Assembly: GCA_009360885.1 (NCBI GenBank)
Contig: SPEL01000001.1
Location: 372,001-436,000, forward strand
Reading direction: 5' to 3'
From: Sphingobium sp.
GTDB lineage: Bacteria; Pseudomonadota; Alphaproteobacteria; Sphingomonadales; Sphingomonadaceae
DNA: 64,000 nucleotides
Shown: in pieces, positions 1-64,000 of the stretch
Numbering within the stretch: the first letter of the stretch is position 1
How the letters are laid out: every line of letters begins with the position of its first letter
Program-made: the position numbers and the translations under genes
Notes under the pieces: generated by a model
What the model saw: only the letters and a program-made list of their open reading frames with translations
The model's database searches: none
What the model was told of the DNA's origin: nothing

Positions 1-1
1 T

Positions 2-181
2 GCCGCACTATCCAACATGATGGTGAAATCTGCCGGGCAGGGCGATCCTGCCACGCTGGAGGATTTGGTGAAGGATATGCTTCGCCCGATGCTGAAGGAA
101 TGGCTGGACGCGAACCTTCCCAATATGGTCGAAGGCATGGTGGCGAAGGAAATTTCGCGCATCACCGGGCGTCCTCTCTGA
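2..181 (+). CDS. popZ: PopZ-like polar organizing protein, C-terminal end (5' truncated)
   Basis: The reading frame is open from base 2 to the TGA at 179-181 and gives the last 59 residues of a protein whose start lies outside the window. The visible part holds the tail typical of the DUF2497/PopZ family: an acidic stretch, then LEDLVKDMLRPMLKEWLDAN, LPNMVEGMV and a terminal basic helix ending EISRITGRPL. In Caulobacter PopZ assembles at cell poles and anchors the chromosome origin. The family gene lies next to valS in many alphaproteobacteria, as here, which supports the call. Function in this strain is inferred from the family. Confidence 0.8.
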   Translation, partial: AALSNMMVKSAGQGDPATLEDLVKDMLRPMLKEWLDANLPNMVEGMVAKEISRITGRPL

Positions 182-393
182 TTCTATAGCCCCTTTTTGG
201 TTGTTTGCTGTGCTGGGAGGCGAGCCTTCCTGCCCATAGACTGGCACGATACCCATTCTGCACCTTTCCATTGCATGGCTATGTCTGCCCTGATGTCCCC
301 AATATAAATGGCGACCTTATCCGCAAGGGCTGAGCGGCCCTCATGTTCGTGAGGGTGGCTAACGACATTATGATTCTAACATGCTGTTATAGG

Positions 394-469
394 CTAGTGA
401 CCTGAATCTGAAGTTCGTCACATTGTTAGGCAAGGGTTGAACGAACTTTAGATTCATGAAGGTCACTAG
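394..469. repeat. Imperfect inverted repeat, stem-loop 1 in the popZ-valS gap
   Basis: The left arm at 394-418 begins CTAGTGACC and the right arm at 441-469 ends GGTCACTAG. The arms pair over about 25 bases with one mismatch and a 4-base extra segment in the right arm. It lies in the 494-bp gap (182-675) between popZ and valS, which otherwise shows no gene. It may be a mobile palindromic element; a transcript hairpin is also possible. Confidence 0.7.
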
Positions 470-482
470 CAAATATATGATT

Positions 483-560
483 CTAGTGTGGTTTATGGAT
501 TTGAAATACGCTCTTGGTTCAGCCGCTATAATGTGGCGTATTTCAAATCCACCACACTAG
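483..560. repeat. Imperfect inverted repeat, stem-loop 2 in the popZ-valS gap
   Basis: The left arm at 483-510 (CTAGTGTGG ... GGATTTGAAATACG) pairs with the right arm at 537-560, apart from a 4-base excess in the left arm. Like the first element it has CTAGTG/CACTAG termini and a 4-base asymmetry, so the two look like related copies with different cores. Just beyond it, GGCGCTATAAAAGGGCGTATTTC around 576-600 resembles part of the loop and right arm, a possible decayed third piece. The valS promoter has to lie in or beyond these repeats. Confidence 0.7.
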
Positions 561-675
561 GGAAAGGTGCTGGCCTTAGGCGCTATAAAAGGGCGTATTT
601 CCTGTCTTCCCATCGGTGAATGTTGCTCTGTGCCAACTTCCCTTTTCCTCTCTTTATCGTTAAAGGCTGGCCGCT

Positions 676-3345
676 ATGACAGAAATCGCCAAGACATTTG
701 ATCCGGCCTCTATTGAGGCGCGTTGGTACACCCATTGGGAAAAGGCCGGTCTGTTCCGGCCAGAGCGCCCGGATGCGCAGCCTTTCACCATCGTTAACCC
801 GCCGCCAAATGTGACGGGCAATCTGCATGTCGGCCATGCGCTTGATAACACATTGCAGGACATCATCGTCCGTTATGAGCGTCTGCGTGGTAAGGATGCG
901 CTGTGGGTGGTTGGCACCGACCATGCCGGCATCGCGACCCAGATGGTGGTTGAGCGGCAGATGAATGCCAAAGGTGAAAAGCGCACCGATTATTCGCGTG
1001 AGGATTTCATCGCCAAGGTGTGGGAATGGAAGGCCGAGAGCGGCGGTTCCATCACCGGCCAGCTTCGTCGCCTTGGTTGCTCGATGGATTGGAGCCGCGA
1101 GCAATTCACCATGGACCCGCATTTTACCCAAGCCGTGGTGAAGGTGTTTGTGGACCTTCATAAAAAAGGCCTGATTTACCGCGATAAAAGGCTGGTCAAT
1201 TGGGATCCGCATTTCCGCACTGCCATTTCCGATCTGGAAGTGGAAACGAAGGAAGTGCAAGGGAAATTCTGGCATTTCCGCTATCCGCTGGCCGATGGTG
1301 TGACTCTGGCCGACGGGCGCGACCATATCATCGTTGCGACGACCCGCCCGGAAACCATGCTGGCGGATATGGCTGTCGCGGTTAATGGCGCGGATGAACG
1401 CTATGCCAGTGTGATTGGTAAGGAAATCATTCTGCCGATTACGGGCCGCCGTATCCCGATTGTGGCGGATGACCATGCTGACCCGGAACTGGGCAGCGGT
1501 GCGGTGAAGATCACCCCCGGCCATGATTTTAACGACTTTGAGGTAGGCAAGCGCGCAGGCATTGCGGCGGCGGACATGCTCAACATGCTCGATGCCGATG
1601 CCAATGTCTGTCAGAGCGCGGATGGCCTCATCCCGGCGGAATATCTGGGGCTTGATCGTTTCGATGCGCGCAAGGCGGTCATTGCGAAGATGAAGGAGCT
1701 GGGCCGTCTCGTCCTCTTTGCCGATAAGGAAGGGAATGAGAAAGAGGCCGAGGATCGCACGATTCAGACGCCTTATGGCGACCGTTCCGGTGTGGTGATC
1801 GAGCCATGGCTGACCGACCAATGGTATGTGGACGCGGCAAGGCTGGCCCAGCCCGCGATTGAGGCGGTGCGCTCCGGCGCGGTGGAGATCGTACCGAAGG
1901 CGTGGGAAAAAACCTATTATAACTGGATGGATAATATCCAGCCATGGTGTGTTTCGCGTCAGCTCTGGTGGGGCCATCAAATCCCCGCATGGTATGATGA
2001 GGATGGCAATGCCTATGTGGCGGAGAATGAGGCCGCAGCGCAGGAGCAGGCCGGTAACAAGCAGCTCACCCGCGATAGCGATGTGCTGGATACTTGGTTC
2101 TCATCCGCTTTGTGGCCCTTTGCTACCCTTGGCTGGCCGGAGCAGACGGACCTTGTCAAACGTCATTACCCCAATGATCTGCTGATTTCGGGCTTTGACA
2201 TATTGTTCTTCTGGGATGCACGCATGTTGATGCAGGGCATAGAGTTCATGGAGGAGGCACCGTGGAAGCGCCTCTATCTCCATGGCCTTGTGCGCGCAGC
2301 GGATGGGCAGAAAATGTCCAAATCCAAGGGCAATGTGGTTGATCCCATTGGCCTGATCGACAGTTACGGTGCGGATGCGCTGCGCTTCTTCATGGCGGCG
2401 ATGGAAAGCCAAGGCCGCGATGTGAAGATGGATGAAAAGCGGGTTGAGGGCTATCGCAACTTCGCAACGAAGCTATGGAATGCCACACGCTTTGCGATGT
2501 CCAACGGCATTGGCGCATCATCGTCGGTTGCCGCCCCTGCCGCGACCCATGCGGTGAATAAGTGGATCATCGGTGAGGTGGTCGATACCGTCGCTGCGCT
2601 GGATAAGGCGCTCGCTGAACTGCGTTTTGATGCCGCTGCCAATGCGATTTACCATTTCGTGTGGGATCAGTTCTGCGACTGGTATCTGGAACTCATCAAG
2701 GGCCAGATTGATGACGAGACAAAGGCGGTTGCCGGTTGGGTGCTGGACCAGATTCTCGTCATGCTTCATCCGTTCATGCCCTTCATCACCGAAGAGTTAT
2801 GGCATGCTCTGGGGGATCGCTCTGGTGATCTGATCGTCGCGCAATGGCCCGCCCCACAGGCGCAGGTTGATACGGATGCCAAGGCAGAGGTGGAATGGCT
2901 GATTAAACTCGTCAGCGATATTCGCGCCGCTCGCGCGGAACTCAATGTTTCGCCCGGTGCGAAGCTGGAGATGTTTGTGCGCGATGCAGGTCCTGTGACC
3001 AGCCACCGTATTCGCGCGCAATTTGCTGCCCTCTCTCGCCTTGCGCGGGTCAATAGCTGTTCGGCTGATGCTGCCCCTGCGGGTAGCTCAGCGCAGGTGG
3101 TGGTCGATGAAGCGACTTTCATCCTGCCGCTGGAGGGCGTGATTGACATCGCGGCTGAAAAGGCGCGTCTGACGAAAGCGATGGAAGCCGCCGCTAAGGA
3201 AGCGAAATCGCTGGAAGGGCGTCTTAGCAATCCCAGCTTCGTGGAAAAGGCAAAGCCAGAAGCCGTCGAAAAGGCCCGCGCTGACCATGCCGAAAAATCG
3301 GCAGAGGCCGCGAGGCTGGCGGAGGCTTTGGCGCGGCTAGGGTAA
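676..3345 (+). CDS. valS: Valine--tRNA ligase
   Basis: Cytoplasmic class I aminoacyl-tRNA synthetase that charges tRNA-Val and edits threonyl errors. The 889-residue length fits the family. The class I signature HVGH is at residues 51-54 after PPPNVTGNL, and KMSKS is at 546-550. Between them lies the editing (CP1) insertion, including the [11 protein letters not shown] stretch near residue 220. An anticodon-binding helical domain follows and a basic coiled-coil tRNA-binding arm occupies about residues 825-889. The ATG follows GTTAAAGGCTGGCCGCT, a weak ribosome site, but the N-terminus ([10 protein letters not shown]) matches family starts. It is a single-copy housekeeping gene and anchors the chromosome assignment. 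Confidence 0.98.
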
Positions 3346-3390
3346 AGGCTTTCCTTCCGCCTTCATGGGGGCGGGACGCTGCAATGAAAA

Positions 3391-3421
3391 CGGGGCCGGG
3401 GCGATTGTTCTGGCCCCGCAT
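3391..3421 (+). terminator. GC-rich hairpin after valS
   Basis: CGGGGCC at 3391-3397 pairs with GGCCCCG at 3412-3418 and is preceded by AAAA and followed by CATTTG. It sits between the valS stop and the receptor start, where a terminator would be expected. The U-tract is poor, so it may terminate weakly. Confidence 0.5.
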
Positions 3422-3435
3422 TTGTAAGGAATGAG

Positions 3436-5505
3436 ATGGTGTTGGTGCGCGCTTTGGGAAACAGGAACAGGCCCTTGTTCGTGGCGGGGTTAATGGCTAC
3501 AGCCATGTCTATGTTGGCCGGGGTGGCCCATGGGCGTGAGAGTGATGAAGCGTCCCGTCATGACAACAAGCCAGCAGAGGAAAATGCCCCCATCATCGTG
3601 CTGGGCCGAGGCCTGCCTTTACCGCCTGCGACTGCCGCTTATGGCAGTGAAATCATCACGCGGGAACAGCTCAGCCGTGAGCCATCGGGTCGCATCGAAA
3701 ATGCGCTGGGCAGCCTTGCGGGGTTTCAGCAATTCCGCCGCGCCGACAGCCGCAGCGCCAACCCTTCGGCGCAGGGCGTAACTCTTCGTGCGTTGGGCGG
3801 CAATGCCAGCAGCCGGGCGCTGCTTCTGCTCGATGGCGTGCCGCAGGCGGACCCGTTTTTCGGCTATATCCCCTTCACCGCGCTCGCCCCGGAGCGCATG
3901 GGCGTGGTGCGGATAACCCGTGGCGGCGGGGTCGGGGCATTCGGCGCAGGGGCCGTTGCCGGAACCGTCGAACTGGCGAGTGCGGACCGCAGCGAACTGC
4001 CGCTTTATGAAGGCGCTGCCTTTTGGGGGAGCCGCGATGCACAGGAACTCAACGTTAGCTTCAGCCCCAATGTTGGCACGGGTTTTGTCTCCGTTTCCGG
4101 GCGTTGGGAGCGGGGAGATGGTTTCCACACTACGCCCGCTGACCTGCGCGTCGCGGCTAGTGTCCCTGCGCGCTATCGGGATTGGTCCACCTCCATCAGG
4201 GGTGTTGTGCCGGTAGGCGATAATGGCGAAATTCAGGCGCGCATCGCGCTGTTCCGTGACAACCGTACCCTGCGCTTTGCTGGCGCGGATAATAGCAGCG
4301 AGGGGCAAGATGCCTCCATCCGTTACATATCGCACGGGCCTTGGCAGGTGGATGCGCTCGCCTATGTGCAGGCGCGTAATTTCACCAGCAAGACGATCAG
4401 TGCGACCAGCTATCGCCTTGTCCTTGACCAGCGGGATACCCCCGCGACCGGCATAGGCGGCAAGCTGGAAATCCGCCCGCCGGTTGGTGACGCGCATATG
4501 CTGCGCTTCGGGGTGGATAGCCGCATCACATCCGGCACAATGCTGGAGGATGCTATTAACGGCGGTACCGGGTTGATGACGGCGACGCGGCGGGCCTTTG
4601 GGCGGCAGGTGACGAGCGGTTTCTTTGTCGAGGACGACTGGACGCTGGGCAACATCATCCTGACGGCGGGTGCGCGGGCGGACCGGTGGACCATCAGCAA
4701 TTCCTCCTTTGCGGAGCGTAATGCGGCCGGCGTGCTGACGACTGACACCCATTTCCCAGACCGTAATGGCTGGGAAGGGAGTTATCGCGCAGGGGCGGTG
4801 TGGAATGCTGGCGATGTTCTGGCGCTGCGGGCGGCGGGCTATACCGGCTTTCGTCTGCCGACTTTGAATGAGCTGTATCGCGGTTTTAGTGTTGGCGCGG
4901 TGCGCACCAATGCGAACCCGAACCTGTCGCCAGAACGGTTGCGCGGGGCGGAGGCCGGTTTTGATGTTACCCCTGCGCCGGGTATGAAATTCAGCGCGAC
5001 GGCATATTATAATCGCCTCAAAGGCGCGATTTCCAATGTGACGGTGTCCAACAATGTGCGCGAACGGCGCAATGTGGATGCCATTGTCGCAAAGGGCATC
5101 GAGCTATCGGCGCAGGCGGAACTAGGTACGGTGCAACTGACAGCGTCTTATGCTTATGCGCATAGCAGATTGAGGGCGAGCGGCGCGCTGGATGGGCAGA
5201 ACCCGTCCCAAAGCCCCCATCATATGGCGAGTGCGGGATTGAGCTGGGAACCGATGATGGGCGCGACTATTGGGGCGCGTTTGCGCTATGTAGGGCCGCA
5301 ATATGAGGATGACCTTGGCGCTAATCGCATGCCTGATGCGTTGACGGTGGACGGTTCCGCGCAATGGCCGCTGATGCGCGGAGTTGCACTGGTGGGACGG
5401 GTCGAAAATCTATTTGATGAGCGGGTGGTGACCCGGCAGGTCGGCAATGATATTGACCTTGGCCTGCCGCGCACCATCTGGCTAGGGTTCAAAATTACAG
5501 GATGA
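3436..5505 (+). CDS. TonB-dependent outer-membrane receptor, probably for a ferric siderophore
   Basis: Outer-membrane beta-barrel transporter of 689 residues. The first ~33 residues have a basic start and a hydrophobic core ending near GVAHG, a Sec signal peptide. A plug domain follows (about 60-180; GRIENALGSLAGFQQFRRAD, LLLDGVPQADPF, and a GAFGAGAVAGTVEL region). The remainder is barrel, including the GFRLPTLNELYRGF segment typical of siderophore/B12-type receptors and a terminal strand ending WLGFKITG. It lies directly before the siderophore operon and overlaps the next gene by four bases, so uptake of the cognate ferric siderophore is the best guess. The substrate cannot be read from sequence alone. 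The ATG is preceded by AAGGAATGAG. Confidence 0.85.
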   Translation: MVLVRALGNRNRPLFVAGLMATAMSMLAGVAHGRESDEASRHDNKPAEENAPIIVLGRGLPLPPATAAYGSEIITREQLSREPSGRIENALGSLAGFQQFRRADSRSANPSAQGVTLRALGGNASSRALLLLDGVPQADPFFGYIPFTALAPERMGVVRITRGGGVGAFGAGAVAGTVELASADRSELPLYEGAAFWGSRDAQELNVSFSPNVGTGFVSVSGRWERGDGFHTTPADLRVAASVPARYRDWSTSIRGVVPVGDNGEIQARIALFRDNRTLRFAGADNSSEGQDASIRYISHGPWQVDALAYVQARNFTSKTISATSYRLVLDQRDTPATGIGGKLEIRPPVGDAHMLRFGVDSRITSGTMLEDAINGGTGLMTATRRAFGRQVTSGFFVEDDWTLGNIILTAGARADRWTISNSSFAERNAAGVLTTDTHFPDRNGWEGSYRAGAVWNAGDVLALRAAGYTGFRLPTLNELYRGFSVGAVRTNANPNLSPERLRGAEAGFDVTPAPGMKFSATAYYNRLKGAISNVTVSNNVRERRNVDAIVAKGIELSAQAELGTVQLTASYAYAHSRLRASGALDGQNPSQSPHHMASAGLSWEPMMGATIGARLRYVGPQYEDDLGANRMPDALTVDGSAQWPLMRGVALVGRVENLFDERVVTRQVGNDIDLGLPRTIWLGFKITG

Positions 5506-5519
5506 CGCAGGAGAGTGTG

Positions 5520-6029
5520 ATGACGCAGGCCGCTATATGGCGCAGCATGGCCGAAGCCGATTTGCCCGCCGTGCCGCCCATTTCTGATGTGGTGCATGGC
5601 AAATATACCGAACGGCTGGAGGTTTTTGCCGAACGCCTTGCGCTTTATCCGCAGGGGTGCTTCGTGCTGGAGCAGGCGGGGGAGATTATCGGATATTGTA
5701 TCACCCACCCATGGCATAAATATCAACCGGTTGATCTGGATATATTGCTGGGTGCGATCCCCGCAGATACCGGGACCTATTTCCTGCATGATATTGCCTT
5801 GTTACCGGCGGCGCGGGGGAGTGGCGCGGGCGCGGCGGGCGTGAATCTGGTGCTTGCCCATGCGCGGGATGCTGGATTTGCTGAGGTTGCTCTGGTTGCG
5901 GTCAATGGTGCGGATAGTTTTTGGGAAACCCGCGGTTTTGTGAAGGACGAGGACCCGACAATTGTCCGTAAATTGCTGGATAGTTATGGTGAAGGGGTTT
6001 TTTATATGGTCAATCCGCTTGAGGATTGA
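5520..6029 (+). CDS. GNAT family N-acetyltransferase
   Basis: Protein of 169 residues with a GNAT fold: an early strand-helix, a central hydrophobic strand (FVLEQAGEIIGYCITH), the FLHDIALLPAARGSGAG acetyl-CoA loop (a relaxed form of Q/RxxGxG/A) and a late VAVNGADSFWETRGF segment. The target is unknown. An upstream in-frame ATG at 5502 overlaps the receptor stop, but AGGAG at 5509-5513 stands six bases before the ATG at 5520, so the latter is chosen. Its position between receptor and siderophore operon suggests a role with iron uptake, perhaps N-acylation of a siderophore or amine, but this is inference. The last codons and the stop lie inside the first unit of a tandem repeat, so the present C-terminus (NPLED) may derive from the repeat. 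Confidence 0.8.
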   Translation: MTQAAIWRSMAEADLPAVPPISDVVHGKYTERLEVFAERLALYPQGCFVLEQAGEIIGYCITHPWHKYQPVDLDILLGAIPADTGTYFLHDIALLPAARGSGAGAAGVNLVLAHARDAGFAEVALVAVNGADSFWETRGFVKDEDPTIVRKLLDSYGEGVFYMVNPLED

Positions 6030-6106
6030 CCCGCAGGTAAAGACCAATCCACTTGAGGATTGACCCACAGGCAAAGACCAATCCGCTTGAGGATCGACCC
6101 ACAGGG
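6011..6106. repeat. Tandem 34-bp repeat, 2.8 copies, each a small hairpin
   Basis: Units begin at 6011, 6045 and 6079. Each begins CAATCC-N6-GGATTG (GGATCG in the third unit), a six-base palindromic stem, followed by acCCRCAGGYAAAGAC. The first unit covers the end of the GNAT gene including its stop codon (6027-6029). Three successive hairpins after a stop could slow transcription or protect the transcript. Confidence 0.85.
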
Positions 6107-6208
6107 CTATAAGCGAAACAGGCGCAGCCAATAGCGCGCCCCTCAGTGGAAATATGCTCGATAGAGAGCCAATTTCGGCGAATTAGTAACTGGCAAGATG
6201 ACGGAAAG

Positions 6209-6239
6209 ATTACGATAACATTATAATCCCCATCGTAAT
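6209..6239. promoter_or_regulatory. Candidate operator upstream of the siderophore operon
   Basis: ATTACGAT at 6209-6216 is the exact inverse of ATCGTAAT at 6232-6239. The spacer holds GATAACATTATAATC (6214-6228), an AT-rich imperfect palindrome loosely like a Fur box. It lies about 110 bases before the first siderophore gene. Iron control through Fur is expected for such operons, but the match is too weak to assert. Confidence 0.35.
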
Positions 6240-6346
6240 TGCGAATCACTTTCACCTTTCTTGACGCCCGATGGGAATGATGCGCATAGGCATTGTGCCA
6301 TGGGCTGCGGCCCTTTGCTCATATAGCATATCGGCTGATGGAGATA

Positions 6347-7999
6347 ATGAAGGTGACGAAGAAGCTGGAACAGGTCTGGCCGCAGGATTTCGCAGAGCGC
6401 TATCGTCAGCGCGGATATTGGACCGGCGAGACTTTTCGCACGATGCTGGCGGCGAGGGCGCAGGAATATGGCGATGCCATTGCGGTTGTCGGCGGGGATC
6501 AGCGCTGGACCTATACCGAACTGGCGCAGCGGGCCGATGTGGCCGCCGCTGGCTTCCTTGCCCTTGGTCTGAAACCCGGCGACCGGGTGATCGTGCAGCT
6601 TCCTAATATAGCCGAATTTCTCTCTGTCACCTTTGGTCTGATGCGGGCGAATATTATCCCGGTGTTTACGTTGCCTGCCCATCGCCTGACGGAAATCACG
6701 CATTTTGCACGCAAGTCTGAGGCGGTTGCCTATGTGGTGGCGGATAAGTGGGATGGATTTGAGTATCGCACGCTTGCCGACAGCGTGATGGCAGAGGTTC
6801 CTGCCATTCAGCATAGCATTGTCGTGGGGGATGCCGGGCATCACACGGCGTTCAATGACTTTGCGGCCAATCCGCCCCTGCTGCCGGTGGAGGATGTGGA
6901 CCCGGCATCGGTCGCGCTGGTGCAGATTTCGGGGGGGAGCACAGGGCTGTCGAAGCTCATCCCCCGCACGCATAATGATTATCTCTACAGCATTCGCGCC
7001 AGTAACCCCCTCTGTGGTATTACGCCTGACAGCGTCTATCTAGGCGCGTTGCCGGTGGCGCATAATTTCCCGATGAGTTCGCCCGGCATTTTCGGGGCAA
7101 TCTATGGCGGTGCGCGGGTGGTGATGGCGCCTTCGCCCGCGCCGGATACGGCCTTCCCATTGATAGAGCGGGAGAAGGTAACGATTACCGGCCTTGTTCC
7201 GCCGCTGGCGTTATTATGGTTACAGGCCGCACCTAAAACCGGGCATAATCTGTCGAGCCTAGAGGTGCTACAGGTTGGCGGCGCGAAGTTCATGGCCGAG
7301 GCAGCAAAGCGCGTTCGCCCGGTTCTGGGCTGCACCTTGCAACAGGTGTTCGGCATGGCGGAGGGGCTGGTCAATTATACCCGGCTTGACGACCCGGAGG
7401 ACATCATCACCGATACGCAGGGCCGCGCCATTTGTACCGAAGATGACGAGGTGCTGATCCTCGACGATCAGGGCAATGCAGTGCCAGAGGGCGAGGCGGG
7501 CAATTTGCTGACCCGTGGCCCCTATACCATTCGCGGCTATCATGATGATGCGGCGGCCAACGCTCGTTCCTTTACCGAGGATGGGTTTTACCGCACCGGC
7601 GATGTGGTAAAGCGCCTGCCCGGTGGCTATCTGGTGGTTCAGGGCCGCGCGACCGACCATATCAACCGCGCTGGTGAGAAAATATCGGCGGAGGAGGTAG
7701 AGGATCATCTCCTTGCCCATCCGCAGATATTTGACGCGGCCGTGGTTTCCATCCCCGATGATTTTCTGGGTGAGAGAAGCTGCGCCTTCATCATCCCCGA
7801 CGGTGAAGCACCTAAGGCGGCCAGCGTGAAAGGCTGGATGCGGAAACGCGATATTGCCGCCTTCAAAATTCCCGATCAGATTGTGTTCGTGGATGAATTT
7901 GTGACGACCGCAGTGGGGAAAATCAGCCGCAAGGAGTTACGGGCGACGCTGCGGGCGCGTTTGATAGAGGAAGAAGCCGCGAAAAAGGGGCAGCCATAA
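6347..7999 (+). CDS. entE: 2,3-dihydroxybenzoate-AMP ligase (siderophore initiation)
   Basis: Stand-alone adenylation enzyme that activates 2,3-dihydroxybenzoate and loads it onto the aryl carrier protein. From ATG 6347 it has 550 residues. The protein follows the DhbE/EntE plan closely: WPQDFAERYRQRGYW at the start, an ISGGSTGLSKLIPRTH phosphate loop, AHNFPMSSPG in the aryl pocket, FGMAEGLVNYTRLDDPE, YRTGD, and a late KISRKELR lysine motif. A salicylate-activating relative cannot be fully excluded, but the isochorismatase and EntA-like dehydrogenase downstream indicate 2,3-DHB. In-frame starts exist at 6293, 6338 and 6347; the last has GGAGA just upstream and matches family N-termini. It overlaps the next gene by one base. 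Confidence 0.93.
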   Translation: MKVTKKLEQVWPQDFAERYRQRGYWTGETFRTMLAARAQEYGDAIAVVGGDQRWTYTELAQRADVAAAGFLALGLKPGDRVIVQLPNIAEFLSVTFGLMRANIIPVFTLPAHRLTEITHFARKSEAVAYVVADKWDGFEYRTLADSVMAEVPAIQHSIVVGDAGHHTAFNDFAANPPLLPVEDVDPASVALVQISGGSTGLSKLIPRTHNDYLYSIRASNPLCGITPDSVYLGALPVAHNFPMSSPGIFGAIYGGARVVMAPSPAPDTAFPLIEREKVTITGLVPPLALLWLQAAPKTGHNLSSLEVLQVGGAKFMAEAAKRVRPVLGCTLQQVFGMAEGLVNYTRLDDPEDIITDTQGRAICTEDDEVLILDDQGNAVPEGEAGNLLTRGPYTIRGYHDDAAANARSFTEDGFYRTGDVVKRLPGGYLVVQGRATDHINRAGEKISAEEVEDHLLAHPQIFDAAVVSIPDDFLGERSCAFIIPDGEAPKAASVKGWMRKRDIAAFKIPDQIVFVDEFVTTAVGKISRKELRATLRARLIEEEAAKKGQP

Positions 8000-8703
8000 T
8001 GGCGGACGTAGTGGTCGCAGCCGACGCACAAACAAGCGTTGTGGGAACCGATGATGCGCCCTTTCCCCGGCGCTTACCCTCTATCCCGGCTTATGATTTG
8101 CCGACTGAGGAAGAATTGCCGCGCAATCGCGCCGATTGGGCGCTGGAACCGCGCCGCGCCGCGCTTCTCATCCATGACATGCAGCGTTATTTCGTCGATG
8201 CCTTCACGCCGGATAGCGCGCCCATCGTGCCCGTCACGGCCCATATCAGGGCATTGGCGGACAAGGCGCGGGCAATGAATATTCCCATTTTCTACACCGC
8301 GCAAAATGGCGATCAGGACAGGCGGGATCGTGGATTACAGGCGGATTTATGGGGGCCGGGTATGCGCCATGTGCCGCAGCATCAGCCGGTCATTGATGAC
8401 CTTACCCCGCAAGAGGGCGACTTTGTGCTGGTCAAGCATCGCTACAGCGCGTTTCAGCGCAGCAACCTCGAAACATTAATGCGCGCGCGTGGCCGTGACC
8501 AGCTTCTCATTTGCGGTGTCTATGCCCATATCGGGTGCCTGATGACCGCAGGCGAGGCGTTTCAGCGCGATATAGAGCCATTTTTTGTGGCCGATGCGCT
8601 GGGTGATTTTTCGCGGGACTGGCACGATATGGCGCTTACCCATGCGGCGGATTGCTGTGCCATGGTCCATTCCACCCGCCAGATATTGGAACTGTTGAAA
8701 TGA
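7999..8703 (+). CDS. entB: Isochorismatase (EntB lyase domain without carrier domain)
   Basis: Converts isochorismate to 2,3-dihydro-2,3-dihydroxybenzoate. The 234 residues match only the N-terminal half of classical EntB: LPSIPAYDLP, RAALLIHDMQRYFVDAF with the catalytic Asp, IPIFYTAQNGDQ, LWGPGM, VLVKHRYSAFQRS with the catalytic Lys, GVYAHIGCLMTA, and PFFVADALGDFSRDWH. Classical EntB continues into an aryl carrier domain; here the protein stops after ILELLK and the carrier is the next, overlapping gene. An extra ~25-residue N-terminal leader precedes the family start. The ATG overlaps the ligase stop by one base, indicating translational coupling. Confidence 0.93.
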   Translation: MADVVVAADAQTSVVGTDDAPFPRRLPSIPAYDLPTEEELPRNRADWALEPRRAALLIHDMQRYFVDAFTPDSAPIVPVTAHIRALADKARAMNIPIFYTAQNGDQDRRDRGLQADLWGPGMRHVPQHQPVIDDLTPQEGDFVLVKHRYSAFQRSNLETLMRARGRDQLLICGVYAHIGCLMTAGEAFQRDIEPFFVADALGDFSRDWHDMALTHAADCCAMVHSTRQILELLK

Positions 8704-8936
8704 GCAAAACACCTCTGACCCTTGATGATATTCGTGCCGACATCATCGCCTATCTTCCCGAAGATGCCGATGATTTTGATAATGATGATAATTTGATGGA
8801 TGTGGGGCTCGACAGTATGCGGGCGATGACGCTGGTGTCTCATTGGGAAGAAAAAGGCGTGCCGCTGGATTTTGCGGACCTTGCCGAAAGCATGACGGTG
8901 GACGGACTATGGGCCATCCTTCAGGAACGTCAGTAA
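8700..8936 (+). CDS. Stand-alone aryl carrier protein
   Basis: A 78-residue acyl-carrier-type protein. The phosphopantetheine attachment site is the Ser in DVGLDSMRAM (about residue 39). It aligns with the C-terminal carrier domain of EntB (DDNLxDYGLDSxRMM in the E. coli protein), so it should receive 2,3-dihydroxybenzoate from the upstream ligase and present it to the condensation domain downstream. The ATG at 8700 overlaps the isochorismatase stop in an ATGA arrangement; a longer in-frame reading from 8652 is not needed. The highly acidic composition is normal for carrier proteins. Confidence 0.92.
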   Translation: MSKTPLTLDDIRADIIAYLPEDADDFDNDDNLMDVGLDSMRAMTLVSHWEEKGVPLDFADLAESMTVDGLWAILQERQ

Positions 8937-8953
8937 AATAAGGAATAAGGGCG

Positions 8954-11900
8954 TTGTCAGAGGATCAGGCGAATGATGCGGGTGGCCCCGTGGGCAACAG
9001 TGTGCAGGCAGGGACGCCGCTAACGGAGGCGCAATCGGGCCTGTGGTATTCGCAGATATTGGACCCCGCCAACCCCATATTCAACACTGGCCAATATCTG
9101 GATTTGGTGGGGCCGCTTGATAGCCATGCCTTTGCTGCGGCGATAGATCAACTGGGCGCAGAGGCGGAGGCGCTTTCCCTGCGTTTTGCCGATACGCCTG
9201 ATGGCCCGGTGCAATGTGTCGATCCGTCGCTGCGCCCCGCATTGCAGAATATCGACCTCAGCGATGAAAATGATCCGGAAGGGGAGGCGCTCTCCCGCAT
9301 CCGCCGGGACATGGCCACGCCGGTGGACCCGCGCGTTGGGCCAATCGCCGCGCAGCATCTGTATCGCCTGTCGCCTACCCGTCATCTCTGGGCACTGCGT
9401 GTCCATCACCTTGCCAATGATGGTTTCGGCATAGTGATGCTGACATCGCGGGTGGCGGACCTGTATGAGGCCGCGATTACCGGCCAGCCCCCCAAGGGGC
9501 GGGGTTTTGCGCCACTGGAAAAGCTGTGGGCGGAAGATGCTGCCTATCGGGCGTCTGATAAACGCAGGGATGACGCGGATTATTGGCGCGGTGCGATGGC
9601 GGGCATGGAGGAGGTTGTCGGAATGGCGCCGGGCCGGGCCATTTCCGCGCACTATTTCCACCGGCATGAGCGCCCAATGGCACAGGGCACCCGCGCTGGG
9701 CTGCTTGCCCTCGCGCAGTCGCTGAAACTGGGTTGGCCCGATGTGCTGACAACGCTGGTTGCGACCTATTGCCGCCGTTTTACCGGCACGGATGAGATTG
9801 TCATCGGTGTTCCCTCCATGGGCCGCATGGGCAGCGTTTCGGCGCGCATTCCGGCGATGGTGATGAATGTGCTGCCGGTGCGGATGGCCCCGGATGAGGA
9901 TGCGCCGATTGCGGACGCTATCAGCAAAATGGTGGTCGCTATGGTCGCGGGGCGTAAACATGGGCGCTATCGCGGCGAGCAGCTCCGACGTGATCTTGGC
10001 CTTATCGGTGGTGCGCGGCGTCTCTATGGTCCGCTCATCAACATGCAGCCTTATGATAAGCCGCCGCATATGTTCGGGCTGGATGTGACATTGCATGTTA
10101 CCGGCACCGGCCCGGTGGAGGATATCAACTTTACCTTTCGCGGTGATGGCACGAACAGCCTGACGCTGGAGGTGGACGCGAACCCCAATCTTTATAGCGC
10201 GGAGGCGGTTGCCGCCCATGGGGAAAGGCTGGCGGTATTTCTGGCGCGGGCCGTTGGGGCGGATAGCGTGGGTGAAGGCGTTGACGAAGGAGAAGGGGAA
10301 TTTACCCCCGCTGCTACCCTTGGCGATATACCCACCGCCACGGCGGAGGAGGCACAGGCCGAGATAGAGGCCCATAACGCGACACATCATATTCTGCCGG
10401 ATGTGACACTGGCGGAGCTGATCGAACGCGCCATGGTTGCCACGCCGGATGCCGAAGCACTGCGCTTTGAGGGGGTATCGCTATCTTATGCTGAGCTGGA
10501 CCGCCGCACACAGGCCCTTGCCGGAGCCATCCGTGCCCGTATTGCGCAAGTGAAGGGGGCGGAAGGTCACCGCATTGGTGATTTGGATGGTCATGATGAT
10601 GCTCGCACCGCTGGCGATGCTGCCCGCGTAACCGCTGATGTGCTGGTGGCGGTGGCTTTGCCGCGTTCGCTGGAGCTGGTGATTGCGCTGGTTGCGGTGC
10701 TGCGCGCCGGGGCGGCCTATTTGCCTTTGGATCTCGAACATCCCAAAGACCGCATCGCCACTATATTGGAAAGTGCGCGGCCTGCCTTGGTGCTGGCACA
10801 GGATGACCCCTTTGGCCTTTATGGGGATATGCTGCTGACGCCTGCATCATGGCCAACGGGTGAAGAACCTAGTGATCTGCCTGATGATCTTCCCCTGCCG
10901 CAGCCCATGGACGCAGCCTATGTCATCTATACATCCGGTTCCACCGGCACGCCTAAGGGTGTGATGGTAGAGCATCGCGCCATCGTCAATCGCCTGCTGT
11001 GGATGCGCGATTTTTATGATTTCACTGCGCAGGACCGCATCCTTCAGAAAACCCCGGCCACCTTTGACGTGTCGGTATGGGAGTTTTTCCTTTCCTTCAT
11101 TTCCGGTGGTACGTTGGTCGTTGCGCCCCCCGGTGCGCATAAAGACCCGGCGGCGATAGCGGCCCTCATCCGCGACGAAGCCATAACGACGCTGCATTTT
11201 GTGCCGTCGATGCTGGCCGCTTTCATCGATAGTCCGATATCACAAGGGATCACGACATCCCGCATATTCTGTAGCGGAGAGGAACTGCCCGCCGACCTGC
11301 GTGATCGCTTTCATCAGCGGGTAAAGGGCGAACTGCATAATCTCTATGGCCCCACGGAGGCCGCCGTAGATGTGAGTTATTGGCCTGCCAGCGCGGATGA
11401 TATTTCCCGTCCGGTGCCCATTGGTTTTCCCGTGTGGAATACCAGCCTCATATTGCTGGATGATCGTCTGCGGCCCGTGCCACAAGGTGTCGCTGGCAAC
11501 CTCTATCTGGGCGGGGTGCAACTGGCACGCGGCTATGTTGGCAGGCCGGATTTGACGGCAGAGCGTTTCATCGCTGACCCGTTCCATCCGGGGCAGCGGC
11601 TTTACATGACCGGCGATCTTGCCCGTCGTCGGCCCGATGGCGCGGTGGAATATCTGGGGCGTAGTGACCATCAGGTGAAGATACGCGGCCTGCGCATTGA
11701 ACTGGGTGAGATAGAATCCGCCATTGGTGCATCGAGCCTTGCGCGGAGCAATCTGGTGCTGGCCAAGGATGGGCGGCTGGTTGCCTATGTGGTGCCCGAT
11801 GATGGCTATGATCGGGACGCCTTGCGCGCTGCGCTTGCGGCGCGCCTCCCCGATTATATGGTGCCAGCGGCCTTTGTGGAACTGGATGCGATGCCGGTGA

Positions 11901-13045
11901 CGGCCAATGGTAAGCTCGACCGCAAAGCCTTGCCCGAACCGCGTTTTGAAGGAACGGGCGGAGAGCTAAAGACCGAAACGCAGCAGCGTCTTGCCGCGAT
12001 ATTTGCCGAATTGCTGGCGGAAAGCGGCAATATTGACGGCGATATTGGCGCGCAGGATGATTTCTTCGCTCTGGGTGGGGATAGCCTGATCGCTGTCCGT
12101 TTATTGATGCGGATTGAGGATGAGTGGGGCATCGACCCCGGCCTTGCCGCTTTGTTCGATCAGCCCGATGTAGCCAGCCTGTCGGCGAGGATTGATGCGT
12201 TGACGGCGGGGGATGATGCGTCCGCTGCGACGGATAATGGTCTTGGCCCTCTCATCACGCTCGCACGCGGGGAGGAAGCATCGTCTCCCCTGTTCCTCAT
12301 TCATCCGGCAGGTGGCATTTGCTGGGGCTATCGCACATTGGCCGCTGCACTGGAACCGCGCCGCATGGTTTATGGTCTGCAATCCCCCGCGCTGGACCCT
12401 GCAGCCCCCGCGCCCGACAGCATAAATGCGCTGGCTGCCCAATATGCCGCGCATATCCGGGAAATTCAGCCCCATGGACCTTATCATGTCGCGGGGTGGT
12501 CCGTAGGCGGGATCATCGCGCAGGCGGTCGCGGTGGAACTGCGCGCAGAGGAGCAGGATGTTGGCCTTGTGGCGCTGCTGGATGCTTATCCGGCGGACCT
12601 ATGGCGCGCGGAGCCAGAGCCAGATGAGCTGGCGGCACTGCGCGCGCTCCTCACCATAGCGGGCTTTGACGCAGGGGATTATCCGCATCTGGTCACGCGG
12701 GACCAGATCGTTGCTTTTCTGCGTGAACAGGGCGGGCCATTGGGGAGCCTCCCTCCGCAGGCACTGGACGGCGTGGTGCGCGCTGTTACCGATACCAACC
12801 GGCTGGTGCGCGGCCATCATCATCGTGCCTATGATGGCGTTATCACCCATATTCGCGCCGGTGCGGACCATCAGGATAAACCGCAGCTGATGGCGGACCA
12901 ATGGGCGCCTTATGTTGGCGGCATAGAGGAAATGGAGGTGCCTTTCCTCCATCGACAGATGACCGGGCCGGATGCCAGTATGATTATCGGCCCCTCCCTG
13001 TCACGGATCATGGCCGCCACTGAACAGCAGGAGATTGACGCATGA
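8954..13045 (+). CDS. entF: EntF-like nonribosomal peptide synthetase (C-A-PCP-TE), predicted serine
   Basis: Single-module synthetase of 1363 residues. The condensation domain has HHLANDG at 151-157. The adenylation domain (about 470-1000) has YTSGSTGTPKG, FDVSVWEFF, TLHFVPSML, FCSGEEL and NLYGPTEAAVDVS; these are the stretches that form the serine code in EntF. The carrier domain has GGDS with Ser1044, and the thioesterase has GWSVGG with Ser1183 and a late catalytic-type His. The family reaction is amide bonding of 2,3-DHB to serine and release, often as a cyclic triester. An extra ~30 residues (about 532-562, rich in D, G and A) lie between early adenylation cores. Translation seems to start at TTG 8954, with AAGGA upstream. 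It overlaps entA by four bases. Confidence 0.92.
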   Translation: MSEDQANDAGGPVGNSVQAGTPLTEAQSGLWYSQILDPANPIFNTGQYLDLVGPLDSHAFAAAIDQLGAEAEALSLRFADTPDGPVQCVDPSLRPALQNIDLSDENDPEGEALSRIRRDMATPVDPRVGPIAAQHLYRLSPTRHLWALRVHHLANDGFGIVMLTSRVADLYEAAITGQPPKGRGFAPLEKLWAEDAAYRASDKRRDDADYWRGAMAGMEEVVGMAPGRAISAHYFHRHERPMAQGTRAGLLALAQSLKLGWPDVLTTLVATYCRRFTGTDEIVIGVPSMGRMGSVSARIPAMVMNVLPVRMAPDEDAPIADAISKMVVAMVAGRKHGRYRGEQLRRDLGLIGGARRLYGPLINMQPYDKPPHMFGLDVTLHVTGTGPVEDINFTFRGDGTNSLTLEVDANPNLYSAEAVAAHGERLAVFLARAVGADSVGEGVDEGEGEFTPAATLGDIPTATAEEAQAEIEAHNATHHILPDVTLAELIERAMVATPDAEALRFEGVSLSYAELDRRTQALAGAIRARIAQVKGAEGHRIGDLDGHDDARTAGDAARVTADVLVAVALPRSLELVIALVAVLRAGAAYLPLDLEHPKDRIATILESARPALVLAQDDPFGLYGDMLLTPASWPTGEEPSDLPDDLPLPQPMDAAYVIYTSGSTGTPKGVMVEHRAIVNRLLWMRDFYDFTAQDRILQKTPATFDVSVWEFFLSFISGGTLVVAPPGAHKDPAAIAALIRDEAITTLHFVPSMLAAFIDSPISQGITTSRIFCSGEELPADLRDRFHQRVKGELHNLYGPTEAAVDVSYWPASADDISRPVPIGFPVWNTSLILLDDRLRPVPQGVAGNLYLGGVQLARGYVGRPDLTAERFIADPFHPGQRLYMTGDLARRRPDGAVEYLGRSDHQVKIRGLRIELGEIESAIGASSLARSNLVLAKDGRLVAYVVPDDGYDRDALRAALAARLPDYMVPAAFVELDAMPVTANGKLDRKALPEPRFEGTGGELKTETQQRLAAIFAELLAESGNIDGDIGAQDDFFALGGDSLIAVRLLMRIEDEWGIDPGLAALFDQPDVASLSARIDALTAGDDASAATDNGLGPLITLARGEEASSPLFLIHPAGGICWGYRTLAAALEPRRMVYGLQSPALDPAAPAPDSINALAAQYAAHIREIQPHGPYHVAGWSVGGIIAQAVAVELRAEEQDVGLVALLDAYPADLWRAEPEPDELAALRALLTIAGFDAGDYPHLVTRDQIVAFLREQGGPLGSLPPQALDGVVRAVTDTNRLVRGHHHRAYDGVITHIRAGADHQDKPQLMADQWAPYVGGIEEMEVPFLHRQMTGPDASMIIGPSLSRIMAATEQQEIDA

Positions 13046-13803
13046 GCCGTAGTCTGGGCCTTGAAGGCCGCATCGCCTTTGTAACCGGCGCAAAGGGAGG
13101 CGTGGGCGCGGCGCTGGTGCGCTTGCTGCAGGAGGAAGGCGCGCGTGTTGTCGCCACTGATCTAGGACTGGAGGAGGCAATCAATCACACCCTCTGGGTT
13201 GCGCCGCTGGATGTAACAGACAGCGCAGCGGTGGATGCACTGGTAGACCGGGTGGAGGCGCAGTGGGGGGCGATTGATCTGGGGGCGAATGTCGCGGGCA
13301 TATTAGGCAATGACATCGTGCTGGATACCAGCGATGAGGCTTGGCGGCGGGTGTTCGCGGTCAACAGTGACGGTGTATTTCATGTCAGCCGCGCCCTCGC
13401 TCGCCATATGTCTCCGCGTCGTCGTGGCGCATTAGTGACGGTGAGTTCTAATGCGGCGGGTATTCCCCGCCATGCGATGGCGGCCTATGCGGCGTCAAAA
13501 GCGGCGGCGACGATGTTCACACGTTGCCTTGGGCTGGAACTCGCGCCTTTGGGTATAAGGTGCAATATCGTTGCGCCAGGCTCTACGCTCACCCCGATGC
13601 AAACGGGCATGTGGGCCGACGAAACGGGCGCACAGCGGGTGATAGCGGGGCTGCCGGAACAGTATAAAACCGGGATTCCGCTCGGTAAGCTGGGCACGCC
13701 CGAAGATGTGGCGGAGGCGGTTTTGTTCCTGCTGTCTGACCGCGCGGGGCATATCACAATGGCCGATATTTATGTGGATGGCGGCGCAACGCTGCGGGCG
13801 TGA
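13042..13803 (+). CDS. entA: 2,3-dihydro-2,3-dihydroxybenzoate dehydrogenase (SDR)
   Basis: NAD-dependent short-chain dehydrogenase of 253 residues that oxidises 2,3-dihydro-2,3-dihydroxybenzoate to 2,3-dihydroxybenzoate. The cofactor motif is TGAKGGVG near the N-terminus, the catalytic set is Ser in VTVSSNAAGIPR, then YAASK. The C-terminal half carries the EntA-type run VAPGSTLTPMQ, EQYKTGIPLGKLGTPEDVAEA, and HITMADIYVDGGATL. The ATG overlaps the NRPS stop (ATGA). It closes the biosynthetic operon; the adjoining isochorismatase makes its substrate. An unrelated SDR role is unlikely given both motif match and context. Confidence 0.92.
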   Translation: MSRSLGLEGRIAFVTGAKGGVGAALVRLLQEEGARVVATDLGLEEAINHTLWVAPLDVTDSAAVDALVDRVEAQWGAIDLGANVAGILGNDIVLDTSDEAWRRVFAVNSDGVFHVSRALARHMSPRRRGALVTVSSNAAGIPRHAMAAYAASKAAATMFTRCLGLELAPLGIRCNIVAPGSTLTPMQTGMWADETGAQRVIAGLPEQYKTGIPLGKLGTPEDVAEAVLFLLSDRAGHITMADIYVDGGATLRA

Positions 13804-13881
13804 TGTGCGCAGGATGATGCATCGCTATCGCCTTTATCGGGTGTCTTTACCGGGCGTATTTTTACCATTAGCCTCTGTGTC

Positions 13882-14595
13882 ATGAAGATGATTGGCCTGA
13901 TTGGCGGAATGAGCTGGGAAAGCTCGGCTGAATATTATCGTTTGCTCAATCAGGGGGTGAGGGACCGCACAGGCCCTTTGGCGTCGGCCCGCTGCATCCT
14001 CTGGTCGTTCGATTTTTCAGAGATTGCGGCACTCCAGAAGGCTGGTGATTGGGATGCGCTCACCCGGCATATGGTGCAGGCTGCGCGGGCGCTGGAGGCC
14101 GGTGGGGTAGACGCTATCCTGATTTGCACCAATACCATGCATAAGCTGGCGGCTGAGGTAGAGGCGGCGGTGTCCATCCCCTTGCTGCATATTGTTGATC
14201 CGGCGGCCGAGCAGGCAAAAGCTATGGGCGCGCAGCGTGTGGCGCTTCTTGGCACGGCCTTCACCATGGAACAGGATTTTTATAAGAACCGCCTGCGGGA
14301 ACGCCATGGGCTGGATGTTATCATCCCGGATGTTGATGACCGGGCGCAGGTTCATCGCATCATTTATGATGAATTGGTGGCGGGGGTTATCACGCCGCAA
14401 TCCCGCGCTATTTACCGGGGCATTATTGCCCGGTTGGTGGAACAAGGCGCGCAGGCCGTGATATTGGGCTGCACGGAAATCATGCTGCTGGTGCAGGCGG
14501 AGGACAGTGCGGTCCCCTTGTTGGATACCACCAGCCTGCATGTGGACGCAGCGATAGATTTTGCACTGGGCGGGGTGCAGGCCAGCGAAGGCTAA
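13882..14595 (+). CDS. Aspartate/glutamate (broad amino-acid) racemase family protein
   Basis: Cofactor-independent racemase family protein of 237 residues. It begins MIGLIGGMSWESSAEYYRLLN and has the paired cysteine motifs ICTNTMHK (first base) and GCTEIMLL (second base), as in the YgeA group. Members racemise Asp, Glu or other amino acids. It follows entA by 78 bases in the same direction and may be co-transcribed. A D-amino-acid role in the siderophore is possible but the single NRPS module has no need for it. An alternative start two codons in (ATG 13888) is equally plausible. Confidence 0.88.
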   Translation: MKMIGLIGGMSWESSAEYYRLLNQGVRDRTGPLASARCILWSFDFSEIAALQKAGDWDALTRHMVQAARALEAGGVDAILICTNTMHKLAAEVEAAVSIPLLHIVDPAAEQAKAMGAQRVALLGTAFTMEQDFYKNRLRERHGLDVIIPDVDDRAQVHRIIYDELVAGVITPQSRAIYRGIIARLVEQGAQAVILGCTEIMLLVQAEDSAVPLLDTTSLHVDAAIDFALGGVQASEG

Positions 14596-14619
14596 GCCCC
14601 GTTCAGTCCGGCCTCTGCT

Positions 14620-15783
14620 TTACCCCAGCCTTTGCTTAACCAACGTCAGGAAAATGCTGGCGGCGATGGGCAGCAGGTCGTCATCAAAATCATAGGCCGG
14701 ATTGTGGCACATGGCGCTGTCTTGTCCCAGAAACAGATAGGCACCCGGCGCCGCATTCAACAGCATCGCCATGTCATCGGTAAAGGGGAAGGGGCCGTGG
14801 TCGCGCACGACATTATCCTCACCCAGCACGGCGGCGCAGGCGGCTGCGGCGCGCTCTGCCCCCTCTGGCGCGTTGATGCAGGGCGGGACTTCGGCAAGAC
14901 GGTTGCAGGTTACGGTGCAGCCGGTCATTGTGGCAACGCCTGCACATATCGCCTCCAGCCGGGCATAGAGCAGGTCAATCACCTCTGGCTTCAGCGCGCG
15001 TAATGTGCCGCTGAGGGTCGCGGACGCCGGGATGATATTGTGCGAGCTTCCTGCCTGCAGCGAGCATACGGTGATAAGACCGGATTCATTGGGGTCGAGA
15101 TAGCGCCCGACGATGGAGGATATCTCGTTCGCCAGACGGGCGGCGGCCTGCAACGGGTCGGTTGCCTTGAAAAAGGCCGCGCCATGGCCGCCGACTCCCT
15201 CAACCGTCACTTCCCAGACGATATAGCCATTGAGGCACGGGCCAACGCGCACGCCCGCCGTGCCTTTGTCCAATAAAGGCATGTTGTGAAACGCGTAAAC
15301 CTCATCAAAGGGGAAGGCCTCCAGCAAGCCATCGGCAATCATCGCCTTTGCGCCAAGGCCATTTTCCTCGGCGGGTTGAAAGATCAGCACCACGCGGCCA
15401 GACACAGGCGGATTGGCGGCCAGATGCTGTGCCACGCCCAATAGGGCCGCCGTATGCCCATCATGGCCGCAGGCATGGGCGACGCCGTTGGTGTGGCTGT
15501 GCCAGTCCTTGCCGCCTTCATCCTGCATTGGCAGGGCGTCCATATCGGCGCGCAGCGCGATCGTCTGGCCAGGCTTGCCGCTATCGACCACCGCCACCAC
15601 GCCGGTGCCGCCAATGCCGGTTACAGGTTCCAGCCCAAAATCCCGCAACCGCTCTGCCACCAATGCTGCCGTGCGTGTTTCCTCAAACGACAATTCCGGG
15701 TGCCGGTGAAAATCCCGCCGCCAATCTGCCATATCGACACTAAGGCCGGGGATGAGATTTGGGGTGCGGGTCGTGGTCGTCAT
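14620..15783 (-). CDS. M20D family amidohydrolase (hippurate hydrolase/aminoacylase type)
   Basis: Cytoplasmic two-metal amidohydrolase of 387 residues. It has the HRHPELSFEE start, LRADMDALPM, the ACGHDGH metal motif, FQPAEE with the general-base Glu, and a late MCHNPAYDFDDD metal-ligand segment. The dimerisation insert VEGVGGHGA follows the usual plan. Family members cleave N-acyl amino acids, hippurate, or peptide-like amides. Its position between the siderophore operon and the iron permease suggests it might cleave a 2,3-dihydroxybenzoyl-serine amide after uptake, but this is inference from context only. It is read convergently with the racemase; the ATG is preceded by AGGCGGA. Confidence 0.88.
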   Translation of the reverse strand: MTTTTRTPNLIPGLSVDMADWRRDFHRHPELSFEETRTAALVAERLRDFGLEPVTGIGGTGVVAVVDSGKPGQTIALRADMDALPMQDEGGKDWHSHTNGVAHACGHDGHTAALLGVAQHLAANPPVSGRVVLIFQPAEENGLGAKAMIADGLLEAFPFDEVYAFHNMPLLDKGTAGVRVGPCLNGYIVWEVTVEGVGGHGAAFFKATDPLQAAARLANEISSIVGRYLDPNESGLITVCSLQAGSSHNIIPASATLSGTLRALKPEVIDLLYARLEAICAGVATMTGCTVTCNRLAEVPPCINAPEGAERAAAACAAVLGEDNVVRDHGPFPFTDDMAMLLNAAPGAYLFLGQDSAMCHNPAYDFDDDLLPIAASIFLTLVKQRLG

Positions 15784-16026
15784 GTGGAAATCCGCCTGAT
15801 TATGCCTGTGTTAGGGGTGATTGCCTTTCCCATAGGGCAGGGCGGTGGGCAAGGGCAAAGCGGCAAAAGCCGGTTTCTCTAACGAAAATTCGCATATTTC
15901 GGGCAATATTTCCGTATTTCGCCTTGACCCCCGCGCCCGAACCGCGAAAGAGCGAATGAGATGCAATAAGGGTTGGTGTCATCGCCTGACCACCCAGTCG
16001 CAGGACATGGATATGCAGGACAGGAA

Positions 16027-17106
16027 ATGAACACGCCAAGCCATATTGCTGCCCCTCCTTCATTCAACCGGCAGGACACATTAAACGCCTATCATCGTAC
16101 CGGGCGGCGTCGGGCGCTGATCGTGACGGTGTTGGGGTTATTGTGCGTCATTGCCTTTGCGCTCGATATTTCAACTGGACCTTCTTCGCTGCCTTTAGCG
16201 GATGTGTGGGCGGGCTTGTTCGCGCCCGATCAGATCAGCAGCCCGCAAATGACGATTATCCGCGATGTGCGCCTGCCTTATGCCTTGATGGCAATATTGG
16301 TGGGGGCGGCACTGTCCCTCGCAGGCGCGGAAATGCAGACGATCCTCAACAATCCGCTCGCCAGCCCGTTCACGCTGGGGGTGTCCTCGGCGGCGTCCTT
16401 TGGCGCGGCGGTGGCGATTGTGCTGGGGGTCAGCCTGCCCTTCATTCCGGGCGACTGGATGATCCCGATCAATGCCTTCATCGCGGCCTTTGCCTCGGTG
16501 TTGATGCTGGAAGGGCTGGCGCGCAATCGTGCATCAGGGGTGGAGGGCGTGGTGCTGTTCGGTATCGCGCTGGTGTTCACCTTTAACGCGCTGGTGGCGC
16601 TCATTCAGTTTGTCGCATCGCAGGAGGCTCTGTCGCAGCTCGTGTTCTGGTCCATGGGGTCTCTGGGCCGGGCGACATGGGGCAATTTGGGCGTGCTGGC
16701 CCTTGTGGTGGCCGCCGTGCTGCCCTTTTCGATGCAGGCGGCCAATGCGATGACGGCACTGCGTCTGGGGGAGGACAGGGCGCGCAGTTTCGGCATTGAT
16801 GTGAAGCGGCTGCGCTTTTTCTCTCTGCTGCGGATCAGTGCATTGGCGGCGACGGCAGTGGCCTTTGTTGGCACCATCGGTTTTATCGGGCTGGTGGGGC
16901 CGCATATTGCGCGATTGATGCTGGGCGAGGACCATCGTTTTCTCCTCCCTGCCTCGATGTTGACGGGCGCACTCATCATGTCGCTGGCGTCGGTAGGCAG
17001 CAAGATATTGGTGCCGGGCGTATTGTTACCGGTGGGGATTGTGACATCTATGATTGGTGTGCCGGTGTTCCTTATCCTCATCCTGCGTAAGCCGGAAAGG
17101 GTGTGA
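16027..17106 (+). CDS. FecCD-family iron-siderophore ABC transporter permease
   Basis: Inner-membrane permease of 359 residues with 8-10 hydrophobic segments. It has the FecCD signature: RDVRLPYALMAILVGAAL, LAGAEMQTILNNPLASP, LGVSSAASFGAA, WSMGSLGRATW, the cytoplasmic coupling region LRLGEDRARSFGID, and FIGLVGPHIARLMLGEDHR near the C-terminus. ATG 16027 is chosen over the upstream 15973 because AGGA stands six bases before it and the longer N-terminus is not membrane-like. It overlaps or abuts the ATPase gene. Only one permease is encoded, so it probably acts as a homodimer; no periplasmic binding protein is nearby. Confidence 0.92.
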   Translation: MNTPSHIAAPPSFNRQDTLNAYHRTGRRRALIVTVLGLLCVIAFALDISTGPSSLPLADVWAGLFAPDQISSPQMTIIRDVRLPYALMAILVGAALSLAGAEMQTILNNPLASPFTLGVSSAASFGAAVAIVLGVSLPFIPGDWMIPINAFIAAFASVLMLEGLARNRASGVEGVVLFGIALVFTFNALVALIQFVASQEALSQLVFWSMGSLGRATWGNLGVLALVVAAVLPFSMQAANAMTALRLGEDRARSFGIDVKRLRFFSLLRISALAATAVAFVGTIGFIGLVGPHIARLMLGEDHRFLLPASMLTGALIMSLASVGSKILVPGVLLPVGIVTSMIGVPVFLILILRKPERV

Positions 17107-17108
17107 GC

Positions 17109-17915
17109 ATGACACAGCCACATTGCGATTTGTCCGGGGCGAGCCTTTCCATTACCGGTCTTTCCACTGGCTATGGTGGCAAGGCTATCGTATCGGGCCT
17201 TGACCTCGCGCCGATTGAGCCGGGGGCGGTGGTTTCCCTGCTTGGCCCCAATGCGGCAGGCAAGACGACCCTGCTGCGGTCATTGGCGGGCCTGCAACCG
17301 GCGACTGGCTCCGTGCGGCTGGGGGATCAGGAATTGCTCTCGCTATCCCTCGCGGGTCATGCGCGCATCGTTACCTATATGCCGCAAAGTCTGCCGCAGC
17401 GCGTTGCCTTGACCGTGCTAGAGGGGGTGATCGGCGCGATACGAGCCTCGCCCGTGGGGGACGGTAATTTGTCTGATGGCGATATTGTCGATCGTGCGCT
17501 GGAGGTGATTGAGCGGGTAGGCATTGGCCATCTCGCCATGTCCGGTCTTAATCATTTGTCGGGCGGGCAGAGGCAGCTTGCATCATTGGCGCAGGCATTG
17601 GTGCGCGAACCGCGGGTTCTGCTGCTCGATGAACCGATTAGCGCGCTGGATCTGCATTACCAGTTGCGTGTGATGAAGCTGGTGCGGCAATTAGCGAAAG
17701 AGCGCGGGATGATCGTGCTGATGGTGCTGCATGACCTTGCCATCGCGGCGCGCTGGTCAGACCGGGTTGTGTTGCTGGCGGGCGGGCAGGTGGTGGCCGA
17801 TGGTACACCGGAGCAAGCGATTACCGCGCAGGTTCTGGCCGATGTTTATCGGGTACAGGCGCGGGTTGAGCCGGGGCCGAGTGGGCTGAATATCGCCATT
17901 GAGGATGTTCTCTAA
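17109..17915 (+). CDS. FepC-like ABC transporter ATP-binding protein (iron-siderophore)
   Basis: ATPase of 268 residues energising the adjacent FecCD permease. Walker A is GPNAAGKTT, the Q-loop region is TYMPQSL, the signature is LSGGQRQ, Walker B is VLLLDEPISALD and the H-loop is VLHDLAIAARWSDRVVLLAGG. The order and the C-terminal DGTPEQAITAQVLADVYRV tail fit the FepC/FecE group. ATG 17109 begins two bases after the permease stop; a GTG at 17103 would overlap it by four bases. A 60-bp repeat array starts five bases after the stop. Confidence 0.93.
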   Translation: MTQPHCDLSGASLSITGLSTGYGGKAIVSGLDLAPIEPGAVVSLLGPNAAGKTTLLRSLAGLQPATGSVRLGDQELLSLSLAGHARIVTYMPQSLPQRVALTVLEGVIGAIRASPVGDGNLSDGDIVDRALEVIERVGIGHLAMSGLNHLSGGQRQLASLAQALVREPRVLLLDEPISALDLHYQLRVMKLVRQLAKERGMIVLMVLHDLAIAARWSDRVVLLAGGQVVADGTPEQAITAQVLADVYRVQARVEPGPSGLNIAIEDVL

Positions 17916-17919
17916 AAGC

Positions 17920-18083
17920 AATTCCAGCAAAAGTGGGCACCGGTTTTGCGTCCGGAATTGCGCCCGCGAACAGGCCATTAATTCCAGCAAAAGTGGGCAC
18001 CGGTTTTGCGTCCGGAATTGCGCCCGCGAACAGGCCATTAATTCCAGCAAAAGTGGGCACCGGTTTTGCGTCCGGTATTGTGC
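17920..18083. repeat. 60-bp palindromic tandem repeat, about 2.7 copies
   Basis: Units start at 17920, 17980 and 18040. The first two are identical over 60 bases and the third decays after about 40. Each has AATTCCAGCAAAA ... TTTTGCGTCCGGAATT, an extended imperfect palindrome around GTGGGCACCGG, joined by a GC-rich linker ending CAGGCCATT. The palindrome resembles interspersed extragenic repeats seen in many alphaproteobacteria (from memory, not searched). It lies between the ABC gene stop and the convergent helicase gene. Confidence 0.9.
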
Positions 18084-18112
18084 CAGACAGGCAGAGTGAC
18101 GATCAGGATATG

Positions 18113-18143
18113 CTAAGAAAAAGGGGCCGGTTTATGGCCCCTT
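18113..18143 (-). terminator. Rho-independent terminator of the helicase gene
   Basis: On the minus strand AAGGGGCC pairs with GGCCCCTT around the loop ATAAACC (18121-18143), followed by TTTTTCTTA. It lies nine bases after the helicase stop. Read on the plus strand the same hairpin could also end transcripts leaving the repeat array. Confidence 0.8.
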
Positions 18144-18151
18144 GTTCCTGC

Positions 18152-19978
18152 TTATTTTTTCGGCTTTTTCGGTCCTCTGGGCTTGCTGGTCCCCAGCTTA
18201 CCCGTGGGGCGTTCACCGCGCGGGGCGGGGGCACTATCCCGGTCACCGCGCCCTTTGAAAGCGCGAGGCTTGTGCGCGGGCGGGCCACGACGTTCACCGC
18301 GTCCTTCGCGATCACCGCGATAGGGCCGGTCGTTGCCAGCGCCCTTGCGATTGTCGCGCGCGCTTTCACGCGGGCCATGTTCTGATGCTTCGATGAGGAT
18401 GCTGCCTTCATCACCATCATCATCGGCGGTGCGGACAATCGCCTTGCTGAACTTGGCCGCAATAGCGCGGGGAATTTGGAAAAAGCTCTCATTCGCGCCG
18501 ATACGGATGGCACCCACTTCATTGCGGGTGATCTGGCCACGGCGGCAGAGCAAGGGCAATACCCAGCGTGGGTCCGCATTCTGGCGACGGCCCAGTTCCA
18601 TACGGAACCAGACGGTATCCTCAAAACCGGGGCGGTGGCGTTCCTGCTGCGCGGCACGGTGGGCCTCAGGCGTGTTCGCCAGCAACTCCTCCGGTTCGGG
18701 GAAGGAAGCGCGATGCGCATGGACCAGCGCAGCGGCGATATCCTCAGCCGACTTTTCCGCCATCAGGCGCGTGGCGAGAGTGCGGTCTTCCTCGTCAAAC
18801 TCGATCGGCTGCATCAGCAGGGTGATAAGACGTTCCCGGTCCTGCACACGAATATCTTCGGGGGTAGGCGCGCTGATCCACTCGGCGGGAATCTTCGCGC
18901 CGCGTAGCATGGATTCCACCCGGCGACGGCGCGGATAGGGAACGAGCAAAACGGCGGTGCCTTTGCGTCCGGCGCGGCCTGTGCGGCCAGAACGGTGCTG
19001 CAATGTTTCCGCGTCACGCGGGATTTCAGCGTGGATAACGAGACTGAGCGAGGGAAGGTCGATGCCGCGCGCGGCAACGTCCGTGGCAACGCAGATACGA
19101 GCGCGCTTGTCCCGCAACGCCTGAAGTGCATGGTTGCGTTCATTCTGCGAATGCTCACCCGACAGGGCAACGGCGGCGAAACCGCGTTCCTGAAGCGTCG
19201 CATGAATACGGCGCACATTGTCGCGGGTCGCGCAGAAGATGATCGCCGTTTCCGCCTCGTGAAAGCGCAACAGGTTGACGATGGCATTTTCTATTTCAGA
19301 TGGCGCAATGGTGACCGCCTGATAGCTGATGTCGCTATGGCCGCGATCATCCTCAACCGTTGAAATGCGCAGTGCGTCTTTCTGGTACCGCTTGGCCAGT
19401 GCCACAATGGGGCGCGGCATGGTAGCGGAGAACAGCAATGTGCGGCGTTCGGCGGGCGTTGCGTCGAGTATCGCCTCCAGTTCCTCACGAAAGCCCATAT
19501 CGAGCATTTCATCGGCCTCATCCAGTACGGCGGCCTTTAGCACCGAAAGGTCCAGCGCCCCGCGTTCCAGATGGTCACGCAGACGGCCTGGCGTGCCGAC
19601 GACGATATGTGTTCCTGCATTCAATGTGCGGCGTTCCCGCGAAGCATCCATGCCGCCCACGCAGGTGGCGATGCGCGCACGGGCTTTGCCATAGAGCCAT
19701 TCCAGTTCCCGGCTGACCTGCAATGCCAGTTCGCGCGTTGGCGCGATAACCAGCGCCAGCGGGCTGCCCGCGGGCGGCAACTTGCCGTCTTCGTTCAGCA
19801 GATCGGTGGCCATCGCAAGGCCAAAGGCGACCGTCTTGCCAGACCCGGTGCGGGCGGAAACGATCAAATCCCGTCCTGCGGCTTCAGGCTCCAGCACGGC
19901 GGCCTGCACGCTGGTCAGTTCAGCATAGCCTTTTTCTTCCAGGGCGTCAGCAAGGGCAGGCGGGAATTCGGAAATCAT
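18152..19978 (-). CDS. DEAD-box ATP-dependent RNA helicase with DbpA-type RNA-binding domain
   Basis: RNA helicase of 608 residues from the ATG at 19978. It has motif I ARTGSGKT, DEAD in LDEADEMLDMGF, SAT in LLFSATMP, and HRSGRTGRAG as motif VI. After the two RecA domains (to about residue 370) comes a linker and, near residues 450-530, a segment with DPRWVLPLLCRRGQITRNEVGAIRI typical of the DbpA/CsdA RNA-binding fold. The C-terminus is a long R/G/K/P-rich tail ending KPKK. Likely work is ribosome assembly or cold-shock RNA remodelling, by family. An upstream in-frame ATG at 20002 lacks a ribosome site; GAGAAAAGC precedes the chosen one. Confidence 0.92.
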   Translation of the reverse strand: MISEFPPALADALEEKGYAELTSVQAAVLEPEAAGRDLIVSARTGSGKTVAFGLAMATDLLNEDGKLPPAGSPLALVIAPTRELALQVSRELEWLYGKARARIATCVGGMDASRERRTLNAGTHIVVGTPGRLRDHLERGALDLSVLKAAVLDEADEMLDMGFREELEAILDATPAERRTLLFSATMPRPIVALAKRYQKDALRISTVEDDRGHSDISYQAVTIAPSEIENAIVNLLRFHEAETAIIFCATRDNVRRIHATLQERGFAAVALSGEHSQNERNHALQALRDKRARICVATDVAARGIDLPSLSLVIHAEIPRDAETLQHRSGRTGRAGRKGTAVLLVPYPRRRRVESMLRGAKIPAEWISAPTPEDIRVQDRERLITLLMQPIEFDEEDRTLATRLMAEKSAEDIAAALVHAHRASFPEPEELLANTPEAHRAAQQERHRPGFEDTVWFRMELGRRQNADPRWVLPLLCRRGQITRNEVGAIRIGANESFFQIPRAIAAKFSKAIVRTADDDGDEGSILIEASEHGPRESARDNRKGAGNDRPYRGDREGRGERRGPPAHKPRAFKGRGDRDSAPAPRGERPTGKLGTSKPRGPKKPKK

Positions 19979-20033
19979 GCTTTTCTCACAGATAAAATTC
20001 ATAGGTCATAAGGACGAAAAATGAGGCAATTTG

Positions 20034-21254
20034 CTATAATGCCTGCGCGGCGGCCCATCCGCTGGACCATGCCCATTGGAAATTATAGCCACCCAGCCAG
20101 CCCGTCACATCGACCGATTCGCCTATGACATAGAGGCCCGGAACGGTTTTGGCTTCCATTGTTTTGGAGGAAAGGCCCGCTGTGCTGATGCCGCCGACGG
20201 TGACTTCGGCCTTGGCAAAGCCTTCCGTGCCATTGGGGGTAAAGCGCCAGTCCATCAGTTTTTCTTCTGCCTGTCGCAAAACTGCATCAGTCATGGCGGC
20301 GATAATGGTGTCGGGCGCGCCTGATTGGGCTGTGCCCAATTGATTGGCAAGGGCGCTGGCAAGGCGGTCCGCCAGCCCCGCATCCCGCAACAGGGACCGG
20401 ATGGTGGCGCGCGGGTGACTGGCCTTGGCGGCAATCATCCATCCGGCTTTTTGATCTGGCAGGAAATTGATGCCGATGCTTTCCCCATGCCGCCAGTAAG
20501 AGGAAATCTGCAATATGGCCGGGCCAGACAGGCCGCGATGGGTAAAGAGGGCGGCCTCACGAAAGGCTGGGGCCTTTTTATCGGTGCGCGCTATTATTTC
20601 GGTTGCGACGCCGGAAAGCTCCCGGAACAAGACGTCATCGCCGCCCAATGTTAAGGGCACGAGGGCCGGGCGCGGTTCCACCACCTTCAGGCCAAATTGC
20701 CGGGCGAGATCATAAGCGAAGCTGGTTGCGCCCATTTTGGGGATGGACGGCCCGCCGGTCGCGATTACCAGCGCGGGGGCCGTCGCAATGCCGCTGTTCG
20801 TCGTCACGCGGAACAGACCATCGGCATGGGTAACATCACTGATGCTTTGGTTGCACGCCAGCATCGCGCCGCCTTTTTCCGCCTCATCCATCAGCATGTT
20901 GAGGATGTCGCGGGCGCTATTGTCGCAAAATAGCTGACCCAGCGTCTTTTCATGCCAGGCGATGCCGTACCGATCGACCAGCGCGATAAAATCCTTCGCA
21001 CCGTAACGGCTGAGCGCCGAGCGAGCAAAATGGGGGTTGGCGGAGATATAACGATCCGGCGCGGTGTGGACGTTGGTGAAATTGCACCGTCCACCGCCGG
21101 AAATGAGGATTTTCTTGCCGGGACGATCAGCGCTTTCGACCAGCAACACTTTCTTGCCTCGTGCGCCTGCCTGCGCCGCGCACATTAACCCAGCCGCGCC
21201 CGCACCCAGAATGATGGCGTCAAATGAGGTCGGGGAAGGGCTGGTAGAGGCCAT
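20034..21254 (-). CDS. BaiN/HI0933-family NAD(P)/FAD-dependent oxidoreductase
   Basis: Flavoprotein of 406 residues. The N-terminal FAD motif is ILGAGAAGLMCAAQAG, followed by the family hallmark PGKKILISGGGRCNFTN and a second nucleotide stretch VIATGGPSIPKMGATS. The C-terminus has TVGGISTAGLSSKTMEAK, PGLYVIGESVDVTGWLGGYNFQ and an SGWAAA end. Members are widespread and mostly of unknown substrate. The longer reading to 21272 would begin with TTG; ATG 21254 is preferred. It lies just behind the helicase start in the same direction, with only about 55 bases between them. Confidence 0.88.
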   Translation of the reverse strand: MASTSPSPTSFDAIILGAGAAGLMCAAQAGARGKKVLLVESADRPGKKILISGGGRCNFTNVHTAPDRYISANPHFARSALSRYGAKDFIALVDRYGIAWHEKTLGQLFCDNSARDILNMLMDEAEKGGAMLACNQSISDVTHADGLFRVTTNSGIATAPALVIATGGPSIPKMGATSFAYDLARQFGLKVVEPRPALVPLTLGGDDVLFRELSGVATEIIARTDKKAPAFREAALFTHRGLSGPAILQISSYWRHGESIGINFLPDQKAGWMIAAKASHPRATIRSLLRDAGLADRLASALANQLGTAQSGAPDTIIAAMTDAVLRQAEEKLMDWRFTPNGTEGFAKAEVTVGGISTAGLSSKTMEAKTVPGLYVIGESVDVTGWLGGYNFQWAWSSGWAAAQAL

Positions 21255-21538
21255 TAGCGAACTATTCCGCAAAATATGGCTGTAAGATCAGTGCCATAAG
21301 GGCATTGGGCTAAGCAAATCAGTCTTGTATCCTTCGGGATGGCGCAGGCCTTGATGGCGCGACCCTATTCGGCCTGCAAAGCTCAATAAGAGCGATTTTC
21401 GTCGCCTCTTACCTCTAACTCCCTTGCATCGCAACAGTTGTATCGCAACAGCGTATTTTGATGATAAAACAATATTTGCGATGGTCAGAAGATAAAGCAA
21501 CGGGCTATGCAATGAACCATAATTACAGGAGAGGGCTG

Positions 21539-23176
21539 ATGGAGCGCAAAATAAAGAAAATGACTCTGTTGTTTTTAGGGGTGACGGCATCGTCTGTCTT
21601 ATCCTTGACTGTTCCCTCTGTCGCAATGGCGCAGAGCGCCGCCGCGAAGGGGGATAAGGACGGTCAGTGTGCGGCTCTTATCCCAATGTCCTTTGGCGAC
21701 GATGTGAAAATCACCTCTGCGGTGGTTGTTCCGGCGGCTGTAGCCGGCACGGTGGCCGATGGGCGCGGTGGGCATCTCAAATCCGGATTGCCTGCTTATT
21801 GCCGGGTGGAAGGCGTGATTAACCAGCGTCAGGGTGTAAAGGGCGTGGCCTATGGCATTGGCTTTGCGCTGGCCCTTCCCAATGACTGGAATGGGCGTTT
21901 TCTGATGCAGGGTGGCGGAGGTCTAAATGGCCGTGTGCAACCACCTTATGGCGCGGCGGCGGCGGGAGACAGCCCGGCCCTTGCGCGCGGTTTTGCGGTC
22001 GTCAGCCATGATAGCGGCCATAAGGGGCAGGTATTCGACGCTAGCTTCATGGCGGATCAGCGCGCCGCGCTTGATTTTGCCAATAGCTCTGTAGAGACGG
22101 TGACGAAACTCGCTAAAACCATCACCACGCGCTATTATGGGCGGCCCATCGCCCATAGCTATATGGCGGGCTGTTCTACCGGCGGGCGAGAAGGCATGCT
22201 GGCGTCACAGCGTTATCCTGAATTATTTGATGGCATAGTTGTGGGCGCGCCAGCGATGCGTACCGGCTTTTCCAACCTCGGCACGTCTTATGCCAAGGTG
22301 CAGTTTAATCAGGCGGCGCCTTTTGGCGACGATGGCGTGGTGATACCGGAGCGCGCCTTTTCTGCGGCTGATCGCAAGCTGATACTGGACGGCATGTTAC
22401 AGCAATGTGACGGCCTGGATGGCCGCGCTGATGGGATGATCCATAATGTCGCGCAATGCACATTTCAGCCCGCCGAGCTACAATGCAAATCTGGGAAGCA
22501 GGAAGGGTGCCTGAGTGAAGTGCAGGTCAAGGCGCTGAAACTTGCCTTTGCCGGGCCGAAAGATGCGGCAGGCGCGCCGCTCTACTCCCCATTCCCCTAT
22601 GATACCGGCGTGGTTGAGGTGAGCGGTCCGGGCCGTCTTTCCGGCTTCATCTTCGATGGTAAGCCTGATATTTTGAGTGCGGCCAACACCGATATTGTGA
22701 TGGATACGGATATTGCCGCCCGCGCCGTGCGCAATGATGCGGTGAATGTTCTTACCGCCACCGACACATGGACGAACCTCAGTACATTTCTGGGCCATGG
22801 CGGCAAAATTCTCTATTATCATGGCGTGAGTGATCCATGGTTCTCGGCGCTGGATACATGGGATTATTGGTTGCGTGCCAATGATGCGAACGGATCAGAA
22901 GCATGGCATAATGCCAGCCGTTTTTATATGGTGCCGGGTATGGCCCATTGCAGCGGCGGTAATGCCTATGACAGTTTCGATCTGCTGGGCGCGGTGGTGG
23001 ATTGGGTGGAGCAGGATAAAGCCCCTGCCGCTGTCACCGCAACGCGCAATAGCGCGCCGAATGAAGCCAGCCTCATCTGCCCCTATCCGGCCTATGCTCG
23101 CTATGATGGCGGCGACGCGAAAAAGGCCGCAAGCTATAGCTGTGCTTATCCCAAAGTGCCGCCAGCAGGGAGATAA
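21539..23176 (+). CDS. Secreted tannase/feruloyl esterase family protein
   Basis: Esterase of 545 residues. An N-terminal signal peptide (KIKKMTLLFLGVTASSVLSL ... AMAQ) sends it to the periplasm or outside. The tannase-family core includes YCRVEGVI, LALPNDWNGRFLMQGGGG, GFAVVSHDSGHKG and the nucleophile motif GCSTGGREG, then a His near YMVPGMAHCSGG and paired cysteines. Family members hydrolyse gallate or feruloyl esters. ATG 21539 follows AGGAGAGGGC; the longer reading from 21458 would put unneeded residues before the signal. The gene stands alone, but aromatic-ester cleavage fits the aromatic catabolism genes further on. Confidence 0.88.
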   Translation: MERKIKKMTLLFLGVTASSVLSLTVPSVAMAQSAAAKGDKDGQCAALIPMSFGDDVKITSAVVVPAAVAGTVADGRGGHLKSGLPAYCRVEGVINQRQGVKGVAYGIGFALALPNDWNGRFLMQGGGGLNGRVQPPYGAAAAGDSPALARGFAVVSHDSGHKGQVFDASFMADQRAALDFANSSVETVTKLAKTITTRYYGRPIAHSYMAGCSTGGREGMLASQRYPELFDGIVVGAPAMRTGFSNLGTSYAKVQFNQAAPFGDDGVVIPERAFSAADRKLILDGMLQQCDGLDGRADGMIHNVAQCTFQPAELQCKSGKQEGCLSEVQVKALKLAFAGPKDAAGAPLYSPFPYDTGVVEVSGPGRLSGFIFDGKPDILSAANTDIVMDTDIAARAVRNDAVNVLTATDTWTNLSTFLGHGGKILYYHGVSDPWFSALDTWDYWLRANDANGSEAWHNASRFYMVPGMAHCSGGNAYDSFDLLGAVVDWVEQDKAPAAVTATRNSAPNEASLICPYPAYARYDGGDAKKAASYSCAYPKVPPAGR

Positions 23177-23241
23177 AGGGAAGCCGTGGTGGGGGCGCTA
23201 TTGCCCTCATCTGGTCTTTGGTGCGCTATATTCTGCCTCTC

Positions 23242-24561
23242 TCACACCCTGACGGACCAGCCTTCACCCTCTGGTGCGCCGAATATCTGGCGGTAACGGG
23301 CGATTTCTTCTGGTTTCCCTGTCGCTTTGGCGGGGTTGTCGGATAGTTTGACCGCCGGGCGGCCATTGGCGCTGGTCACTTTGCAGACGAGGGATATCGG
23401 GGCCAGCGCATCCTCATTGTCGGCTCCGGCATCCGGGTCGCATCCCCGAAAATCATTGGTGAGGTTGGTGCCCCAGCCAAAGCTCATCCGTACCCGGCCA
23501 TGAAAATGATGATAGCATTTTTCGATGCTGTCTATGTCCATCCCGTCAGAGAAGATCAGCAGTTTTTCGCGTGGATCGCGGCCTTTTTCCTGCCACCAGC
23601 GGATAATCTGCTCTCCGCCCTCAATCGGGGGCATGCTATCCGGGCGAAATCCGGTCCAGTCCGCCAGCCAATCCGGCGCATGGGCGAGGAAGGAGGCTGT
23701 GCCAAAGGCATCGGGCAGGGCGATCAGCAAATTGCCGCCATAATGTTGCTGCCAATCCTCCAGAACCTGATAGGGCGCATGGCGCAGTTCCGCATCATTG
23801 CGGGCGAGCGCGGCGGCCACCATCGGCAATTCATGGGCGTTGGTGCCAATAGCCTCAAGGTCTGCATCCATCGCCAGCAGCACATTGGATGTGCCGATGA
23901 AGCGATTGCCTAGCCCTTCCTTCAGCGCCTCAACGCACCAGCGCTGCCACAAAAAGCCATGACGGCGGCGGGTGCCAAAATCGGAAATGACCAGATCAGG
24001 CAGTTGGCGCAGCCGTTCTACCTTTTCCCATAATCTGGCCTTAGCGCGGGCATAGAGAATATCGAGCGCAAACCGCCCTTTATCCCGCATCGCGGCGCGG
24101 GATTTCAGTTCATTAATAATGGCGAGCGCGGGAATTTCCCACAGGCTGGTATGAGTCCACGGGCCATCAAAATGCAGTTCATATTGCCCGTCATCGGTGC
24201 GGCGTAGATCATAATCAGGCAATTGAAAGCCGCGTAGCCATGATATGAAATCAGGGCTGAACATGCGTGTCTGGCCATAGAAACTATTACCCGCCAGCCA
24301 GATCAGTTCCTTATTGGTGAAACGCAGACCCCGTGCATGGTCTAACTGAGCGCGTAGTTCGCCTTCGTCGATGATGTCCGCAAGGCGCACGCTTTTGGTA
24401 CGGTTGATGACAGAAAAAGTCGCCAGCACATCCGGGTGGAGGTGGCGGATCATCTGCACCATCAGCAGCTTATAAAAATCCGTATCCAGCAGGCTGCGGA
24501 CAATCGGGTCGAGCCGGAAATTATGGTTATAGGTTCTGGTCGCAATATCGGTGACGGCCAT
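23242..24561 (-). CDS. pncB: Nicotinate phosphoribosyltransferase
   Basis: NAD salvage enzyme that joins nicotinate and PRPP to nicotinate mononucleotide with ATP hydrolysis. The 439 residues show the family landmarks: [14 protein letters not shown] at the start, [42 protein letters not shown] with the phosphorylated-His region, [43 protein letters not shown], and [11 protein letters not shown]. It is convergent with the tannase gene and 20 bases after the FAH-family gene in the same direction. Confidence 0.95.
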
Positions 24562-24581
24562 GATGGATTATCCTATAATCT

Positions 24582-25271
24582 TCAGGGCGCGATTGTCAGG
24601 CTGATTTCGCCTATTCCATCCACCCCGCCGGTTATGACTTGCCCGGCCTGAACCGCGCTCACGCCTTCGGGGGTGCCGGTCATGATGAGGTCACCGGGCT
24701 TCAGCTCAACATAACGGGAAATGAGGGCGATAATATCAGCGACCGGCCAGATCATGTCGGAAAGGTCACCTTGCTGGCGGACTTCCCCATCCACCGCCAA
24801 CCATATCCGCCCAGATTGGGGGTGGCCGCTTTGTTCCACTGGTAAGAGAGCCGACATCGGGGCGGAGTTGTCAAACCCTTTGGCCCAGTCCCATGGGCGG
24901 CCTTTTCCCTTGGCCTCTGCCTGCAAATCGCGCCGCGTCATATCGAGGCCAACGGCATAGCCTGCGATATGGGACAGCGCGTCTTCGGTGGCGATATTCG
25001 CGCCGCCTTTGGCGAGGGCGACCACCAGTTCCACCTCATGCTGATAGTCATTGGTTTCGGGCGGATAGGCTATGGTTGATCCGCTATCGACAACGGCATC
25101 GGCTGGCTTGGTGAAGAAAAAGGGCAGTTCCTTATCCGGGTCTGCCCCCATTTCCCGCGCATGGGCGGCATAGTTCCGTGCGACGCAGAAGATGCGGCGC
25201 ACCGCGAACCGTGCATCGCTTCCGGCGACCGCGATGGAAGGAGTGGGCGGCGGGGGGATAAGAAACGTCAT
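24582..25271 (-). CDS. Fumarylacetoacetate hydrolase family protein
   Basis: A 229-residue FAH-fold enzyme, the compact type. Visible motifs: IFCVARNYAAHAREMG, PFFFTKPADAV, the metal-binding HEVELVVAL, AVGLDMTRRDLQAEAKGKG, KGFDNSAPMS, and MTGTPEGVSAVQAGQ. Members of this size include acylpyruvate hydrolases, oxaloacetate decarboxylases and aromatic ring-fission hydrolases; the substrate is not evident. It lies just upstream of pncB on the same strand and they may share a transcript. Confidence 0.88.
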   Translation of the reverse strand: MTFLIPPPPTPSIAVAGSDARFAVRRIFCVARNYAAHAREMGADPDKELPFFFTKPADAVVDSGSTIAYPPETNDYQHEVELVVALAKGGANIATEDALSHIAGYAVGLDMTRRDLQAEAKGKGRPWDWAKGFDNSAPMSALLPVEQSGHPQSGRIWLAVDGEVRQQGDLSDMIWPVADIIALISRYVELKPGDLIMTGTPEGVSAVQAGQVITGGVDGIGEISLTIAP

Positions 25272-25516
25272 GGAAGCAGCCTTTTTAGCATCAGAGCAAT
25301 GGCCTGTTTTGGCCTGAAAGCAGGCGATGATAGTCGCGCCCTCCCAAAGGACAAGATGCTTATGCCTATGGGTGAGGGAGATTTATTTTGTGGCGGAGAA
25401 CAGGGGGCAGAGAGCAGAAAATAAATCTAAGGCGCATTTTTCCCTTGCGCACTATGTCATCCCACGCTAACAGCGCGCCTCACCAAGAGAGAAGATATTT
25501 GATCTCTCTCCTATGT

Positions 25517-25592
<76 letters not shown>

Positions 25593-25647
25593 TTTTTCAC
25601 CAGCAAAACCAAGCACTTAGCGAAGGTCCAGCGCGGCAGCGCAGGCC

Positions 25648-25700
25648 GCTAGCATTTCCATGCTAGCACTATGCTAGCGGCGCAGCGAACGCGCTAGCAT
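25648..25700. other. Left-end GCTAGCAT sites, probable integrase arm sites
   Basis: Four copies of the octamer GCTAGCAT or its inverse lie at 25648-25655, 25660-25667, 25671-25678 and 25693-25700, just inside attL. The same octamer recurs just inside attR. The gap 25593-25858 holds these sites and no gene that I can see. Confidence 0.65.
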
Positions 25701-25858
25701 GGGCCAACCCGCTCATAGCAGCACCCCACACCCGAAGGCGCAGGGTGCTGGCAGCGTCAGGCAGGAGGAGAAAGAACCTCGCCCCGCTGCTGCGGTCGTT
25801 GGATTGGCGGGGAACGCACCGCTATGCCCCGGCGCAGCGTCAAAATGGAACCGCCGCA

Positions 25859-26221
25859 CTAAGTGAACCTGTCCTCGTCACCCCTGCATCCGTCCGTGCC
25901 ATCGCACAGGCGTAGGCGAAGCACGTCCTCTGAGAAAAATGGCCGACGACACTTCATGCACCGCTGCCAGCCTATCTTCCTGACCACACGCGGCGGGGTA
26001 GCATCGGCATCCAGCACAGCCTCCCGGCGCACGCATCCGTCATAGTCCCAGCGCTTCGGGACAATCATGCCCTGCCAGTCAACGCCTGCCTTGGCGGGGA
26101 AGCTGAAGGTGTCGCGCGGAGCGTAGGTTGGCTTCGGTGCGGGTGAAGCCGGGGACGCAGGCTGCTGACGGTCGCGCTCGCGCCATGCTACCAGCCACGC
26201 GGGTTCACCGTCAGCTAGCAT
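25859..26221 (-). CDS. Hypothetical zinc-ribbon-like element protein
   Basis: A 120-residue protein beginning MLADGEPAWLVAWRERDRQQ. A Pro/Ala-rich linker follows, then CMKCRRPFFSEDVLRLRLCD and GCRGDEDRF, giving a C-x2-C ... C-x5-C pattern that suggests a small zinc ribbon. I do not recognise the family. The longer open frame up to 26401 runs through the neighbouring gene and reads as shadow; ATG 26221 has GGGG about six bases upstream and overlaps the preceding gene by 11 bases, the same coupling seen across this block. It is the last gene of the leftward series. Confidence 0.65.
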   Translation of the reverse strand: MLADGEPAWLVAWRERDRQQPASPASPAPKPTYAPRDTFSFPAKAGVDWQGMIVPKRWDYDGCVRREAVLDADATPPRVVRKIGWQRCMKCRRPFFSEDVLRLRLCDGTDGCRGDEDRFT

Positions 26222-26432
26222 TCCATACCCCCTCGGTTTCCCAAGCCCGAAGGGCAGCGACGACCGCCACCATGCCGTTGGCATCCAGCGCCCCGCTCTC
26301 AATGCCGGGTAGCACCTCGCCCTCAACCCATGCGTCGAACGACCCGAACAGAACGGCGAAGGGCGACGGTCTCGGCTTCCCGGCATCTTCCAGCTTCCCA
26401 AGCCGCTTCTGAAGTGCCCGGATGCCCGCCAT
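26211..26432 (-). CDS. Hypothetical small element protein (73 aa)
   Basis: A 73-residue protein starting MAGIRALQKRLGKLEDAGKP, with a short N-terminal helix that could form a coiled coil, and a middle part FGSFDAWVEGEVLPGIESGA. No family is recognised. It starts five bases after the preceding gene's stop and overlaps the next start by 11 bases, so it belongs to the tightly packed leftward operon. Confidence 0.6.
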   Translation of the reverse strand: MAGIRALQKRLGKLEDAGKPRPSPFAVLFGSFDAWVEGEVLPGIESGALDANGMVAVVAALRAWETEGVWNAS

Positions 26433-26437
26433 TGTGG

Positions 26438-26770
26438 TTATCGCAGGCCGAGGTGATAGCGCAGGTCGAACGGCAGGTCCGGCGAACCGGGACGAGCGGC
26501 CACGGGCGCGGGATCGGGTGGCGCAGTGGGTTCGGAAATGACCACGGGCGCGGGCATGGGTTCAGCGTCTGCGCGAGTGCGGCCCATCGCGGCATAGATG
26601 GCAGGTGCAGCTTGCGTGAGGTGTTCCACCTCCAACCGAGCCATCGTTGCGTCAATCGCCATCTGGTCCTGCACGGTCTGGAAATGGCGACGGACAAGGG
26701 CAGCGCGGAACTCCGCCCACTGCTCCCGCTCACGGCGTTGGCGTTCCTCTTTCGGAATATCAGCTTTCAT
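26438..26770 (-). CDS. Hypothetical element protein (110 aa), charged N-terminus
   Basis: A 110-residue protein. The first 60 residues are strongly charged and helical (PKEERQRREREQWAEFRAAL, then LVRRHFQTVQDQMAIDATMA), and the second half is Pro/Ala-rich and low in complexity. No family is recognised. It overlaps the preceding gene by 11 bases. Arg/Glu-rich helices of this sort occur in phage accessory proteins, but no function can be assigned. Confidence 0.6.
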   Translation of the reverse strand: MKADIPKEERQRREREQWAEFRAALVRRHFQTVQDQMAIDATMARLEVEHLTQAAPAIYAAMGRTRADAEPMPAPVVISEPTAPPDPAPVAARPGSPDLPFDLRYHLGLR

Positions 26771-27266
26771 GTGTCACCTTCAGTTGGCGCAGAATGTCGT
26801 AGGCATCGGCGCGGACCTGCCAGTCGTCACAGTCGCGCATGACCTCGCAGCATGTGGTGACCACGACCCGCCGCATGTCGCCGCGCTCCTGATCCGTCAT
26901 GCTGGCGACCGCATCGCAGATCGGTCCGAAGCGGCTTGGCTCGCGCATGTCATCGCCATTGAGCGGAACGACATGGATGGGGTGCGCCATAAGGTCCGCC
27001 ATGCTGACAGCCCAATCCACCGCCGCCTGATATTCGGTGATCGGCTCGTAGCGCAGATGGCGCGCTACCCGTGCGCCCGTCTCGTCATATCCTAAGAGCG
27101 AGATGCGCACGAACACATCGTCATCGCCAATGGCATGGGCGTGGACGCGGTTCCGCTCGGTCTGAATGATAGCCATGCCGGTGCCCCTACCTGTCAATCT
27201 GCACGGAAGCCGGTCGCATCCGGCCCCGAAAATAATTTGTGCAAATAATTCCAATTTACGCTCGGG
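26760..27266 (-). CDS. Hypothetical element protein (168 aa)
   Basis: A 168-residue protein with a mixed sequence including MAIIQTERNRVHAHAIGDDD, FVRISLLGYDETGARVARHL, and a C-terminal helical half with two Cys (VVVTTCCEVMRDCDD). No family is recognised. Three starts are possible. ATG 27266 is chosen because GAGGAG sits seven bases upstream and the 11-base overlap with the preceding gene matches other junctions here; ATG 27176 (MAIIQTERN) also has a usable ribosome site. Confidence 0.55.
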   Translation of the reverse strand, partial: PERKLELFAQIIFGAGCDRLPCRLTGRGTGMAIIQTERNRVHAHAIGDDDVFVRISLLGYDETGARVARHLRYEPITEYQAAVDWAVSMADLMAHPIHVVPLNGDDMREPSRFGPICDAVASMTDQERGDMRRVVVTTCCEVMRDCDDWQVRADAYDILRQLKVTHES

Positions 27267-27750
27267 CATGACCCGCCTCCTCAAGCGCGGCGATCCGGGC
27301 TTCCAGCTCCTCGGTGGCGCGCACGTCTGCGAGCGATTTGATGCTGTCGATGATGAGCCTGCCGACATCGGGCGCGACCGCGCCAGCGGCCACGGCGTCC
27401 AGCACCTGGGCGACCTGCTCACTGACCGGCGCAGTGCTGTCGAACTCGAAGTTCACCTTCTCGGCCTGAGCCTTCACCGATGGCAGCACCTTCGACAGAA
27501 CGATGCTCGCCGCGTTCGTGTCTCCCTCAAGGGCGCGCCCGACGAGCATCGCGACGATGTTGCGCATCTCGTCCAGCGCGGCCTGTGTGGCCAGTAGCCG
27601 TTTGTCAGGCACGCCTGCCGGTCGCCCCTTCGGGTTGGGCGAAGCGCATCCCGGCGTCCATGACGGATTGCCCGGACCACGCGCCGGCTTTGCTGCCGGG
27701 GGCGCTGGCTTCCAATCGTTACCCCAAGGGGGCGGAACTGCGGCTGTCAT
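27256..27750 (-). CDS. DUF5681-like protein (small terminase neighbour type)
   Basis: A 164-residue protein. After a Pro-rich start it has GNPSWTPGCASPNPKGRPAG, a form of the GNPxGRPxG motif found at the N-terminus of DUF5681 proteins, which are often encoded next to phage terminase genes. A helical middle (AALDEMRNIVAMLVGRALEG) and a helical C-terminus ending EALEEAGHARA-like follow. In a satellite such a protein could assist or redirect packaging; this is inference. The start is ATG 27750 with GGGA upstream; TTG 27777 would overlap the preceding gene's stop. Confidence 0.55.
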   Translation of the reverse strand: MTAAVPPPWGNDWKPAPPAAKPARGPGNPSWTPGCASPNPKGRPAGVPDKRLLATQAALDEMRNIVAMLVGRALEGDTNAASIVLSKVLPSVKAQAEKVNFEFDSTAPVSEQVAQVLDAVAAGAVAPDVGRLIIDSIKSLADVRATEELEARIAALEEAGHARA

Positions 27751-27773
27751 CGAACTATCCCGATTTGATTGGA

Positions 27774-28475
27774 TCAAACGACGAAGGATTGCTCAGCCTT
27801 CGCCTTTGCGGCGCGGAGCTTTTGGACTTTGGCTTGGGGTGCGCCGACCGCTTTTTGCATTTCATTGAAAAGTAGCGGTGCGCGTTCCCCGAGCAGTTCA
27901 AGTCCGGCCTTCGCGGCCCGCAGTTGCTTGGCCGCTCGCGGGTTGGACTTCTCGTGATGCAGGCGAAGCATGACGTTCTGCATTTCCGGGGTGAGGCCGG
28001 ACAGGTAGGGAACCCCGCCAAGCACTGCGCCAACGGTGCGCTCGTCGCCGCTTTCGATGGCCTTGCGGATGAACCCCATGCGCTCGCCATCAGGCAAGCC
28101 CTTCACATACGCCCTGATCTCGGCGGACATTGCGCCAACGCCCCGGCTCTCAATCGGCTGGGACAGGTCACGTTCCAGACCTTCAATGACGCGGGTGAGG
28201 TTCGCGGTGGCGCTGTCGAACTTCTTGGCAAGCTGCGTGGTCATCTTGTCCGCGAAGCCCTGAACCTCAATGAGCGCCGCCGCTTCCGTCCACGCCGGGT
28301 TTGTCTTGCTCGCTGCACTGGCATCATGGACGCGCCCGACCCCGATATACGCCTCTTTGAACGCGGCTTCGGTCCCGGCAAGAATACTGGCGGTGTCGTC
28401 GTCGTATTCGGCAATCGCCTGCACAGTGTCAGGATGAAAAGACGGGGTAACGCGGGTATCAACTTCATCGGCCAT
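27774..28475 (-). CDS. Hypothetical element protein (233 aa), helical
   Basis: A 233-residue, mostly helical and hydrophilic protein starting MADEVDTRVTPSFHPDTVQA and ending with an Ala/Lys-rich stretch (KLRAAKAKAEQSFVV). The middle has GERMGFIRKAIESGDERTVG and AVLGGVPYLSGLTPEMQNVM. No family is recognised. It is the first gene of the leftward small-gene series, so the promoter should lie in the 236-base gap upstream. Scaffold- or helical phage-like composition is suggestive only. Confidence 0.6.
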   Translation of the reverse strand: MADEVDTRVTPSFHPDTVQAIAEYDDDTASILAGTEAAFKEAYIGVGRVHDASAASKTNPAWTEAAALIEVQGFADKMTTQLAKKFDSATANLTRVIEGLERDLSQPIESRGVGAMSAEIRAYVKGLPDGERMGFIRKAIESGDERTVGAVLGGVPYLSGLTPEMQNVMLRLHHEKSNPRAAKQLRAAKAGLELLGERAPLLFNEMQKAVGAPQAKVQKLRAAKAKAEQSFVV

Positions 28476-28544
28476 TTATCGAACTCCCATGTCGGATACG
28501 GCTATGATTACGCTAGAGCGTAGGGAGGCCGGTGAAGGTCGTGC

Positions 28545-28573
28545 AAGCGATTATTATGTTATTACAATCGCTT
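28545..28573. promoter_or_regulatory. Inverted repeat in the divergent element promoter region
   Basis: AAGCGATT at 28545-28552 and AATCGCTT at 28566-28573 are perfect inverses with an AT-rich 13-base centre. The site lies between the leftward series and the rightward cargo gene, so it could be an operator for either. Confidence 0.4.
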
Positions 28574-28711
28574 AGGTCAGTTCAGGCGCGACAGGCCATG
28601 AAACAGCATATTTGTGGGTCGGCGATTTGCCGGTGATGACCACACGGGCGCGAGCGCAGGGCGCTTGCCTCGCGCCAGCCGGGCGCTATTGTCGAACAAA
28701 GGGGGAATCCG

Positions 28712-29377
28712 ATGACAACGCCGGCGACAGTAGCGACTTGGACTTTTCAGCTTAGTGACGTGGCAATCATCATTGCTACGTTGGCCGGACCAGTTCTCGC
28801 GGTGCAGGCGCAGAAGTGGCTCGAAAAGAGCCGCGCCATAAATGACCGGCGCAATCACATTTTCCGGGTGCTGATGGCGACACGCGCTGCACGCCTGTCT
28901 CCGGGCCACGTTGAGGCACTAAATGCCATTCCTGTCGAGTTCTACGGTCGCAGCAAGAAATTGAAGCCAATCGTAGATGACTGGCATACCTATCTTGATA
29001 CGCTGGAGAACAAGGGAAACTTGGAAGGACAGGTCCTCGCTGTAGCGCGCCAAAACGCCTTTATGGACATGCTACACAAAATCTCGATCTTTCTCGGCTA
29101 CAGCTTCAATAGGTCGGAGTTGGAGAAAGACGTATATTATCCAGAGGGGCACAAGGTCATTGAGGACGACCAAGAATTGATCAGACGCGGGTTCGCTGCG
29201 ATGTTCAAGGAAGAACTTGCCATTCCGATGGCGGTGAAAGAGTTTCCTGCAACGGTAGATGAGCAGACCTTCGACAACCAAGCTGCCCTCACCAAGTTGT
29301 TGACTGAATGGCTAGAAGGGCAGCGTGCGGTGAAGGTTGAGCAAAGCGAAGGCGATGACCACATTAGCGAGGCATGA
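28712..29377 (+). CDS. Membrane-anchored protein of unknown function (DUF6680-like), cargo gene
   Basis: A 221-residue protein and the only rightward gene of the element. Residues ~13-33 (LSDVAIIIATLAGPVLAVQA) form one membrane anchor; the next residues are QKWLEKSRAINDRRNHIF, then a soluble helical domain with TRAARLSPGHVEALNAIPVE, VIEDDQELIRRGFAAMF and an acidic tail. It resembles the DUF6680 family from memory; I cannot confirm. Opposite orientation and its own promoter gap are typical of cargo (for example defence or fitness genes) in small elements, but no defence motif is visible. The ATG follows AAAGGGGGAATCCG. Confidence 0.7.
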   Translation: MTTPATVATWTFQLSDVAIIIATLAGPVLAVQAQKWLEKSRAINDRRNHIFRVLMATRAARLSPGHVEALNAIPVEFYGRSKKLKPIVDDWHTYLDTLENKGNLEGQVLAVARQNAFMDMLHKISIFLGYSFNRSELEKDVYYPEGHKVIEDDQELIRRGFAAMFKEELAIPMAVKEFPATVDEQTFDNQAALTKLLTEWLEGQRAVKVEQSEGDDHISEA

Positions 29378-29389
29378 CCGACTGTAGCC

Positions 29390-29602
29390 CGTTAGCCGTT
29401 AGCCTCGGGGCACCCCCTGTAGCACCCCTATAAAAGCTGAAATGACCCAAGAAAGAGCAGTAGAGGCTAACGCACTAACACACTACTATTTTACATAGTA
29501 TTCCCTTGAATTTAGGCCGTTTTTCACGTTAGCCGGGGCGAAGCTAACTCCGGCTACATATAGCCCGAAGGTCGATCACTGGCAGGGCTAAACAGGCTAA
29601 CG
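29390..29602. repeat. GTTAGCC iteron-like array, possible replication origin
   Basis: The heptamer GTTAGCC or its inverse GGCTAAC occurs at 29391-29397, 29398-29404, 29465-29471, 29528-29534 and 29595-29601, with a shorter GCTAAC at 29543-29548. An AT-rich part (about 29475-29510) lies among them. The array fills the 264-base gap between the cargo gene and the DUF3987 gene, which is otherwise empty. Repeats plus AT-rich DNA beside a replication-type gene are the usual layout of an origin. Confidence 0.55.
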
Positions 29603-29626
29603 CAACGCTCGGCTGTAGCCCTGCCA
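29580..29626 (-). terminator. 11-bp stem hairpin after the DUF3987 gene
   Basis: TGGCAGGGCTA (29580-29590) pairs perfectly with TAGCCCTGCCA (29616-29626). The 25-base loop contains one GGCTAACG iteron. It lies just after the DUF3987 stop, so it may terminate that transcript, though there is no U-run; it may also be part of the origin. Confidence 0.45.
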
Positions 29627-29641
29627 CTGTGGTCATTCGGT

Positions 29642-31156
29642 TCAGAGCAGCACCCGATACGCCTGCCCAAAGAAGGCGTATTGCTCGACCAGCGGTTCCT
29701 TCTTCACCTCCAACAGATTGCCGTTCGTCATGGCGGTCTTGATCGCCATATTCAGCGCTGCTGTGTGCCCGAGATTGTGGTTCTCGAATGCGGTGAGTCG
29801 CTGGGTCTTCTGCTGTATGTATCGGCGAGGAACGATGCCCGCCTCCTGCATTGCCTTACCGTGCTTCAACCATGAAGGCAGCTTGTCTGGCGGCATCAGC
29901 AAAAAGTCCCGACAGACTTGCAAGACCTTCTGCTCGCGCCCGCCGTCGCTGCCCTCGCCCACCTCACCCGCATCGAGGCGCTTGAGAAAGGAAACGACGC
30001 CGTGGCGCAGGAGCATGACCGCCCATTCTGCCTGTTCGGCAGTGACGACCGGGTTGAGGTAATTGTCACCGACCGCCAACAGCGCCCCGACGCGGAGCGC
30101 ATTCAGGTGCGCCCGGTTCCACACCGCCCGCTTCCGTTCGTCATCGCCTGCCGCAATAATTGCATGATGACATTCAAGGCGGAAGGCATCGAGTGTTGCC
30201 CTGGCACCTTCGCTGACCGCAACCTCCTGAAACTTGTCGCCGCCAATAGCCAAGTCGGAATGCGCCATGATGCGCGCAATATGTTCCACCAATTCGCGCG
30301 GCGGGTGCTCAACAGGAGTTGCATTCCATTCGGGGCGGTCACCGCCATACTCAATGACGCAGAATCGTGACATGAACCCGTCGCGCATCATGGAATCCGT
30401 GATGGAATCATAAAAGGTGCCAGGGGTCGTCTCGCCAATGAGGCTAAACGCGACGCTCTGCATCGATGCGACATTGTTCTCTTGGCTGCTGTAGGAGATG
30501 CCACCGGCGACATTGCCCGGTCCCGACTTGGAATATAGCGTGGTCAGCACCTTCCGAAGTGACCGCATACTGGCGTCATTGTCCTTCGACATAGCCAAGA
30601 ACTTGTGCCCGATCTCGCCCGCGACGTTCACGAAGCACGGGTTAGCGGCGCACGCTTTGACAAGCGCAGGCCCGGACACGTAGTCATTGAAATCCACGAA
30701 GTTGCCCGCAACTTGGCATTGCATCATAGCGGCAGTGATGACCTTGGCGATCCCGCTGTGCATGGCCTCCTTTCCAATAGCGGACCTTGCGACCAGCACG
30801 ACATAGAGATTTAGACCGGCGTGCGGAGCAGGCGTGTGCCAAGCCCTCCCGACAATACCAGCCATAAGACCGAGCGCACCGACGATAGCGACCTCGGGCA
30901 CAGGTAGCGGCGCTTGCTCATAGATGAATTGCGCAAGCGCACCGACGAAGCCGGGAGGCATGGGCAGTGCTCCTTGCACGGGTGGCGCGGGACCGTCAGC
31001 AGCATACGCACCGCCATTCGGTGCCCGCGCTGCGGCTTGAGCGAGTTTCGCTGCGCGCTCCGCTTCAACCTCTGCCTTCGCATGAAGGCGGTCAGCTTCC
31101 CCGCTGTTTAGGAAGGCTGCGCTGAAGGTAACGCCATCAACCGACTTATCGGCCAT
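29642..31156 (-). CDS. DUF3987-like replication/helicase-type protein
   Basis: A 504-residue protein. After a charged N-terminus and a Pro-rich linker, residues ~75-330 show the DUF3987/YfjI-like core: LPVPEVAIVGALGLMAGIVG, NLYVVLVARSAIGKEAMHSG as a degenerate P-loop, ISYSSQENNVASMQSVAFSL, IGETTPGTFYDSIT and MRDGFMSRFCVIEYGG. The rest is helical. Such proteins occur in prophages and satellites beside primase functions and are thought to be ATPases in replication. Its P-loop lacks the usual second Gly, so ATP binding is uncertain. AGGAGG precedes the ATG, and the iteron array lies downstream. Confidence 0.7.
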   Translation of the reverse strand: MADKSVDGVTFSAAFLNSGEADRLHAKAEVEAERAAKLAQAAARAPNGGAYAADGPAPPVQGALPMPPGFVGALAQFIYEQAPLPVPEVAIVGALGLMAGIVGRAWHTPAPHAGLNLYVVLVARSAIGKEAMHSGIAKVITAAMMQCQVAGNFVDFNDYVSGPALVKACAANPCFVNVAGEIGHKFLAMSKDNDASMRSLRKVLTTLYSKSGPGNVAGGISYSSQENNVASMQSVAFSLIGETTPGTFYDSITDSMMRDGFMSRFCVIEYGGDRPEWNATPVEHPPRELVEHIARIMAHSDLAIGGDKFQEVAVSEGARATLDAFRLECHHAIIAAGDDERKRAVWNRAHLNALRVGALLAVGDNYLNPVVTAEQAEWAVMLLRHGVVSFLKRLDAGEVGEGSDGGREQKVLQVCRDFLLMPPDKLPSWLKHGKAMQEAGIVPRRYIQQKTQRLTAFENHNLGHTAALNMAIKTAMTNGNLLEVKKEPLVEQYAFFGQAYRVLL

Positions 31157-31326
31157 GTCGAACCTCCTGCCGGGTCGGGCTAGGGGTCAAATCTGCAACG
31201 CGCCCATCTGCACTCGGCAAATTTTTACGCGGCGCAACATATTTCGCAAAAAGTTTTGGGCATGGCCGGGGTTGTGGACCAAGCGGCCCATTTCGTAAAA
31301 AGGTAGGGTTCACGATGATCCTTTCG

Positions 31327-31350
31327 GCGGCAGGGGTGGCTCCCTGCCGC
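31327..31350 (-). terminator. 9-bp perfect hairpin between the HTH and DUF3987 genes
   Basis: GCGGCAGGG (31327-31335) pairs with CCCTGCCGC (31342-31350) around a six-base loop, 20 bases after the HTH stop. No U-run follows on either strand. It could attenuate read-through into the replication gene. Confidence 0.45.
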
Positions 31351-31369
31351 TAATCATGATGGAGGGGGA

Positions 31370-31618
31370 TCAGGCGGCTTCGCTCGTGCTGTGACGAGCG
31401 CCGGAAGCGAGCCAGCGCAGAACATCAAGTTCGGCATACCAAACGCGACGGGTTCCGGGCGGGCTGAAATAGCGCGGCCCTTCGCCACGGAAGCGGTATT
31501 GCTCCATCGTGTTCGGGTGGACGCCGAGCAGTTCGGCAACCTCACGGCTATCAAGAGGGCGGCGCTTGGGGGTGTAGGCAAACAGCTCGCAGAGCTGCTC
31601 GAAAGACATTTCGGTCAT
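31370..31618 (-). CDS. AlpA/excisionase-like helix-turn-helix protein
   Basis: An 82-residue DNA-binding protein. LDSREVAELLGVHPNTMEQYRFRG is a MerR/AlpA-type winged-helix core, followed by GPRYFSPPGTRRVWYAELDVLRWLASG, the typical end of such small proteins. In P4-like elements AlpA controls the integrase; in others the same fold serves as excisionase. ATG 31618 with GGAG upstream is chosen over a longer frame to 31693. It sits between the integrase side and the replication gene, where a regulator is expected. Confidence 0.8.
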   Translation of the reverse strand: MTEMSFEQLCELFAYTPKRRPLDSREVAELLGVHPNTMEQYRFRGEGPRYFSPPGTRRVWYAELDVLRWLASGARHSTSEAA

Positions 31619-31683
31619 GTTACGGCTCCGTGCGCCGCCACCTGACGCGAGGGGTGAACACTCCACCATGGAGCCGATAGACA

Positions 31684-31748
31684 ACCGGCCCACCCTATCT
31701 CAGATAAAGCGGGCCGGTAAGGTAGCTATAGCGCAAACAAGTGCGCTA
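31684..31748. promoter_or_regulatory. Two palindromes upstream of the HTH gene
   Basis: ACCGGCCC (31684-31691) and GGGCCGGT (31711-31718) form one inverted repeat; TAGCGCA-AACAAG-TGCGCTA (31729-31748) forms a second. Both lie between the HTH gene and the next upstream gene and are plausible operator or transcript hairpin sites. Confidence 0.4.
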
Positions 31749-31761
31749 GTGTTTGAGAAAA

Positions 31762-31971
31762 TTACCACTCAAGCTCGGCAATGGCGTCAGTTACCATTGA
31801 GTGAAGCCGCGAATTAACCTCCTCATTAATAGAATCGATAATAAAAGAGGCAGGAAGCACACCATCCCCGGAAAGGCCGTGGAACAACCTATTATAGGCA
31901 GACTCGAATACAGACCTTAGATGTTCTTCATTGAAAGCCGGGATTTCATACAGGTCGTTTGCGTCAATCAC
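31762..31971 (-). CDS. Hypothetical small acidic element protein (69 aa)
   Basis: A 69-residue protein starting at GTG 31971 with GGAG eight bases upstream. The sequence begins MIDANDLYEIPAFNEEHLRS and is acidic and helical, ending VTDAIAELEW. No family is recognised. The region is more AT-rich than its neighbours. The GTG overlaps the stop of the HTH-like open frame upstream in a GTGA arrangement, as in translationally coupled pairs. Confidence 0.5.
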   Translation of the reverse strand: MIDANDLYEIPAFNEEHLRSVFESAYNRLFHGLSGDGVLPASFIIDSINEEVNSRLHSMVTDAIAELEW

Positions 31972-32198
31972 GTCGTGTCTCCAACTATATTCGCTGGTGA
32001 CACATCAATCGCTGTGAGCGAGATATGCGCGAGGCGGATCAGCATTGCCGCGTCGCACGGACGACCGAGGTCGAAAGCTACGATGTGTGTGATTCGGGTA
32101 TGCCGATTCACGCCGAGAGTCGATGCTAAATCTTTTTGACCGATTTTTGCGGCTCTCGCTGTAAGCCGCGCTGGGGCGCGATCGGTATGCGCTCGTCC
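31968..32198 (-). pseudogene. Possible XRE-type regulator remnant without a start codon
   Basis: An open frame of about 76 codons between stops. Its first half includes RAAKIGQKDLASTLGVNRHT, close to the opening helices of XRE/Cro repressors (Q-K-D-L-A, then L-G-V-N), and the later RLAHISLTAIDVS fits the end of that domain, but the recognition region does not. There is no ATG, and the only in-frame GTG lies inside the HTH. A truncated regulator gene is the best reading; chance is possible. Confidence 0.3.
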
Positions 32199-32260
32199 CT
32201 ACCCCGGCAGCGCTGCGCGATCGGGGCTGCTACCCCGGCAGCAGCGACCCGCCGCATGCG

Positions 32261-33568
32261 TCACGCTCGCTGTTGCAGTTGCACCACGTTCTTGCTGGCA
32301 GCGATAGCGGCCTGCTGCTCAATCCAATCAGCGATCATCTGCACTTCTTTGTGAAGCCAGGTCAGGACGGTTAAGTCGAGATACGCACTCGCGGTCACAT
32401 CCTCCTGTGCGGGCTTATGGCCGGTGAGCATGTCGGTTTCAAACTTGCCAATTCGGCACTCCCGCATGGCATAGTTCGTGAACGACCGTCTTAAATCATG
32501 CAGACTCAAGTGCTTGCCAGCGATCTCGCTAATCGCTTCCATTGGGGCGCGGGCATCCATAATCCGCCCGGTTTTACCCCACGACGGGAACACGAACGGG
32601 CTGTCGGTGCCATCCGCCAGCTTGAGGCGCGGGCGGGACTTGAGCAGCGCCACGGCCTGACTGCTCAACGGCAGTTCGATAGGCTCCCCGCGCTTGCGGT
32701 CGTCCAGACGCCACCGGGAATCAGACAGGTTGTGGTCATCAATGATTACGCGATCCCATGTCAGGGTCGCCATTTCGTCACGGCGCGCTCCGGTCAGCAG
32801 CGCGAAGATCGTCAGGTCTACCGAGGCAAGTGCTTCATAACCCTGCACTTCGTCGCGCATGGCGTGCAGCTTGTTCCAAACTTCGCCGATCTTGCGCTTG
32901 TCGATATAGCGCTCCGTGCGGGTGCCCAGCTTCGCCCAATGGTGCTTGAGCGCATCAACCGGATTGTCGCGGATTAGCGGGGTGCCGTCCGCCTGCCGGT
33001 ATTCGTCCATTGCGAAGCGGATCAGGATGCGGAGCGTGACGAATGCCGCATTGGCGCTGGCAGGCGCTGCCTTCTTGCCCTCAAGGCCGCCCTTCACCAG
33101 CGCGGCGTGGCGGTCCTTCACCATGTCGCGGGTGATGCTGGCGATGGGGAGAGCGGCCCACTTGGCGAAGGTCTTTTCCACATGGCGGCGATACTCGCGC
33201 GCCGTGCTGTCCTTCATCTTGCCCGGCCTGCCTACATAAGCGTCCAGCACCTCTTGCAGCGTGACTTTCATTGCCGCTTCGGCCTTGTTGACCGCACGCG
33301 GGTCGATCCCCTCGCGCATGTCCTGCAAGACCTTCTGCGCCTTCTTGCGCGCGGCGTCCTCCGTGAACAAGCCATAGCGACCAATCGTTGTGATGACCGC
33401 CTTACCGTTGACCCTGCCCTGCGCGACGAAGCTGCGGACGCCGTTCGCTGTCACCCTCAGTCCATAGCCGGGCAGCTTTTCGTCCCAGTGAATGACATAC
33501 CCTTCTGCGGGTGCCTCCACCTTGTCGGTGTAAGTCTTCGTGAGCTTGATCTTAATCGGTTCCGCCAT
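32261..33568 (-). CDS. Tyrosine-type site-specific integrase (P4-like, DUF4102 N-terminus)
   Basis: Integrase of 435 residues. The N-terminal arm-binding part has LPGYGLRVTANGVRSFVAQG, as in DUF4102 integrases. The catalytic part has the first Arg in LLTGARRDEMATLTW, then LHDLRRSF (H-x-x-R), LTGHKP (His) and TASAYLDL with the nucleophile Tyr. It recombines the tRNA-Lys att sites. ATG 33568 has GGAGG six bases upstream; the longer frame to 33595 runs into an arm site. It lies about 155 bases from attR, as usual for integrases. Confidence 0.93.
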   Translation of the reverse strand: MAEPIKIKLTKTYTDKVEAPAEGYVIHWDEKLPGYGLRVTANGVRSFVAQGRVNGKAVITTIGRYGLFTEDAARKKAQKVLQDMREGIDPRAVNKAEAAMKVTLQEVLDAYVGRPGKMKDSTAREYRRHVEKTFAKWAALPIASITRDMVKDRHAALVKGGLEGKKAAPASANAAFVTLRILIRFAMDEYRQADGTPLIRDNPVDALKHHWAKLGTRTERYIDKRKIGEVWNKLHAMRDEVQGYEALASVDLTIFALLTGARRDEMATLTWDRVIIDDHNLSDSRWRLDDRKRGEPIELPLSSQAVALLKSRPRLKLADGTDSPFVFPSWGKTGRIMDARAPMEAISEIAGKHLSLHDLRRSFTNYAMRECRIGKFETDMLTGHKPAQEDVTASAYLDLTVLTWLHKEVQMIADWIEQQAAIAASKNVVQLQQRA

Positions 33569-33585
33569 GCTACGCCTCCAGCGAC

Positions 33586-33686
33586 ATGCTAGCACAATGC
33601 TAGCGCGCTAGAAACAGCTACGACAAGCACCCACAATCAAGCAACGAGATAACGCACTGATTTTGCATGATAGAATAAGCTAGCAT
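33586..33686. other. Right-end GCTAGCAT sites, probable integrase arm sites
   Basis: ATGCTAGC at 33586-33593 and 33597-33604 and GCTAGCAT at 33679-33686, with a weaker CTAGCAC at 33700-33706. They lie between the integrase start and attR and mirror the left-end cluster. Confidence 0.65.
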
Positions 33687-33723
33687 AAGCTGTCGCAATC
33701 TAGCACAAGAGCGTGATTCCAAA

Positions 33724-33769
33724 ACTCTTAATCAGCGGGTCCTTGGTTCGAGCCCAAGTGCGTCCACCA
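33724..33769 (+). other. attR, displaced 3' half of tRNA-Lys
   Basis: Copy of the tRNA-Lys 3' half from the anticodon loop to CCA, with the T stem CCTTGG/CCCAAG instead of CCTAGG/CCCTAG. It has no 5' half and cannot be a tRNA. It probably keeps the host's original T stem. Confidence 0.9.
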
Positions 33770-34350
33770 AATTTCCAGACACATATTGAACATATAATTG
33801 GTGCCCATAAGGGGTGTAAGAGCGGTTTTGTGTCGTTTCGTCGCGTGGATTGTCATGCTTTCCAATTGGGCATGTCAGGGCGTTTTCTCATCAGGTGAAA
33901 TTCCTGATGATCTGGCAGCAGCTTTCGCCAGCAAGTTGGAATAGGGGGGCAGGTGCGGAGCATATTTCAAACTCGCAAACCGCAATATAATCATGATGTT
34001 GCTGGTGATGTTTGTGAATTTTAAGGTCGTTCTATCCTTGCCCATCATTATGACGGACTTCAGATTTTAGTCACTAAGGTTAGAATCCATTAATTTCGCT
34101 GCCAATGTGGTTCTCCCTTTTCAAGGATAGGGCCTCTGAAAGATATGGAATGGTGAAGTGTTCGTATTTACCGAACACCTGATAGTGGGGGGGCTTCTTC
34201 TCGCAGGATATACAGCTTCATAAACCAGACCATAAGACATCCGCCGATGCCAATAAAGAGCAGGGCGAAGATGTCGTTGGGGAGAGTATGAGCTGTGGTT
34301 TCAGACCGATTCCATGCTTGTCTGTGTTGTGATGTCCAGACAGGTGAGGC
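33770..34350. other. 581-bp gap between attR and the catabolic island
   Basis: No convincing gene, tRNA or repeat was found. The stretch is more AT-rich than its surroundings. The only notable sequence is a minus-strand hydrophobic frame ending at 34168 that lacks a start. The promoter for the GMC gene presumably lies near the right end. Confidence 0.5.
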
Positions 34351-36027
34351 ATGAAAAAATCCGTTTATGATGTAATTGTCATCGGGGCTGGTAGCGCAGG
34401 TTGTGCTGTCGCTGGCAGGCTTGCCTGTGAACCGGGACTGCGTGTTTTACTGATCGAGGCCGGTGGCCGGTCATCGTCGCCCTTGATAAAAGCGCCGGTC
34501 GCATGGCCTCTGGCGGCTATTACCCCCCAATATGGTTGGGGGCTGGAAACAGAACCTGATGCCGCCCTTGCTGGACGCAGGCTCGATCAGCCGCGTGGGC
34601 GTGTGATGGGCGGTACATCTTCCATCAATGGCATGATGGTATCCCGTGGGCATCCGGCGGATTATGATGGCTGGGCCGCGATGGGTCTGGATGGTTGGGG
34701 CTGGCGCGATGTTTTGCCGTATTTCCGCCGGGGAGAGAGAAACTGGCGTGGGACCGGGCAATATCATGGTGGCGATGGCCCATTGAATGTGATCCCGAAT
34801 CCCACAAATCCATCAATTTTCGATGCGATGATCTCTGCGGGACACTCCCTCGGCTATGAGTATAATCCTGATTTTAACGGCGCGGAGCAGGAAGGCTTTG
34901 GCATGCCGGATTTCGCGCAGCGATCGGGGCGCCGGGAGAGTGGTGCAACGGCTTATTTGCGCGATCACGCCGTCCTTAAAAATCTGACGGTAAAACAAGG
35001 GAATGTGTACCGTGTTTTGATTGAAAAGGGGCGGGCCATAGGGGTAGAGATGGCTGCTAAAGGGGGTGTTACCTCTATTCATGCCCCCCAAATCATACTG
35101 AGTGCAGGCGTGTTTGGGTCTCCTCAGTTGCTTCAGCTTTCGGGTGTCGGGCCTGCTGATTTTCTGCTGGGCCATGGCATTGCGCCTGTTGTTAATCTGC
35201 CAGGCGTGGGGCAGAATTTGCAGGATCACCCGATGGTGGTGGCGGGCTATGCTGCGGCGAAGCCTTTGGGGTTTGAGCAGGCGCTGCGATTAGACCGCCT
35301 TGCTAAATCCAGCCTGCAATGGCTGATGGGCAAAGGAGGGCTGCTATCCGATGCCCCCCTATGTGTGCAGGGTTATGTACGGGCGATGGAGGCTAGTGAT
35401 CGGCCTGACACGCAGTTTCAGATTAGTTGTGGCTCATTAATGAGCCGCCCCTGGCTTCCCGGCTGGCGTCGGCCTTCCCCGGACATGTTCGGGGTTGCTG
35501 CGTTGCATTTGCGGCCAGAGGGGCGGGGCAGGGTTATGCTAAGATCGGCGAACCCGATGGAACGGCCTCTCATCCACCTTTCTTTGCTATCCACGGAATA
35601 TGACCGGCAGATGGCCCGTGCGATGTTCCGTTTTATCCGGCGCTTTTTTGCGACACCTGCCATGCAGCCTTTTGTGGCAAGCGAACTGATGCCGGGGCCA
35701 TCGGTTACGACCGACGATGATGTGGATGCGTTTCTGGCGAACACGATATTAAGCGGAGCGCATCAGGTAGGCACCTGTGCCATGGGCGTTGATCCCGCTC
35801 ATGCTGTCGTTGATGCACGCCTGAAGGTGCATGGGGTGGAAGGTCTTAGCGTGGCCGATGCTTCCGTCATGCCGCATATCATCAGCGGAAATACCAGCGT
35901 GCCTGCCATGATGATTGGTGAGCGCTGTGCTGATTTCATTCTGGGCCGTAGCTTTCCAGCGGGCAAAGAAACTGTGTCATCCATCACGCCTCCAGATAGA
36001 GTGAAGGAGGGCGTGTCTAAGCACTAG
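34351..36027 (+). CDS. GMC-family FAD-dependent alcohol oxidoreductase (copy 1)
   Basis: Flavoprotein of 558 residues of the choline dehydrogenase/alcohol oxidase group. The FAD motif GAGSAG is at residues 12-17, then LLIEAGG, a GMC signature (GRVMGGTSSINGMMVSRGHP) around residue 90, LSAGVFGSPQLLQLSGVG (second signature), and the catalytic pair: His in SGAHQVGTCAMG and Asn in SGNTSVPAMMIGE. The family oxidises primary alcohols to aldehydes. In sphingomonads GMC enzymes oxidise the side-chain alcohol of lignin-type dimers, which fits the island; the actual substrate is unknown. It is the first gene right of the integrative element. Confidence 0.92.
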   Translation: MKKSVYDVIVIGAGSAGCAVAGRLACEPGLRVLLIEAGGRSSSPLIKAPVAWPLAAITPQYGWGLETEPDAALAGRRLDQPRGRVMGGTSSINGMMVSRGHPADYDGWAAMGLDGWGWRDVLPYFRRGERNWRGTGQYHGGDGPLNVIPNPTNPSIFDAMISAGHSLGYEYNPDFNGAEQEGFGMPDFAQRSGRRESGATAYLRDHAVLKNLTVKQGNVYRVLIEKGRAIGVEMAAKGGVTSIHAPQIILSAGVFGSPQLLQLSGVGPADFLLGHGIAPVVNLPGVGQNLQDHPMVVAGYAAAKPLGFEQALRLDRLAKSSLQWLMGKGGLLSDAPLCVQGYVRAMEASDRPDTQFQISCGSLMSRPWLPGWRRPSPDMFGVAALHLRPEGRGRVMLRSANPMERPLIHLSLLSTEYDRQMARAMFRFIRRFFATPAMQPFVASELMPGPSVTTDDDVDAFLANTILSGAHQVGTCAMGVDPAHAVVDARLKVHGVEGLSVADASVMPHIISGNTSVPAMMIGERCADFILGRSFPAGKETVSSITPPDRVKEGVSKH

Positions 36028-36121
36028 GGACTGACCCTGAATATCATTTTCATCCCTTGATGCAGCACCAGTCAAAAAGACCAAAAACAGGCTGCACAGG
36101 ACAATAGAGAGAGGATAGTCA

Positions 36122-38455
36122 ATGAAAAATAAGGCTTTTCATGTCTGGCTGGCATGTGGGACGATGATGGCAGGATATGCTGCCTTCCCAACAGCCGTAA
36201 TGGCGCAAAATACTTCCTCAGAGGCAGCGCAGGAAAGGAATAGCAGTCAGGCAACATTGGGTGACATCATTGTCACCGCCCAAAAGCGTCAGCAAACCTT
36301 ACAGGACGTACCAATTGCCGTTTCTGTATTGAGCAGTGAGGCGTTGACGGCGCAGCATGTCAACAGCGTCGAGAGCCTGAATACAGCCGTACCCAATCTG
36401 GTGGTTACGCGTTCTCCGTTTCAGCCCTTCGTGTCTATTCGCGGCCTTGGTTCCGGTGCGGGGACGCGGGCGTTTGAACAATCTGTCGCCATGTATGTCG
36501 ATGGCGTTTATGCCGGGCGCGCCAACCAGTTTCTGAACCCATTTTTTGATGTGGAACGGGTGGAGGTCGTGCGTGGGCCGCAATCGGTGTTATTCGGGGT
36601 GAACGCCATTGCCGGGGCGATTAACGTCGTCAATAAACGCCCGGAGGATAAGCTGGAAGGCTATGTCACAGGCGGATATGAATTTGCCTATGAAGGCTAT
36701 AATATCGAAGGAGGCGTATCTCTTCCTTTGTCCGATACATTTGGCATACGCGTCGCCGGGAAGGTGAACCGGGAGGGCGCTTATCTCAAAAACACGGTGA
36801 CGAACGAAGATGAGCCGCAAACCGATAGTGAAATTGGCCGCATAGTCGCAAGCTGGCGACCTTCATCTGATGTGCGGGTCGATCTTTCCTATGAACATGC
36901 CCATAAGAAGATTGATGGTTCTGCGTTTCAGACAGTTTATCTGCCCGCGCAGATTTTTCCACCAGCGATTGAAGACGGGAAGCTGGATTTAACCAAATCA
37001 ACGCCGGGTACGCCCAATTTTACGCGGATCAAAACGGATAATGTAACGCTGAATATTTCATGGGATGTGGGGGATGCCAATCTCTCATCATCCAGCGGAT
37101 ATTCGCATTATAGTTTCTCTCAGGCGCTGCCGGCGGGGTCTGTACCCATGTATTTCGGCACGGCACTGGCGGCAGAAAAATTCGATCAATTTTATCAGGA
37201 AGTCCGGCTGGCATCTTCGGGCAAGCAATTCATCGATTATATCGTCGGCGCCAGCTATTATCATCAGCGTTCAAAGATCGATCAGGGCGTTGATTTTGAC
37301 TTTAGCGCTTTTGGTGCGTCGGGCGTGACGGCAGGGGTGCGTAATGGCCTTGACCAGAAGACCGATGGGTATTCCGTTTTTGCGCAGGGCACCGTTAACT
37401 TCACCGATCAGTTGAACCTTGTATTGGGCGGGCGTTACAGCTCTATTCTGAAACGTGCTGATTATGTTCTTGCCCCGGCGGCGGCGGGATCACCCCTTGC
37501 TGGATATGCGATTGATATACCCAGCATGTTTGTGCTGAATTCCATCGGCTTTTTCAGCTATCTGGACCCGGCAGATGTAACGACCATGCGCCCGACGACG
37601 ATGGACCGGCGGAGGCGTTTCACCGCCTTTAACCCATCTGTCAGCCTGAATTATAAATTCAGCCCGGAATTGTCAGGCTATGCTAGTTTCACCACGGGCA
37701 CGAAGGCTGGCGGATTTAACGATCAGGAAAAATCAGGGATTGTGCCTGAAAATGGTTTTACGTCCGATGCCTTTTCCTTCAACCGCGAAAAAGCGCATAA
37801 TTTTGAAATTGGCCTGAAGGCGAATACGGGGCAGGTCCGCGCCAATATTGCGGCTTTCTACACCAAATATAAGGACCTTCAGGCGTCGCAAGCCTTGGCC
37901 AATGGCAGTATCTTCACCACCAATGCGGCGTCCGCCACTGCAAAGGGGATAGAGGCCGATGTGACATGGCTGGTTGCACCCGGCTTCACCCTTGGGGCGG
38001 ATGCGGCCTATATTCATGCGCGTTATGATGATTATCCCGGTGCGGGCTGCATCATCACGGTGACGCCGACATCCTGTGTTGACGCTCAGACCAATGCGAA
38101 GGGCGGGAGGCTCGATGGTGTGCCTGAATTTGTAGGCAGCATGAACGCGTCTTATACCTTTGACGTCGGGGATGATTGGGAAATTCGTACCCGCGGGCGT
38201 GTGCATTATAATGATGGCGCGCAGTTTCAGTCTAATCAGGACCCCCTCGACCGGGTGCCGTCTTACACGCTGTTTGATGCGTCCATTGCGTTGGCGCAGC
38301 GTGAAGGCGGATGGAGCATGACATTGTCCGGTAAGAATCTGGGCAACAAAATCTATCGCGGTTTCAGCGCGCCTGCGGCCAATCCGGCCTTTGGGCATCA
38401 ATCCCTCATCATGCCGGGGCGTCAGGTCTATCTCGACCTTCGCTTTGAATTTTAA
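36122..38455 (+). CDS. TonB-dependent outer-membrane receptor (copy A of the island)
   Basis: Receptor of 777 residues. Signal peptide MKNKAFHVWLACGTMMAGYA ending TAVMAQ. The plug has GDIIVTAQKRQQTLQDVPIA (sphingomonad TonB type), VESLNTAVPNL, SIRGLGSG, VYVDGVYAGR-like and VEVVRGPQSVLFG. The barrel ends LDLRFEF with the terminal Phe required for insertion. Family members in this group import aromatic or polymeric substrates rather than only iron chelates. It follows GMC copy 1 and is 12 bases before the NmrA gene, so the three may form one operon that imports and oxidises a substrate. Confidence 0.92.
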   Translation: MKNKAFHVWLACGTMMAGYAAFPTAVMAQNTSSEAAQERNSSQATLGDIIVTAQKRQQTLQDVPIAVSVLSSEALTAQHVNSVESLNTAVPNLVVTRSPFQPFVSIRGLGSGAGTRAFEQSVAMYVDGVYAGRANQFLNPFFDVERVEVVRGPQSVLFGVNAIAGAINVVNKRPEDKLEGYVTGGYEFAYEGYNIEGGVSLPLSDTFGIRVAGKVNREGAYLKNTVTNEDEPQTDSEIGRIVASWRPSSDVRVDLSYEHAHKKIDGSAFQTVYLPAQIFPPAIEDGKLDLTKSTPGTPNFTRIKTDNVTLNISWDVGDANLSSSSGYSHYSFSQALPAGSVPMYFGTALAAEKFDQFYQEVRLASSGKQFIDYIVGASYYHQRSKIDQGVDFDFSAFGASGVTAGVRNGLDQKTDGYSVFAQGTVNFTDQLNLVLGGRYSSILKRADYVLAPAAAGSPLAGYAIDIPSMFVLNSIGFFSYLDPADVTTMRPTTMDRRRRFTAFNPSVSLNYKFSPELSGYASFTTGTKAGGFNDQEKSGIVPENGFTSDAFSFNREKAHNFEIGLKANTGQVRANIAAFYTKYKDLQASQALANGSIFTTNAASATAKGIEADVTWLVAPGFTLGADAAYIHARYDDYPGAGCIITVTPTSCVDAQTNAKGGRLDGVPEFVGSMNASYTFDVGDDWEIRTRGRVHYNDGAQFQSNQDPLDRVPSYTLFDASIALAQREGGWSMTLSGKNLGNKIYRGFSAPAANPAFGHQSLIMPGRQVYLDLRFEF

Positions 38456-38467
38456 GGAGCGGGGAGT

Positions 38468-39406
38468 ATGACGAAAATTGCGATTACCGGGGCATCGGGC
38501 CATTTTGGCCGGGCAACGGCAGAGGCGCTGTTGGCTGTGGTGGCTGCTGAGGATTTGATCCTCATCAGCCGCTCCCCCCAGAAGTTGCAGGATCTGCAAG
38601 AGCAGGGCTGCGTTGTCAGGCAAGGCGATTTTGATGATGGCTATGGTCTGACAGAGGCGCTGCGCGGCGCAGATCGGGTGCTGATGATTAGCGGAACCCG
38701 TGTGGGCTTTCGCGAACCACAGCACCGTAATGCGGTTGAGGCGTCGGTTGCTGCCGGGGTGAAACATATCATCTACACTTCCTTTATCGGGGCGGATGCT
38801 TCCAACCCGTCCATGGCAGTGAAAGACCATATCTTTACCGAAAAGCTGATGCGGGCATCTGGGGTCGATTTTACCTTTCTGCGTAATGCCCAATATTCCG
38901 ATGCTGTGCTGGATGCGATGGGGCCGCTGGCCATAGCATCAGGGCGCATGACCAGCGTTGCCGGTGATGGCCGCATGGCGTTTGTTTGCCGTGATGACTG
39001 TGTGGCCGCTGCGGTGGCCGTGCTGACGGGGGATGCGCATGAAGGCAAGGTTTATGGTATTAGCGGGCCAGAGCTTTTGTCTTATCGTGATGTTTGCTCC
39101 CTGATTTCAGAAATTTCGGGAACACCGATTGATTTTGAACTGACGGATGTGGATGGCCTCTATGCGATATTTGATGCATTAGGTGTGCCGCGCCAGCCCG
39201 TGGATGATTTAACGGTCAATAACTTCCCGTGGAATTCTGATGATATGGTGAGTTTTGAAGTGGCCGTCCGTGACGGGCATTTCGCCATTTTAACCGATGA
39301 TGTGGCGAAATTAACCGGTCACAGGCCTCGTTCATTACGGGATTTGCTTATCAGCCATAAGCAGGAATTGTTGGAAAGGGCGGGGGCTGTGGAAGGGGCT
39401 GGATGA
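38468..39406 (+). CDS. NmrA/QorB-like NAD(P)-binding reductase
   Basis: Atypical SDR of 312 residues. The Rossmann motif is ITGASGHFGRATAEALL, with ISRSPQKLQDLQEQG as the NADP-type follow-on and GVKHIIYTSFIGAD replacing the classical YxxxK site. C-terminal segments (YGISGPELLSYRDVCSLISE) match the quinone-oxidoreductase-2 type. Such proteins reduce quinones or side-chain double bonds or act as redox sensors. AAGGAG lies before the ATG, 12 bases after the receptor stop. Confidence 0.85.
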   Translation: MTKIAITGASGHFGRATAEALLAVVAAEDLILISRSPQKLQDLQEQGCVVRQGDFDDGYGLTEALRGADRVLMISGTRVGFREPQHRNAVEASVAAGVKHIIYTSFIGADASNPSMAVKDHIFTEKLMRASGVDFTFLRNAQYSDAVLDAMGPLAIASGRMTSVAGDGRMAFVCRDDCVAAAVAVLTGDAHEGKVYGISGPELLSYRDVCSLISEISGTPIDFELTDVDGLYAIFDALGVPRQPVDDLTVNNFPWNSDDMVSFEVAVRDGHFAILTDDVAKLTGHRPRSLRDLLISHKQELLERAGAVEGAG

Positions 39407-39412
39407 AGCCTT

Positions 39413-40327
39413 TTATTGCGGTTGGGCAACCCATTCGCGAACCATCTGAGACAGGTTGAGTATTGCCGGATCCTGCGCGCCGCGTGCAGAAAAGGCCTCT
39501 CTCAACTGTAAGGGGGGCAATGGGAAATTAATAGGCAGCCGAATAAAATGATTATGGGGGAGCTGTTCGCCGGGCTTCCCCGCATACATGCAAGCAAAAC
39601 AGTTTGTTTGTTGCAAGGCGTTGAGAACCAGACCATAGCCGTCACTTTCAAGGGCTGTCTCTATCTGCCCAAGCCCGCACCTTGCCATTGCCTCATCCAC
39701 AGCCGCACGGGCATGGCCATGTGGCCCAAGGCGAATGGTGCGATAGTCCATTAAATCTGTCGTCGAAACCTCAGTTTTCTGTGCCAGTGGATGATTGGGT
39801 GATGTATATATTGCTAAAGGCTCGTAGCTGATGAATTGGGATGGAAACAGGCCGGGATCATCCACCGCAAGAATATACGCAATATCGATTATATTATTAT
39901 TGAGGCGCTGGGAAATATCTTCATAGCTCAGTGCTTCCAGACAAATATTCATGTTGATTTGCGGGTTGTCATTGCGGAACTGATCCAGTTTTCCTTGCAA
40001 ATCACGAATGACAAAATCCGGCGTGGCCATGGTGAGCCGCCGTCGCGCGGCCCCCTTACGGTCGGCTGAAAATTCCCATTCCATCGCCGACAGTTCGCTT
40101 AATATCCGCAGGGCGCGGGTGTAAATTTTCTGCCCTGCCGGTGTGACCTGCGCGGGTGCGCCGGGGCGTCGTTCAAACAGACGGTAACCGAGCTGTTGTT
40201 CAAGCGATTGAATATGATCGCTGATGGTGACCTGCGAAATGCCAATTTGTTCGGCCGAGCGGCGAAAGCTTCCCAGTTCCACAATCTGGACGAATATTTC
40301 CAGCTGCCTGATCGTAATAGCGCTCAT
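39413..40327 (-). CDS. LysR-type transcriptional regulator
   Basis: Regulator of 304 residues. The N-terminal winged helix is MSAITIRQLEIFVQIVELGS, FRRSAEQIGISQVTISDHIQ and SLEQQLGYRLFERRPG. Residues 90-300 form the co-inducer-binding domain. It is divergent from the SnoaL gene with a palindrome between them and convergent with the NmrA gene. It is the likely activator of the SnoaL-to-O-demethylase series, responding to an aromatic compound; this follows from layout. Confidence 0.92.
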   Translation of the reverse strand: MSAITIRQLEIFVQIVELGSFRRSAEQIGISQVTISDHIQSLEQQLGYRLFERRPGAPAQVTPAGQKIYTRALRILSELSAMEWEFSADRKGAARRRLTMATPDFVIRDLQGKLDQFRNDNPQINMNICLEALSYEDISQRLNNNIIDIAYILAVDDPGLFPSQFISYEPLAIYTSPNHPLAQKTEVSTTDLMDYRTIRLGPHGHARAAVDEAMARCGLGQIETALESDGYGLVLNALQQTNCFACMYAGKPGEQLPHNHFIRLPINFPLPPLQLREAFSARGAQDPAILNLSQMVREWVAQPQ

Positions 40328-40352
40328 GTGATCGGTTTTAACTTATCATCTG

Positions 40353-40376
40353 TCAGGGAGCAACTGTATTCCCTGA
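40353..40376. promoter_or_regulatory. Candidate LysR binding site
   Basis: TCAGGGA (40353-40359) and TCCCTGA (40370-40376) are perfect inverses with a 10-base centre, 26 bases upstream of the LysR start and about 135 bases before the divergent SnoaL gene. A third half site TTCCCTG lies near 40398. The form is right for a LysR box. Confidence 0.45.
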
Positions 40377-40511
40377 TTATCTCCTTCTGGATAGCTTCCC
40401 TGCAAATATTATAAAGAAGAGGAGTAAGAAGGCATGAAGGATCGTCATTGTAAAATGCCGCCATTATCAGGCGTGGTTATTGAAAACGCCCCTCCCATCA
40501 TCTGATTTCTG

Positions 40512-40907
40512 ATGAAAAATTCTTACATGCCTCAGGAAGAGGCCAACCTTCGCACTGTTCGTGCCGTTTATGATGAAGTGCTGGAACCGCTGGATTCTAC
40601 GCAGGTCGATAAATGGTTCCGGCAGGATTATATCCAGCACAGCCCGATGGCAGAAACCGGCGCGGATGGGCTTAAATGCTTTTTGAACTGGGCGAAGGCG
40701 CAGTCACCGGATGCCCATCATGACGTCAAACGGATGTTCGCCGACGGGGACTATGTGATTGCCCATGTGCATGTGGTGATTGAACCGGGAACGGCTGGCA
40801 ATGCGGTGATTGATATTTTCCGCTTAGAAGATGGCTTAATCGCGGAACATTGGGATGCGTCGCAGCCTGTCCCAGCGCAATCGGCCAATAATAATGGTGT
40901 ATTCTGA
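40512..40907 (+). CDS. SnoaL/NTF2-like protein
   Basis: A 131-residue NTF2-fold protein: EEANLRTVRAVYDEVLEPLD, VDKWFRQDYIQHSPMAETG, GLKCFLNWAKA, DVKRMFADGDYVIAHVHVVI and VIDIFRLEDGLIAEHWDASQ. The IQHSP and EHWD stretches are typical of the SnoaL-like predicted ester-cyclase/aldol-condensation group; members act as isomerases, hydrolases or decarboxylases on small rings. It opens the rightward series that ends in the O-demethylase, under probable LysR control. An alternative start is ATG 40527. Substrate unknown. Confidence 0.85.
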   Translation: MKNSYMPQEEANLRTVRAVYDEVLEPLDSTQVDKWFRQDYIQHSPMAETGADGLKCFLNWAKAQSPDAHHDVKRMFADGDYVIAHVHVVIEPGTAGNAVIDIFRLEDGLIAEHWDASQPVPAQSANNNGVF

Positions 40908-41006
40908 AGCAATCAGAATGCGAGGCTGAACAGGGTAATTGCGGCTGAATGCTGAATAAATACGGGCGCAACCCACCACATATACTATAATGAACAGGAG
41001 AAGATC

Positions 41007-41519
41007 ATGCAGCCTTATTTTGCCGAAACATCACGACCGGATGAGCCAAGGTTTGAATTCCTCTTTGAAATCTCCCTTGAATGGGGTGGGCTTCAGAATA
41101 TTTCTAACATGCCCAGTGGCCATGGGCGCGGTGCCACTTATATTGAAAAAGGCATTGTGCGTGGTCCCCATTTGAACGGTGTCATCTGCCCGCGCAGCGG
41201 CGCGGATTGGGCGCAGTTTCGTCCCGATACAGTCCTAGGACTTGACGCGCGCTATATGCTGGAGGCCGATGACGGCACGCTGATCCTGATGCACAACAAA
41301 GGTTATCTCGCCCCACGTGGCGATGATGTGTTGTCGCGCATTCAGGCGTGGATGTTCCGTGATGGGCCAGAGGTGCCGTTTGAAGAATATTACTTACGCG
41401 TAACCCCGACTTTTGAGGTGGAAACAGGCCGTTATGACTGGCTGATGCGGACCATCGTGGTGGGCATCGGTAGCCGCCAGAAGGTTGGTAACACAATCCG
41501 CTATTACGCTTTGCTCTGA
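41007..41519 (+). CDS. DUF3237 family protein
   Basis: A 170-residue protein with [20 protein letters not shown], a [16 protein letters not shown] loop, [20 protein letters not shown] and a C-terminal [18 protein letters not shown] segment, the DUF3237 (UPF0311) pattern: a small beta-barrel protein without an assigned common reaction. It is encoded between SnoaL and purU in the catabolic series. An enzymatic role on an aromatic side chain is possible. AGGAG precedes the ATG. Confidence 0.85.
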
Positions 41520-41551
41520 CCGCCAGATCATTCCTTTTCTGGGAAAATAGT

Positions 41552-42406
41552 ATGAATAGTGATTATATTCTTATCCTGTCTGGTGAAGACAGGCCCGGTA
41601 TTGTTGCGGCCATTACAGGCGCTCTTAGCGAATCTGGCGGCAACATCCTGAATGCCCGGCAATTTGACGATCTGGAAACGGGCCGTTTCTTCATGCGCAT
41701 TGTATTTCGCATCGCTGAAAAGGCGATGGAGGGATGCCGGGCTGCGCTGGCCAGAGCGCAAGATCATTTCGGTTTATCCATAGAAGTGCGCCCGGCGCAG
41801 CGCCGCAAAAAAGTTCTGATATTGGTCAGCAAGTTCGATCATTGCCTTGGTGATTTATTATATCGCTGGCGTATTGGGGAATTGCCGATGGATGTCGTCG
41901 GCGTGGTTTGTAACCATCCCCGCGATGTGCTTGCCGTGTCTAATCTGGGGGACATTCCCTTTCACTATCTGCCCGTTACGAAGGACAGCAAGGCGCAGCA
42001 GGAAGCCCGGATTAAGGCCATTGTCGAAGAAAGCGAGGCGGATCTCGTTGTTCTGGCGCGGTATATGCAGATATTATCGGATGATCTGGCGGCCTTTCTC
42101 TCCGGTCGCTGCATCAATATTCACCATAGTTTCCTGCCCGGTTTCAAGGGAGCAAAACCCTATCATCAGGCACATGCACGCGGGGTCAAGCTGATTGGGG
42201 CGACCGCGCATTTTGTGACGGCTGACCTCGATGAAGGGCCGATCATCGAGCAGGATGTTGAACGTATCAGCCATGCCGATACGCCGGATGATCTCGTCCG
42301 CAAAGGCCGCGATATTGAAAGGCGGGTTCTGGCCCGTGCGGTGCATTATTATCTGGATGACCGCATCCTGACCAATGGCGCGAAAACGGTGGTGTTTCAG
42401 GATTAA
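41552..42406 (+). CDS. purU: Formyltetrahydrofolate deformylase
   Basis: Hydrolyses 10-formyl-tetrahydrofolate to formate and free tetrahydrofolate. Of 284 residues, the first ~80 form an ACT domain ([32 protein letters not shown]) and the rest the formyltransferase fold: [52 protein letters not shown] and [20 protein letters not shown], which carry the catalytic Asn/His/Asp positions. In a catabolic series with a tetrahydrofolate-dependent O-demethylase, the likely job is returning C1-loaded folate to the free form, rather than purine metabolism. Confidence 0.95.
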
Positions 42407-42447
42407 AGACCTCTGCGGAGGAATATGGATTTGGGAAAGGATAAGCA

Positions 42448-43110
42448 ATGGCAACCCCCGAATATCAGAAAATCGCGGTCATCGGTGCTTCCGGTTATGT
42501 AGGTGGCCCGATTGCGGATGAGGCGCGTGCGCGTGGACATCAGGTGACAGGCATTCGACGTTCCGCAACCAGCGGCGCAAATGAGGTGGCGGCGGATATA
42601 TTCGATACCGACCGGCTGAGCGAAATATTAGAAGGACATGATGTGGTCATCCACGCCTTTAATCCGGGGCGCGGATCAACGGCCCCGGATATATTCGATG
42701 TTTTCGTGGCGGGGCATAGGTCGATTATCGCTGCGACACTGGCTGCGGGGGTCAAGCGGCTATTATGCGTCGGCGGGGCGGGTAGCCTGATTACGCGGTC
42801 GGGTTTGCCTTTGCTGGAATCGGATGAATGGCCAGCCCAGTTCGATATATATAAACCCAGCATATTGGCGACGCGGGAACTATTCTATCTGCTAAAGGAA
42901 ACGCCGCAGGACCTTGATTGGGTGTATCTGTCCCCATCCAATATGCTGACCGATCAACCCGCACGGGGCAGCTATCGTGTCGGCAGCGACCATATGCTCT
43001 ATGATGCTGATGGTATCAGCCATATTTCCGTCACCGATTATGCCAAAGCCATGATCGATGAACTGGAACAGCCCCGTCATCATCGCGCCCGCTTCACTGT
43101 TGGTTATTGA
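42448..43110 (+). CDS. NAD(P)H-binding epimerase/reductase-like protein
   Basis: A 220-residue atypical SDR. The cofactor motif is IGASGYVGGPIADEARARGH, then HDVVIHAFNPGRG, LLCVGGAGSLITRSG and LDWVYLSPSNML, the YwnB/NmrA-like pattern without a classical YxxxK site. Likely an NADPH-dependent reductase or isomerase; the substrate is unknown. GGAAAGGATAAGCA precedes the ATG, and it runs into the following SDR gene with 14 bases between them. Confidence 0.8.
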   Translation: MATPEYQKIAVIGASGYVGGPIADEARARGHQVTGIRRSATSGANEVAADIFDTDRLSEILEGHDVVIHAFNPGRGSTAPDIFDVFVAGHRSIIAATLAAGVKRLLCVGGAGSLITRSGLPLLESDEWPAQFDIYKPSILATRELFYLLKETPQDLDWVYLSPSNMLTDQPARGSYRVGSDHMLYDADGISHISVTDYAKAMIDELEQPRHHRARFTVGY

Positions 43111-43124
43111 GGGGGGATTGGGTG

Positions 43125-43934
43125 ATGAAATCCTTTCATGATCGAGTCGCCGTTGTCACGGGGGCAGCAGCGGGCATTGGTCGGGCGCTGGCAGAGGCTT
43201 TGACAAAACGCGGCGCCAAAGTCCTGCTGGCTGACTTTGATGAAGTCGGGTTGGCGGATGTGGCGGCGCAGTTAGATATGCCAGCCTTGCGGACGGATGT
43301 TGCCCGCCCGGAAGATATGGTGGCCCTCGCGGATTTGGCGCAGGCGCAATTTGGGCAGGTTGACCTTCTTTGCAACAATGCGGGTGTTGGCCGTTATGCG
43401 GGCTTTGACCATCTTTCGCCAACAGACTGGCAATGGATAATGGATGTCAATTTCTGGGGCATTCGTAACGGGCTGACGGCCTTTATGCCGATGCTGCGTG
43501 CCAATGAAAATGGGGCGCATATCCTCAATACCGTGTCTTTGCAGGGCCTGTATGTTTTTCCCGGTAGTGCGGCCTATGCGGCGTCCAAATATGCAGCACT
43601 GGCATTAACAGAGGCACTCGATGCTGAATTGCGACAGGAAGGTTCCGCCATCCATTGCACGGCTTTCTGCCCCGGCCCGATTGCAACCGACATCGCGACC
43701 AGCGGCGATCGCAGGCCAGCGCGCTATGGCGCTGTGGATGCAGTGGCGGCAGATAGCATCGGTAGCGGGACGCTGAAGATGCTGGATATTCCGCGTATGC
43801 CAGCGGCGCAGGCCGCCGACATTGCGCTGGATGCGGTGGAGCGGGGCGATTTCTGGTGCTTTACCCATCCCGAATATCTGGAGCCATTTCGCGCCCGAAA
43901 TGCAGCAATAGAAGCCGCCGCACAGCGGAGTTGA
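43125..43934 (+). CDS. Short-chain dehydrogenase/reductase
   Basis: Classical SDR of 269 residues. TGAAAGIGRAL binds NAD(P), CNNAGVG stabilises the core, Ser lies in ILNTVSLQG and the catalytic pair is YAASK. The C-terminal part (PGPIATDIATSG) is ordinary for the family. Start at ATG 43125; the 43107 frame would begin TTG. It lies directly upstream of the LigM-like gene, so it may oxidise or reduce a benzylic or side-chain carbonyl of the same pathway. Confidence 0.88.
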   Translation: MKSFHDRVAVVTGAAAGIGRALAEALTKRGAKVLLADFDEVGLADVAAQLDMPALRTDVARPEDMVALADLAQAQFGQVDLLCNNAGVGRYAGFDHLSPTDWQWIMDVNFWGIRNGLTAFMPMLRANENGAHILNTVSLQGLYVFPGSAAYAASKYAALALTEALDAELRQEGSAIHCTAFCPGPIATDIATSGDRRPARYGAVDAVAADSIGSGTLKMLDIPRMPAAQAADIALDAVERGDFWCFTHPEYLEPFRARNAAIEAAAQRS

Positions 43935-43992
43935 ACCCCATAAACACAATGAAGCGCCTGATCGTATGGCGCAAATAGTTGGAGAGAGAATA

Positions 43993-45303
43993 ATGACGGA
44001 CCTGTTCGATCAACCCCGTGCTTTCCCTTATTATGACGAATCTGCAAGCTATGTGACGGTTGGTGGACGTTTCCGCCAGTGGGAGCATAGCGGGTGGAAG
44101 GCAGAAAGCCTCTCATGGAAAAATAGCTGCTATATTCATACCGGTTTATCCGGCCCGGTTGTGTGTATTGATGGGCCGGATGCCGACAAATTCATTGCAT
44201 GGTTATGCACCAACAGCCTGAAAAACTTTCCCGAAGGCGTGATGCGCCATGCCGTTATGTGCAAGGACGATGGGCTGATTGCCGCCCATGGTATTTTGCA
44301 GCGCTATGACAATGGCATGTATCGGCATTTCGCGGCCGGACCATGGGCGCTCTATAAGGGCATGACGGGTGATTTTAATGTTCGCGTCTGGATGGAGGAC
44401 ATGTATCTCAGCCAGATTGCTGGCCCCCGATCCTTAGAGGCATTGCAGCGCGCGAGCGGTGAGGATCTCTCTGACATTGCGTTTCTGCGCTATCGCACAA
44501 CGACCATTGCCGGAAAAACAGTTGAAGTTGGCCGTATCGGCATGTCGGGTAATCTGGCGTATGAGGTGCGCGGGCCGATAGAAGATGGCCCGGCGGTTTA
44601 TGATGCCATTTATCAGGCCAACCGCGAAATCGGTATCGAGCGTCTGGGGTGGCGTACTTATCTGGTCAACCATGTTGAGGGGGGCTTTCCCCAGCAGGGT
44701 TGGACTTTCGGGCTGGGGCAAAGCTACGATCCCGGTTTCCGTAAATGGATTGGTGAGGACCATTTTGCTCTGCACGGCCAGCGCACCGGCAGCTATGATC
44801 CGGCGGATAATCGTGCCCGGCAACGTACCCCCTTTGAGGTGAACTGGGGCAGTGCGGTGCGGTTCAACCATGATTTTCTGGGGCGGGAAGCGCTGGAAAA
44901 GGCGGCGCAGTCGCCCGATCAGCGCCGCACCGTCACATTGCGCTGGAACGCTGAGGATGTGATCGACATCTACGCCTCTTTATATCAGCAGGGTGAAGAA
45001 TATCGGACGATGGACCTGCCGACCACGCCGCCATGGTCCCATGGTATGCTGGAACATGCGGATCGTATTTTGAAGGATGGCAAGCTGGTCGGCATTTCAT
45101 CCGGTTCGATCTACAGCTATTATTTCCGTGAAAATCTCTCAATGGGTTGCATCGATGAGGAACTGGCGACGCCGGGTACGGAACTGATCGTGCAATGGGG
45201 TGATTTTGGCCGACGGATCAAGGATGTTCGCGTGACGGTGGATCAGTTCCCCTATCTGACAGCAGAGCGCAATAGCGACGTTAGCCCGGCAACAACGGCA
45301 TAA
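43993..45303 (+). CDS. LigM/DesA-type tetrahydrofolate-dependent aromatic O-demethylase
   Basis: A 436-residue GcvT-fold protein. Several stretches match LigM (vanillate/3-O-methylgallate demethylase of Sphingobium SYK-6) as I recall it: VRFNHDFLGREALE, VTLRWNAEDVIDIYASLYQQ, a glycine-rich mid-domain RIGMSGNLAYEVRGP and a C-terminal ELIVQWGDFG barrel strand. In that group the enzyme moves an aryl methyl group to tetrahydrofolate, giving methyl-THF. The plain glycine-cleavage T protein differs in these places. The start at ATG 43993 has GGAGAGAG upstream. Together with purU this gives a C1-handling pair. Confidence 0.82.
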   Translation: MTDLFDQPRAFPYYDESASYVTVGGRFRQWEHSGWKAESLSWKNSCYIHTGLSGPVVCIDGPDADKFIAWLCTNSLKNFPEGVMRHAVMCKDDGLIAAHGILQRYDNGMYRHFAAGPWALYKGMTGDFNVRVWMEDMYLSQIAGPRSLEALQRASGEDLSDIAFLRYRTTTIAGKTVEVGRIGMSGNLAYEVRGPIEDGPAVYDAIYQANREIGIERLGWRTYLVNHVEGGFPQQGWTFGLGQSYDPGFRKWIGEDHFALHGQRTGSYDPADNRARQRTPFEVNWGSAVRFNHDFLGREALEKAAQSPDQRRTVTLRWNAEDVIDIYASLYQQGEEYRTMDLPTTPPWSHGMLEHADRILKDGKLVGISSGSIYSYYFRENLSMGCIDEELATPGTELIVQWGDFGRRIKDVRVTVDQFPYLTAERNSDVSPATTA

Positions 45304-45492
45304 TGACATATGGTGAAGGAATGGCTGGCCGATCTGGCGAGTCATTCCTGCAACTAATGGGGACTAACCCTGATGAGAAGGGGGGGGCGTTATCGCCATT
45401 CCTCTTGCCGATGGTCGATTGAACCATTAATCCGGCTGCACTATGCCTGTTCTCTGAAGGGCCAGAGAATTTGCCCACCGAAAGGACAATCC

Positions 45493-45933
45493 TTGGCCAA
45501 TATTATGTCAAATCAACTTGAAAACCCACTGGAACAGAGGCTTGGGTTTAATCTTCGCCGTGCATCGCTGGCTATGATGCTTGATTATGGCGAACAGCTT
45601 TCTAAACATGATGTTCGGCCTGCAGAAGCATCTATCTTAACGGTAGTTCTGGCGAACCCTGATGCTAATCAGGCCGATGTTGCACGGTGTCTGGAGATGA
45701 AGCGGGCCAATATGGTTCCCTTGATTATTCAACTCGTTGCCAAGGGCTGGTTGGAACGTCACCCGATTGATCGCAGACGGTTTGCGTTGCGATTGACGGC
45801 GACGGGGCGATCCGTCGCTAAAAAAGTGCAGATGATTATGGAAAATCACGAAAGAGATTTCATCGCGGCGCTTGATCCGGTCGGCTTTGATGAAATAATC
45901 GCAACATTACGGCGGCTGCGCGGAACGAAATAA
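45493..45933 (+). CDS. MarR-family transcriptional regulator
   Basis: Winged-helix regulator of 146 residues. LDYGEQLSKHDVRPAEASIL, NQADVARCLEMKRANMVPLI, then LVAKGWLERHPIDRRRFALR and LTATGRSVAKKV. The D-R-R-R-F wing and helix spacing are those of MarR proteins, which release DNA on binding phenolic ligands. TTG 45493 with AAGGA six bases before is taken as start; ATG 45505 lacks a good site. It follows the O-demethylase and faces the receptor, so it may govern either. Confidence 0.85.
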   Translation: MANIMSNQLENPLEQRLGFNLRRASLAMMLDYGEQLSKHDVRPAEASILTVVLANPDANQADVARCLEMKRANMVPLIIQLVAKGWLERHPIDRRRFALRLTATGRSVAKKVQMIMENHERDFIAALDPVGFDEIIATLRRLRGTK

Positions 45934-45989
45934 GGACAGATTTATGGGCCGCCACGCTGATAAACGCAGCGGCCCATGATTGGTTGAGT

Positions 45990-48398
45990 TCAGTTTCTTA
46001 TAGAAAACTGCACACCTACAGAACGGCCTCTTTCCACCAGTGCAGTGACGCTGCCATCGCCGCCGGGAACACCCAGTCGGTAGCTGGATGTCGCAACATT
46101 GGTAAGATTGCGCCCGATAACGGCAATTTCCCATGGCCCATTTTCCGGGCCATAGCTAAGGCGCAGGTCATATTTCTGATAGCGGCTTTGTTTCAGAAGC
46201 GGGTCTGATGTGGCCGTCATGAAATAAGAGGAGGAGAAGTTCATCACCGGATTGACGCGGAATTCATAGCTGCCGTTGGGAATGCGCATGTCAAAGCCAA
46301 CACTGCCGCTCCATTCCGGGGCATAAGCACGGTTTTTGCCGCTTAAGTCCTGAATTCCGCCATTGGCCGCACAACTGCCGTTAGCGGTCTGGAGTTTGGT
46401 GCATTCGCCATTGGCATAATTTTTATAGGTGGCGTCGAGATAGGCGACATCGGCTGTCATCTGGACATAATCGTTAATGCGCAGGGCCGCACCAACTTCT
46501 ACGCCCTGTGATCGTGCACCAGCCACATTGGTAATATCTGATGAGAGATTGGCGTCAAATGTGGTTTCCTGAAGGCCCTTATAATCCATACGGAATAAGG
46601 CGATGTTCAGGCTAAGTGCCCGGTTGAAAAGCTGGCTTTTCATCCCGATTTCATAGGCGTCTACGCTTTCGGGGCCGAAAACGCTGGCCGATGCGGTGGA
46701 ACTGAAGCCGCCTGCTTTGAACCCCTTGCTATAGGTGCCATACAGCATCACATCATCGCTGGCGTCAAATTGTACGCCGACGGATGGCATGAATTTGTCA
46801 TCATTGCGCTTTGTGGGTGTGAAATCTACCGTATCACATCCCAAAATCATGCAGATTGTCTGGGTGCGGGTTGCAGGCATTTGAATGGGGTTGCCGAAAT
46901 TATCTGCGCCCACAGTAATTAATTGCGGAGCATCACTAAACGGAATGAACGTATCGGTTACGCCGTTCAGGGTTGTGCCCCATGGAAGCGAGCGATGCCC
47001 TTCCTTCTTCACCTTGGTATAGCGCAGGCCCATGTTGATCCTGACGGCCTGAACGGGGCGGATAGTGGCAGAGGCAAAGGCCGAATACATATCCTCTTTC
47101 TGTCGCAATGCCGGAATGCCGGTCATGACACGGTCGGGTGCAAGATCAGGCCAATTCACATTGAAAACAGATTCGGTGAGGAAATCCAGCGGCAGAAAAT
47201 TGAAGCTGGAAGGCCCGCTATAGCCTAGCTTGCCATGTGAATAATAAGCGCCGACCATATATTCCAATGTGCCGCCAGCTTCTGATTCCAGCCTGATTTC
47301 CTGGCTGAAGAACTTATATTTTTCTCTCGATTCCACCGGGAAAGGGTCTGACCCTGCAACCGTCGCAGGGAAACGGGCCGGCACCAGACTGACGCGGGAG
47401 TTAACGGTCATATCCGAGTAAGCGGTGATAGACCGCAAATTCGCAAAGCCCAGATTAAGGCTGTTCGTCATGGCCGATTCAAAGAAATCGAAATCCATAT
47501 AGGTGCCGCGATTGCCATCGCTGTGATAATCCAGCCTGTCCTCAATACCCGGTGAATTGGCCAATATGGCGTTACAGGCATTGGAATTGGCTGGGAAACC
47601 CGCCGCAGGGCAATTTAGTAGTTGAAACGGGAAATTGTCGGTTGCTCTGGTCCGGGCGTAATCGACCCGGATGTCGGTGGTCCAGTTGCTGCCCGGTGTC
47701 CAGCGCAGCGAAACACGGCCCTGCTGGCTATCTTCATTTGGCCCCTTGCCACGGGGTTCCATTTTTACATAGCCTTCCATCCCCGAAAGACGGCCTGCCA
47801 CACGAATGCCAAGATCATCCGAAACCGGGATGGATACCCCGCCCTGCACATCATATTCACCGTCACTGAAACCATAGAGGGCGCTGGCATTATATTCGAA
47901 ATGATCGCCCGGTTTCTTTGTCGTAATGCTCAGCGCCCCAGCAGAGGCATTGGCACCAAAGAAGGTGGTCTGCGGTCCTTTCAGTAATTCGACGCGCTCT
48001 ACATCGAATAAGGCCGCAAAGGTGGATTTTGAGCGGCTGCGATAAACGCCATCGGCAAAGGTGGCGACGGCCTGTTCAAAGCCAGCATTTTCGCCTGAAC
48101 CAACCCCGCGAACATTGATGGAATTGACCTGTGCGCCTTTGGTTATTTTGACGTTGCCAACTCTGGCTGACAGGTCCTGCAGGCTGGTGATGCCTTGTTT
48201 CACCAGCGTGTCGCCGCTCACTACGGAAACGGCGACAGGGACATCCTGCAATGATTGTTCGCGCCCTTGCGCAGTAACGATAATGTCCTGATTATTGTTC
48301 AAACTATCCTGCGCTGATGCGACAGCCGGGAAAGAAGATGCAATAAAAACGCACAAAGCCGTTACAGATGTTTCACGCATATACCGATATTTCGACAT
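45990..48398 (-). CDS. TonB-dependent outer-membrane receptor (copy B of the island)
   Basis: Receptor of 802 residues. The signal peptide ends near FPAVASAQ. The plug has DIIVTAQGREQSLQDVPVAV, SINVRGVGSGENAGFEQAVA, TFADGVYRSR and VERVELLKGPQTTFFG. The barrel contains two Cys pairs (CPAAGF ... NACN; ICMILGC) and ends GVQFSIRN, with an unusual Asn in place of the usual terminal aromatic residue. It is likely the importer of an aromatic substrate for this side of the island. GGGAGG precedes the ATG. Confidence 0.92.
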   Translation of the reverse strand: MSKYRYMRETSVTALCVFIASSFPAVASAQDSLNNNQDIIVTAQGREQSLQDVPVAVSVVSGDTLVKQGITSLQDLSARVGNVKITKGAQVNSINVRGVGSGENAGFEQAVATFADGVYRSRSKSTFAALFDVERVELLKGPQTTFFGANASAGALSITTKKPGDHFEYNASALYGFSDGEYDVQGGVSIPVSDDLGIRVAGRLSGMEGYVKMEPRGKGPNEDSQQGRVSLRWTPGSNWTTDIRVDYARTRATDNFPFQLLNCPAAGFPANSNACNAILANSPGIEDRLDYHSDGNRGTYMDFDFFESAMTNSLNLGFANLRSITAYSDMTVNSRVSLVPARFPATVAGSDPFPVESREKYKFFSQEIRLESEAGGTLEYMVGAYYSHGKLGYSGPSSFNFLPLDFLTESVFNVNWPDLAPDRVMTGIPALRQKEDMYSAFASATIRPVQAVRINMGLRYTKVKKEGHRSLPWGTTLNGVTDTFIPFSDAPQLITVGADNFGNPIQMPATRTQTICMILGCDTVDFTPTKRNDDKFMPSVGVQFDASDDVMLYGTYSKGFKAGGFSSTASASVFGPESVDAYEIGMKSQLFNRALSLNIALFRMDYKGLQETTFDANLSSDITNVAGARSQGVEVGAALRINDYVQMTADVAYLDATYKNYANGECTKLQTANGSCAANGGIQDLSGKNRAYAPEWSGSVGFDMRIPNGSYEFRVNPVMNFSSSYFMTATSDPLLKQSRYQKYDLRLSYGPENGPWEIAVIGRNLTNVATSSYRLGVPGGDGSVTALVERGRSVGVQFSIRN

Positions 48399-48457
48399 AT
48401 TTTGCCTCCCAAAATCCTCACCATTATGTGATTTTTGTTATTGATTATTAGCGACCG

Positions 48458-49933
48458 CTATTGATGGATGGACTTATCCAGATCGTCCTTTTCCACCCAT
48501 GTTCCGTGAATTTGCGGGCGCAGACGGCGGCCCAGCTTAACCTTTGCAATCGCTCCTTTCCCGGGGTCTCCAGCTTCGATGAACCACAGTTCCGACGTCA
48601 TGGTTGAATGGGTATCCACCACGGCCGCCAGCCAGCCTTCATGCCCTGCTTCCTGTGATGGGATATGCACGGGTTCATTGATGGACCTGTCCGGGCCAAG
48701 TGGCAGAGCGGTGATTTCGCCATTCTGCACATTGACGCGGATCAGTGTGTTGAAGCCTGCCCCAACGACGCTGTGGGTGATGGGCGGCCCAACTTCTGGA
48801 TCGTAACAGGCGTAATAGCCGATTTCATAAGGCCGCGCCTGATCCTTCAGTGCTGTGCGTGACATATCACCGGGAGGGCCCAGCGGGGTTTCAACCCAAC
48901 CGGCATCAAGATTGTTCAAATCTATTGTCCAGCGCACCAACGCTGCACGAATATCCGCCGGGCTGGCATCAATGCCCGAGGCCTCGCGGACGAACGGGAA
49001 AATGTTCGTTTCCATCACATTCTGGTCGATATGAAGAAGGGTGGTGCCGTCCTTTTCTTCTTCATAGCCGTTCATCATATGATAGCCGGAAAGGCCATTT
49101 GGCCCCTTCACCCAACGCACTTCGCTGCCCTTGCCATAGCGTGGCATGATGGCAACCCAACTGGGAAGGTCCTGATGATGAACCCATGCGGGGCCGCCAG
49201 CTTTCATCCGGTCTAGATCGGCAATGGTCGGGAAAATCGGGAACAAGGCCCAGTTTTTCGTCAGCACGAAATCATGGAGCATTGCGCAATAGGGCGCCTC
49301 GAACCATTCTTCCGACACCACATTGCCATTGCGATCAATCACGCACAGGGCCACATCTTTGCTGGCAGGGCCGGACGCTTCATAGCCATGAATGAACATT
49401 TCGCCCGTTTCCGGGTCAAAGCGTGGGTGGGCCGAAGTCGTCAATGTACGCAGCTTGCCGCCATAGGTCCATGACCCGATGGTTTCCAGCGTATGCGGGT
49501 TTACCTCGTAACTATGGCCATCTTCCTTGCTCAGGAACAGGCGGCCCGCATGCCATATCGGCGTGGTGTTTGCCGTAGTGCGATCAACACCGGCAACCGA
49601 TGGGTCATCCGTATAGGGGTTGTGATACGCGCCGAATAATGCGTGACCGGCGGCGACCTCTGCCTGATGCCGCGCCGTATTCACATATTTCAGGGCAAAA
49701 TCTACCTTGCCATTCTGAATCAGAAAGCGGCTGACGACGCCATCACCAGAAAGATAGGTATCCTTTTCCACGGTGGGGTAAAAAGCAGGATCGGCCCCGG
49801 CGCGAAAAAATGCGCCATTTATCTCGGCAGGGATGCTGCCTTCGACGTCGAGATTTTGTGCAGACCATTCTTCGCCAATTGGTTCGTTAAAACCCTGAAA
49901 ATCGAATGAGTCCGGCCATTTATTCATACTCAT
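48458..49933 (-). CDS. Carotenoid-oxygenase family enzyme, lignostilbene dioxygenase type
   Basis: A 491-residue non-heme iron dioxygenase. The iron-binding His candidates are H169 (TTSAHPRFDP), H220 (CAMLHDFV), H285 (LSGYHMMNGY) and a last one in QIHGTW near residue 476. Lignostilbene dioxygenases (LSD, NOV1) use a Tyr/Lys pair to bind the 4-hydroxyl of stilbenes; here Y103 (HALFGAYHNP) and K136 (LFLSKEDGH) are at the same 33-residue spacing. The expected reaction is cleavage of the central double bond of a 4-hydroxystilbene to two aldehydes such as vanillin. Strong AT-rich palindrome 46 bases upstream. Confidence 0.88.
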   Translation of the reverse strand: MSMNKWPDSFDFQGFNEPIGEEWSAQNLDVEGSIPAEINGAFFRAGADPAFYPTVEKDTYLSGDGVVSRFLIQNGKVDFALKYVNTARHQAEVAAGHALFGAYHNPYTDDPSVAGVDRTTANTTPIWHAGRLFLSKEDGHSYEVNPHTLETIGSWTYGGKLRTLTTSAHPRFDPETGEMFIHGYEASGPASKDVALCVIDRNGNVVSEEWFEAPYCAMLHDFVLTKNWALFPIFPTIADLDRMKAGGPAWVHHQDLPSWVAIMPRYGKGSEVRWVKGPNGLSGYHMMNGYEEEKDGTTLLHIDQNVMETNIFPFVREASGIDASPADIRAALVRWTIDLNNLDAGWVETPLGPPGDMSRTALKDQARPYEIGYYACYDPEVGPPITHSVVGAGFNTLIRVNVQNGEITALPLGPDRSINEPVHIPSQEAGHEGWLAAVVDTHSTMTSELWFIEAGDPGKGAIAKVKLGRRLRPQIHGTWVEKDDLDKSIHQ

Positions 49934-49978
49934 TTTATGCTCTCCTTAAGTGCAGACCGTATCGCGCTTCATTTTTGT

Positions 49979-49994
49979 AATGATATATATCATT
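49979..49994. promoter_or_regulatory. Perfect AT-rich palindrome upstream of the lignostilbene-type gene
   Basis: AATGATATATATCATT is a perfect 16-base palindrome 46 bases before the start. Related sites occur at 50889, 53374, 61658 and, weakly, 61769. Confidence 0.6.
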
Positions 49995-50065
49995 CTATGT
50001 CAGCGCGGACGAATGCCCCCTCGTGACTTTTTTCTTATAGTTTGCTCTCGTGCCCTGTTCCGGTT

Positions 50066-50860
50066 TCAGGCCGGAATCAGGTCATCAAAACGTGTGCCAA
50101 TACCGCCAAGAGATGTGCCGCCATCAACTACAAGCGCATGGCCCGTCACATAGCTTGCCGCATCGCTGGACAGCCATAAAACGGCCTGCGCCATTTCTTC
50201 GGCCTTTCCGGGGCGCGACATTGGGGTTGCGAAATCCAGCCTGTCCCGGAAACTTTGCGGTAGTTGCTGAATGAAAGGGGTATCAACCAGACCGGGGCAT
50301 AATGCGTTCACCCGGATAGATTGGGTGGCATAATCCATCGCCGCGACTTTGGTCAGGCCAATAACGCCATGTTTCGCGGCATTATAGGCGGCCATGTGAA
50401 AGCCACCAATCAACCCGGCCACAGACGAAGTGTTGATGATGGCCCCGCCGCCATGGTTTTGCATATGGGCAATTTCGGCCTTGAGGCAGTAAAATACCGA
50501 ATTCAGATTGACGTCAATCAGGCGTCGCCAGTCATCCCCCGGCCACTGGACAAGGGGAACATTGGCCCCTTCGATACCGGCATTATTGTGCGCAATATCC
50601 AGTCGGCCAAAGTGGTCGGCAACCCATTGAACCATGGCGCCAACCTGCGTTTCATCGGCCACGTCACACAGCCGGTACTCTGCGTTGCCTCCGGCAGATT
50701 TTATGGCCCCAACCGTTTCCGCAGCGCCTTTTTCGTCGAGGTCAATCAGGGCTACCTGCGCCCCCGCAGCGGCAAAAGCCATTGCTGACGCACGACCGAT
50801 TCCCGATGCGCCGCCCGTTACCAATGCACATTTGCCCGTGAAATCAAATGAAACAGACAT
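50066..50860 (-). CDS. Short-chain dehydrogenase/reductase
   Basis: Classical SDR of 264 residues. TGGASGIGRASAMA binds the cofactor with ALIDLDEKG, suggesting NAD(H); HNNAGIEG, INTSSVAGLIGG with Ser and YNAAK with Tyr/Lys complete the active site. The C-terminal GHALVVDGGTSLGG is typical. It is encoded between the dioxygenase and the TetR regulator and has an ATG[G/A]TATATA-type palindrome 29 bases upstream. Likely a benzylic or side-chain alcohol dehydrogenase of the pathway. AGGAG precedes the ATG. Confidence 0.9.
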   Translation of the reverse strand: MSVSFDFTGKCALVTGGASGIGRASAMAFAAAGAQVALIDLDEKGAAETVGAIKSAGGNAEYRLCDVADETQVGAMVQWVADHFGRLDIAHNNAGIEGANVPLVQWPGDDWRRLIDVNLNSVFYCLKAEIAHMQNHGGGAIINTSSVAGLIGGFHMAAYNAAKHGVIGLTKVAAMDYATQSIRVNALCPGLVDTPFIQQLPQSFRDRLDFATPMSRPGKAEEMAQAVLWLSSDAASYVTGHALVVDGGTSLGGIGTRFDDLIPA

Positions 50861-50888
50861 GCCCCACTCCTGATATTTTTATTTATAG

Positions 50889-50902
50889 ATGGTATATAGC
50901 AT
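50889..50902. promoter_or_regulatory. ATGGTATATAGCAT palindromic site
   Basis: A near-perfect palindrome 29 bases upstream of the SDR start, matching the site family described in the findings. Confidence 0.5.
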
Positions 50903-50943
50903 AACGTAATTATTTCTGACAAGCCAACTCTGTATCTGGGCTG

Positions 50944-51624
50944 TCAGGCAGGTGAAGTATTGGTTCGTTTGAGAGTGCCAAGCCCGCCTTCCAGCACAGC
51001 GCCAATTTGCTGCGCAGCCTTGATCCAGTCTATGTCATCAAAGGTGATGTTCATGGCTATCGCCAGACGAGGGCCGTTAATCTGGGGATAGATATAAGAC
51101 CCCAAAACCGTCGAGCAGACGATGAAAAAGCTTTGTTCGTCCAGATCGGGCAGGGCCATTTTCAGCTTAGAAATTAATCTGGCGCGTATATCCTCAACCA
51201 GAGGAGCGACCAGTTCGCTGGCTTCCGCAGAAGGGTCGGTTAGTGCACGGCAATAAACCTGATGACTTATTCGTGCATCATCGTCTGCCCGTGCGCCGTT
51301 CAGGGCCGGGCTGAAAAAGGCGGAGACTATGTCGCTGACGAGGCTGGTGGAGCCATCGCGTTCTTCAAGCGCGTCAAAGCCTTCATTCTGTGCGGTGTGG
51401 ATAGCGCCGAAGTGACGAGAGAAAACCTCCTGAAACAGGTCTTTTTTACCCTCCCAATGCCGATTGAGCCGGGCGAGGCTGGTCCCGGCTTCTGCGGTAA
51501 TCGCCCTTATCGTCGTGCCATCATATCCTTCGCGGATGTAAACATGGTCAGCGGCAGACAGAAAGCGTTGGCGGCTGGCGTCTGAACGGTCAGATCGTTT
51601 TTTCATTGTCATGCTATGCACCAT
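50944..51624 (-). CDS. TetR/AcrR-family regulator
   Basis: A 226-residue regulator. Helix-turn-helix: SRQRFLSAADHVYIREGYDG, TTIRAITAEAGTSLARLNRH, WEGKKDLFQEVF. The C-terminal ligand domain is the AcrR/FadR-like type (LVSDIVSAFFSPALNGARAD, RISHQVYCRALTDPSAEASE). It is divergent from the HpaB-type gene and a perfect 7-2-7 palindrome lies between them, so it probably represses itself and that gene. Starts at 51624, 51612 and 51606 are all possible; none has a clear ribosome site. Confidence 0.9.
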   Translation of the reverse strand: MVHSMTMKKRSDRSDASRQRFLSAADHVYIREGYDGTTIRAITAEAGTSLARLNRHWEGKKDLFQEVFSRHFGAIHTAQNEGFDALEERDGSTSLVSDIVSAFFSPALNGARADDDARISHQVYCRALTDPSAEASELVAPLVEDIRARLISKLKMALPDLDEQSFFIVCSTVLGSYIYPQINGPRLAIAMNITFDDIDWIKAAQQIGAVLEGGLGTLKRTNTSPA

Positions 51625-51652
51625 AACATCTATTGCATCCGAATTACAAAAC

Positions 51653-51668
51653 GGATACACCTGTATCC
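51653..51668. promoter_or_regulatory. Candidate TetR operator
   Basis: GGATACA-CC-TGTATCC is a perfect palindrome in the 89-base gap between the tetR and monooxygenase starts, a position typical for a TetR operator covering both promoters. Confidence 0.6.
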
Positions 51669-51713
51669 AGAATCACGCAAGTTGGTTCGTTCCCTCTGAT
51701 TAGGAGAGAGTAG

Positions 51714-53180
51714 ATGACTGCACGAACAGGTGAACAATATAAAGCCGGGCTGGATGATGCGCGGGAAGTCTGGCTGGGCGATGAAAATATCCATGTCGCC
51801 AGCGACCCACGCTTTGCCGGTTCCATTAATGGCATGGCCGGATATTTCGACTGGCAACATAAATATGCTGATACATGTCTGGTGCCGGACCCTGAGCGCC
51901 CCGGCGAAGTCATGAGTGCTAGCCATATCGTGCCGCGAACCGCAGAGGATTTGCAAATCCGCCATAAGGGGCTGGAGCAGCTATCGCGTTATTCCTACGG
52001 CATGTTGGGGCGGACGCCTGATTATGTGAATGTCGTGCTGGCGGGCCATGTCGCTCGTAAGGATATTTATGACCGTGCTGGCGATCCTGTTTTTTACGAA
52101 CGCCTGCGGAAGTTTCAGCGGGAAGTGATTGAAGGCGATCTTTCGATGACCCACACCATCATTCACGCCGCGATTGATAAAAGCGCGGGTGAACTCGCTG
52201 GTATGAATAGCGACCTGACGCTTCGGGTGGTGGACCGCAACGCAAATGGTATTGTTGTCCGTGGGGGTAAGCTGCTGGCGACATTGGGCCCGTTTGCGGA
52301 TGAGATTTTTGTGTATCCGTCTGCGCCTGTTCCTTCCGGGGCAGAGGCCTATGCGTTGTGCTTCTCCGTGCCTGTGGGCACGAAGGGGCTGATAACCTTG
52401 TGCCGTGACCATTATGGGGTGGATGCCGATATTGCGGATAAGCCTTTTTCTTCCCGCTTTGATGAGCAGGATGCTTTCGTCATTTTTGATGATGTTGAAA
52501 TACCTTGGGAACGCGTGTTCTGTGATGGAAATCTGGACGTGTATAACGCTATTTCACCGGCGGTATCCCCCAGTAATACTGCGCAGCAAATCTGCATCCG
52601 GGCGATGGTAAAGCTGGAATTCGCTTATGATCTGTGTACCGAGATTGCGAAAGTCACCAATAGCGACAAGCGTCCGGAAGTGGCGGTCATGCTGGGGGAA
52701 ATCCACACCTATCTCTCCCTGACGCGGGCAGCGGTTGTCGCGGCAGAGGCGCGGGCATCCAACCATAGTACAGGCGATGAACCTGCATGGTTCCCCCATC
52801 CTGATTTATCGGCGCTGCGCTGTGTTATGCCGGGATGGATGATGCGGGTAAATGACATCATCAAACATATCGGATCGCATAATTTGCTGGCGACCCCCAC
52901 GGCAGCGGCCTTTGAAAATTCGCATATGGGCGACCTTCTTCGTCGTTATTTGCCGGGGGCGAATGGAATGAAGGCGGAAGAAAGGTCGCTTCTGATGCGG
53001 ACTGCATGGGATTTTGCCGGATCGGCGCTGGGTAGCCGGGTTGAGCTATATGAAATGTACTATTTCGGCAGCGCAGGGCGTGGTTTTATGACAGATCATA
53101 TGGTGGCCCAGATGAAGGGCGAGGGTGGTCAGGTGCGTGAATTCCTGAAAGAATCAGGCGCCTGGCGCGTTCCCGGCTAA
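51714..53180 (+). CDS. HpaB-family FADH2-dependent phenol monooxygenase
   Basis: Enzyme of 488 residues of the 4-hydroxyphenylacetate 3-monooxygenase large-component family. Domain order is family-like: N-terminal MTARTGEQYKAGLDDAREVW and SINGMAGYFDWQHKYAD, LSRYSYGMLGRTPDYVN, a central LTLRVVDRNANGIVVRGGK and FDEQDAFVIFDDVEIPWERV, and a C-terminal helical domain with LLMRTAWDFAGSALGSRVEL. It hydroxylates phenols ortho to the hydroxyl using reduced flavin from a separate reductase. The flavin reductase module at 60411 is the only reductase seen in the island. AGGAG-like GGAGAGAG precedes the ATG. Confidence 0.88.
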   Translation: MTARTGEQYKAGLDDAREVWLGDENIHVASDPRFAGSINGMAGYFDWQHKYADTCLVPDPERPGEVMSASHIVPRTAEDLQIRHKGLEQLSRYSYGMLGRTPDYVNVVLAGHVARKDIYDRAGDPVFYERLRKFQREVIEGDLSMTHTIIHAAIDKSAGELAGMNSDLTLRVVDRNANGIVVRGGKLLATLGPFADEIFVYPSAPVPSGAEAYALCFSVPVGTKGLITLCRDHYGVDADIADKPFSSRFDEQDAFVIFDDVEIPWERVFCDGNLDVYNAISPAVSPSNTAQQICIRAMVKLEFAYDLCTEIAKVTNSDKRPEVAVMLGEIHTYLSLTRAAVVAAEARASNHSTGDEPAWFPHPDLSALRCVMPGWMMRVNDIIKHIGSHNLLATPTAAAFENSHMGDLLRRYLPGANGMKAEERSLLMRTAWDFAGSALGSRVELYEMYYFGSAGRGFMTDHMVAQMKGEGGQVREFLKESGAWRVPG

Positions 53181-53373
53181 ATAGTCTGACGGGAGTATAA
53201 CGGGAGGGGGCTGGCCTCATATTGGCTGGCCCTTACCCGCTAAGCGGATTCATGATGGGCAAGCGGGCCTCTCGTTTATAAGGGAAATGGTGGTGCGCCG
53301 CATTTCAATATGTTCCGGGGGATAAAGGTCGCTTCATTAGTAATGGACATATTGTGTTGCGTGCCAGTTTATT

Positions 53374-53387
53374 ATGTTATATACTAT
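53374..53387. promoter_or_regulatory. ATGTTATATACTAT site upstream of the SMP-30 gene
   Basis: It matches the island palindrome at 12 of 14 positions, 49 bases before the start. Confidence 0.4.
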
Positions 53388-53435
53388 ACTCTAATAATAA
53401 AATCCGTTCAACTGCGGAAATGTTGGAGAGAGGGT

Positions 53436-54323
53436 ATGAGGATCCATCGTTTGGATGCCCCGCAATGTCTGGTCGGCGAAGGGCCGGTATGGGATGTTGC
53501 TGAACAGGCGCTTTATTATGTCGATATCATTGGCAAGCAGGTTCATCGTTACGACCCGGCTAATGGTATCAGTAAAAGCTGGGCTGTGCCCGGTGTCATT
53601 GGTTCGCTGGCGGTAAGGGAGCAGGGTGGCCTGCTGGTGGCTCTGGCAGACGGCCTATATGCCCTCAATACCGATGATGGCACGGTAGAGCCGCTATATT
53701 TGCCGACAGGGCTGAACCCTCAAATACAATTTAATGATGGCAAGGTTGACCGTGCGGGCCGTTTCGTCGTGGGCACAACCGATTCCAAAGTAAAGGAACC
53801 GTTGGGTGCTATTTATACTTTCAATAGCGACCATGATCTGACGATGATTAATGATGACATCATCATCAGTAACGGGCCTTGCTGGTCCCCGGATAATAAG
53901 ACATTTTATTTTTCTGATACGGGCCGGAACCAGATTTACGCCTATGATTATGATCTGGAAACGGGCCGGGCTGATAATCGCCGTAAATTTGCCAATACGC
54001 AGGAACTAGGGTTGGGCGGCATCCCTGATGGTGCTACGGTTGATAGTGATGGCCTGATGTGGATGGCTATTTGCGAAGGCTCCAAAGTTGTGGCGTTCCG
54101 CCCGGATGGCACGTTGGAACGGTGCATCAACATGCCGATCAGCCTGCCAGCCAGCGTGATGTTCGGTGGCCCTGATCTGGACCTGCTATATGTCACCACA
54201 ATTGATCCGCTCGCGCTGAAGGCGCTGGGTATGGATAAGCCCGCGGAAGATGGTGGCGGTGCCTTGTGGGTTATCGAAGGACTGGGGGCTAAGGGCTTGC
54301 CAGAGCCTCGTTTCATTGGGTGA
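53436..54323 (+). CDS. SMP-30/gluconolactonase-family lactonase
   Basis: A 295-residue beta-propeller protein. LVGEGPVWDVAEQALYYVDI, FNDGKVDRAGRFVVGTTDSK, NGPCWSPDNKTFYFSDTGRN and GIPDGATVDSDGLMWMAICE are the calcium- and substrate-site segments of the SMP-30 family. It hydrolyses lactones; in aromatic pathways a lactone may come from a side-chain acid or a ring-opened product. GGAGAGAGG precedes ATG 53436; the longer frame from 53310 crosses the promoter region. It lies just before the VAO/cytochrome operon (42-base gap). Confidence 0.9.
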   Translation: MRIHRLDAPQCLVGEGPVWDVAEQALYYVDIIGKQVHRYDPANGISKSWAVPGVIGSLAVREQGGLLVALADGLYALNTDDGTVEPLYLPTGLNPQIQFNDGKVDRAGRFVVGTTDSKVKEPLGAIYTFNSDHDLTMINDDIIISNGPCWSPDNKTFYFSDTGRNQIYAYDYDLETGRADNRRKFANTQELGLGGIPDGATVDSDGLMWMAICEGSKVVAFRPDGTLERCINMPISLPASVMFGGPDLDLLYVTTIDPLALKALGMDKPAEDGGGALWVIEGLGAKGLPEPRFIG

Positions 54324-54365
54324 TTTCCCTTTAATTACACCAATTCAATCAGGGAGTTGTGACCG

Positions 54366-55919
54366 ATGGCACAACAGGAAGTGGATGCTGGTGCTGCTGC
54401 AAAGGCGCTGAAGGCGTTCGCCGCCATTGTGGGGGCAGGCAATGTTTTTTCCAGCGAAGAAGATAAGGTCGCTTATTCCGACCATTTCGCGCCAGATGAT
54501 ATGGAGGAACAGCATCAGCCTTCTGGCGCTGTCGCCCCATCAACGGTCGAGGAAATTCAGGCGATTGTGAAGATCGCCAATGAATATAAAGTGCCGTTAT
54601 GGCCCATCAGCCGTGGTAAAAATTTCGGCTATGGCGGGGCGGCACCCGTGCTGAAGGGATCGATCATTCTTGATCTTTCCCGCATGAAAAAAATTGAGGT
54701 TGATGCCGCCAGCGGCACGGTTCTGGTGGAGCCGGGTGTCAGCTTCTTTGACCTGTATGATTATCTGCAACAGCAGAATATTCCTCTGTGGATATCCGTT
54801 CCGGGGAATAGCTGGGGGTCTGTTGCGGGCAACGCGCTTGATCGCGGTGTTGGTTACACGCCTTATGGCGACCACGCATCGCGCATTTGCGGGCTAGAGG
54901 TGGTGCTGCCCGATGGCGATCTGGTCCGCACGGGTATGGGGGCCACCGCTAAGGGCACGACATGGCAGCTTTATAAGCCGGGGTTCGGCCCTTCGTGGGA
55001 CACCATGTTCTGTCAGTCTAACTTTGGCATTGTCACCAAATTGGGCCTGTGGCTGATGCCGGAACCGGAATCTGTTCTGGGCTTTGATATTGACGTGGAT
55101 AAGCCAGAGGATTTGGGCTGGCTGATTGATACTCTGGGCCAGCTCCGCCGTGAAGGCATATTGCAGCAGTCACCGTCCATCGGGAACTGGCTGCGCGCGG
55201 CTGCCACCATGACGACGCGTGAGGAATGGGCAAAGCCCGGCGAAGTTCTCGACGAAAAAGTCATTGCCGCCATTCGTAAGAAATTTAACATCGGATGGTG
55301 GGCTGTGGCCCTGCGGGTTTATGGTCCGGTTGAAATAACCGAGGCCACCCTGAAGGTTCTGGAACGGTCCTTCAACGGCAAGCCGGTCCTCAAAATGTCA
55401 CCGACCCGCTGGGTTAAGGGGGGCGCGCCGGAAGGGTCACCCGCAACCGGCGTTCCTGTCACTTACCCCCTTGCCAATGCAAACTGGTTTGGCGGGCGAG
55501 GGGGGCATTTGGGATTCTCGCCAGTATTACCGGTCAGTGGTGATCTGGCCCTCAAATATTTCCGGCGCAATTACGACCTGCACAATGAATATGGGTTCGA
55601 TTATCATCCTAGCTTCGCGATACAGGATCGCAGCATGAACAATATTAATCAGCTTTTGTTCGATCAGGATAATCCTGAAATGGTGGCGAAGCTGGATACA
55701 TTGTTCCGCACAATGGTGAAGGAGGCAGCGGCGGACGGTTTTGCCGAATATCGCACCCATATTGGCTATATGGATGTCGTTGCTGATACATTTGATTTTA
55801 ATAATCATGCGCTTGGTCGCCTCAATCGCCGTGTGAAGGACGCGTTAGACCCCAACGGAATATTGGCCCCGGGGAAGAGCGGGATTTGGCCTTCGCCTAA
55901 AAAGGGAGGTGCAGCCTGA
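54366..55919 (+). CDS. Vanillyl-alcohol-oxidase/4-cresol-dehydrogenase-type FAD oxidoreductase
   Basis: Flavoprotein of 517 residues of the VAO/PCMH family. The FAD domain has VPLWPISRGKNFGYGGAAPV (the GRNLGYGG motif), SGTVLVEPGVSFFDLYDYLQ, GNALDRGVGYTPYGDH and FGIVTKLGLWLMPEPE. The substrate domain and C-terminus (VKDALDPNGILAPGKSGIWP) are those of p-cresol, eugenol and pinoresinol hydroxylases. These remove hydride at a position para to a phenol and pass electrons to a cytochrome c, giving benzylic alcohol or ketone. A cytochrome c gene overlaps its stop by one base, matching the two-subunit flavocytochrome plan. Substrate unknown. Confidence 0.9.
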   Translation: MAQQEVDAGAAAKALKAFAAIVGAGNVFSSEEDKVAYSDHFAPDDMEEQHQPSGAVAPSTVEEIQAIVKIANEYKVPLWPISRGKNFGYGGAAPVLKGSIILDLSRMKKIEVDAASGTVLVEPGVSFFDLYDYLQQQNIPLWISVPGNSWGSVAGNALDRGVGYTPYGDHASRICGLEVVLPDGDLVRTGMGATAKGTTWQLYKPGFGPSWDTMFCQSNFGIVTKLGLWLMPEPESVLGFDIDVDKPEDLGWLIDTLGQLRREGILQQSPSIGNWLRAAATMTTREEWAKPGEVLDEKVIAAIRKKFNIGWWAVALRVYGPVEITEATLKVLERSFNGKPVLKMSPTRWVKGGAPEGSPATGVPVTYPLANANWFGGRGGHLGFSPVLPVSGDLALKYFRRNYDLHNEYGFDYHPSFAIQDRSMNNINQLLFDQDNPEMVAKLDTLFRTMVKEAAADGFAEYRTHIGYMDVVADTFDFNNHALGRLNRRVKDALDPNGILAPGKSGIWPSPKKGGAA

Positions 55920-56329
55920 TGAGTAAAATTACACAATCCTTCGTCTTTTTGTCTGCAACGCTTGTTCTAGCGTCCGTTGCTTATGCTCAGGGCGGTGGCG
56001 ATAAGGCACAGCCTTCGGCGAAGGCGAGCCAAATGGGCAATACCGGTATGAATGCACTGCAGGACCGCACCGCATCCACCCCCGCCGGGCGGCTCTTCGT
56101 TGAAAAATGCGCGATGTGTCACCGTCAATTTGGTATGGGAACGGTGTTGCTGGGACGGCGGATGCCGAAGGATCAGGCCATGCTGGAACCGCGCAAAGAT
56201 CTGACCAAAGAATTCGTCATCATGGCCGCCCGACAAGGTATTGGCAATATGCCGCGTATTCCCAGAGGTGAGGTTTCAGACGCTGAGTTGGATCAGATCG
56301 CTACTTATCTGGCACGTGGGAAGAAATAA
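55919..56329 (+). CDS. Cytochrome c subunit partner of the VAO-type flavoprotein
   Basis: A 136-residue c-type cytochrome. Signal peptide of about 23 residues ending AYAQ; heme motif CAMCH at residues 64-68; the axial Met is likely M111 (GIGNMPRIP). It fits the PchC/EhyA/PinH class, which sits in a complex with the VAO-like subunit and carries electrons out. Coupled to both neighbours by one-base overlaps (TGATG, TAATG), a sign of equal production. Periplasmic by its signal peptide; the flavoprotein has none visible, as in other members of this group where partner-assisted export is discussed. Confidence 0.92.
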   Translation: MSKITQSFVFLSATLVLASVAYAQGGGDKAQPSAKASQMGNTGMNALQDRTASTPAGRLFVEKCAMCHRQFGMGTVLLGRRMPKDQAMLEPRKDLTKEFVIMAARQGIGNMPRIPRGEVSDAELDQIATYLARGKK

Positions 56330-56724
56330 TGGCCAGTCTTGTAAACAGGCGCCGCGTGCTGGCGGCTATCGGGACGTCCGGGCTGATTGTCGGGGCAGAG
56401 ATGGGGGTAGGACATGCCATGTTGGCTCCTTCGCCCGAAGATCAGGGCAGCGTGCTGGTTGATGGCCGGTTTTTACCCGCCGAACAGCGGCAGATTGCTT
56501 CGATCCTGGCCGACCGGAAAAGGACATCGCTTGATCGCGAAATCGTGTGGCAATGGCGGCGTGATCTTCTGGACAAGCTGATGCGCGCCGGCGCGCTGGA
56601 AATAATGACGCGATGGGATAACAGCCTGATTTTCACCGGATTGGCGCGAGAAATAAGGGCCAATGTCGTCCGCCGTAGAATCGCGGGCAACATATATCAT
56701 TTGCAGATAACGAAACCGGCCTGA
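56329..56724 (+). CDS. Unknown Tat-signal protein in the flavocytochrome operon
   Basis: A 131-residue protein whose start overlaps the cytochrome stop by one base. The N-terminus NRRRVLAAIG plus a hydrophobic stretch to about residue 33 is a twin-arginine type signal. The rest (GSVLVDGRFLPAEQRQIASI, DRKRTSLDREIVWQWRRDLL, GALEIMTRWDNSLIFTGLAR) is unlike any family I know. Tight coupling suggests a subunit, chaperone or export partner of the flavoprotein; a Tat passenger could carry the folded flavoprotein across the membrane by hitchhiking, which would explain its missing signal. This is inference. Confidence 0.75.
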   Translation: MASLVNRRRVLAAIGTSGLIVGAEMGVGHAMLAPSPEDQGSVLVDGRFLPAEQRQIASILADRKRTSLDREIVWQWRRDLLDKLMRAGALEIMTRWDNSLIFTGLAREIRANVVRRRIAGNIYHLQITKPA

Positions 56725-56797
56725 CCATTGCCCATGCTGAATGGAGCGCACGCATATTCCTTGGCGCTGGTTATCTAGTTATGAAGTGAGAAAAGTG

Positions 56798-58012
56798 ATG
56801 AAAGCAGGTAGCTGGCCGTCGATTATTGGTATCTATTTATTCGGGGTATGCGGGGCTGCAACCGTCAGTAAAATCATCCCCCTAACCAGCGACATTGGCA
56901 ATGATTTTGGTCTGGCGGTAGCGAATTTTGGCTGGCTTGTGGCGTTGATTGCTGTGCCTGCGGCCATCTTTTCTTTGCCTAGCGGGCTGGTCGTTGACAG
57001 GCTGGGGGCGAAAACCGTTTTGTTACTGGCGGCTGCTCTGGGATGCGTGGCTAATATAATATATTATTACGCGCCGTCTTTGCTGGTCGTCCAAATCGCC
57101 CGCCTGATGGAAGGGCTGGCCATTGTCCATATCTATACGGCCGGCCCGGCGATGCTGATGGTTTCAACCGAAGGAACCAAGCGCACAAGGGCAATGACAT
57201 TATGGTCTACTTATGCCCCGGTTGGCACGGCCCTTGGTCTTGTCGTGGGGGGACTTTTTTCCCAGAGCGATGCGTGGCGTAATACTTTCATTGTTCATGG
57301 CATATTGTATATTGCTGCTGCTTTGCTGGGCGTTCTGCAGCCCACCCTCCCGGTGGCTGCGTCCAATGCAATGTCCACGTTGAAGGATAAGTTCGCCGAT
57401 CTGGGCAGCGCCTTTTTACGACCTATGCTCTTGATGCTGGCGGCGGCCTTTTTCCTGATGGTTAGTATGGGATTGGGAGCCAATGTGACCTTCCCCAATT
57501 ATCTGGCATCTGCGCATCATATATCGGTGCATAGCGCATCGACAATGGTGGCCAGCACAACATTGGCGATGATATTGGGGTCTTTGGGTGTTGGCGTTAT
57601 CTTGCCAAGAGGTATCCGACCCGGAATATTATTCGCCTGTATTGCAGTGGGTGGCCTGATTGCCGGGACTTTGTGTTTCCTGCCTTCTGTAAGTGTAGAA
57701 GCAAGATATGGTGCCCTGATTGGCTGGTTCATCCTGACGGGGGCAGCATTGGCAACGATCATGGCCACGCTTCCGGTTGTGGCGGACCCGGCCCGGCCTG
57801 GTGCGGCAGCGGCGCTTATCAATTTTGCAGGCGCTGTTGCGACGTTCCTCAACCCTCCTTTGTGGCTGGGTATTGCCGCAACGGGACAGTGGACGCCTTT
57901 CATCGGGCTGCTCGCCATTGGCTGGACATTAGCGGTGATATTATTGTGGGGCGCTATTTTGTTGGCCATGCGGGCAAAAGCAGCAAATGCAAAGGCACAG
58001 CCTGAAACATAA
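56798..58012 (+). CDS. Major facilitator superfamily transporter
   Basis: A 404-residue membrane protein with about 12 hydrophobic helices. SLPSGLVVDRLGAKTVLLLA is a form of the MFS loop 2-3 motif (G-x3-D-R-x-G). RAMTLWSTYAPVGTALGLVV and the C-terminal half are ordinary for the CP/NarK-like group. It probably imports an aromatic acid or exports a product across the inner membrane. Start ATG 56798 with GAGAAAAG upstream is taken; ATG 56741 gives a soluble leader with no clear ribosome site. It ends before a strong terminator. Confidence 0.88.
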   Translation: MKAGSWPSIIGIYLFGVCGAATVSKIIPLTSDIGNDFGLAVANFGWLVALIAVPAAIFSLPSGLVVDRLGAKTVLLLAAALGCVANIIYYYAPSLLVVQIARLMEGLAIVHIYTAGPAMLMVSTEGTKRTRAMTLWSTYAPVGTALGLVVGGLFSQSDAWRNTFIVHGILYIAAALLGVLQPTLPVAASNAMSTLKDKFADLGSAFLRPMLLMLAAAFFLMVSMGLGANVTFPNYLASAHHISVHSASTMVASTTLAMILGSLGVGVILPRGIRPGILFACIAVGGLIAGTLCFLPSVSVEARYGALIGWFILTGAALATIMATLPVVADPARPGAAAALINFAGAVATFLNPPLWLGIAATGQWTPFIGLLAIGWTLAVILLWGAILLAMRAKAANAKAQPET

Positions 58013-58079
58013 GCGGGCTTTCATCGACAGATATTTCATCGACAGGCATCGACATTATGATGTCTGAACCTGAACCTAA

Positions 58080-58122
58080 GCAGGGCTGCATCAGAAGACG
58101 GTGCAGCCCTGCTTGTTTGGTA
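58080..58122 (+). terminator. Strong bidirectional terminator after the MFS gene
   Basis: GCAGGGCTGCA (58080-58090) pairs perfectly with TGCAGCCCTGC (58102-58112), followed by TTGTTTGGTATT. It lies between the convergent MFS and pseudoazurin genes. Confidence 0.85.
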
Positions 58123-58132
58123 TTCTGTTCGT

Positions 58133-58567
58133 TTACTGGGCGCTGTTCAGTAAGGGGGCCATCCGTTTTTTGGCGATGCCCGGCAACTTTGCCCCGGCAG
58201 CCTTCGCTTCCGCCAGATTGGGAGACTTATTTCCCACCTGCACCAGCGCGATCATCCCCATGGCATAATGCGGAAGGCATTTAATACCATAAACGCCCGG
58301 CTTATCGAATTTAACCGAAATGGCCTGATTAATTTTACCTTTAAATGCAGTGGCCCCTTTCGGCATCATCGTGGGGATGCTTTCCGCATTATGGCTGGGA
58401 TTTGTAGGCAGAAATTTAACGCTGTCGCCCGGCGCGATTTTGACCATCGCCGGGCTGAAAATCATCATCCCTTCCGGCCCGGAATTCAACATCTTTATCG
58501 TCACTTCTTTCGCATGGGCGGGGCTGGCCAGAGAGAGGGCAGCAGCAAGGCATAACAGAACACGCAT
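58133..58567 (-). CDS. Pseudoazurin (periplasmic type 1 copper protein)
   Basis: A 144-residue cupredoxin. The signal peptide is MRVLLCLAAALSLASPAHA. In the precursor the copper ligands are H59 (NPSHNAES), C97, H100 and M105 (KCLPHYAMGM), the spacing of pseudoazurins. A typical function is electron transfer in the periplasm. It may accept electrons from the island's cytochrome c. The start at ATG 58567 is favoured over the 58660 frame because of the clean signal sequence. A perfect palindrome lies about 76 bases upstream. Confidence 0.9.
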   Translation of the reverse strand: MRVLLCLAAALSLASPAHAKEVTIKMLNSGPEGMMIFSPAMVKIAPGDSVKFLPTNPSHNAESIPTMMPKGATAFKGKINQAISVKFDKPGVYGIKCLPHYAMGMIALVQVGNKSPNLAEAKAAGAKLPGIAKKRMAPLLNSAQ

Positions 58568-58642
58568 TATTGAAAATCCTCTGTCATTCGTCGTTACATG
58601 GGGGGGGAGGGGGAAGAGGGGCGGCCCTTCACCCGCTGTTTC

Positions 58643-58661
58643 AATGACGATGATCGTCATT
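58643..58661. promoter_or_regulatory. 19-bp perfect palindrome upstream of pseudoazurin
   Basis: AATGACGAT-G-ATCGTCATT, a perfect 9-1-9 palindrome in the gap between the GMC gene stop and the pseudoazurin start. It is a probable operator. Confidence 0.55.
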
Positions 58662-58740
58662 ATTCAGGGTTTAAGCCCTAAATATGCTGATACAGGGCGG
58701 TGCCCTTTCATGGGGATGCATAGGATTACCCATGGTGGAA

Positions 58741-60357
58741 TTACCCATGATTTAGGGCCTTGCCTATATGATCGCTCGCTTTTTCGCCAATCATGATGGC
58801 GGTAGCATTTGTATTGGCTGACACTAGTTCCGGCATGATGGAACAATCCGCCACCCAAAGGCGGTTGAGTCCTTTGACCTGTAAATCGGGTGAAACAACG
58901 GCCTTGTCATCACTGCCCATGCGGCAACTGCCGACCGGGTGGAAACAGGAGATTGCCTGTTGCCTGATCCATTGTTTCAATGCGTCGCCCTCTATATTCG
59001 GGCCGGGTTTTGCTTCGGCAATGACATGATCGGCCATGGGGCGCTGGGCCATGATGTTGCGAGCGAGGCTGACTCCCGTCATCAGCAGATCAACATCTTC
59101 GCTACCGCCCAATAGCTGATGCGTGATGACGGGCGATGCCATGGGGTCAGAGGAGCGCAGCCGGATAGAACCGCGTGCCTGAGGATGCAGGGCGCACACC
59201 AGCATGCTTATCATCGGGTCTTTGGGCATGACCCTTTCGCCATTGGGCAGAATGTCAAAGGAGAAAGGGCTGAAGGCCAGTTGCAGAGAGGCCGCGGCTC
59301 TTTTCTCAGGGATTTGCACCATGGCCTGTGCATTGGAAATGGCGGCGGTTATCATCCCCCTGCGACGGAAGAGATAATCGAGCACGGCCTTGGCCGGGCG
59401 AAGTCCGCGCAAATCGGAATTGATTGTGCGCCCCCGCACCCGCCAGGCAACATTGGCGCCGACATGGTCCTGAAGATTAGCGCCAACGCCCGGTGAATCG
59501 ATAATAGGCGTTATGCCTGTGGCTTGCAGATGGTCTGCCGGGCCAATGCCGGACAGCATGAGCAGCTTGGGCGATGCGATGGCCCCCGCCGCGAGGATAA
59601 CGCCCTGTTTCGCGTAGATAGTGCGCACGGTGCCATCATTCGCGATGATTTCAACCCCGGTCGCGGCTCCATGCTCGATCAGAATTTTACGGACGATTGT
59701 CTGGTCGCATATTTTCAGGCGGCCATTATAATTTTTCCCCCGAACATACGCATCGGCGGCGCTCCACCTGTTGCCATTCCTCTGCGATGCCTGCACCCGA
59801 TCAACACCGATGGCGTTATATCCATCTCCATTCAGGTCAGCGTTGCGGGCAATTCCTGCATGAACGGCGCTTTGCATCCATATGTCAGTCAGCGGGTAAT
59901 CGAGCCTGCTTTCCGATATATGCAGCGGCCCGTCATTGCCATGAAAGGGGCCGCCCCGCGGGTTGCTCTCCATACGGCGGAAAAAGGGCAGGCAATCTGC
60001 ATAGCTCCACCCTGTTGCCCCGGCCTTTTCCCAATTATCATAATCTTCCGCATGGCCGCGAATATACATCATGCCATTAATGGCACTGCCGCCGCCTAAT
60101 ATACGCCCCGCTGGCCAGAAACCCGGCTGGCCGTTGGTGGATGCGTCCGGCTCCGTCGGATACATCCAGTCATAGGCGGGGTTCATAACCAGTTTTGCCA
60201 CCAACGCAGGAATATGCGTGTTGCGATCCGGCGCGGCCTTGCCCGCTTCGATCAGCATTATAGTGAGATCACCCCGTTCAGCCAGACGGCCAGCCAGCGC
60301 ACAACCTGATGATCCGCCGCCAATGATTATGATATCCGGTTGATCGTACATCGACAT
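58741..60357 (-). CDS. GMC-family FAD-dependent alcohol oxidoreductase (copy 2)
   Basis: Second GMC enzyme of the island, 538 residues from ATG 60357. FAD motif GGGSSG at residues 13-18, GRILGGGSAINGMMYIRGHA, LAAGAIASPKLLMLSGIGPA, and the catalytic His (CFHPVGSCRMG) and Asn (SANTNATAIMIGE). It oxidises primary alcohols by family. The two copies share the family plan but differ in sequence throughout, so they may serve different stereoisomers or steps, as enantioselective GMC pairs do in sphingomonad lignin-dimer breakdown (recalled). It lies downstream of the fusion gene; upstream frames to 60414 overlap that gene. Confidence 0.92.
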   Translation of the reverse strand: MSMYDQPDIIIIGGGSSGCALAGRLAERGDLTIMLIEAGKAAPDRNTHIPALVAKLVMNPAYDWMYPTEPDASTNGQPGFWPAGRILGGGSAINGMMYIRGHAEDYDNWEKAGATGWSYADCLPFFRRMESNPRGGPFHGNDGPLHISESRLDYPLTDIWMQSAVHAGIARNADLNGDGYNAIGVDRVQASQRNGNRWSAADAYVRGKNYNGRLKICDQTIVRKILIEHGAATGVEIIANDGTVRTIYAKQGVILAAGAIASPKLLMLSGIGPADHLQATGITPIIDSPGVGANLQDHVGANVAWRVRGRTINSDLRGLRPAKAVLDYLFRRRGMITAAISNAQAMVQIPEKRAAASLQLAFSPFSFDILPNGERVMPKDPMISMLVCALHPQARGSIRLRSSDPMASPVITHQLLGGSEDVDLLMTGVSLARNIMAQRPMADHVIAEAKPGPNIEGDALKQWIRQQAISCFHPVGSCRMGSDDKAVVSPDLQVKGLNRLWVADCSIMPELVSANTNATAIMIGEKASDHIGKALNHG

Positions 60358-60410
60358 GAGGTGGTTATCCTTCATGGTAGAATGGGTGTTGAATGATGTG
60401 GGGTGGGGTT

Positions 60411-61634
60411 TCATGCGAAATGAAGCCGCCGATACTTACCCCGGAAAAACAGCAAAGGGTCTCTGTGCGGTTCAAAGCGGGCCCGTAAAACCTGACCGAC
60501 CAATATTTTATGATCGCCGCCTTCGTGCATCGCATATTTCCGACATTCAAAGCTCACCAAGGAATGCGTCAGAATGGGGACATTTTTATCCCAGCATTCC
60601 CATTCAATCCCGGCAAAGCGATCTTCGCCTTTTCTCGCGAATAAATTGGATATTTCCTGCTGCCCGATATGCAGAATGTTAACGGCAAAATACTCATTTT
60701 CCTCAAATGCGGATAATGACCCTGCTGTTGCAGAAGGGCAGACCAGCAATAAGGGCGGGTCAAGCGACACAGACGTAAAGCTGTTTGCAGTTAGCCCAAC
60801 CGGGCTTCCGTCCGGGGCGCGGGACGTTATGACCGTGATGCCGGTTGCAAAGCCGCCCAGCAAATTGCGCAGCAGGCGCGGGTCTGACCCTTCTACATAC
60901 TCTATGGGCTGGCGTGGGGCCTGACGCTCCATAAACTCAATTAATAAAGCGCCTAGCTGTTCTGTATCACTATCAATCAGCAGCTGCCCGTTACCAGTGA
61001 TGTGTGCGATTTCAGATGGTTTAATCAGGGCCGAAAGATTGCGGATTTCCTCTTCGCTGGTATGCCGGGACAAAGCCCCGCGAACCAGCAAAGTGGGAAC
61101 GGAGATTTTCCGGGCGGCCAGCGCAAGGCGGCTCTTTAAGGCAGTTGGGTCGATCTGATCGAGTATAGAAGGGTCAAAGACCGACGCAGGGTTTAAGCGA
61201 GCCTGATCGATTAGCAGGTCGGCGGTTTGACGGATTCGGTCGGGGTCAAAATCATGGCTGGCTTCGATGAGGACCAGTGCGGAGACAAGATCCGGTTCGC
61301 CTTCTCCCGCTGCGAGCAAAGCCACCCATGCGCCCAATGTGGCACCAATGACCACAGGCCGTGAACTCAGATTACGCAGTAATTCCCTTAAATCTGCGAC
61401 GAAATAATCTATGCCATAGCTGCCATCTGGTGACGGACCATTTTCACCATGTCCGCGCATTTCAAGCTTGATGACATAGCGCCCGGCAGAGGCGAGGTCA
61501 TTTGCGGCGGCTTCCCATGCATCGGGATGTAATGTCGCCCCCGGAACAATGATGACGGGGGGATTTATCTGATTGCCATAGGTCGTGCTTATCAGCTCTA
61601 TCCCGCCAAAACCGCGGCATATTTCCTTAGACAT
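60411..61634 (-). CDS. Fusion of a degenerate alpha/beta hydrolase and an HpaC-type flavin reductase
   Basis: A 407-residue two-domain protein. Residues ~10-240 have an alpha/beta hydrolase fold: PPVIIVPGATLHPDAW, LEMRGHGENGPS, VVIGATLGAW, ISVPTLLVRGALSRHTSEEE, HITGNGQLLIDSDTE. The nucleophile position is T99 (GATLG), the acid position falls at R190, and the last-His position at Q217, so all three triad residues are replaced. Residues ~250-405 are a flavin reductase: NLLGGFATGITVITSRAP, GLTANSFTSVSLDPPLLLVC, and the GDH motif at 373-375. The reductase should supply FADH2 to the HpaB-type enzyme. The first domain may be structural, or bind substrate. AGAGGAA precedes the ATG, and a palindrome lies 24-41 bases before it. 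Confidence 0.85.
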   Translation of the reverse strand: MSKEICRGFGGIELISTTYGNQINPPVIIVPGATLHPDAWEAAANDLASAGRYVIKLEMRGHGENGPSPDGSYGIDYFVADLRELLRNLSSRPVVIGATLGAWVALLAAGEGEPDLVSALVLIEASHDFDPDRIRQTADLLIDQARLNPASVFDPSILDQIDPTALKSRLALAARKISVPTLLVRGALSRHTSEEEIRNLSALIKPSEIAHITGNGQLLIDSDTEQLGALLIEFMERQAPRQPIEYVEGSDPRLLRNLLGGFATGITVITSRAPDGSPVGLTANSFTSVSLDPPLLLVCPSATAGSLSAFEENEYFAVNILHIGQQEISNLFARKGEDRFAGIEWECWDKNVPILTHSLVSFECRKYAMHEGGDHKILVGQVLRARFEPHRDPLLFFRGKYRRLHFA

Positions 61635-61657
61635 GCTGTTCCTCTTCCATTTTTATA

Positions 61658-61675
61658 TTATGATATATACCATAA
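61658..61675. promoter_or_regulatory. TTATGATATATACCATAA palindromic site
   Basis: An 18-base near-perfect palindrome (one mismatched pair) upstream of the hydrolase-reductase fusion gene and part of the site family described in the findings. Confidence 0.6.
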
Positions 61676-61768
61676 CAAGAATAAGGTGCAAATCATATGA
61701 TGATGACATTTTGAACGGTGCGATCCTCCGCCGCCATAAGTGTCTATGGGCTTGACCGTAATAATGTA

Positions 61769-61782
61769 ATATAACATACTAT
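61769..61782. promoter_or_regulatory. Weak relative of the island palindrome upstream of the ALDH gene
   Basis: ATATAACATACTAT matches the SMP-30 upstream site at 11 of 14 positions, 61 bases before the ALDH start. The match to the core consensus is poor. Confidence 0.25.
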
Positions 61783-61842
61783 AAATAACGAAATCAGACA
61801 TGATCCGGTAATCCCGGTCAGCCACAATGACGGAGAGTCTCA

Positions 61843-63312
61843 ATGATACCTAATGGCGTTAACGTCGCTCATCCCGACAAATTGTTCATCGGGGGCCAAT
61901 GGGTCGATTCAACAGGCGATGATTCGTTTGATCTGGTCGATCCCAATAACGAAACCGTCACGGGGCGTATTGTTGCCGCCAATGCTGCGGATATGGACCA
62001 GGCTGTCACGGCTGCGCGCAAAGCCTTTGATGATGGCCCATGGGGCGATTTTTCACCGGCCCAGCGCAGCAAATATATCGCCGCCATGGGTGAAGAACTG
62101 AAACGCCGCGAACCGGAACTGGCCCGTGCCTTTACGGCGCAAGTAGGCGGTCTGGCCAGCTTTGCCCCACAGATGGTTGGCGGGGCAACAATGGTGTTCA
62201 ATAATATCGCTGGCCTGTGTGATACCTTCCCCTTCGCGGAAAGGCGGCCCAGTATGATGATTGATACTGCCATTGTTACGCGCGAACCGGCCGGGGTTGT
62301 CGTCGCTATTGCGCCATGGAATGCCCCTTATTCCATCATGTCGTCCAAAGTAGCTTATGCTTTGGTGGCGGGGTGTACCGTGATTATGAAACCGTCACCC
62401 GAAACCCCATTGGAAGCCTATATAATTGCCGAGGCAGCCGAAGCGGCCGGTATTCCCGCCGGGGTTGTTAATCTGGTTTGCGGTGGGCGGGACGCGTCTG
62501 ACCATCTGGTGAATAATCCCGGTGTTGATAAAGTCAGCTTTACGGGGTCCACTATCGCCGGAAAACGTATCGGTGAGGTATGCGCAGGCCGTATTGCCCG
62601 CTGTACCTTGGAACTGGGCGGTAAATCTGCGGCCATCATCCGCGATGATTTCCCGATAGAAGCCGCAGCGGCCATATTGGGCAACACGATTACAATGATG
62701 AGTGGGCAGGTTTGCGCCATGCTCAGCCGTGCCATTGTTACGAAAAGCCGCCATGACGAACTGGCCGATGCTATCGCCAAAGTAATGCAAGGCGTTAAAA
62801 TTGGCCATAGCGATGCACCCGATACGCAATTGGGCCCGGTGGCGATGAAGCGGCAGCTTGAACGGGTGGAGGACTATATCGAAGATGGCCGCAAAACGGC
62901 TGATCTGGTAACCGGAGGTAGACGCCCTGCCCATATGAACAAGGGCTATTTCATTGAACCGACCCTGTTTGCCAATGTCGATAATCAATCCCGCATCGCG
63001 CAGGAAGAAATTTTCGGCCCTGTCCTTGCCCTTATTCCTGCCGAAGATGAAGCCGATGCCCTGCGGATCGCCAATGAAAGCAATTTTGGGCTGAACGGCG
63101 CGGTGCTGACTAATGATGCCGACGCTGCTTATCATATCGCGCGCAAAATGCGGACTGGCGGTGTTGGGCAAAATGGCCTCCGGATGGAGTTTAACCTTCC
63201 CTTTGGCGGCTTTAAGCAATCGGGCATTGGGCGCGAAGGTGGAGAAGAGGGGCTTTGGTCCTATTTAGAGACGAAGACGATATTGCTGGATGCAACACCG
63301 ACATCTCTCTGA
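61843..63312 (+). CDS. NAD(P)-dependent aldehyde dehydrogenase
   Basis: Oxidises aldehydes to acids. The 489 residues match the family: IAPWNAPYSIMSSKVAYALV, MKPSPETPLEAYIIAEAAEA, VSFTGSTIAGKRIGEVCA, the catalytic Glu in LELGGKSA, and Cys291 in SGQVCAMLSRA. QEEIFGPVLALIP and FGGFKQSGIGREGGEEGL close the domain. It would take the aldehydes made by GMC oxidases or by stilbene cleavage. It is divergent from the fusion gene with a 208-base gap between starts. GGAGAG precedes the ATG. Confidence 0.93.
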   Translation: MIPNGVNVAHPDKLFIGGQWVDSTGDDSFDLVDPNNETVTGRIVAANAADMDQAVTAARKAFDDGPWGDFSPAQRSKYIAAMGEELKRREPELARAFTAQVGGLASFAPQMVGGATMVFNNIAGLCDTFPFAERRPSMMIDTAIVTREPAGVVVAIAPWNAPYSIMSSKVAYALVAGCTVIMKPSPETPLEAYIIAEAAEAAGIPAGVVNLVCGGRDASDHLVNNPGVDKVSFTGSTIAGKRIGEVCAGRIARCTLELGGKSAAIIRDDFPIEAAAAILGNTITMMSGQVCAMLSRAIVTKSRHDELADAIAKVMQGVKIGHSDAPDTQLGPVAMKRQLERVEDYIEDGRKTADLVTGGRRPAHMNKGYFIEPTLFANVDNQSRIAQEEIFGPVLALIPAEDEADALRIANESNFGLNGAVLTNDADAAYHIARKMRTGGVGQNGLRMEFNLPFGGFKQSGIGREGGEEGLWSYLETKTILLDATPTSL

Positions 63313-63409
63313 TTGTATAGAGGGGGGCATGCGGCTGTCGCTGTCCCCTTTCTCGTCGCTATTCCCGCCTGAGGTGATGCACTATATTTCGCATCTATGG
63401 CGTTACTAT

Positions 63410-63450
63410 GGACAGGCGGCGCTATGGCCTGTCCATATTGGTGTTTTTTG
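63410..63450 (+). terminator. Hairpin terminator after the ALDH gene
   Basis: GGACAGGC (63410-63417) pairs with GCCTGTCC (63427-63434), followed ten bases later by TTTTTTG. It lies between the ALDH gene and the convergent receptor gene; the rest of this gap shows nothing. Confidence 0.6.
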
Positions 63451-63561
63451 ATTGCCACTGCTGCCTTACTCTGGCGGCATGATCGGGATAAGACAGCATG
63501 GAACAGACAGGCCAGCCAGTCATAACCAAGTCAGGAATGATGGTCTGGCCTATATTGTTTT

Positions 63562-64000
63562 TTAGCGAAGAGTGGCGCGTACTGTGATGCCATAGGTTCT
63601 TGGTGGCCGAATATCCGCATAAAATAATGTAGGATCGCCGCCAATTTGCCGTGGCAGCGAAAATGGGTAACGATAGCCACCTGAATAAATGGCCTGATTG
63701 CCGATATTGCGGACCCAGCCTGTTACTGAAAACCCGTGTCGTGACTCAAATGTAAGGTCAGCGTCAAATGCGGCATAACCATCATCATAGGCCGATGAGA
63801 TATAATCGGGGCTCAGATACATGCTGCTGGCAAATTTCATGGAGGCGGCGGGTATAATATGATCTCCGCTGCTCAGTTCGATTGGATAGTCATATTTGAC
63901 GGAACCGGTCCATTTGGGCGCATGGGGCAGAGGCATCCCTGAACAATCAATCCTGTTCGTCGCAAGGGCCGGGTTTATAGGCGTCAATGGGCCAATGGCG
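63562..64000 (-). CDS. TonB-dependent receptor, C-terminal part (5' end off the window)
   Basis: The last ~146 residues of an outer-membrane receptor. The frame stays open to the window end, so there is no start here. LPHAPKWTGSVKYDYPIELS, FASSMYLSPDYISSAYDDGY, FDADLTFESRHGFSVTGWVR, NIGNQAIYSGGYRYPFSLPR and YADIRPPRTYGITVRATLR are typical final barrel strands. The last residue is Arg rather than the usual aromatic. It is the third receptor of the island. Confidence 0.88.
   Translation of the reverse strand, partial: AIGPLTPINPALATNRIDCSGMPLPHAPKWTGSVKYDYPIELSSGDHIIPAASMKFASSMYLSPDYISSAYDDGYAAFDADLTFESRHGFSVTGWVRNIGNQAIYSGGYRYPFSLPRQIGGDPTLFYADIRPPRTYGITVRATLR

Follow-up and report, generated by a model that had tools for sequence, protein, structure and literature searches.

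The window analysed here, a stretch of 64,000 nucleotides from a Sphingobium sp. related to the lignin-degrading Sphingobium SYK-6, contains a catabolic block of ~37 thousand bases with a lowered GC content (0.536 as compared with 0.589), which begins beside attR of an 8.2-kb tRNA-Lys element and ends ~7 kb beyond the window. The features, in window coordinates, are as follows.

25547..25598, +: attL, the 3' end of tRNA-Lys (tRNA 25517-25592)
29642..33595, -: genes of the 8.2-kb integrative element, adjoining the island but outside the pathway
29642-31156, -: DUF3987 gene of the element
31370-31693, -: AlpA-like HTH_17 gene of the element
32261-33595, -: tyrosine integrase of the element
33724..33775, +: attR, 52 bp, repeating the 3' end of tRNA-Lys at 92%; marks where the block begins on the left
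34351..36027, +: GMC oxidoreductase 1, PinY/PhcC family; putative side-chain alcohol oxidation
36122..38455, +: TonB-dependent receptor 1
38468..39406, +: NmrA-family reductase, PinZ-like
39413..40327, -: LysR regulator, divergent from the following operon
40512..40907, +: SnoaL/NTF2-like protein
41007..41519, +: DUF3237 protein, candidate PinX-like decarboxylase
41552..42406, +: PurU formyl-THF deformylase; predicted one-carbon recycling for the GcvT-like enzyme
42448..43110, +: NAD_binding_10 protein
43107..43934, +: SDR 1
43966..45303, +: GcvT-type candidate O-demethyl(en)ase, presumably THF-dependent; Rhodococcus-type
45373..45933, +: MarR regulator
45990..48398, -: TonB-dependent receptor 2; module conserved in L076 and L078
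48458..49933, -: lignostilbene dioxygenase 1 (LSD1), NOV2 equivalog, PinU-like
50066..50860, -: SDR 2, member of the conserved module
50944..51660, -: TetR regulator, divergent from hpaB
51714..53180, +: HpaB-type FADH2-dependent phenol monooxygenase
53310..54323, +: SMP-30/gluconolactonase-like lactonase (SGL)
54366..55919, +: VAO/PCMH-family flavoprotein
55919..56329, +: c-type cytochrome (CAMCH); its start codon overlaps the stop codon of VAO (TGATG)
56329..56724, +: small twin-arginine-motif protein, third gene of the flavocytochrome operon
56741..58012, +: MFS transporter
58133..58660, -: pseudoazurin
58741..60414, -: GMC oxidoreductase 2, member of the conserved module
60411..61634, -: fusion of an alpha/beta-hydrolase with a flavin reductase; probable reductase partner of HpaB
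61843..63312, +: aldehyde dehydrogenase (ALDH)
63562..64000, -: TonB-dependent receptor 3, truncated where the window ends; full-length as L003:5562-7856

The neighbouring element, with its integrase and att repeats at a tRNA 3' end, is of the tRNA-integrated kind, and the catabolic block falls outside this attL/attR pair. Beyond the window the block continues with a second LSD, a fourth regulator (MarR, in addition to LysR, MarR and TetR inside), an esterase and a DesA/LigM-like protein, and then come gcvH and gcvP. An earlier note had proposed a 30-kb island with three TonB receptors: the block is real but longer, and all three receptors exist, the third only as a fragment (from 63562) in the window. 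Domain and profile matches bore out the other classes that it named, namely two GMC oxidoreductases, an MFS carrier, VAO with cytochrome c, pseudoazurin (154.5 bits for TIGR02375, above its cut-off of 109.85), ALDH, lignostilbene dioxygenase, HpaB, flavin reductase, PurU and SMP-30 lactonase. Unlisted there were the NmrA reductase, DUF3237, the SnoaL/NTF2-like protein (from a broad superfamily that also includes LdpA and PcfL), two SDRs, NAD_binding_10, the regulators and the tRNA-Lys element; the NmrA (38468-39406) and DUF3237 (41007-41519) genes are the two most telling of the locus. Its view that ring cleavage is absent and products go elsewhere held: no ring-cleavage dioxygenase domain was found among the scanned island proteins, and the same genome has three LigB-type (PF02900) genes outside the island.

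The papers cited here describe two aerobic bacterial routes for the β-β lignan pinoresinol, one only in part. In Novosphingobium rhizosphaerae LY, six genes, pinZYXWVU, have been shown to break down pinoresinol, by reactions including pinoresinol reduction and diguaiacylbutadiene cleavage (in print September 2025; PMC12607616). Each of the six families has a homologue on the island: NmrA, GMC, DUF3237, VAO, cytochrome c and LSD. Gene order and strands differ, however. LY has pinU-pinZ coupled and pinX-pinW-pinV in one operon (PMC12607616), whereas coupling in the island is limited to VAO-cytC; DUF3237, NmrA and LSD1 stand apart, with NmrA and LSD1 9 kb from each other on opposite strands and DUF3237 ~13 kb from VAO. 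We therefore do not file the island as a pinUZXWV cluster, only as one that may work like it. It further differs in abutting a mobile element, none being near the LY cluster (PMC12607616), and in its additional HpaB, lactonase, GcvT/PurU, pseudoazurin, MFS and TonB receptor genes.

PinZ family and orthology were assigned via proteins of SYK-6 and Novosphingobium MD-1. The window NmrA is 51–53% identical to the inferred PinZ of MD-1 and SYK-6, and 57% to the NmrA of G427, and so does not reach the orthologue-level 73.3% of LY and SYK-6 PinZ (PMC12607616); the MD-1 protein and the SYK-6 NmrA at 766 kb share 73%. In MD-1 the LSD gene overlaps the NmrA gene (GTGA), which is the coupling that LY has for pinU/pinZ, while in G427 LSD, NmrA and DUF3237 are consecutive, the DUF3237 protein being 75% identical to that of the window. 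Both LSD1 and the MD-1 LSD score above the NOV2 equivalog cut-off (NF053780; 724 and 840 bits, respectively, against 650), and the phenol-binding Tyr and Lys are kept in the alignment of LSD1. Family presence is nevertheless weak evidence for a lignan substrate. SYK-6 does not grow on pinoresinol, stopping at lariciresinol (PMC12607616), yet has the same families scattered over its genome (a PinZ-type gene, DUF3237 genes, a DUF3237-VAO-cytC operon, LSDs and GMCs). HpaB, the lactonase and the GcvT-type protein also lack a place in the LY pathway.

The DUF3237 family is shared with the phc genes. Two SYK-6 copies at 997 kb are presumably phc genes, as judged from the neighbourhood of LSD7 and its estimated position. 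LSD7 (SLG_09440) lies within ~5 kb of phcCD and phcFGH (PMC8191317). In a tree from which same-locus rows had been dropped beforehand (two duplicate SYK-6 rows remained), the window protein grouped with VAO- and NmrA-linked members (support 86, below star level) and not with these putative PhcF/PhcG proteins: both lie outside the 40-row set holding the window, in two branches, and are 40–41% identical to it. This bears on a β-5 (phenylcoumaran, DCA) pathway, in which GMC would oxidize the alcohol, DUF3237 decarboxylate and LSD cleave the stilbene. Although GMC, DUF3237, LSD and NTF2-like proteins are enzyme kinds of DCA routes, these routes as reviewed run without an NmrA reductase or a VAO (PMC12997858), and LSD1 belongs to the NOV2 type; in N. 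aromaticivorans it is mainly LsdD/NOV1 that acts on the DCA stilbene (NOV2 is not excluded there). Because of the DUF3237 grouping and the absence of NmrA and VAO from the reviewed β-5 routes, we consider a phenylcoumaran substrate, one of those originally suggested, very unlikely.

The VAO/PCMH protein has the marks of a cytochrome-dependent dehydrogenase, its own cytochrome c gene and no Asp at the N5 site. Compared with VAD positions tabulated in PMC7617285, it has Gly147/Asn148 at positions 150/151, and its His381 takes the position of His387, the covalent FAD type. No signal peptide was seen on inspection by eye. In the VAO tree (six duplicate rows removed first) the window falls in a starred set of 18 rows, 16 of which, window included, have a lactonase gene nearby; five changes of the lactonase label are needed on the tree, so that the lactonase-VAO linkage is clustered, not unique. 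The protein is only 46–48% identical to the VAO of DUF3237-VAO-cytC operons, which occur in five Novosphingobium-group loci (5/13, L022-L034). The island VAO thus probably belongs to another clade than LY PinW, and its reaction may differ from PinW's. The small twin-arginine protein recurs in flavocytochrome operons: its alignment holds 16 rows, the window and 15 of 24 loci examined, and a scripted search of the other nine found no such ORF or a different one.

One rival reading is oxidative attack on the lignan in the manner of Pseudomonas SG-MS2, whose route reportedly includes a lactone. Here VAO/cytochrome c would hydroxylate the lignan at its benzylic carbon while the molecule is still whole. 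HpaB with flavin reductase would then break the aryl-alkyl bond through ipso hydroxylation, yielding a (methoxy)hydroquinone together with a lactone that the SMP-30 lactonase would open, and NmrA and DUF3237 would serve another branch. We regard this as possible but doubtful. The VAO of the window belongs to the lactonase-linked set, and two other genomes share the second module of the island, TetR, HpaB, lactonase, VAO, cytochrome and MFS beside SDR, LSD, TonB receptor and GMC, while a third has part of it: L076 and L078 (Sphingobium jiangsuense DSM 26189) both combine HpaB, SGL, VAO, cytC, MFS and TetR, and L075 has SGL, VAO, cytC, HpaB and TetR. The TetR and HpaB genes lie together in further loci too, and VAO lies within 3 kb of all nine checked HpaB copies of at least 63% identity, six of which came from HpaB searches. 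Aligned to the Thermus enzyme, HpaB keeps Arg100, Tyr104 and His142, though Ala replaces Thr198.

However, the usual position of hydroxylation by HpaB enzymes is ortho rather than ipso. Around the more distant HpaB of G696 (47%), the 20-kb stretch contains no further homologue of an island gene, HpaB is absent from 14 of 17 lactonase-bearing VAO loci (some of them short contigs), and no intradiol dioxygenase (PF00775) was found in the source genome, which is 79.6% complete. LSD1 and GMC2, moreover, sit in the same conserved module yet have no role in the scheme. HpaB scores 286 bits against the 480 of the NCBIfam 4-hydroxyphenylacetate 3-monooxygenase equivalog. Its expected flavin reductase, which the earlier note had paired with it, is present, but as the C-terminal half of the fusion, on the opposite strand and 7 kb from hpaB. 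The SGL domain starts at residue 55, and the called start may therefore be too early.

PinAB of SG-MS2 and Burkholderia SG-MS1 is described as a VAO-type flavoprotein with a translationally coupled cytochrome, as on the island (PMC12997858, PMC12607616, PMC11148156). A putative ipso-hydroxylase acts after PinA in the reviewed scheme (PMC12997858), and products reach protocatechuate and methoxyhydroquinone (PMC12607616); such chemistry would suit the island's phenol monooxygenase and lactonase. The scheme as reviewed (PMC12997858) does not include reductase, DUF3237 or LSD genes, all three of which the island carries.

A SYK-6 cluster at ~1.200-1.216 Mb shares with the island a TonB receptor, LSD, TetR, flavin reductase, HpaB (69%), VAO, cytochrome c, GMC and ALDH. 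It differs in having two VAO genes, in that lactonase, NmrA and DUF3237 were not seen there, and in its LSD, which by position is probably LSD3 (SLG_11300) and passes the other lignostilbene equivalog rather than the NOV2 one of LSD1.

Parts of the island recur as gene neighbourhoods across Sphingomonadales. When 359 relatives were ranked by their similarity to the window VAO, the loci of the best 80 (several on short contigs) had NmrA in 45 cases, LSD in 46, both in 38, ALDH in 36, DUF3237 in 24 and SGL in 17; these counts require 60% query cover, and looser cuts used in other counts give differing figures. At the baseline rate (15 matches in nine genomes of ~35 Mb together, such clusters and the window itself included), the 80 loci, 1.53 Mb in all, would be expected to hold less than one NmrA, a rough comparison since the two counts come from different search programs. 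NAD_binding_10 homologues lie beside SGL-VAO-cytC in L096, G209, L077 and L118. The conserved synteny that the earlier note sought exists for the second module; both island blocks entire were found in no locus fetched. The exact gene combination was not found as a described locus, although each half recurs in part and the LY pathway has been published.

Alternatively, several unrelated aromatic pathways, for instance an alkylphenol or alkaloid route (VAO, HpaB, GcvT) and a separate dimer route, may have gathered beside an integration hotspot. The GC step and att site, the four regulators and the lack of a fetched locus with both blocks would fit this, as would the nearest relatives seen of the GcvT-type protein, which are on Rhodococcus plasmids, adjoining PurU, VAO, P450 and a catechol-type dioxygenase. 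We nevertheless think it unlikely, because genes like both blocks are together in L096 and G209 (SGL-VAO-cytC with NAD_binding_10, SDR, NmrA and GMC), and more than half of the 80 loci have NmrA near VAO, as is also true of LSD.

The GcvT-type protein does not qualify as the LigM-type O-demethylase that had been proposed, scoring far below the NCBIfam cut-offs for LigM (188/580 bits) and DesA (201/800 bits). It shares the GcvT family with the THF-dependent demethylenating and demethylating enzymes SesA, BrdA, LigM and DesA (PMC5547118), on the island in one gene run with PurU, and is 35–38% identical to the DesA-like paralogues compared. Seven of eight SesA residues (R81, H82, R100, R179, H225, E189, Y221 and D95) were matched by offset only, a shift of two residues being applied after plain offsets failed for the last four; the exception is Asp95, for which the island protein has His108. 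Several of these residues are also present in the DesA-like paralogues. A third, hybrid lignan route can be imagined, though we hold it improbable, in which this Rhodococcus-type folate enzyme would first act on the intact dimer by SesA-like O-demethylation/demethylenation, followed by reductive opening by NmrA, oxidative opening by VAO/HpaB/lactonase and, last, a NOV2-type cut, with the twin-arginine protein carrying the flavoprotein across the inner membrane. If true, such a route would bring methylenedioxy or permethylated furofurans, for example sesamin, within reach.

We conclude, with a probability of roughly one half, that the block is a mosaic catabolic island of known enzyme kinds for β-β-linked lignans of the pinoresinol (furofuran) type, a substrate predicted from sequence. 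The analysis supports the earlier idea that the genes serve the breakdown of a methoxylated phenolic dimer and narrows it to lignans, which fit best because each LY pin family, reductase and decarboxylase included, has a homologue; a stilbene-like compound more probably arises along the way than serves as the starting substrate. The dimer would be brought in by the TonB receptors, one furan ring opened by the PinZ-like NmrA reductase, the freed alcohol oxidized by a PinY-like GMC enzyme, and the second ring opened, with decarboxylation, by the PinX-like DUF3237 protein. The flavoprotein would make a quinone methide at the benzylic carbon, as PinWV or PinAB, passing electrons to its own cytochrome c and perhaps pseudoazurin, and the NOV2-type, PinU-like dioxygenase would cut the conjugated double bond to aldehydes for oxidation by ALDH. 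HpaB with the flavin-reductase fusion may hydroxylate the aryl ring or bring about ipso cleavage, the lactonase may open a lactone, the GcvT-type enzyme with PurU may O-demethyl(en)ate, and the products would go to LigB-type ring cleavage encoded elsewhere. Another such cluster in the same genome, at ~C3:130-155 kb, groups with the common sphingomonad version, and the island may therefore have another substrate.

The block unites homologues of the LY gene set with an HpaB-lactonase-flavocytochrome module and would offer a compact candidate set for lignan and lignin valorization. It would also tie to one theme several orphan genes, namely the SYK-6 HpaB-VAO-LSD cluster, NOV2-type dioxygenases beside PinZ-type reductases and the twin-arginine protein.

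The left edge of the catabolic island is sharp: the block begins to the right of attR, the second repeat of a small integrative element.

25547-33775: tRNA-Lys integrative element, 8.2 kb, bounded by att repeats of 52 bp and carrying integrase, AlpA-like and DUF3987 genes
25547-25598: att repeat 1, the 3' end of tRNA-Lys
32261-33595: tyrosine integrase, lying in this element with the AlpA-like and DUF3987 genes
33724-33775: att repeat 2 (attR), a 52-bp copy, 92%

GC content is 0.536 from ∼34.3 kb on, as compared with 0.589 in window 1-25592 and 0.60 in the element (25.6-33.6 kb). A 119 bp segment right of attR (33958-34076) shows a 75% match, in reverse orientation, to window 395-513, and is perhaps a decayed mobile repeat. 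The block continues for ∼7 kb beyond the window with a third TonB receptor, a second lignostilbene dioxygenase (LSD), a MarR regulator, a DesA/LigM-like protein and an esterase, followed by an ORF without Pfam match and then gcvH and gcvP. The second LSD (L003:7915-9393, in the stretch beyond the window) carries Arg at the position of the phenol-binding Lys134 of characterised LSD enzymes.

The earlier note had proposed a pathway for a methoxylated phenolic dimer. Pfam and NCBIfam scans recovered every gene class that it named and added an NmrA-family reductase, a DUF3237 protein, a SnoaL/NTF2-like protein, SDRs and regulators (LysR, MarR and TetR within the window, a long MarR beyond it). The first LSD, LSD1, exceeds the NCBIfam NOV2 equivalog cut-off (724 versus 650 bits); the island HpaB falls below the HpaB equivalog cut-off, and the GcvT-like protein below those for LigM and DesA. 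We conclude that this is a real, partly conserved catabolic island, and that it likely serves dimer catabolism, much as had been proposed.

Conservation was assessed in up to 10 kb each side of the best 80 of 359 relatives that an alignment of 19 VAO proteins retrieved from named genomes. Synteny was conserved in part: among these 80 loci, NmrA was present in 45, LSD in 46 and both in 38, with ALDH in 36, DUF3237 in 24 and lactonase in 17. Nine whole genomes (∼35 Mb) gave 15 NmrA matches, a density at which the 80 loci, 1.53 Mb together, are expected to hold less than one. The closest layout, GMC2-LSD1-TBDR2-SGL-VAO-cytC-MFS-HpaB-TetR-SDR2, occurs at 54-75% identity in a Sphingomonadales MAG (L076) and Sphingobium jiangsuense (L078); an 11-kb contig (L075) carries SGL-VAO-cytC with HpaB-TetR at 61-85%. 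The VAO tree groups the window with 17 other rows in a starred set, of whose 18 members 16, including the window, are lactonase-linked; across the whole tree this label sits on 20 of 103 rows and needs five changes. None of the fetched loci holds both halves of the island entire. Nevertheless, L096 and G209 join lactonase-VAO-cytochrome genes to NAD_binding_10, SDR, NmrA and GMC genes, and this combination of genes like those of both halves links the two.

The literature drawn on comprises PMC12607616, PMC12997858, PMC7617285, PMC11148156, PMC10795516, PMC5547118, PMC8191317 and PMC11323797. According to PMC12607616, Novosphingobium rhizosphaerae LY requires six genes for pinoresinol: pinZ (reductase), pinY (GMC), pinX (DUF3237), pinW and pinV (a flavoprotein and its coupled cytochrome) and pinU (LSD family), with pinU and pinZ coupled. 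The island holds at least one homologue of each family. It was related to the LY proteins through two bridges, the NmrA genes of Novosphingobium MD-1 and SYK-6, and a Novosphingobium-group genome (G427). The MD-1 LSD gene overlaps its NmrA gene by GTGA, the same coupling as is given for pinU-pinZ of LY, and its product passes the NOV2 cut-off that LSD1 passes, at 840 bits. MD-1 NmrA and its nearest relative in SYK-6 share 73% identity, and PinZ identity between LY and SYK-6 is given as 73.3% (PMC12607616); the window NmrA is 51% and 53% identical to the MD-1 and SYK-6 proteins, respectively. In G427, LSD, NmrA and DUF3237 are consecutive, the last 75% identical to the window DUF3237. SYK-6 converts pinoresinol only as far as lariciresinol (PMC12607616), although its genome encodes LSDs, GMCs, a DUF3237-VAO-cytochrome operon and, 2 kb from a DUF3237 gene, a PinZ-type reductase; the presence of all pin families therefore does not prove the pathway. 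We regard degradation of a β-β lignan by an LY-like route as the best single reading, with a probability of about one half. The main rival, an oxidative variant like that reported for Pseudomonas SG-MS2, seems rather unlikely.

The VAO flavoprotein aligns His381 with the covalent-FAD His of VAD and places Gly147/Asn148 at VAD positions 150/151; it thus lacks the Asp listed for oxidases in PMC7617285. The VAO and cytochrome genes overlap at stop and start (TGATG), and a third gene (56329-56724) begins at the cytochrome stop (TAATG). Its small product has a twin-arginine motif invariant in 16 of 16 aligned rows (the window plus 15 loci out of 24 inspected, in lactonase, NmrA and DUF3237 contexts), no Pfam match, and a mature domain predicted with confidence that gave no decisive match. 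Since inspection by eye reveals no signal peptide in the flavoprotein, it is possible, as a conjecture, that this protein is a Tat carrier for it, or an accessory. Loci with such a gene directly behind that for the cytochrome of a VAO-type flavocytochrome include L075, L078, L081, L099, L110, L112 and L133.

With a threshold of E 1e-110, HpaB turned up in six genomes among 392 from the order and in two among 398 from the phylum, own genome included in both. VAO lay within 3 kb of all nine copies checked at ≥63%, three of which (L075, L076, L078) came via the VAO search and are not independent; a 47% copy in G696 had no other island homologue in the surrounding 20 kb taken. SYK-6, MD-1, G376 and N. 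humi share a cluster of TonB receptor-LSD-TetR-flavin reductase-HpaB-VAO-VAO-cytochrome-GMC, with ALDH next in all except MD-1, where the stretch ends at GMC. In SYK-6, the model lignin strain, it lies at C1 ∼1.200-1.216 Mb, and its LSD is probably LSD3 (SLG_11300), by a position estimated from tag spacing; the N. humi copy is on a plasmid. The adjoining flavin reductase supports the island hydrolase-flavin reductase fusion (60411-61634) as the reductase of HpaB. This fusion and those of L178-L182 have Thr at the usual nucleophile position of the α/β-hydrolase. Compared with the Thermus enzyme, the island HpaB retains Arg100, Tyr104 and His142 but lacks Thr198.

At E 1e-60, the GcvT-like protein was found among 199 genomes of the family in its own genome only, with two paralogues (37-38%). 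Within the plasmid collection it is closest to Rhodococcus proteins (47-48%), encoded near ALDH, VAO, PurU, P450 and a catechol-type dioxygenase with maleylacetate reductase in R. erythropolis R138, and near NmrA (37%) and PurU in R. koreensis R85. Both plasmids thus carry an actinobacterial catabolic cluster with a member of this GcvT subfamily. Against the lignan demethylenase SesA, compared through its residue numbering, a plain offset failed at four of eight positions and a two-residue shift matched seven of eight. Tyr232 (SesA Tyr221) is kept, with Lys in the three DesA-like paralogues compared; Arg94 (SesA Arg81) is Lys in all five other sequences compared; His108 stands at SesA Asp95. 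This SesA-like pattern is a hint from sequence, and Arg81 is not conserved in BrdA demethylenases (PMC5547118).

The DUF3237 tree places the window, together with VAO- and NmrA-linked members, in a 40-row set that has a support of 86 and is not starred. SYK-6 has two copies at 997 kb, on two branches that both lie outside that set; we take them for phc genes by position and proximity to LSD7 (SLG_09440), which PMC8191317 places within ∼5 kb of phcCD and phcFGH.

The organism's own genome (2.93 Mb, 79.6% complete, same genus group as Sphingobium sp. SYK-6), in which the window spans C1:372001-436000, has a second lignan-type cluster at C3 ∼130-155 kb (GMC, VAO, GMC, SnoaL, SDR, DUF3237, ALDH, LSD, GMC, NmrA, cytochrome, VAO). 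The island is partly redundant with it, the chief ground for supposing that the island substrate may differ from plain pinoresinol. A third VAO neighbourhood, at C4 ∼389-398 kb, contains LSD, cytochrome, GMC and ALDH. Three LigB-type ring-cleavage genes were found, one at C3:132404 adjoining the C3 cluster, and no intradiol dioxygenase in this 79.6% complete genome. What is new in the island is the gene combination and its links, not the kinds of enzyme. With these clusters and LigB-type genes, the organism seems to be equipped for dimers that derive from lignin and lignans.
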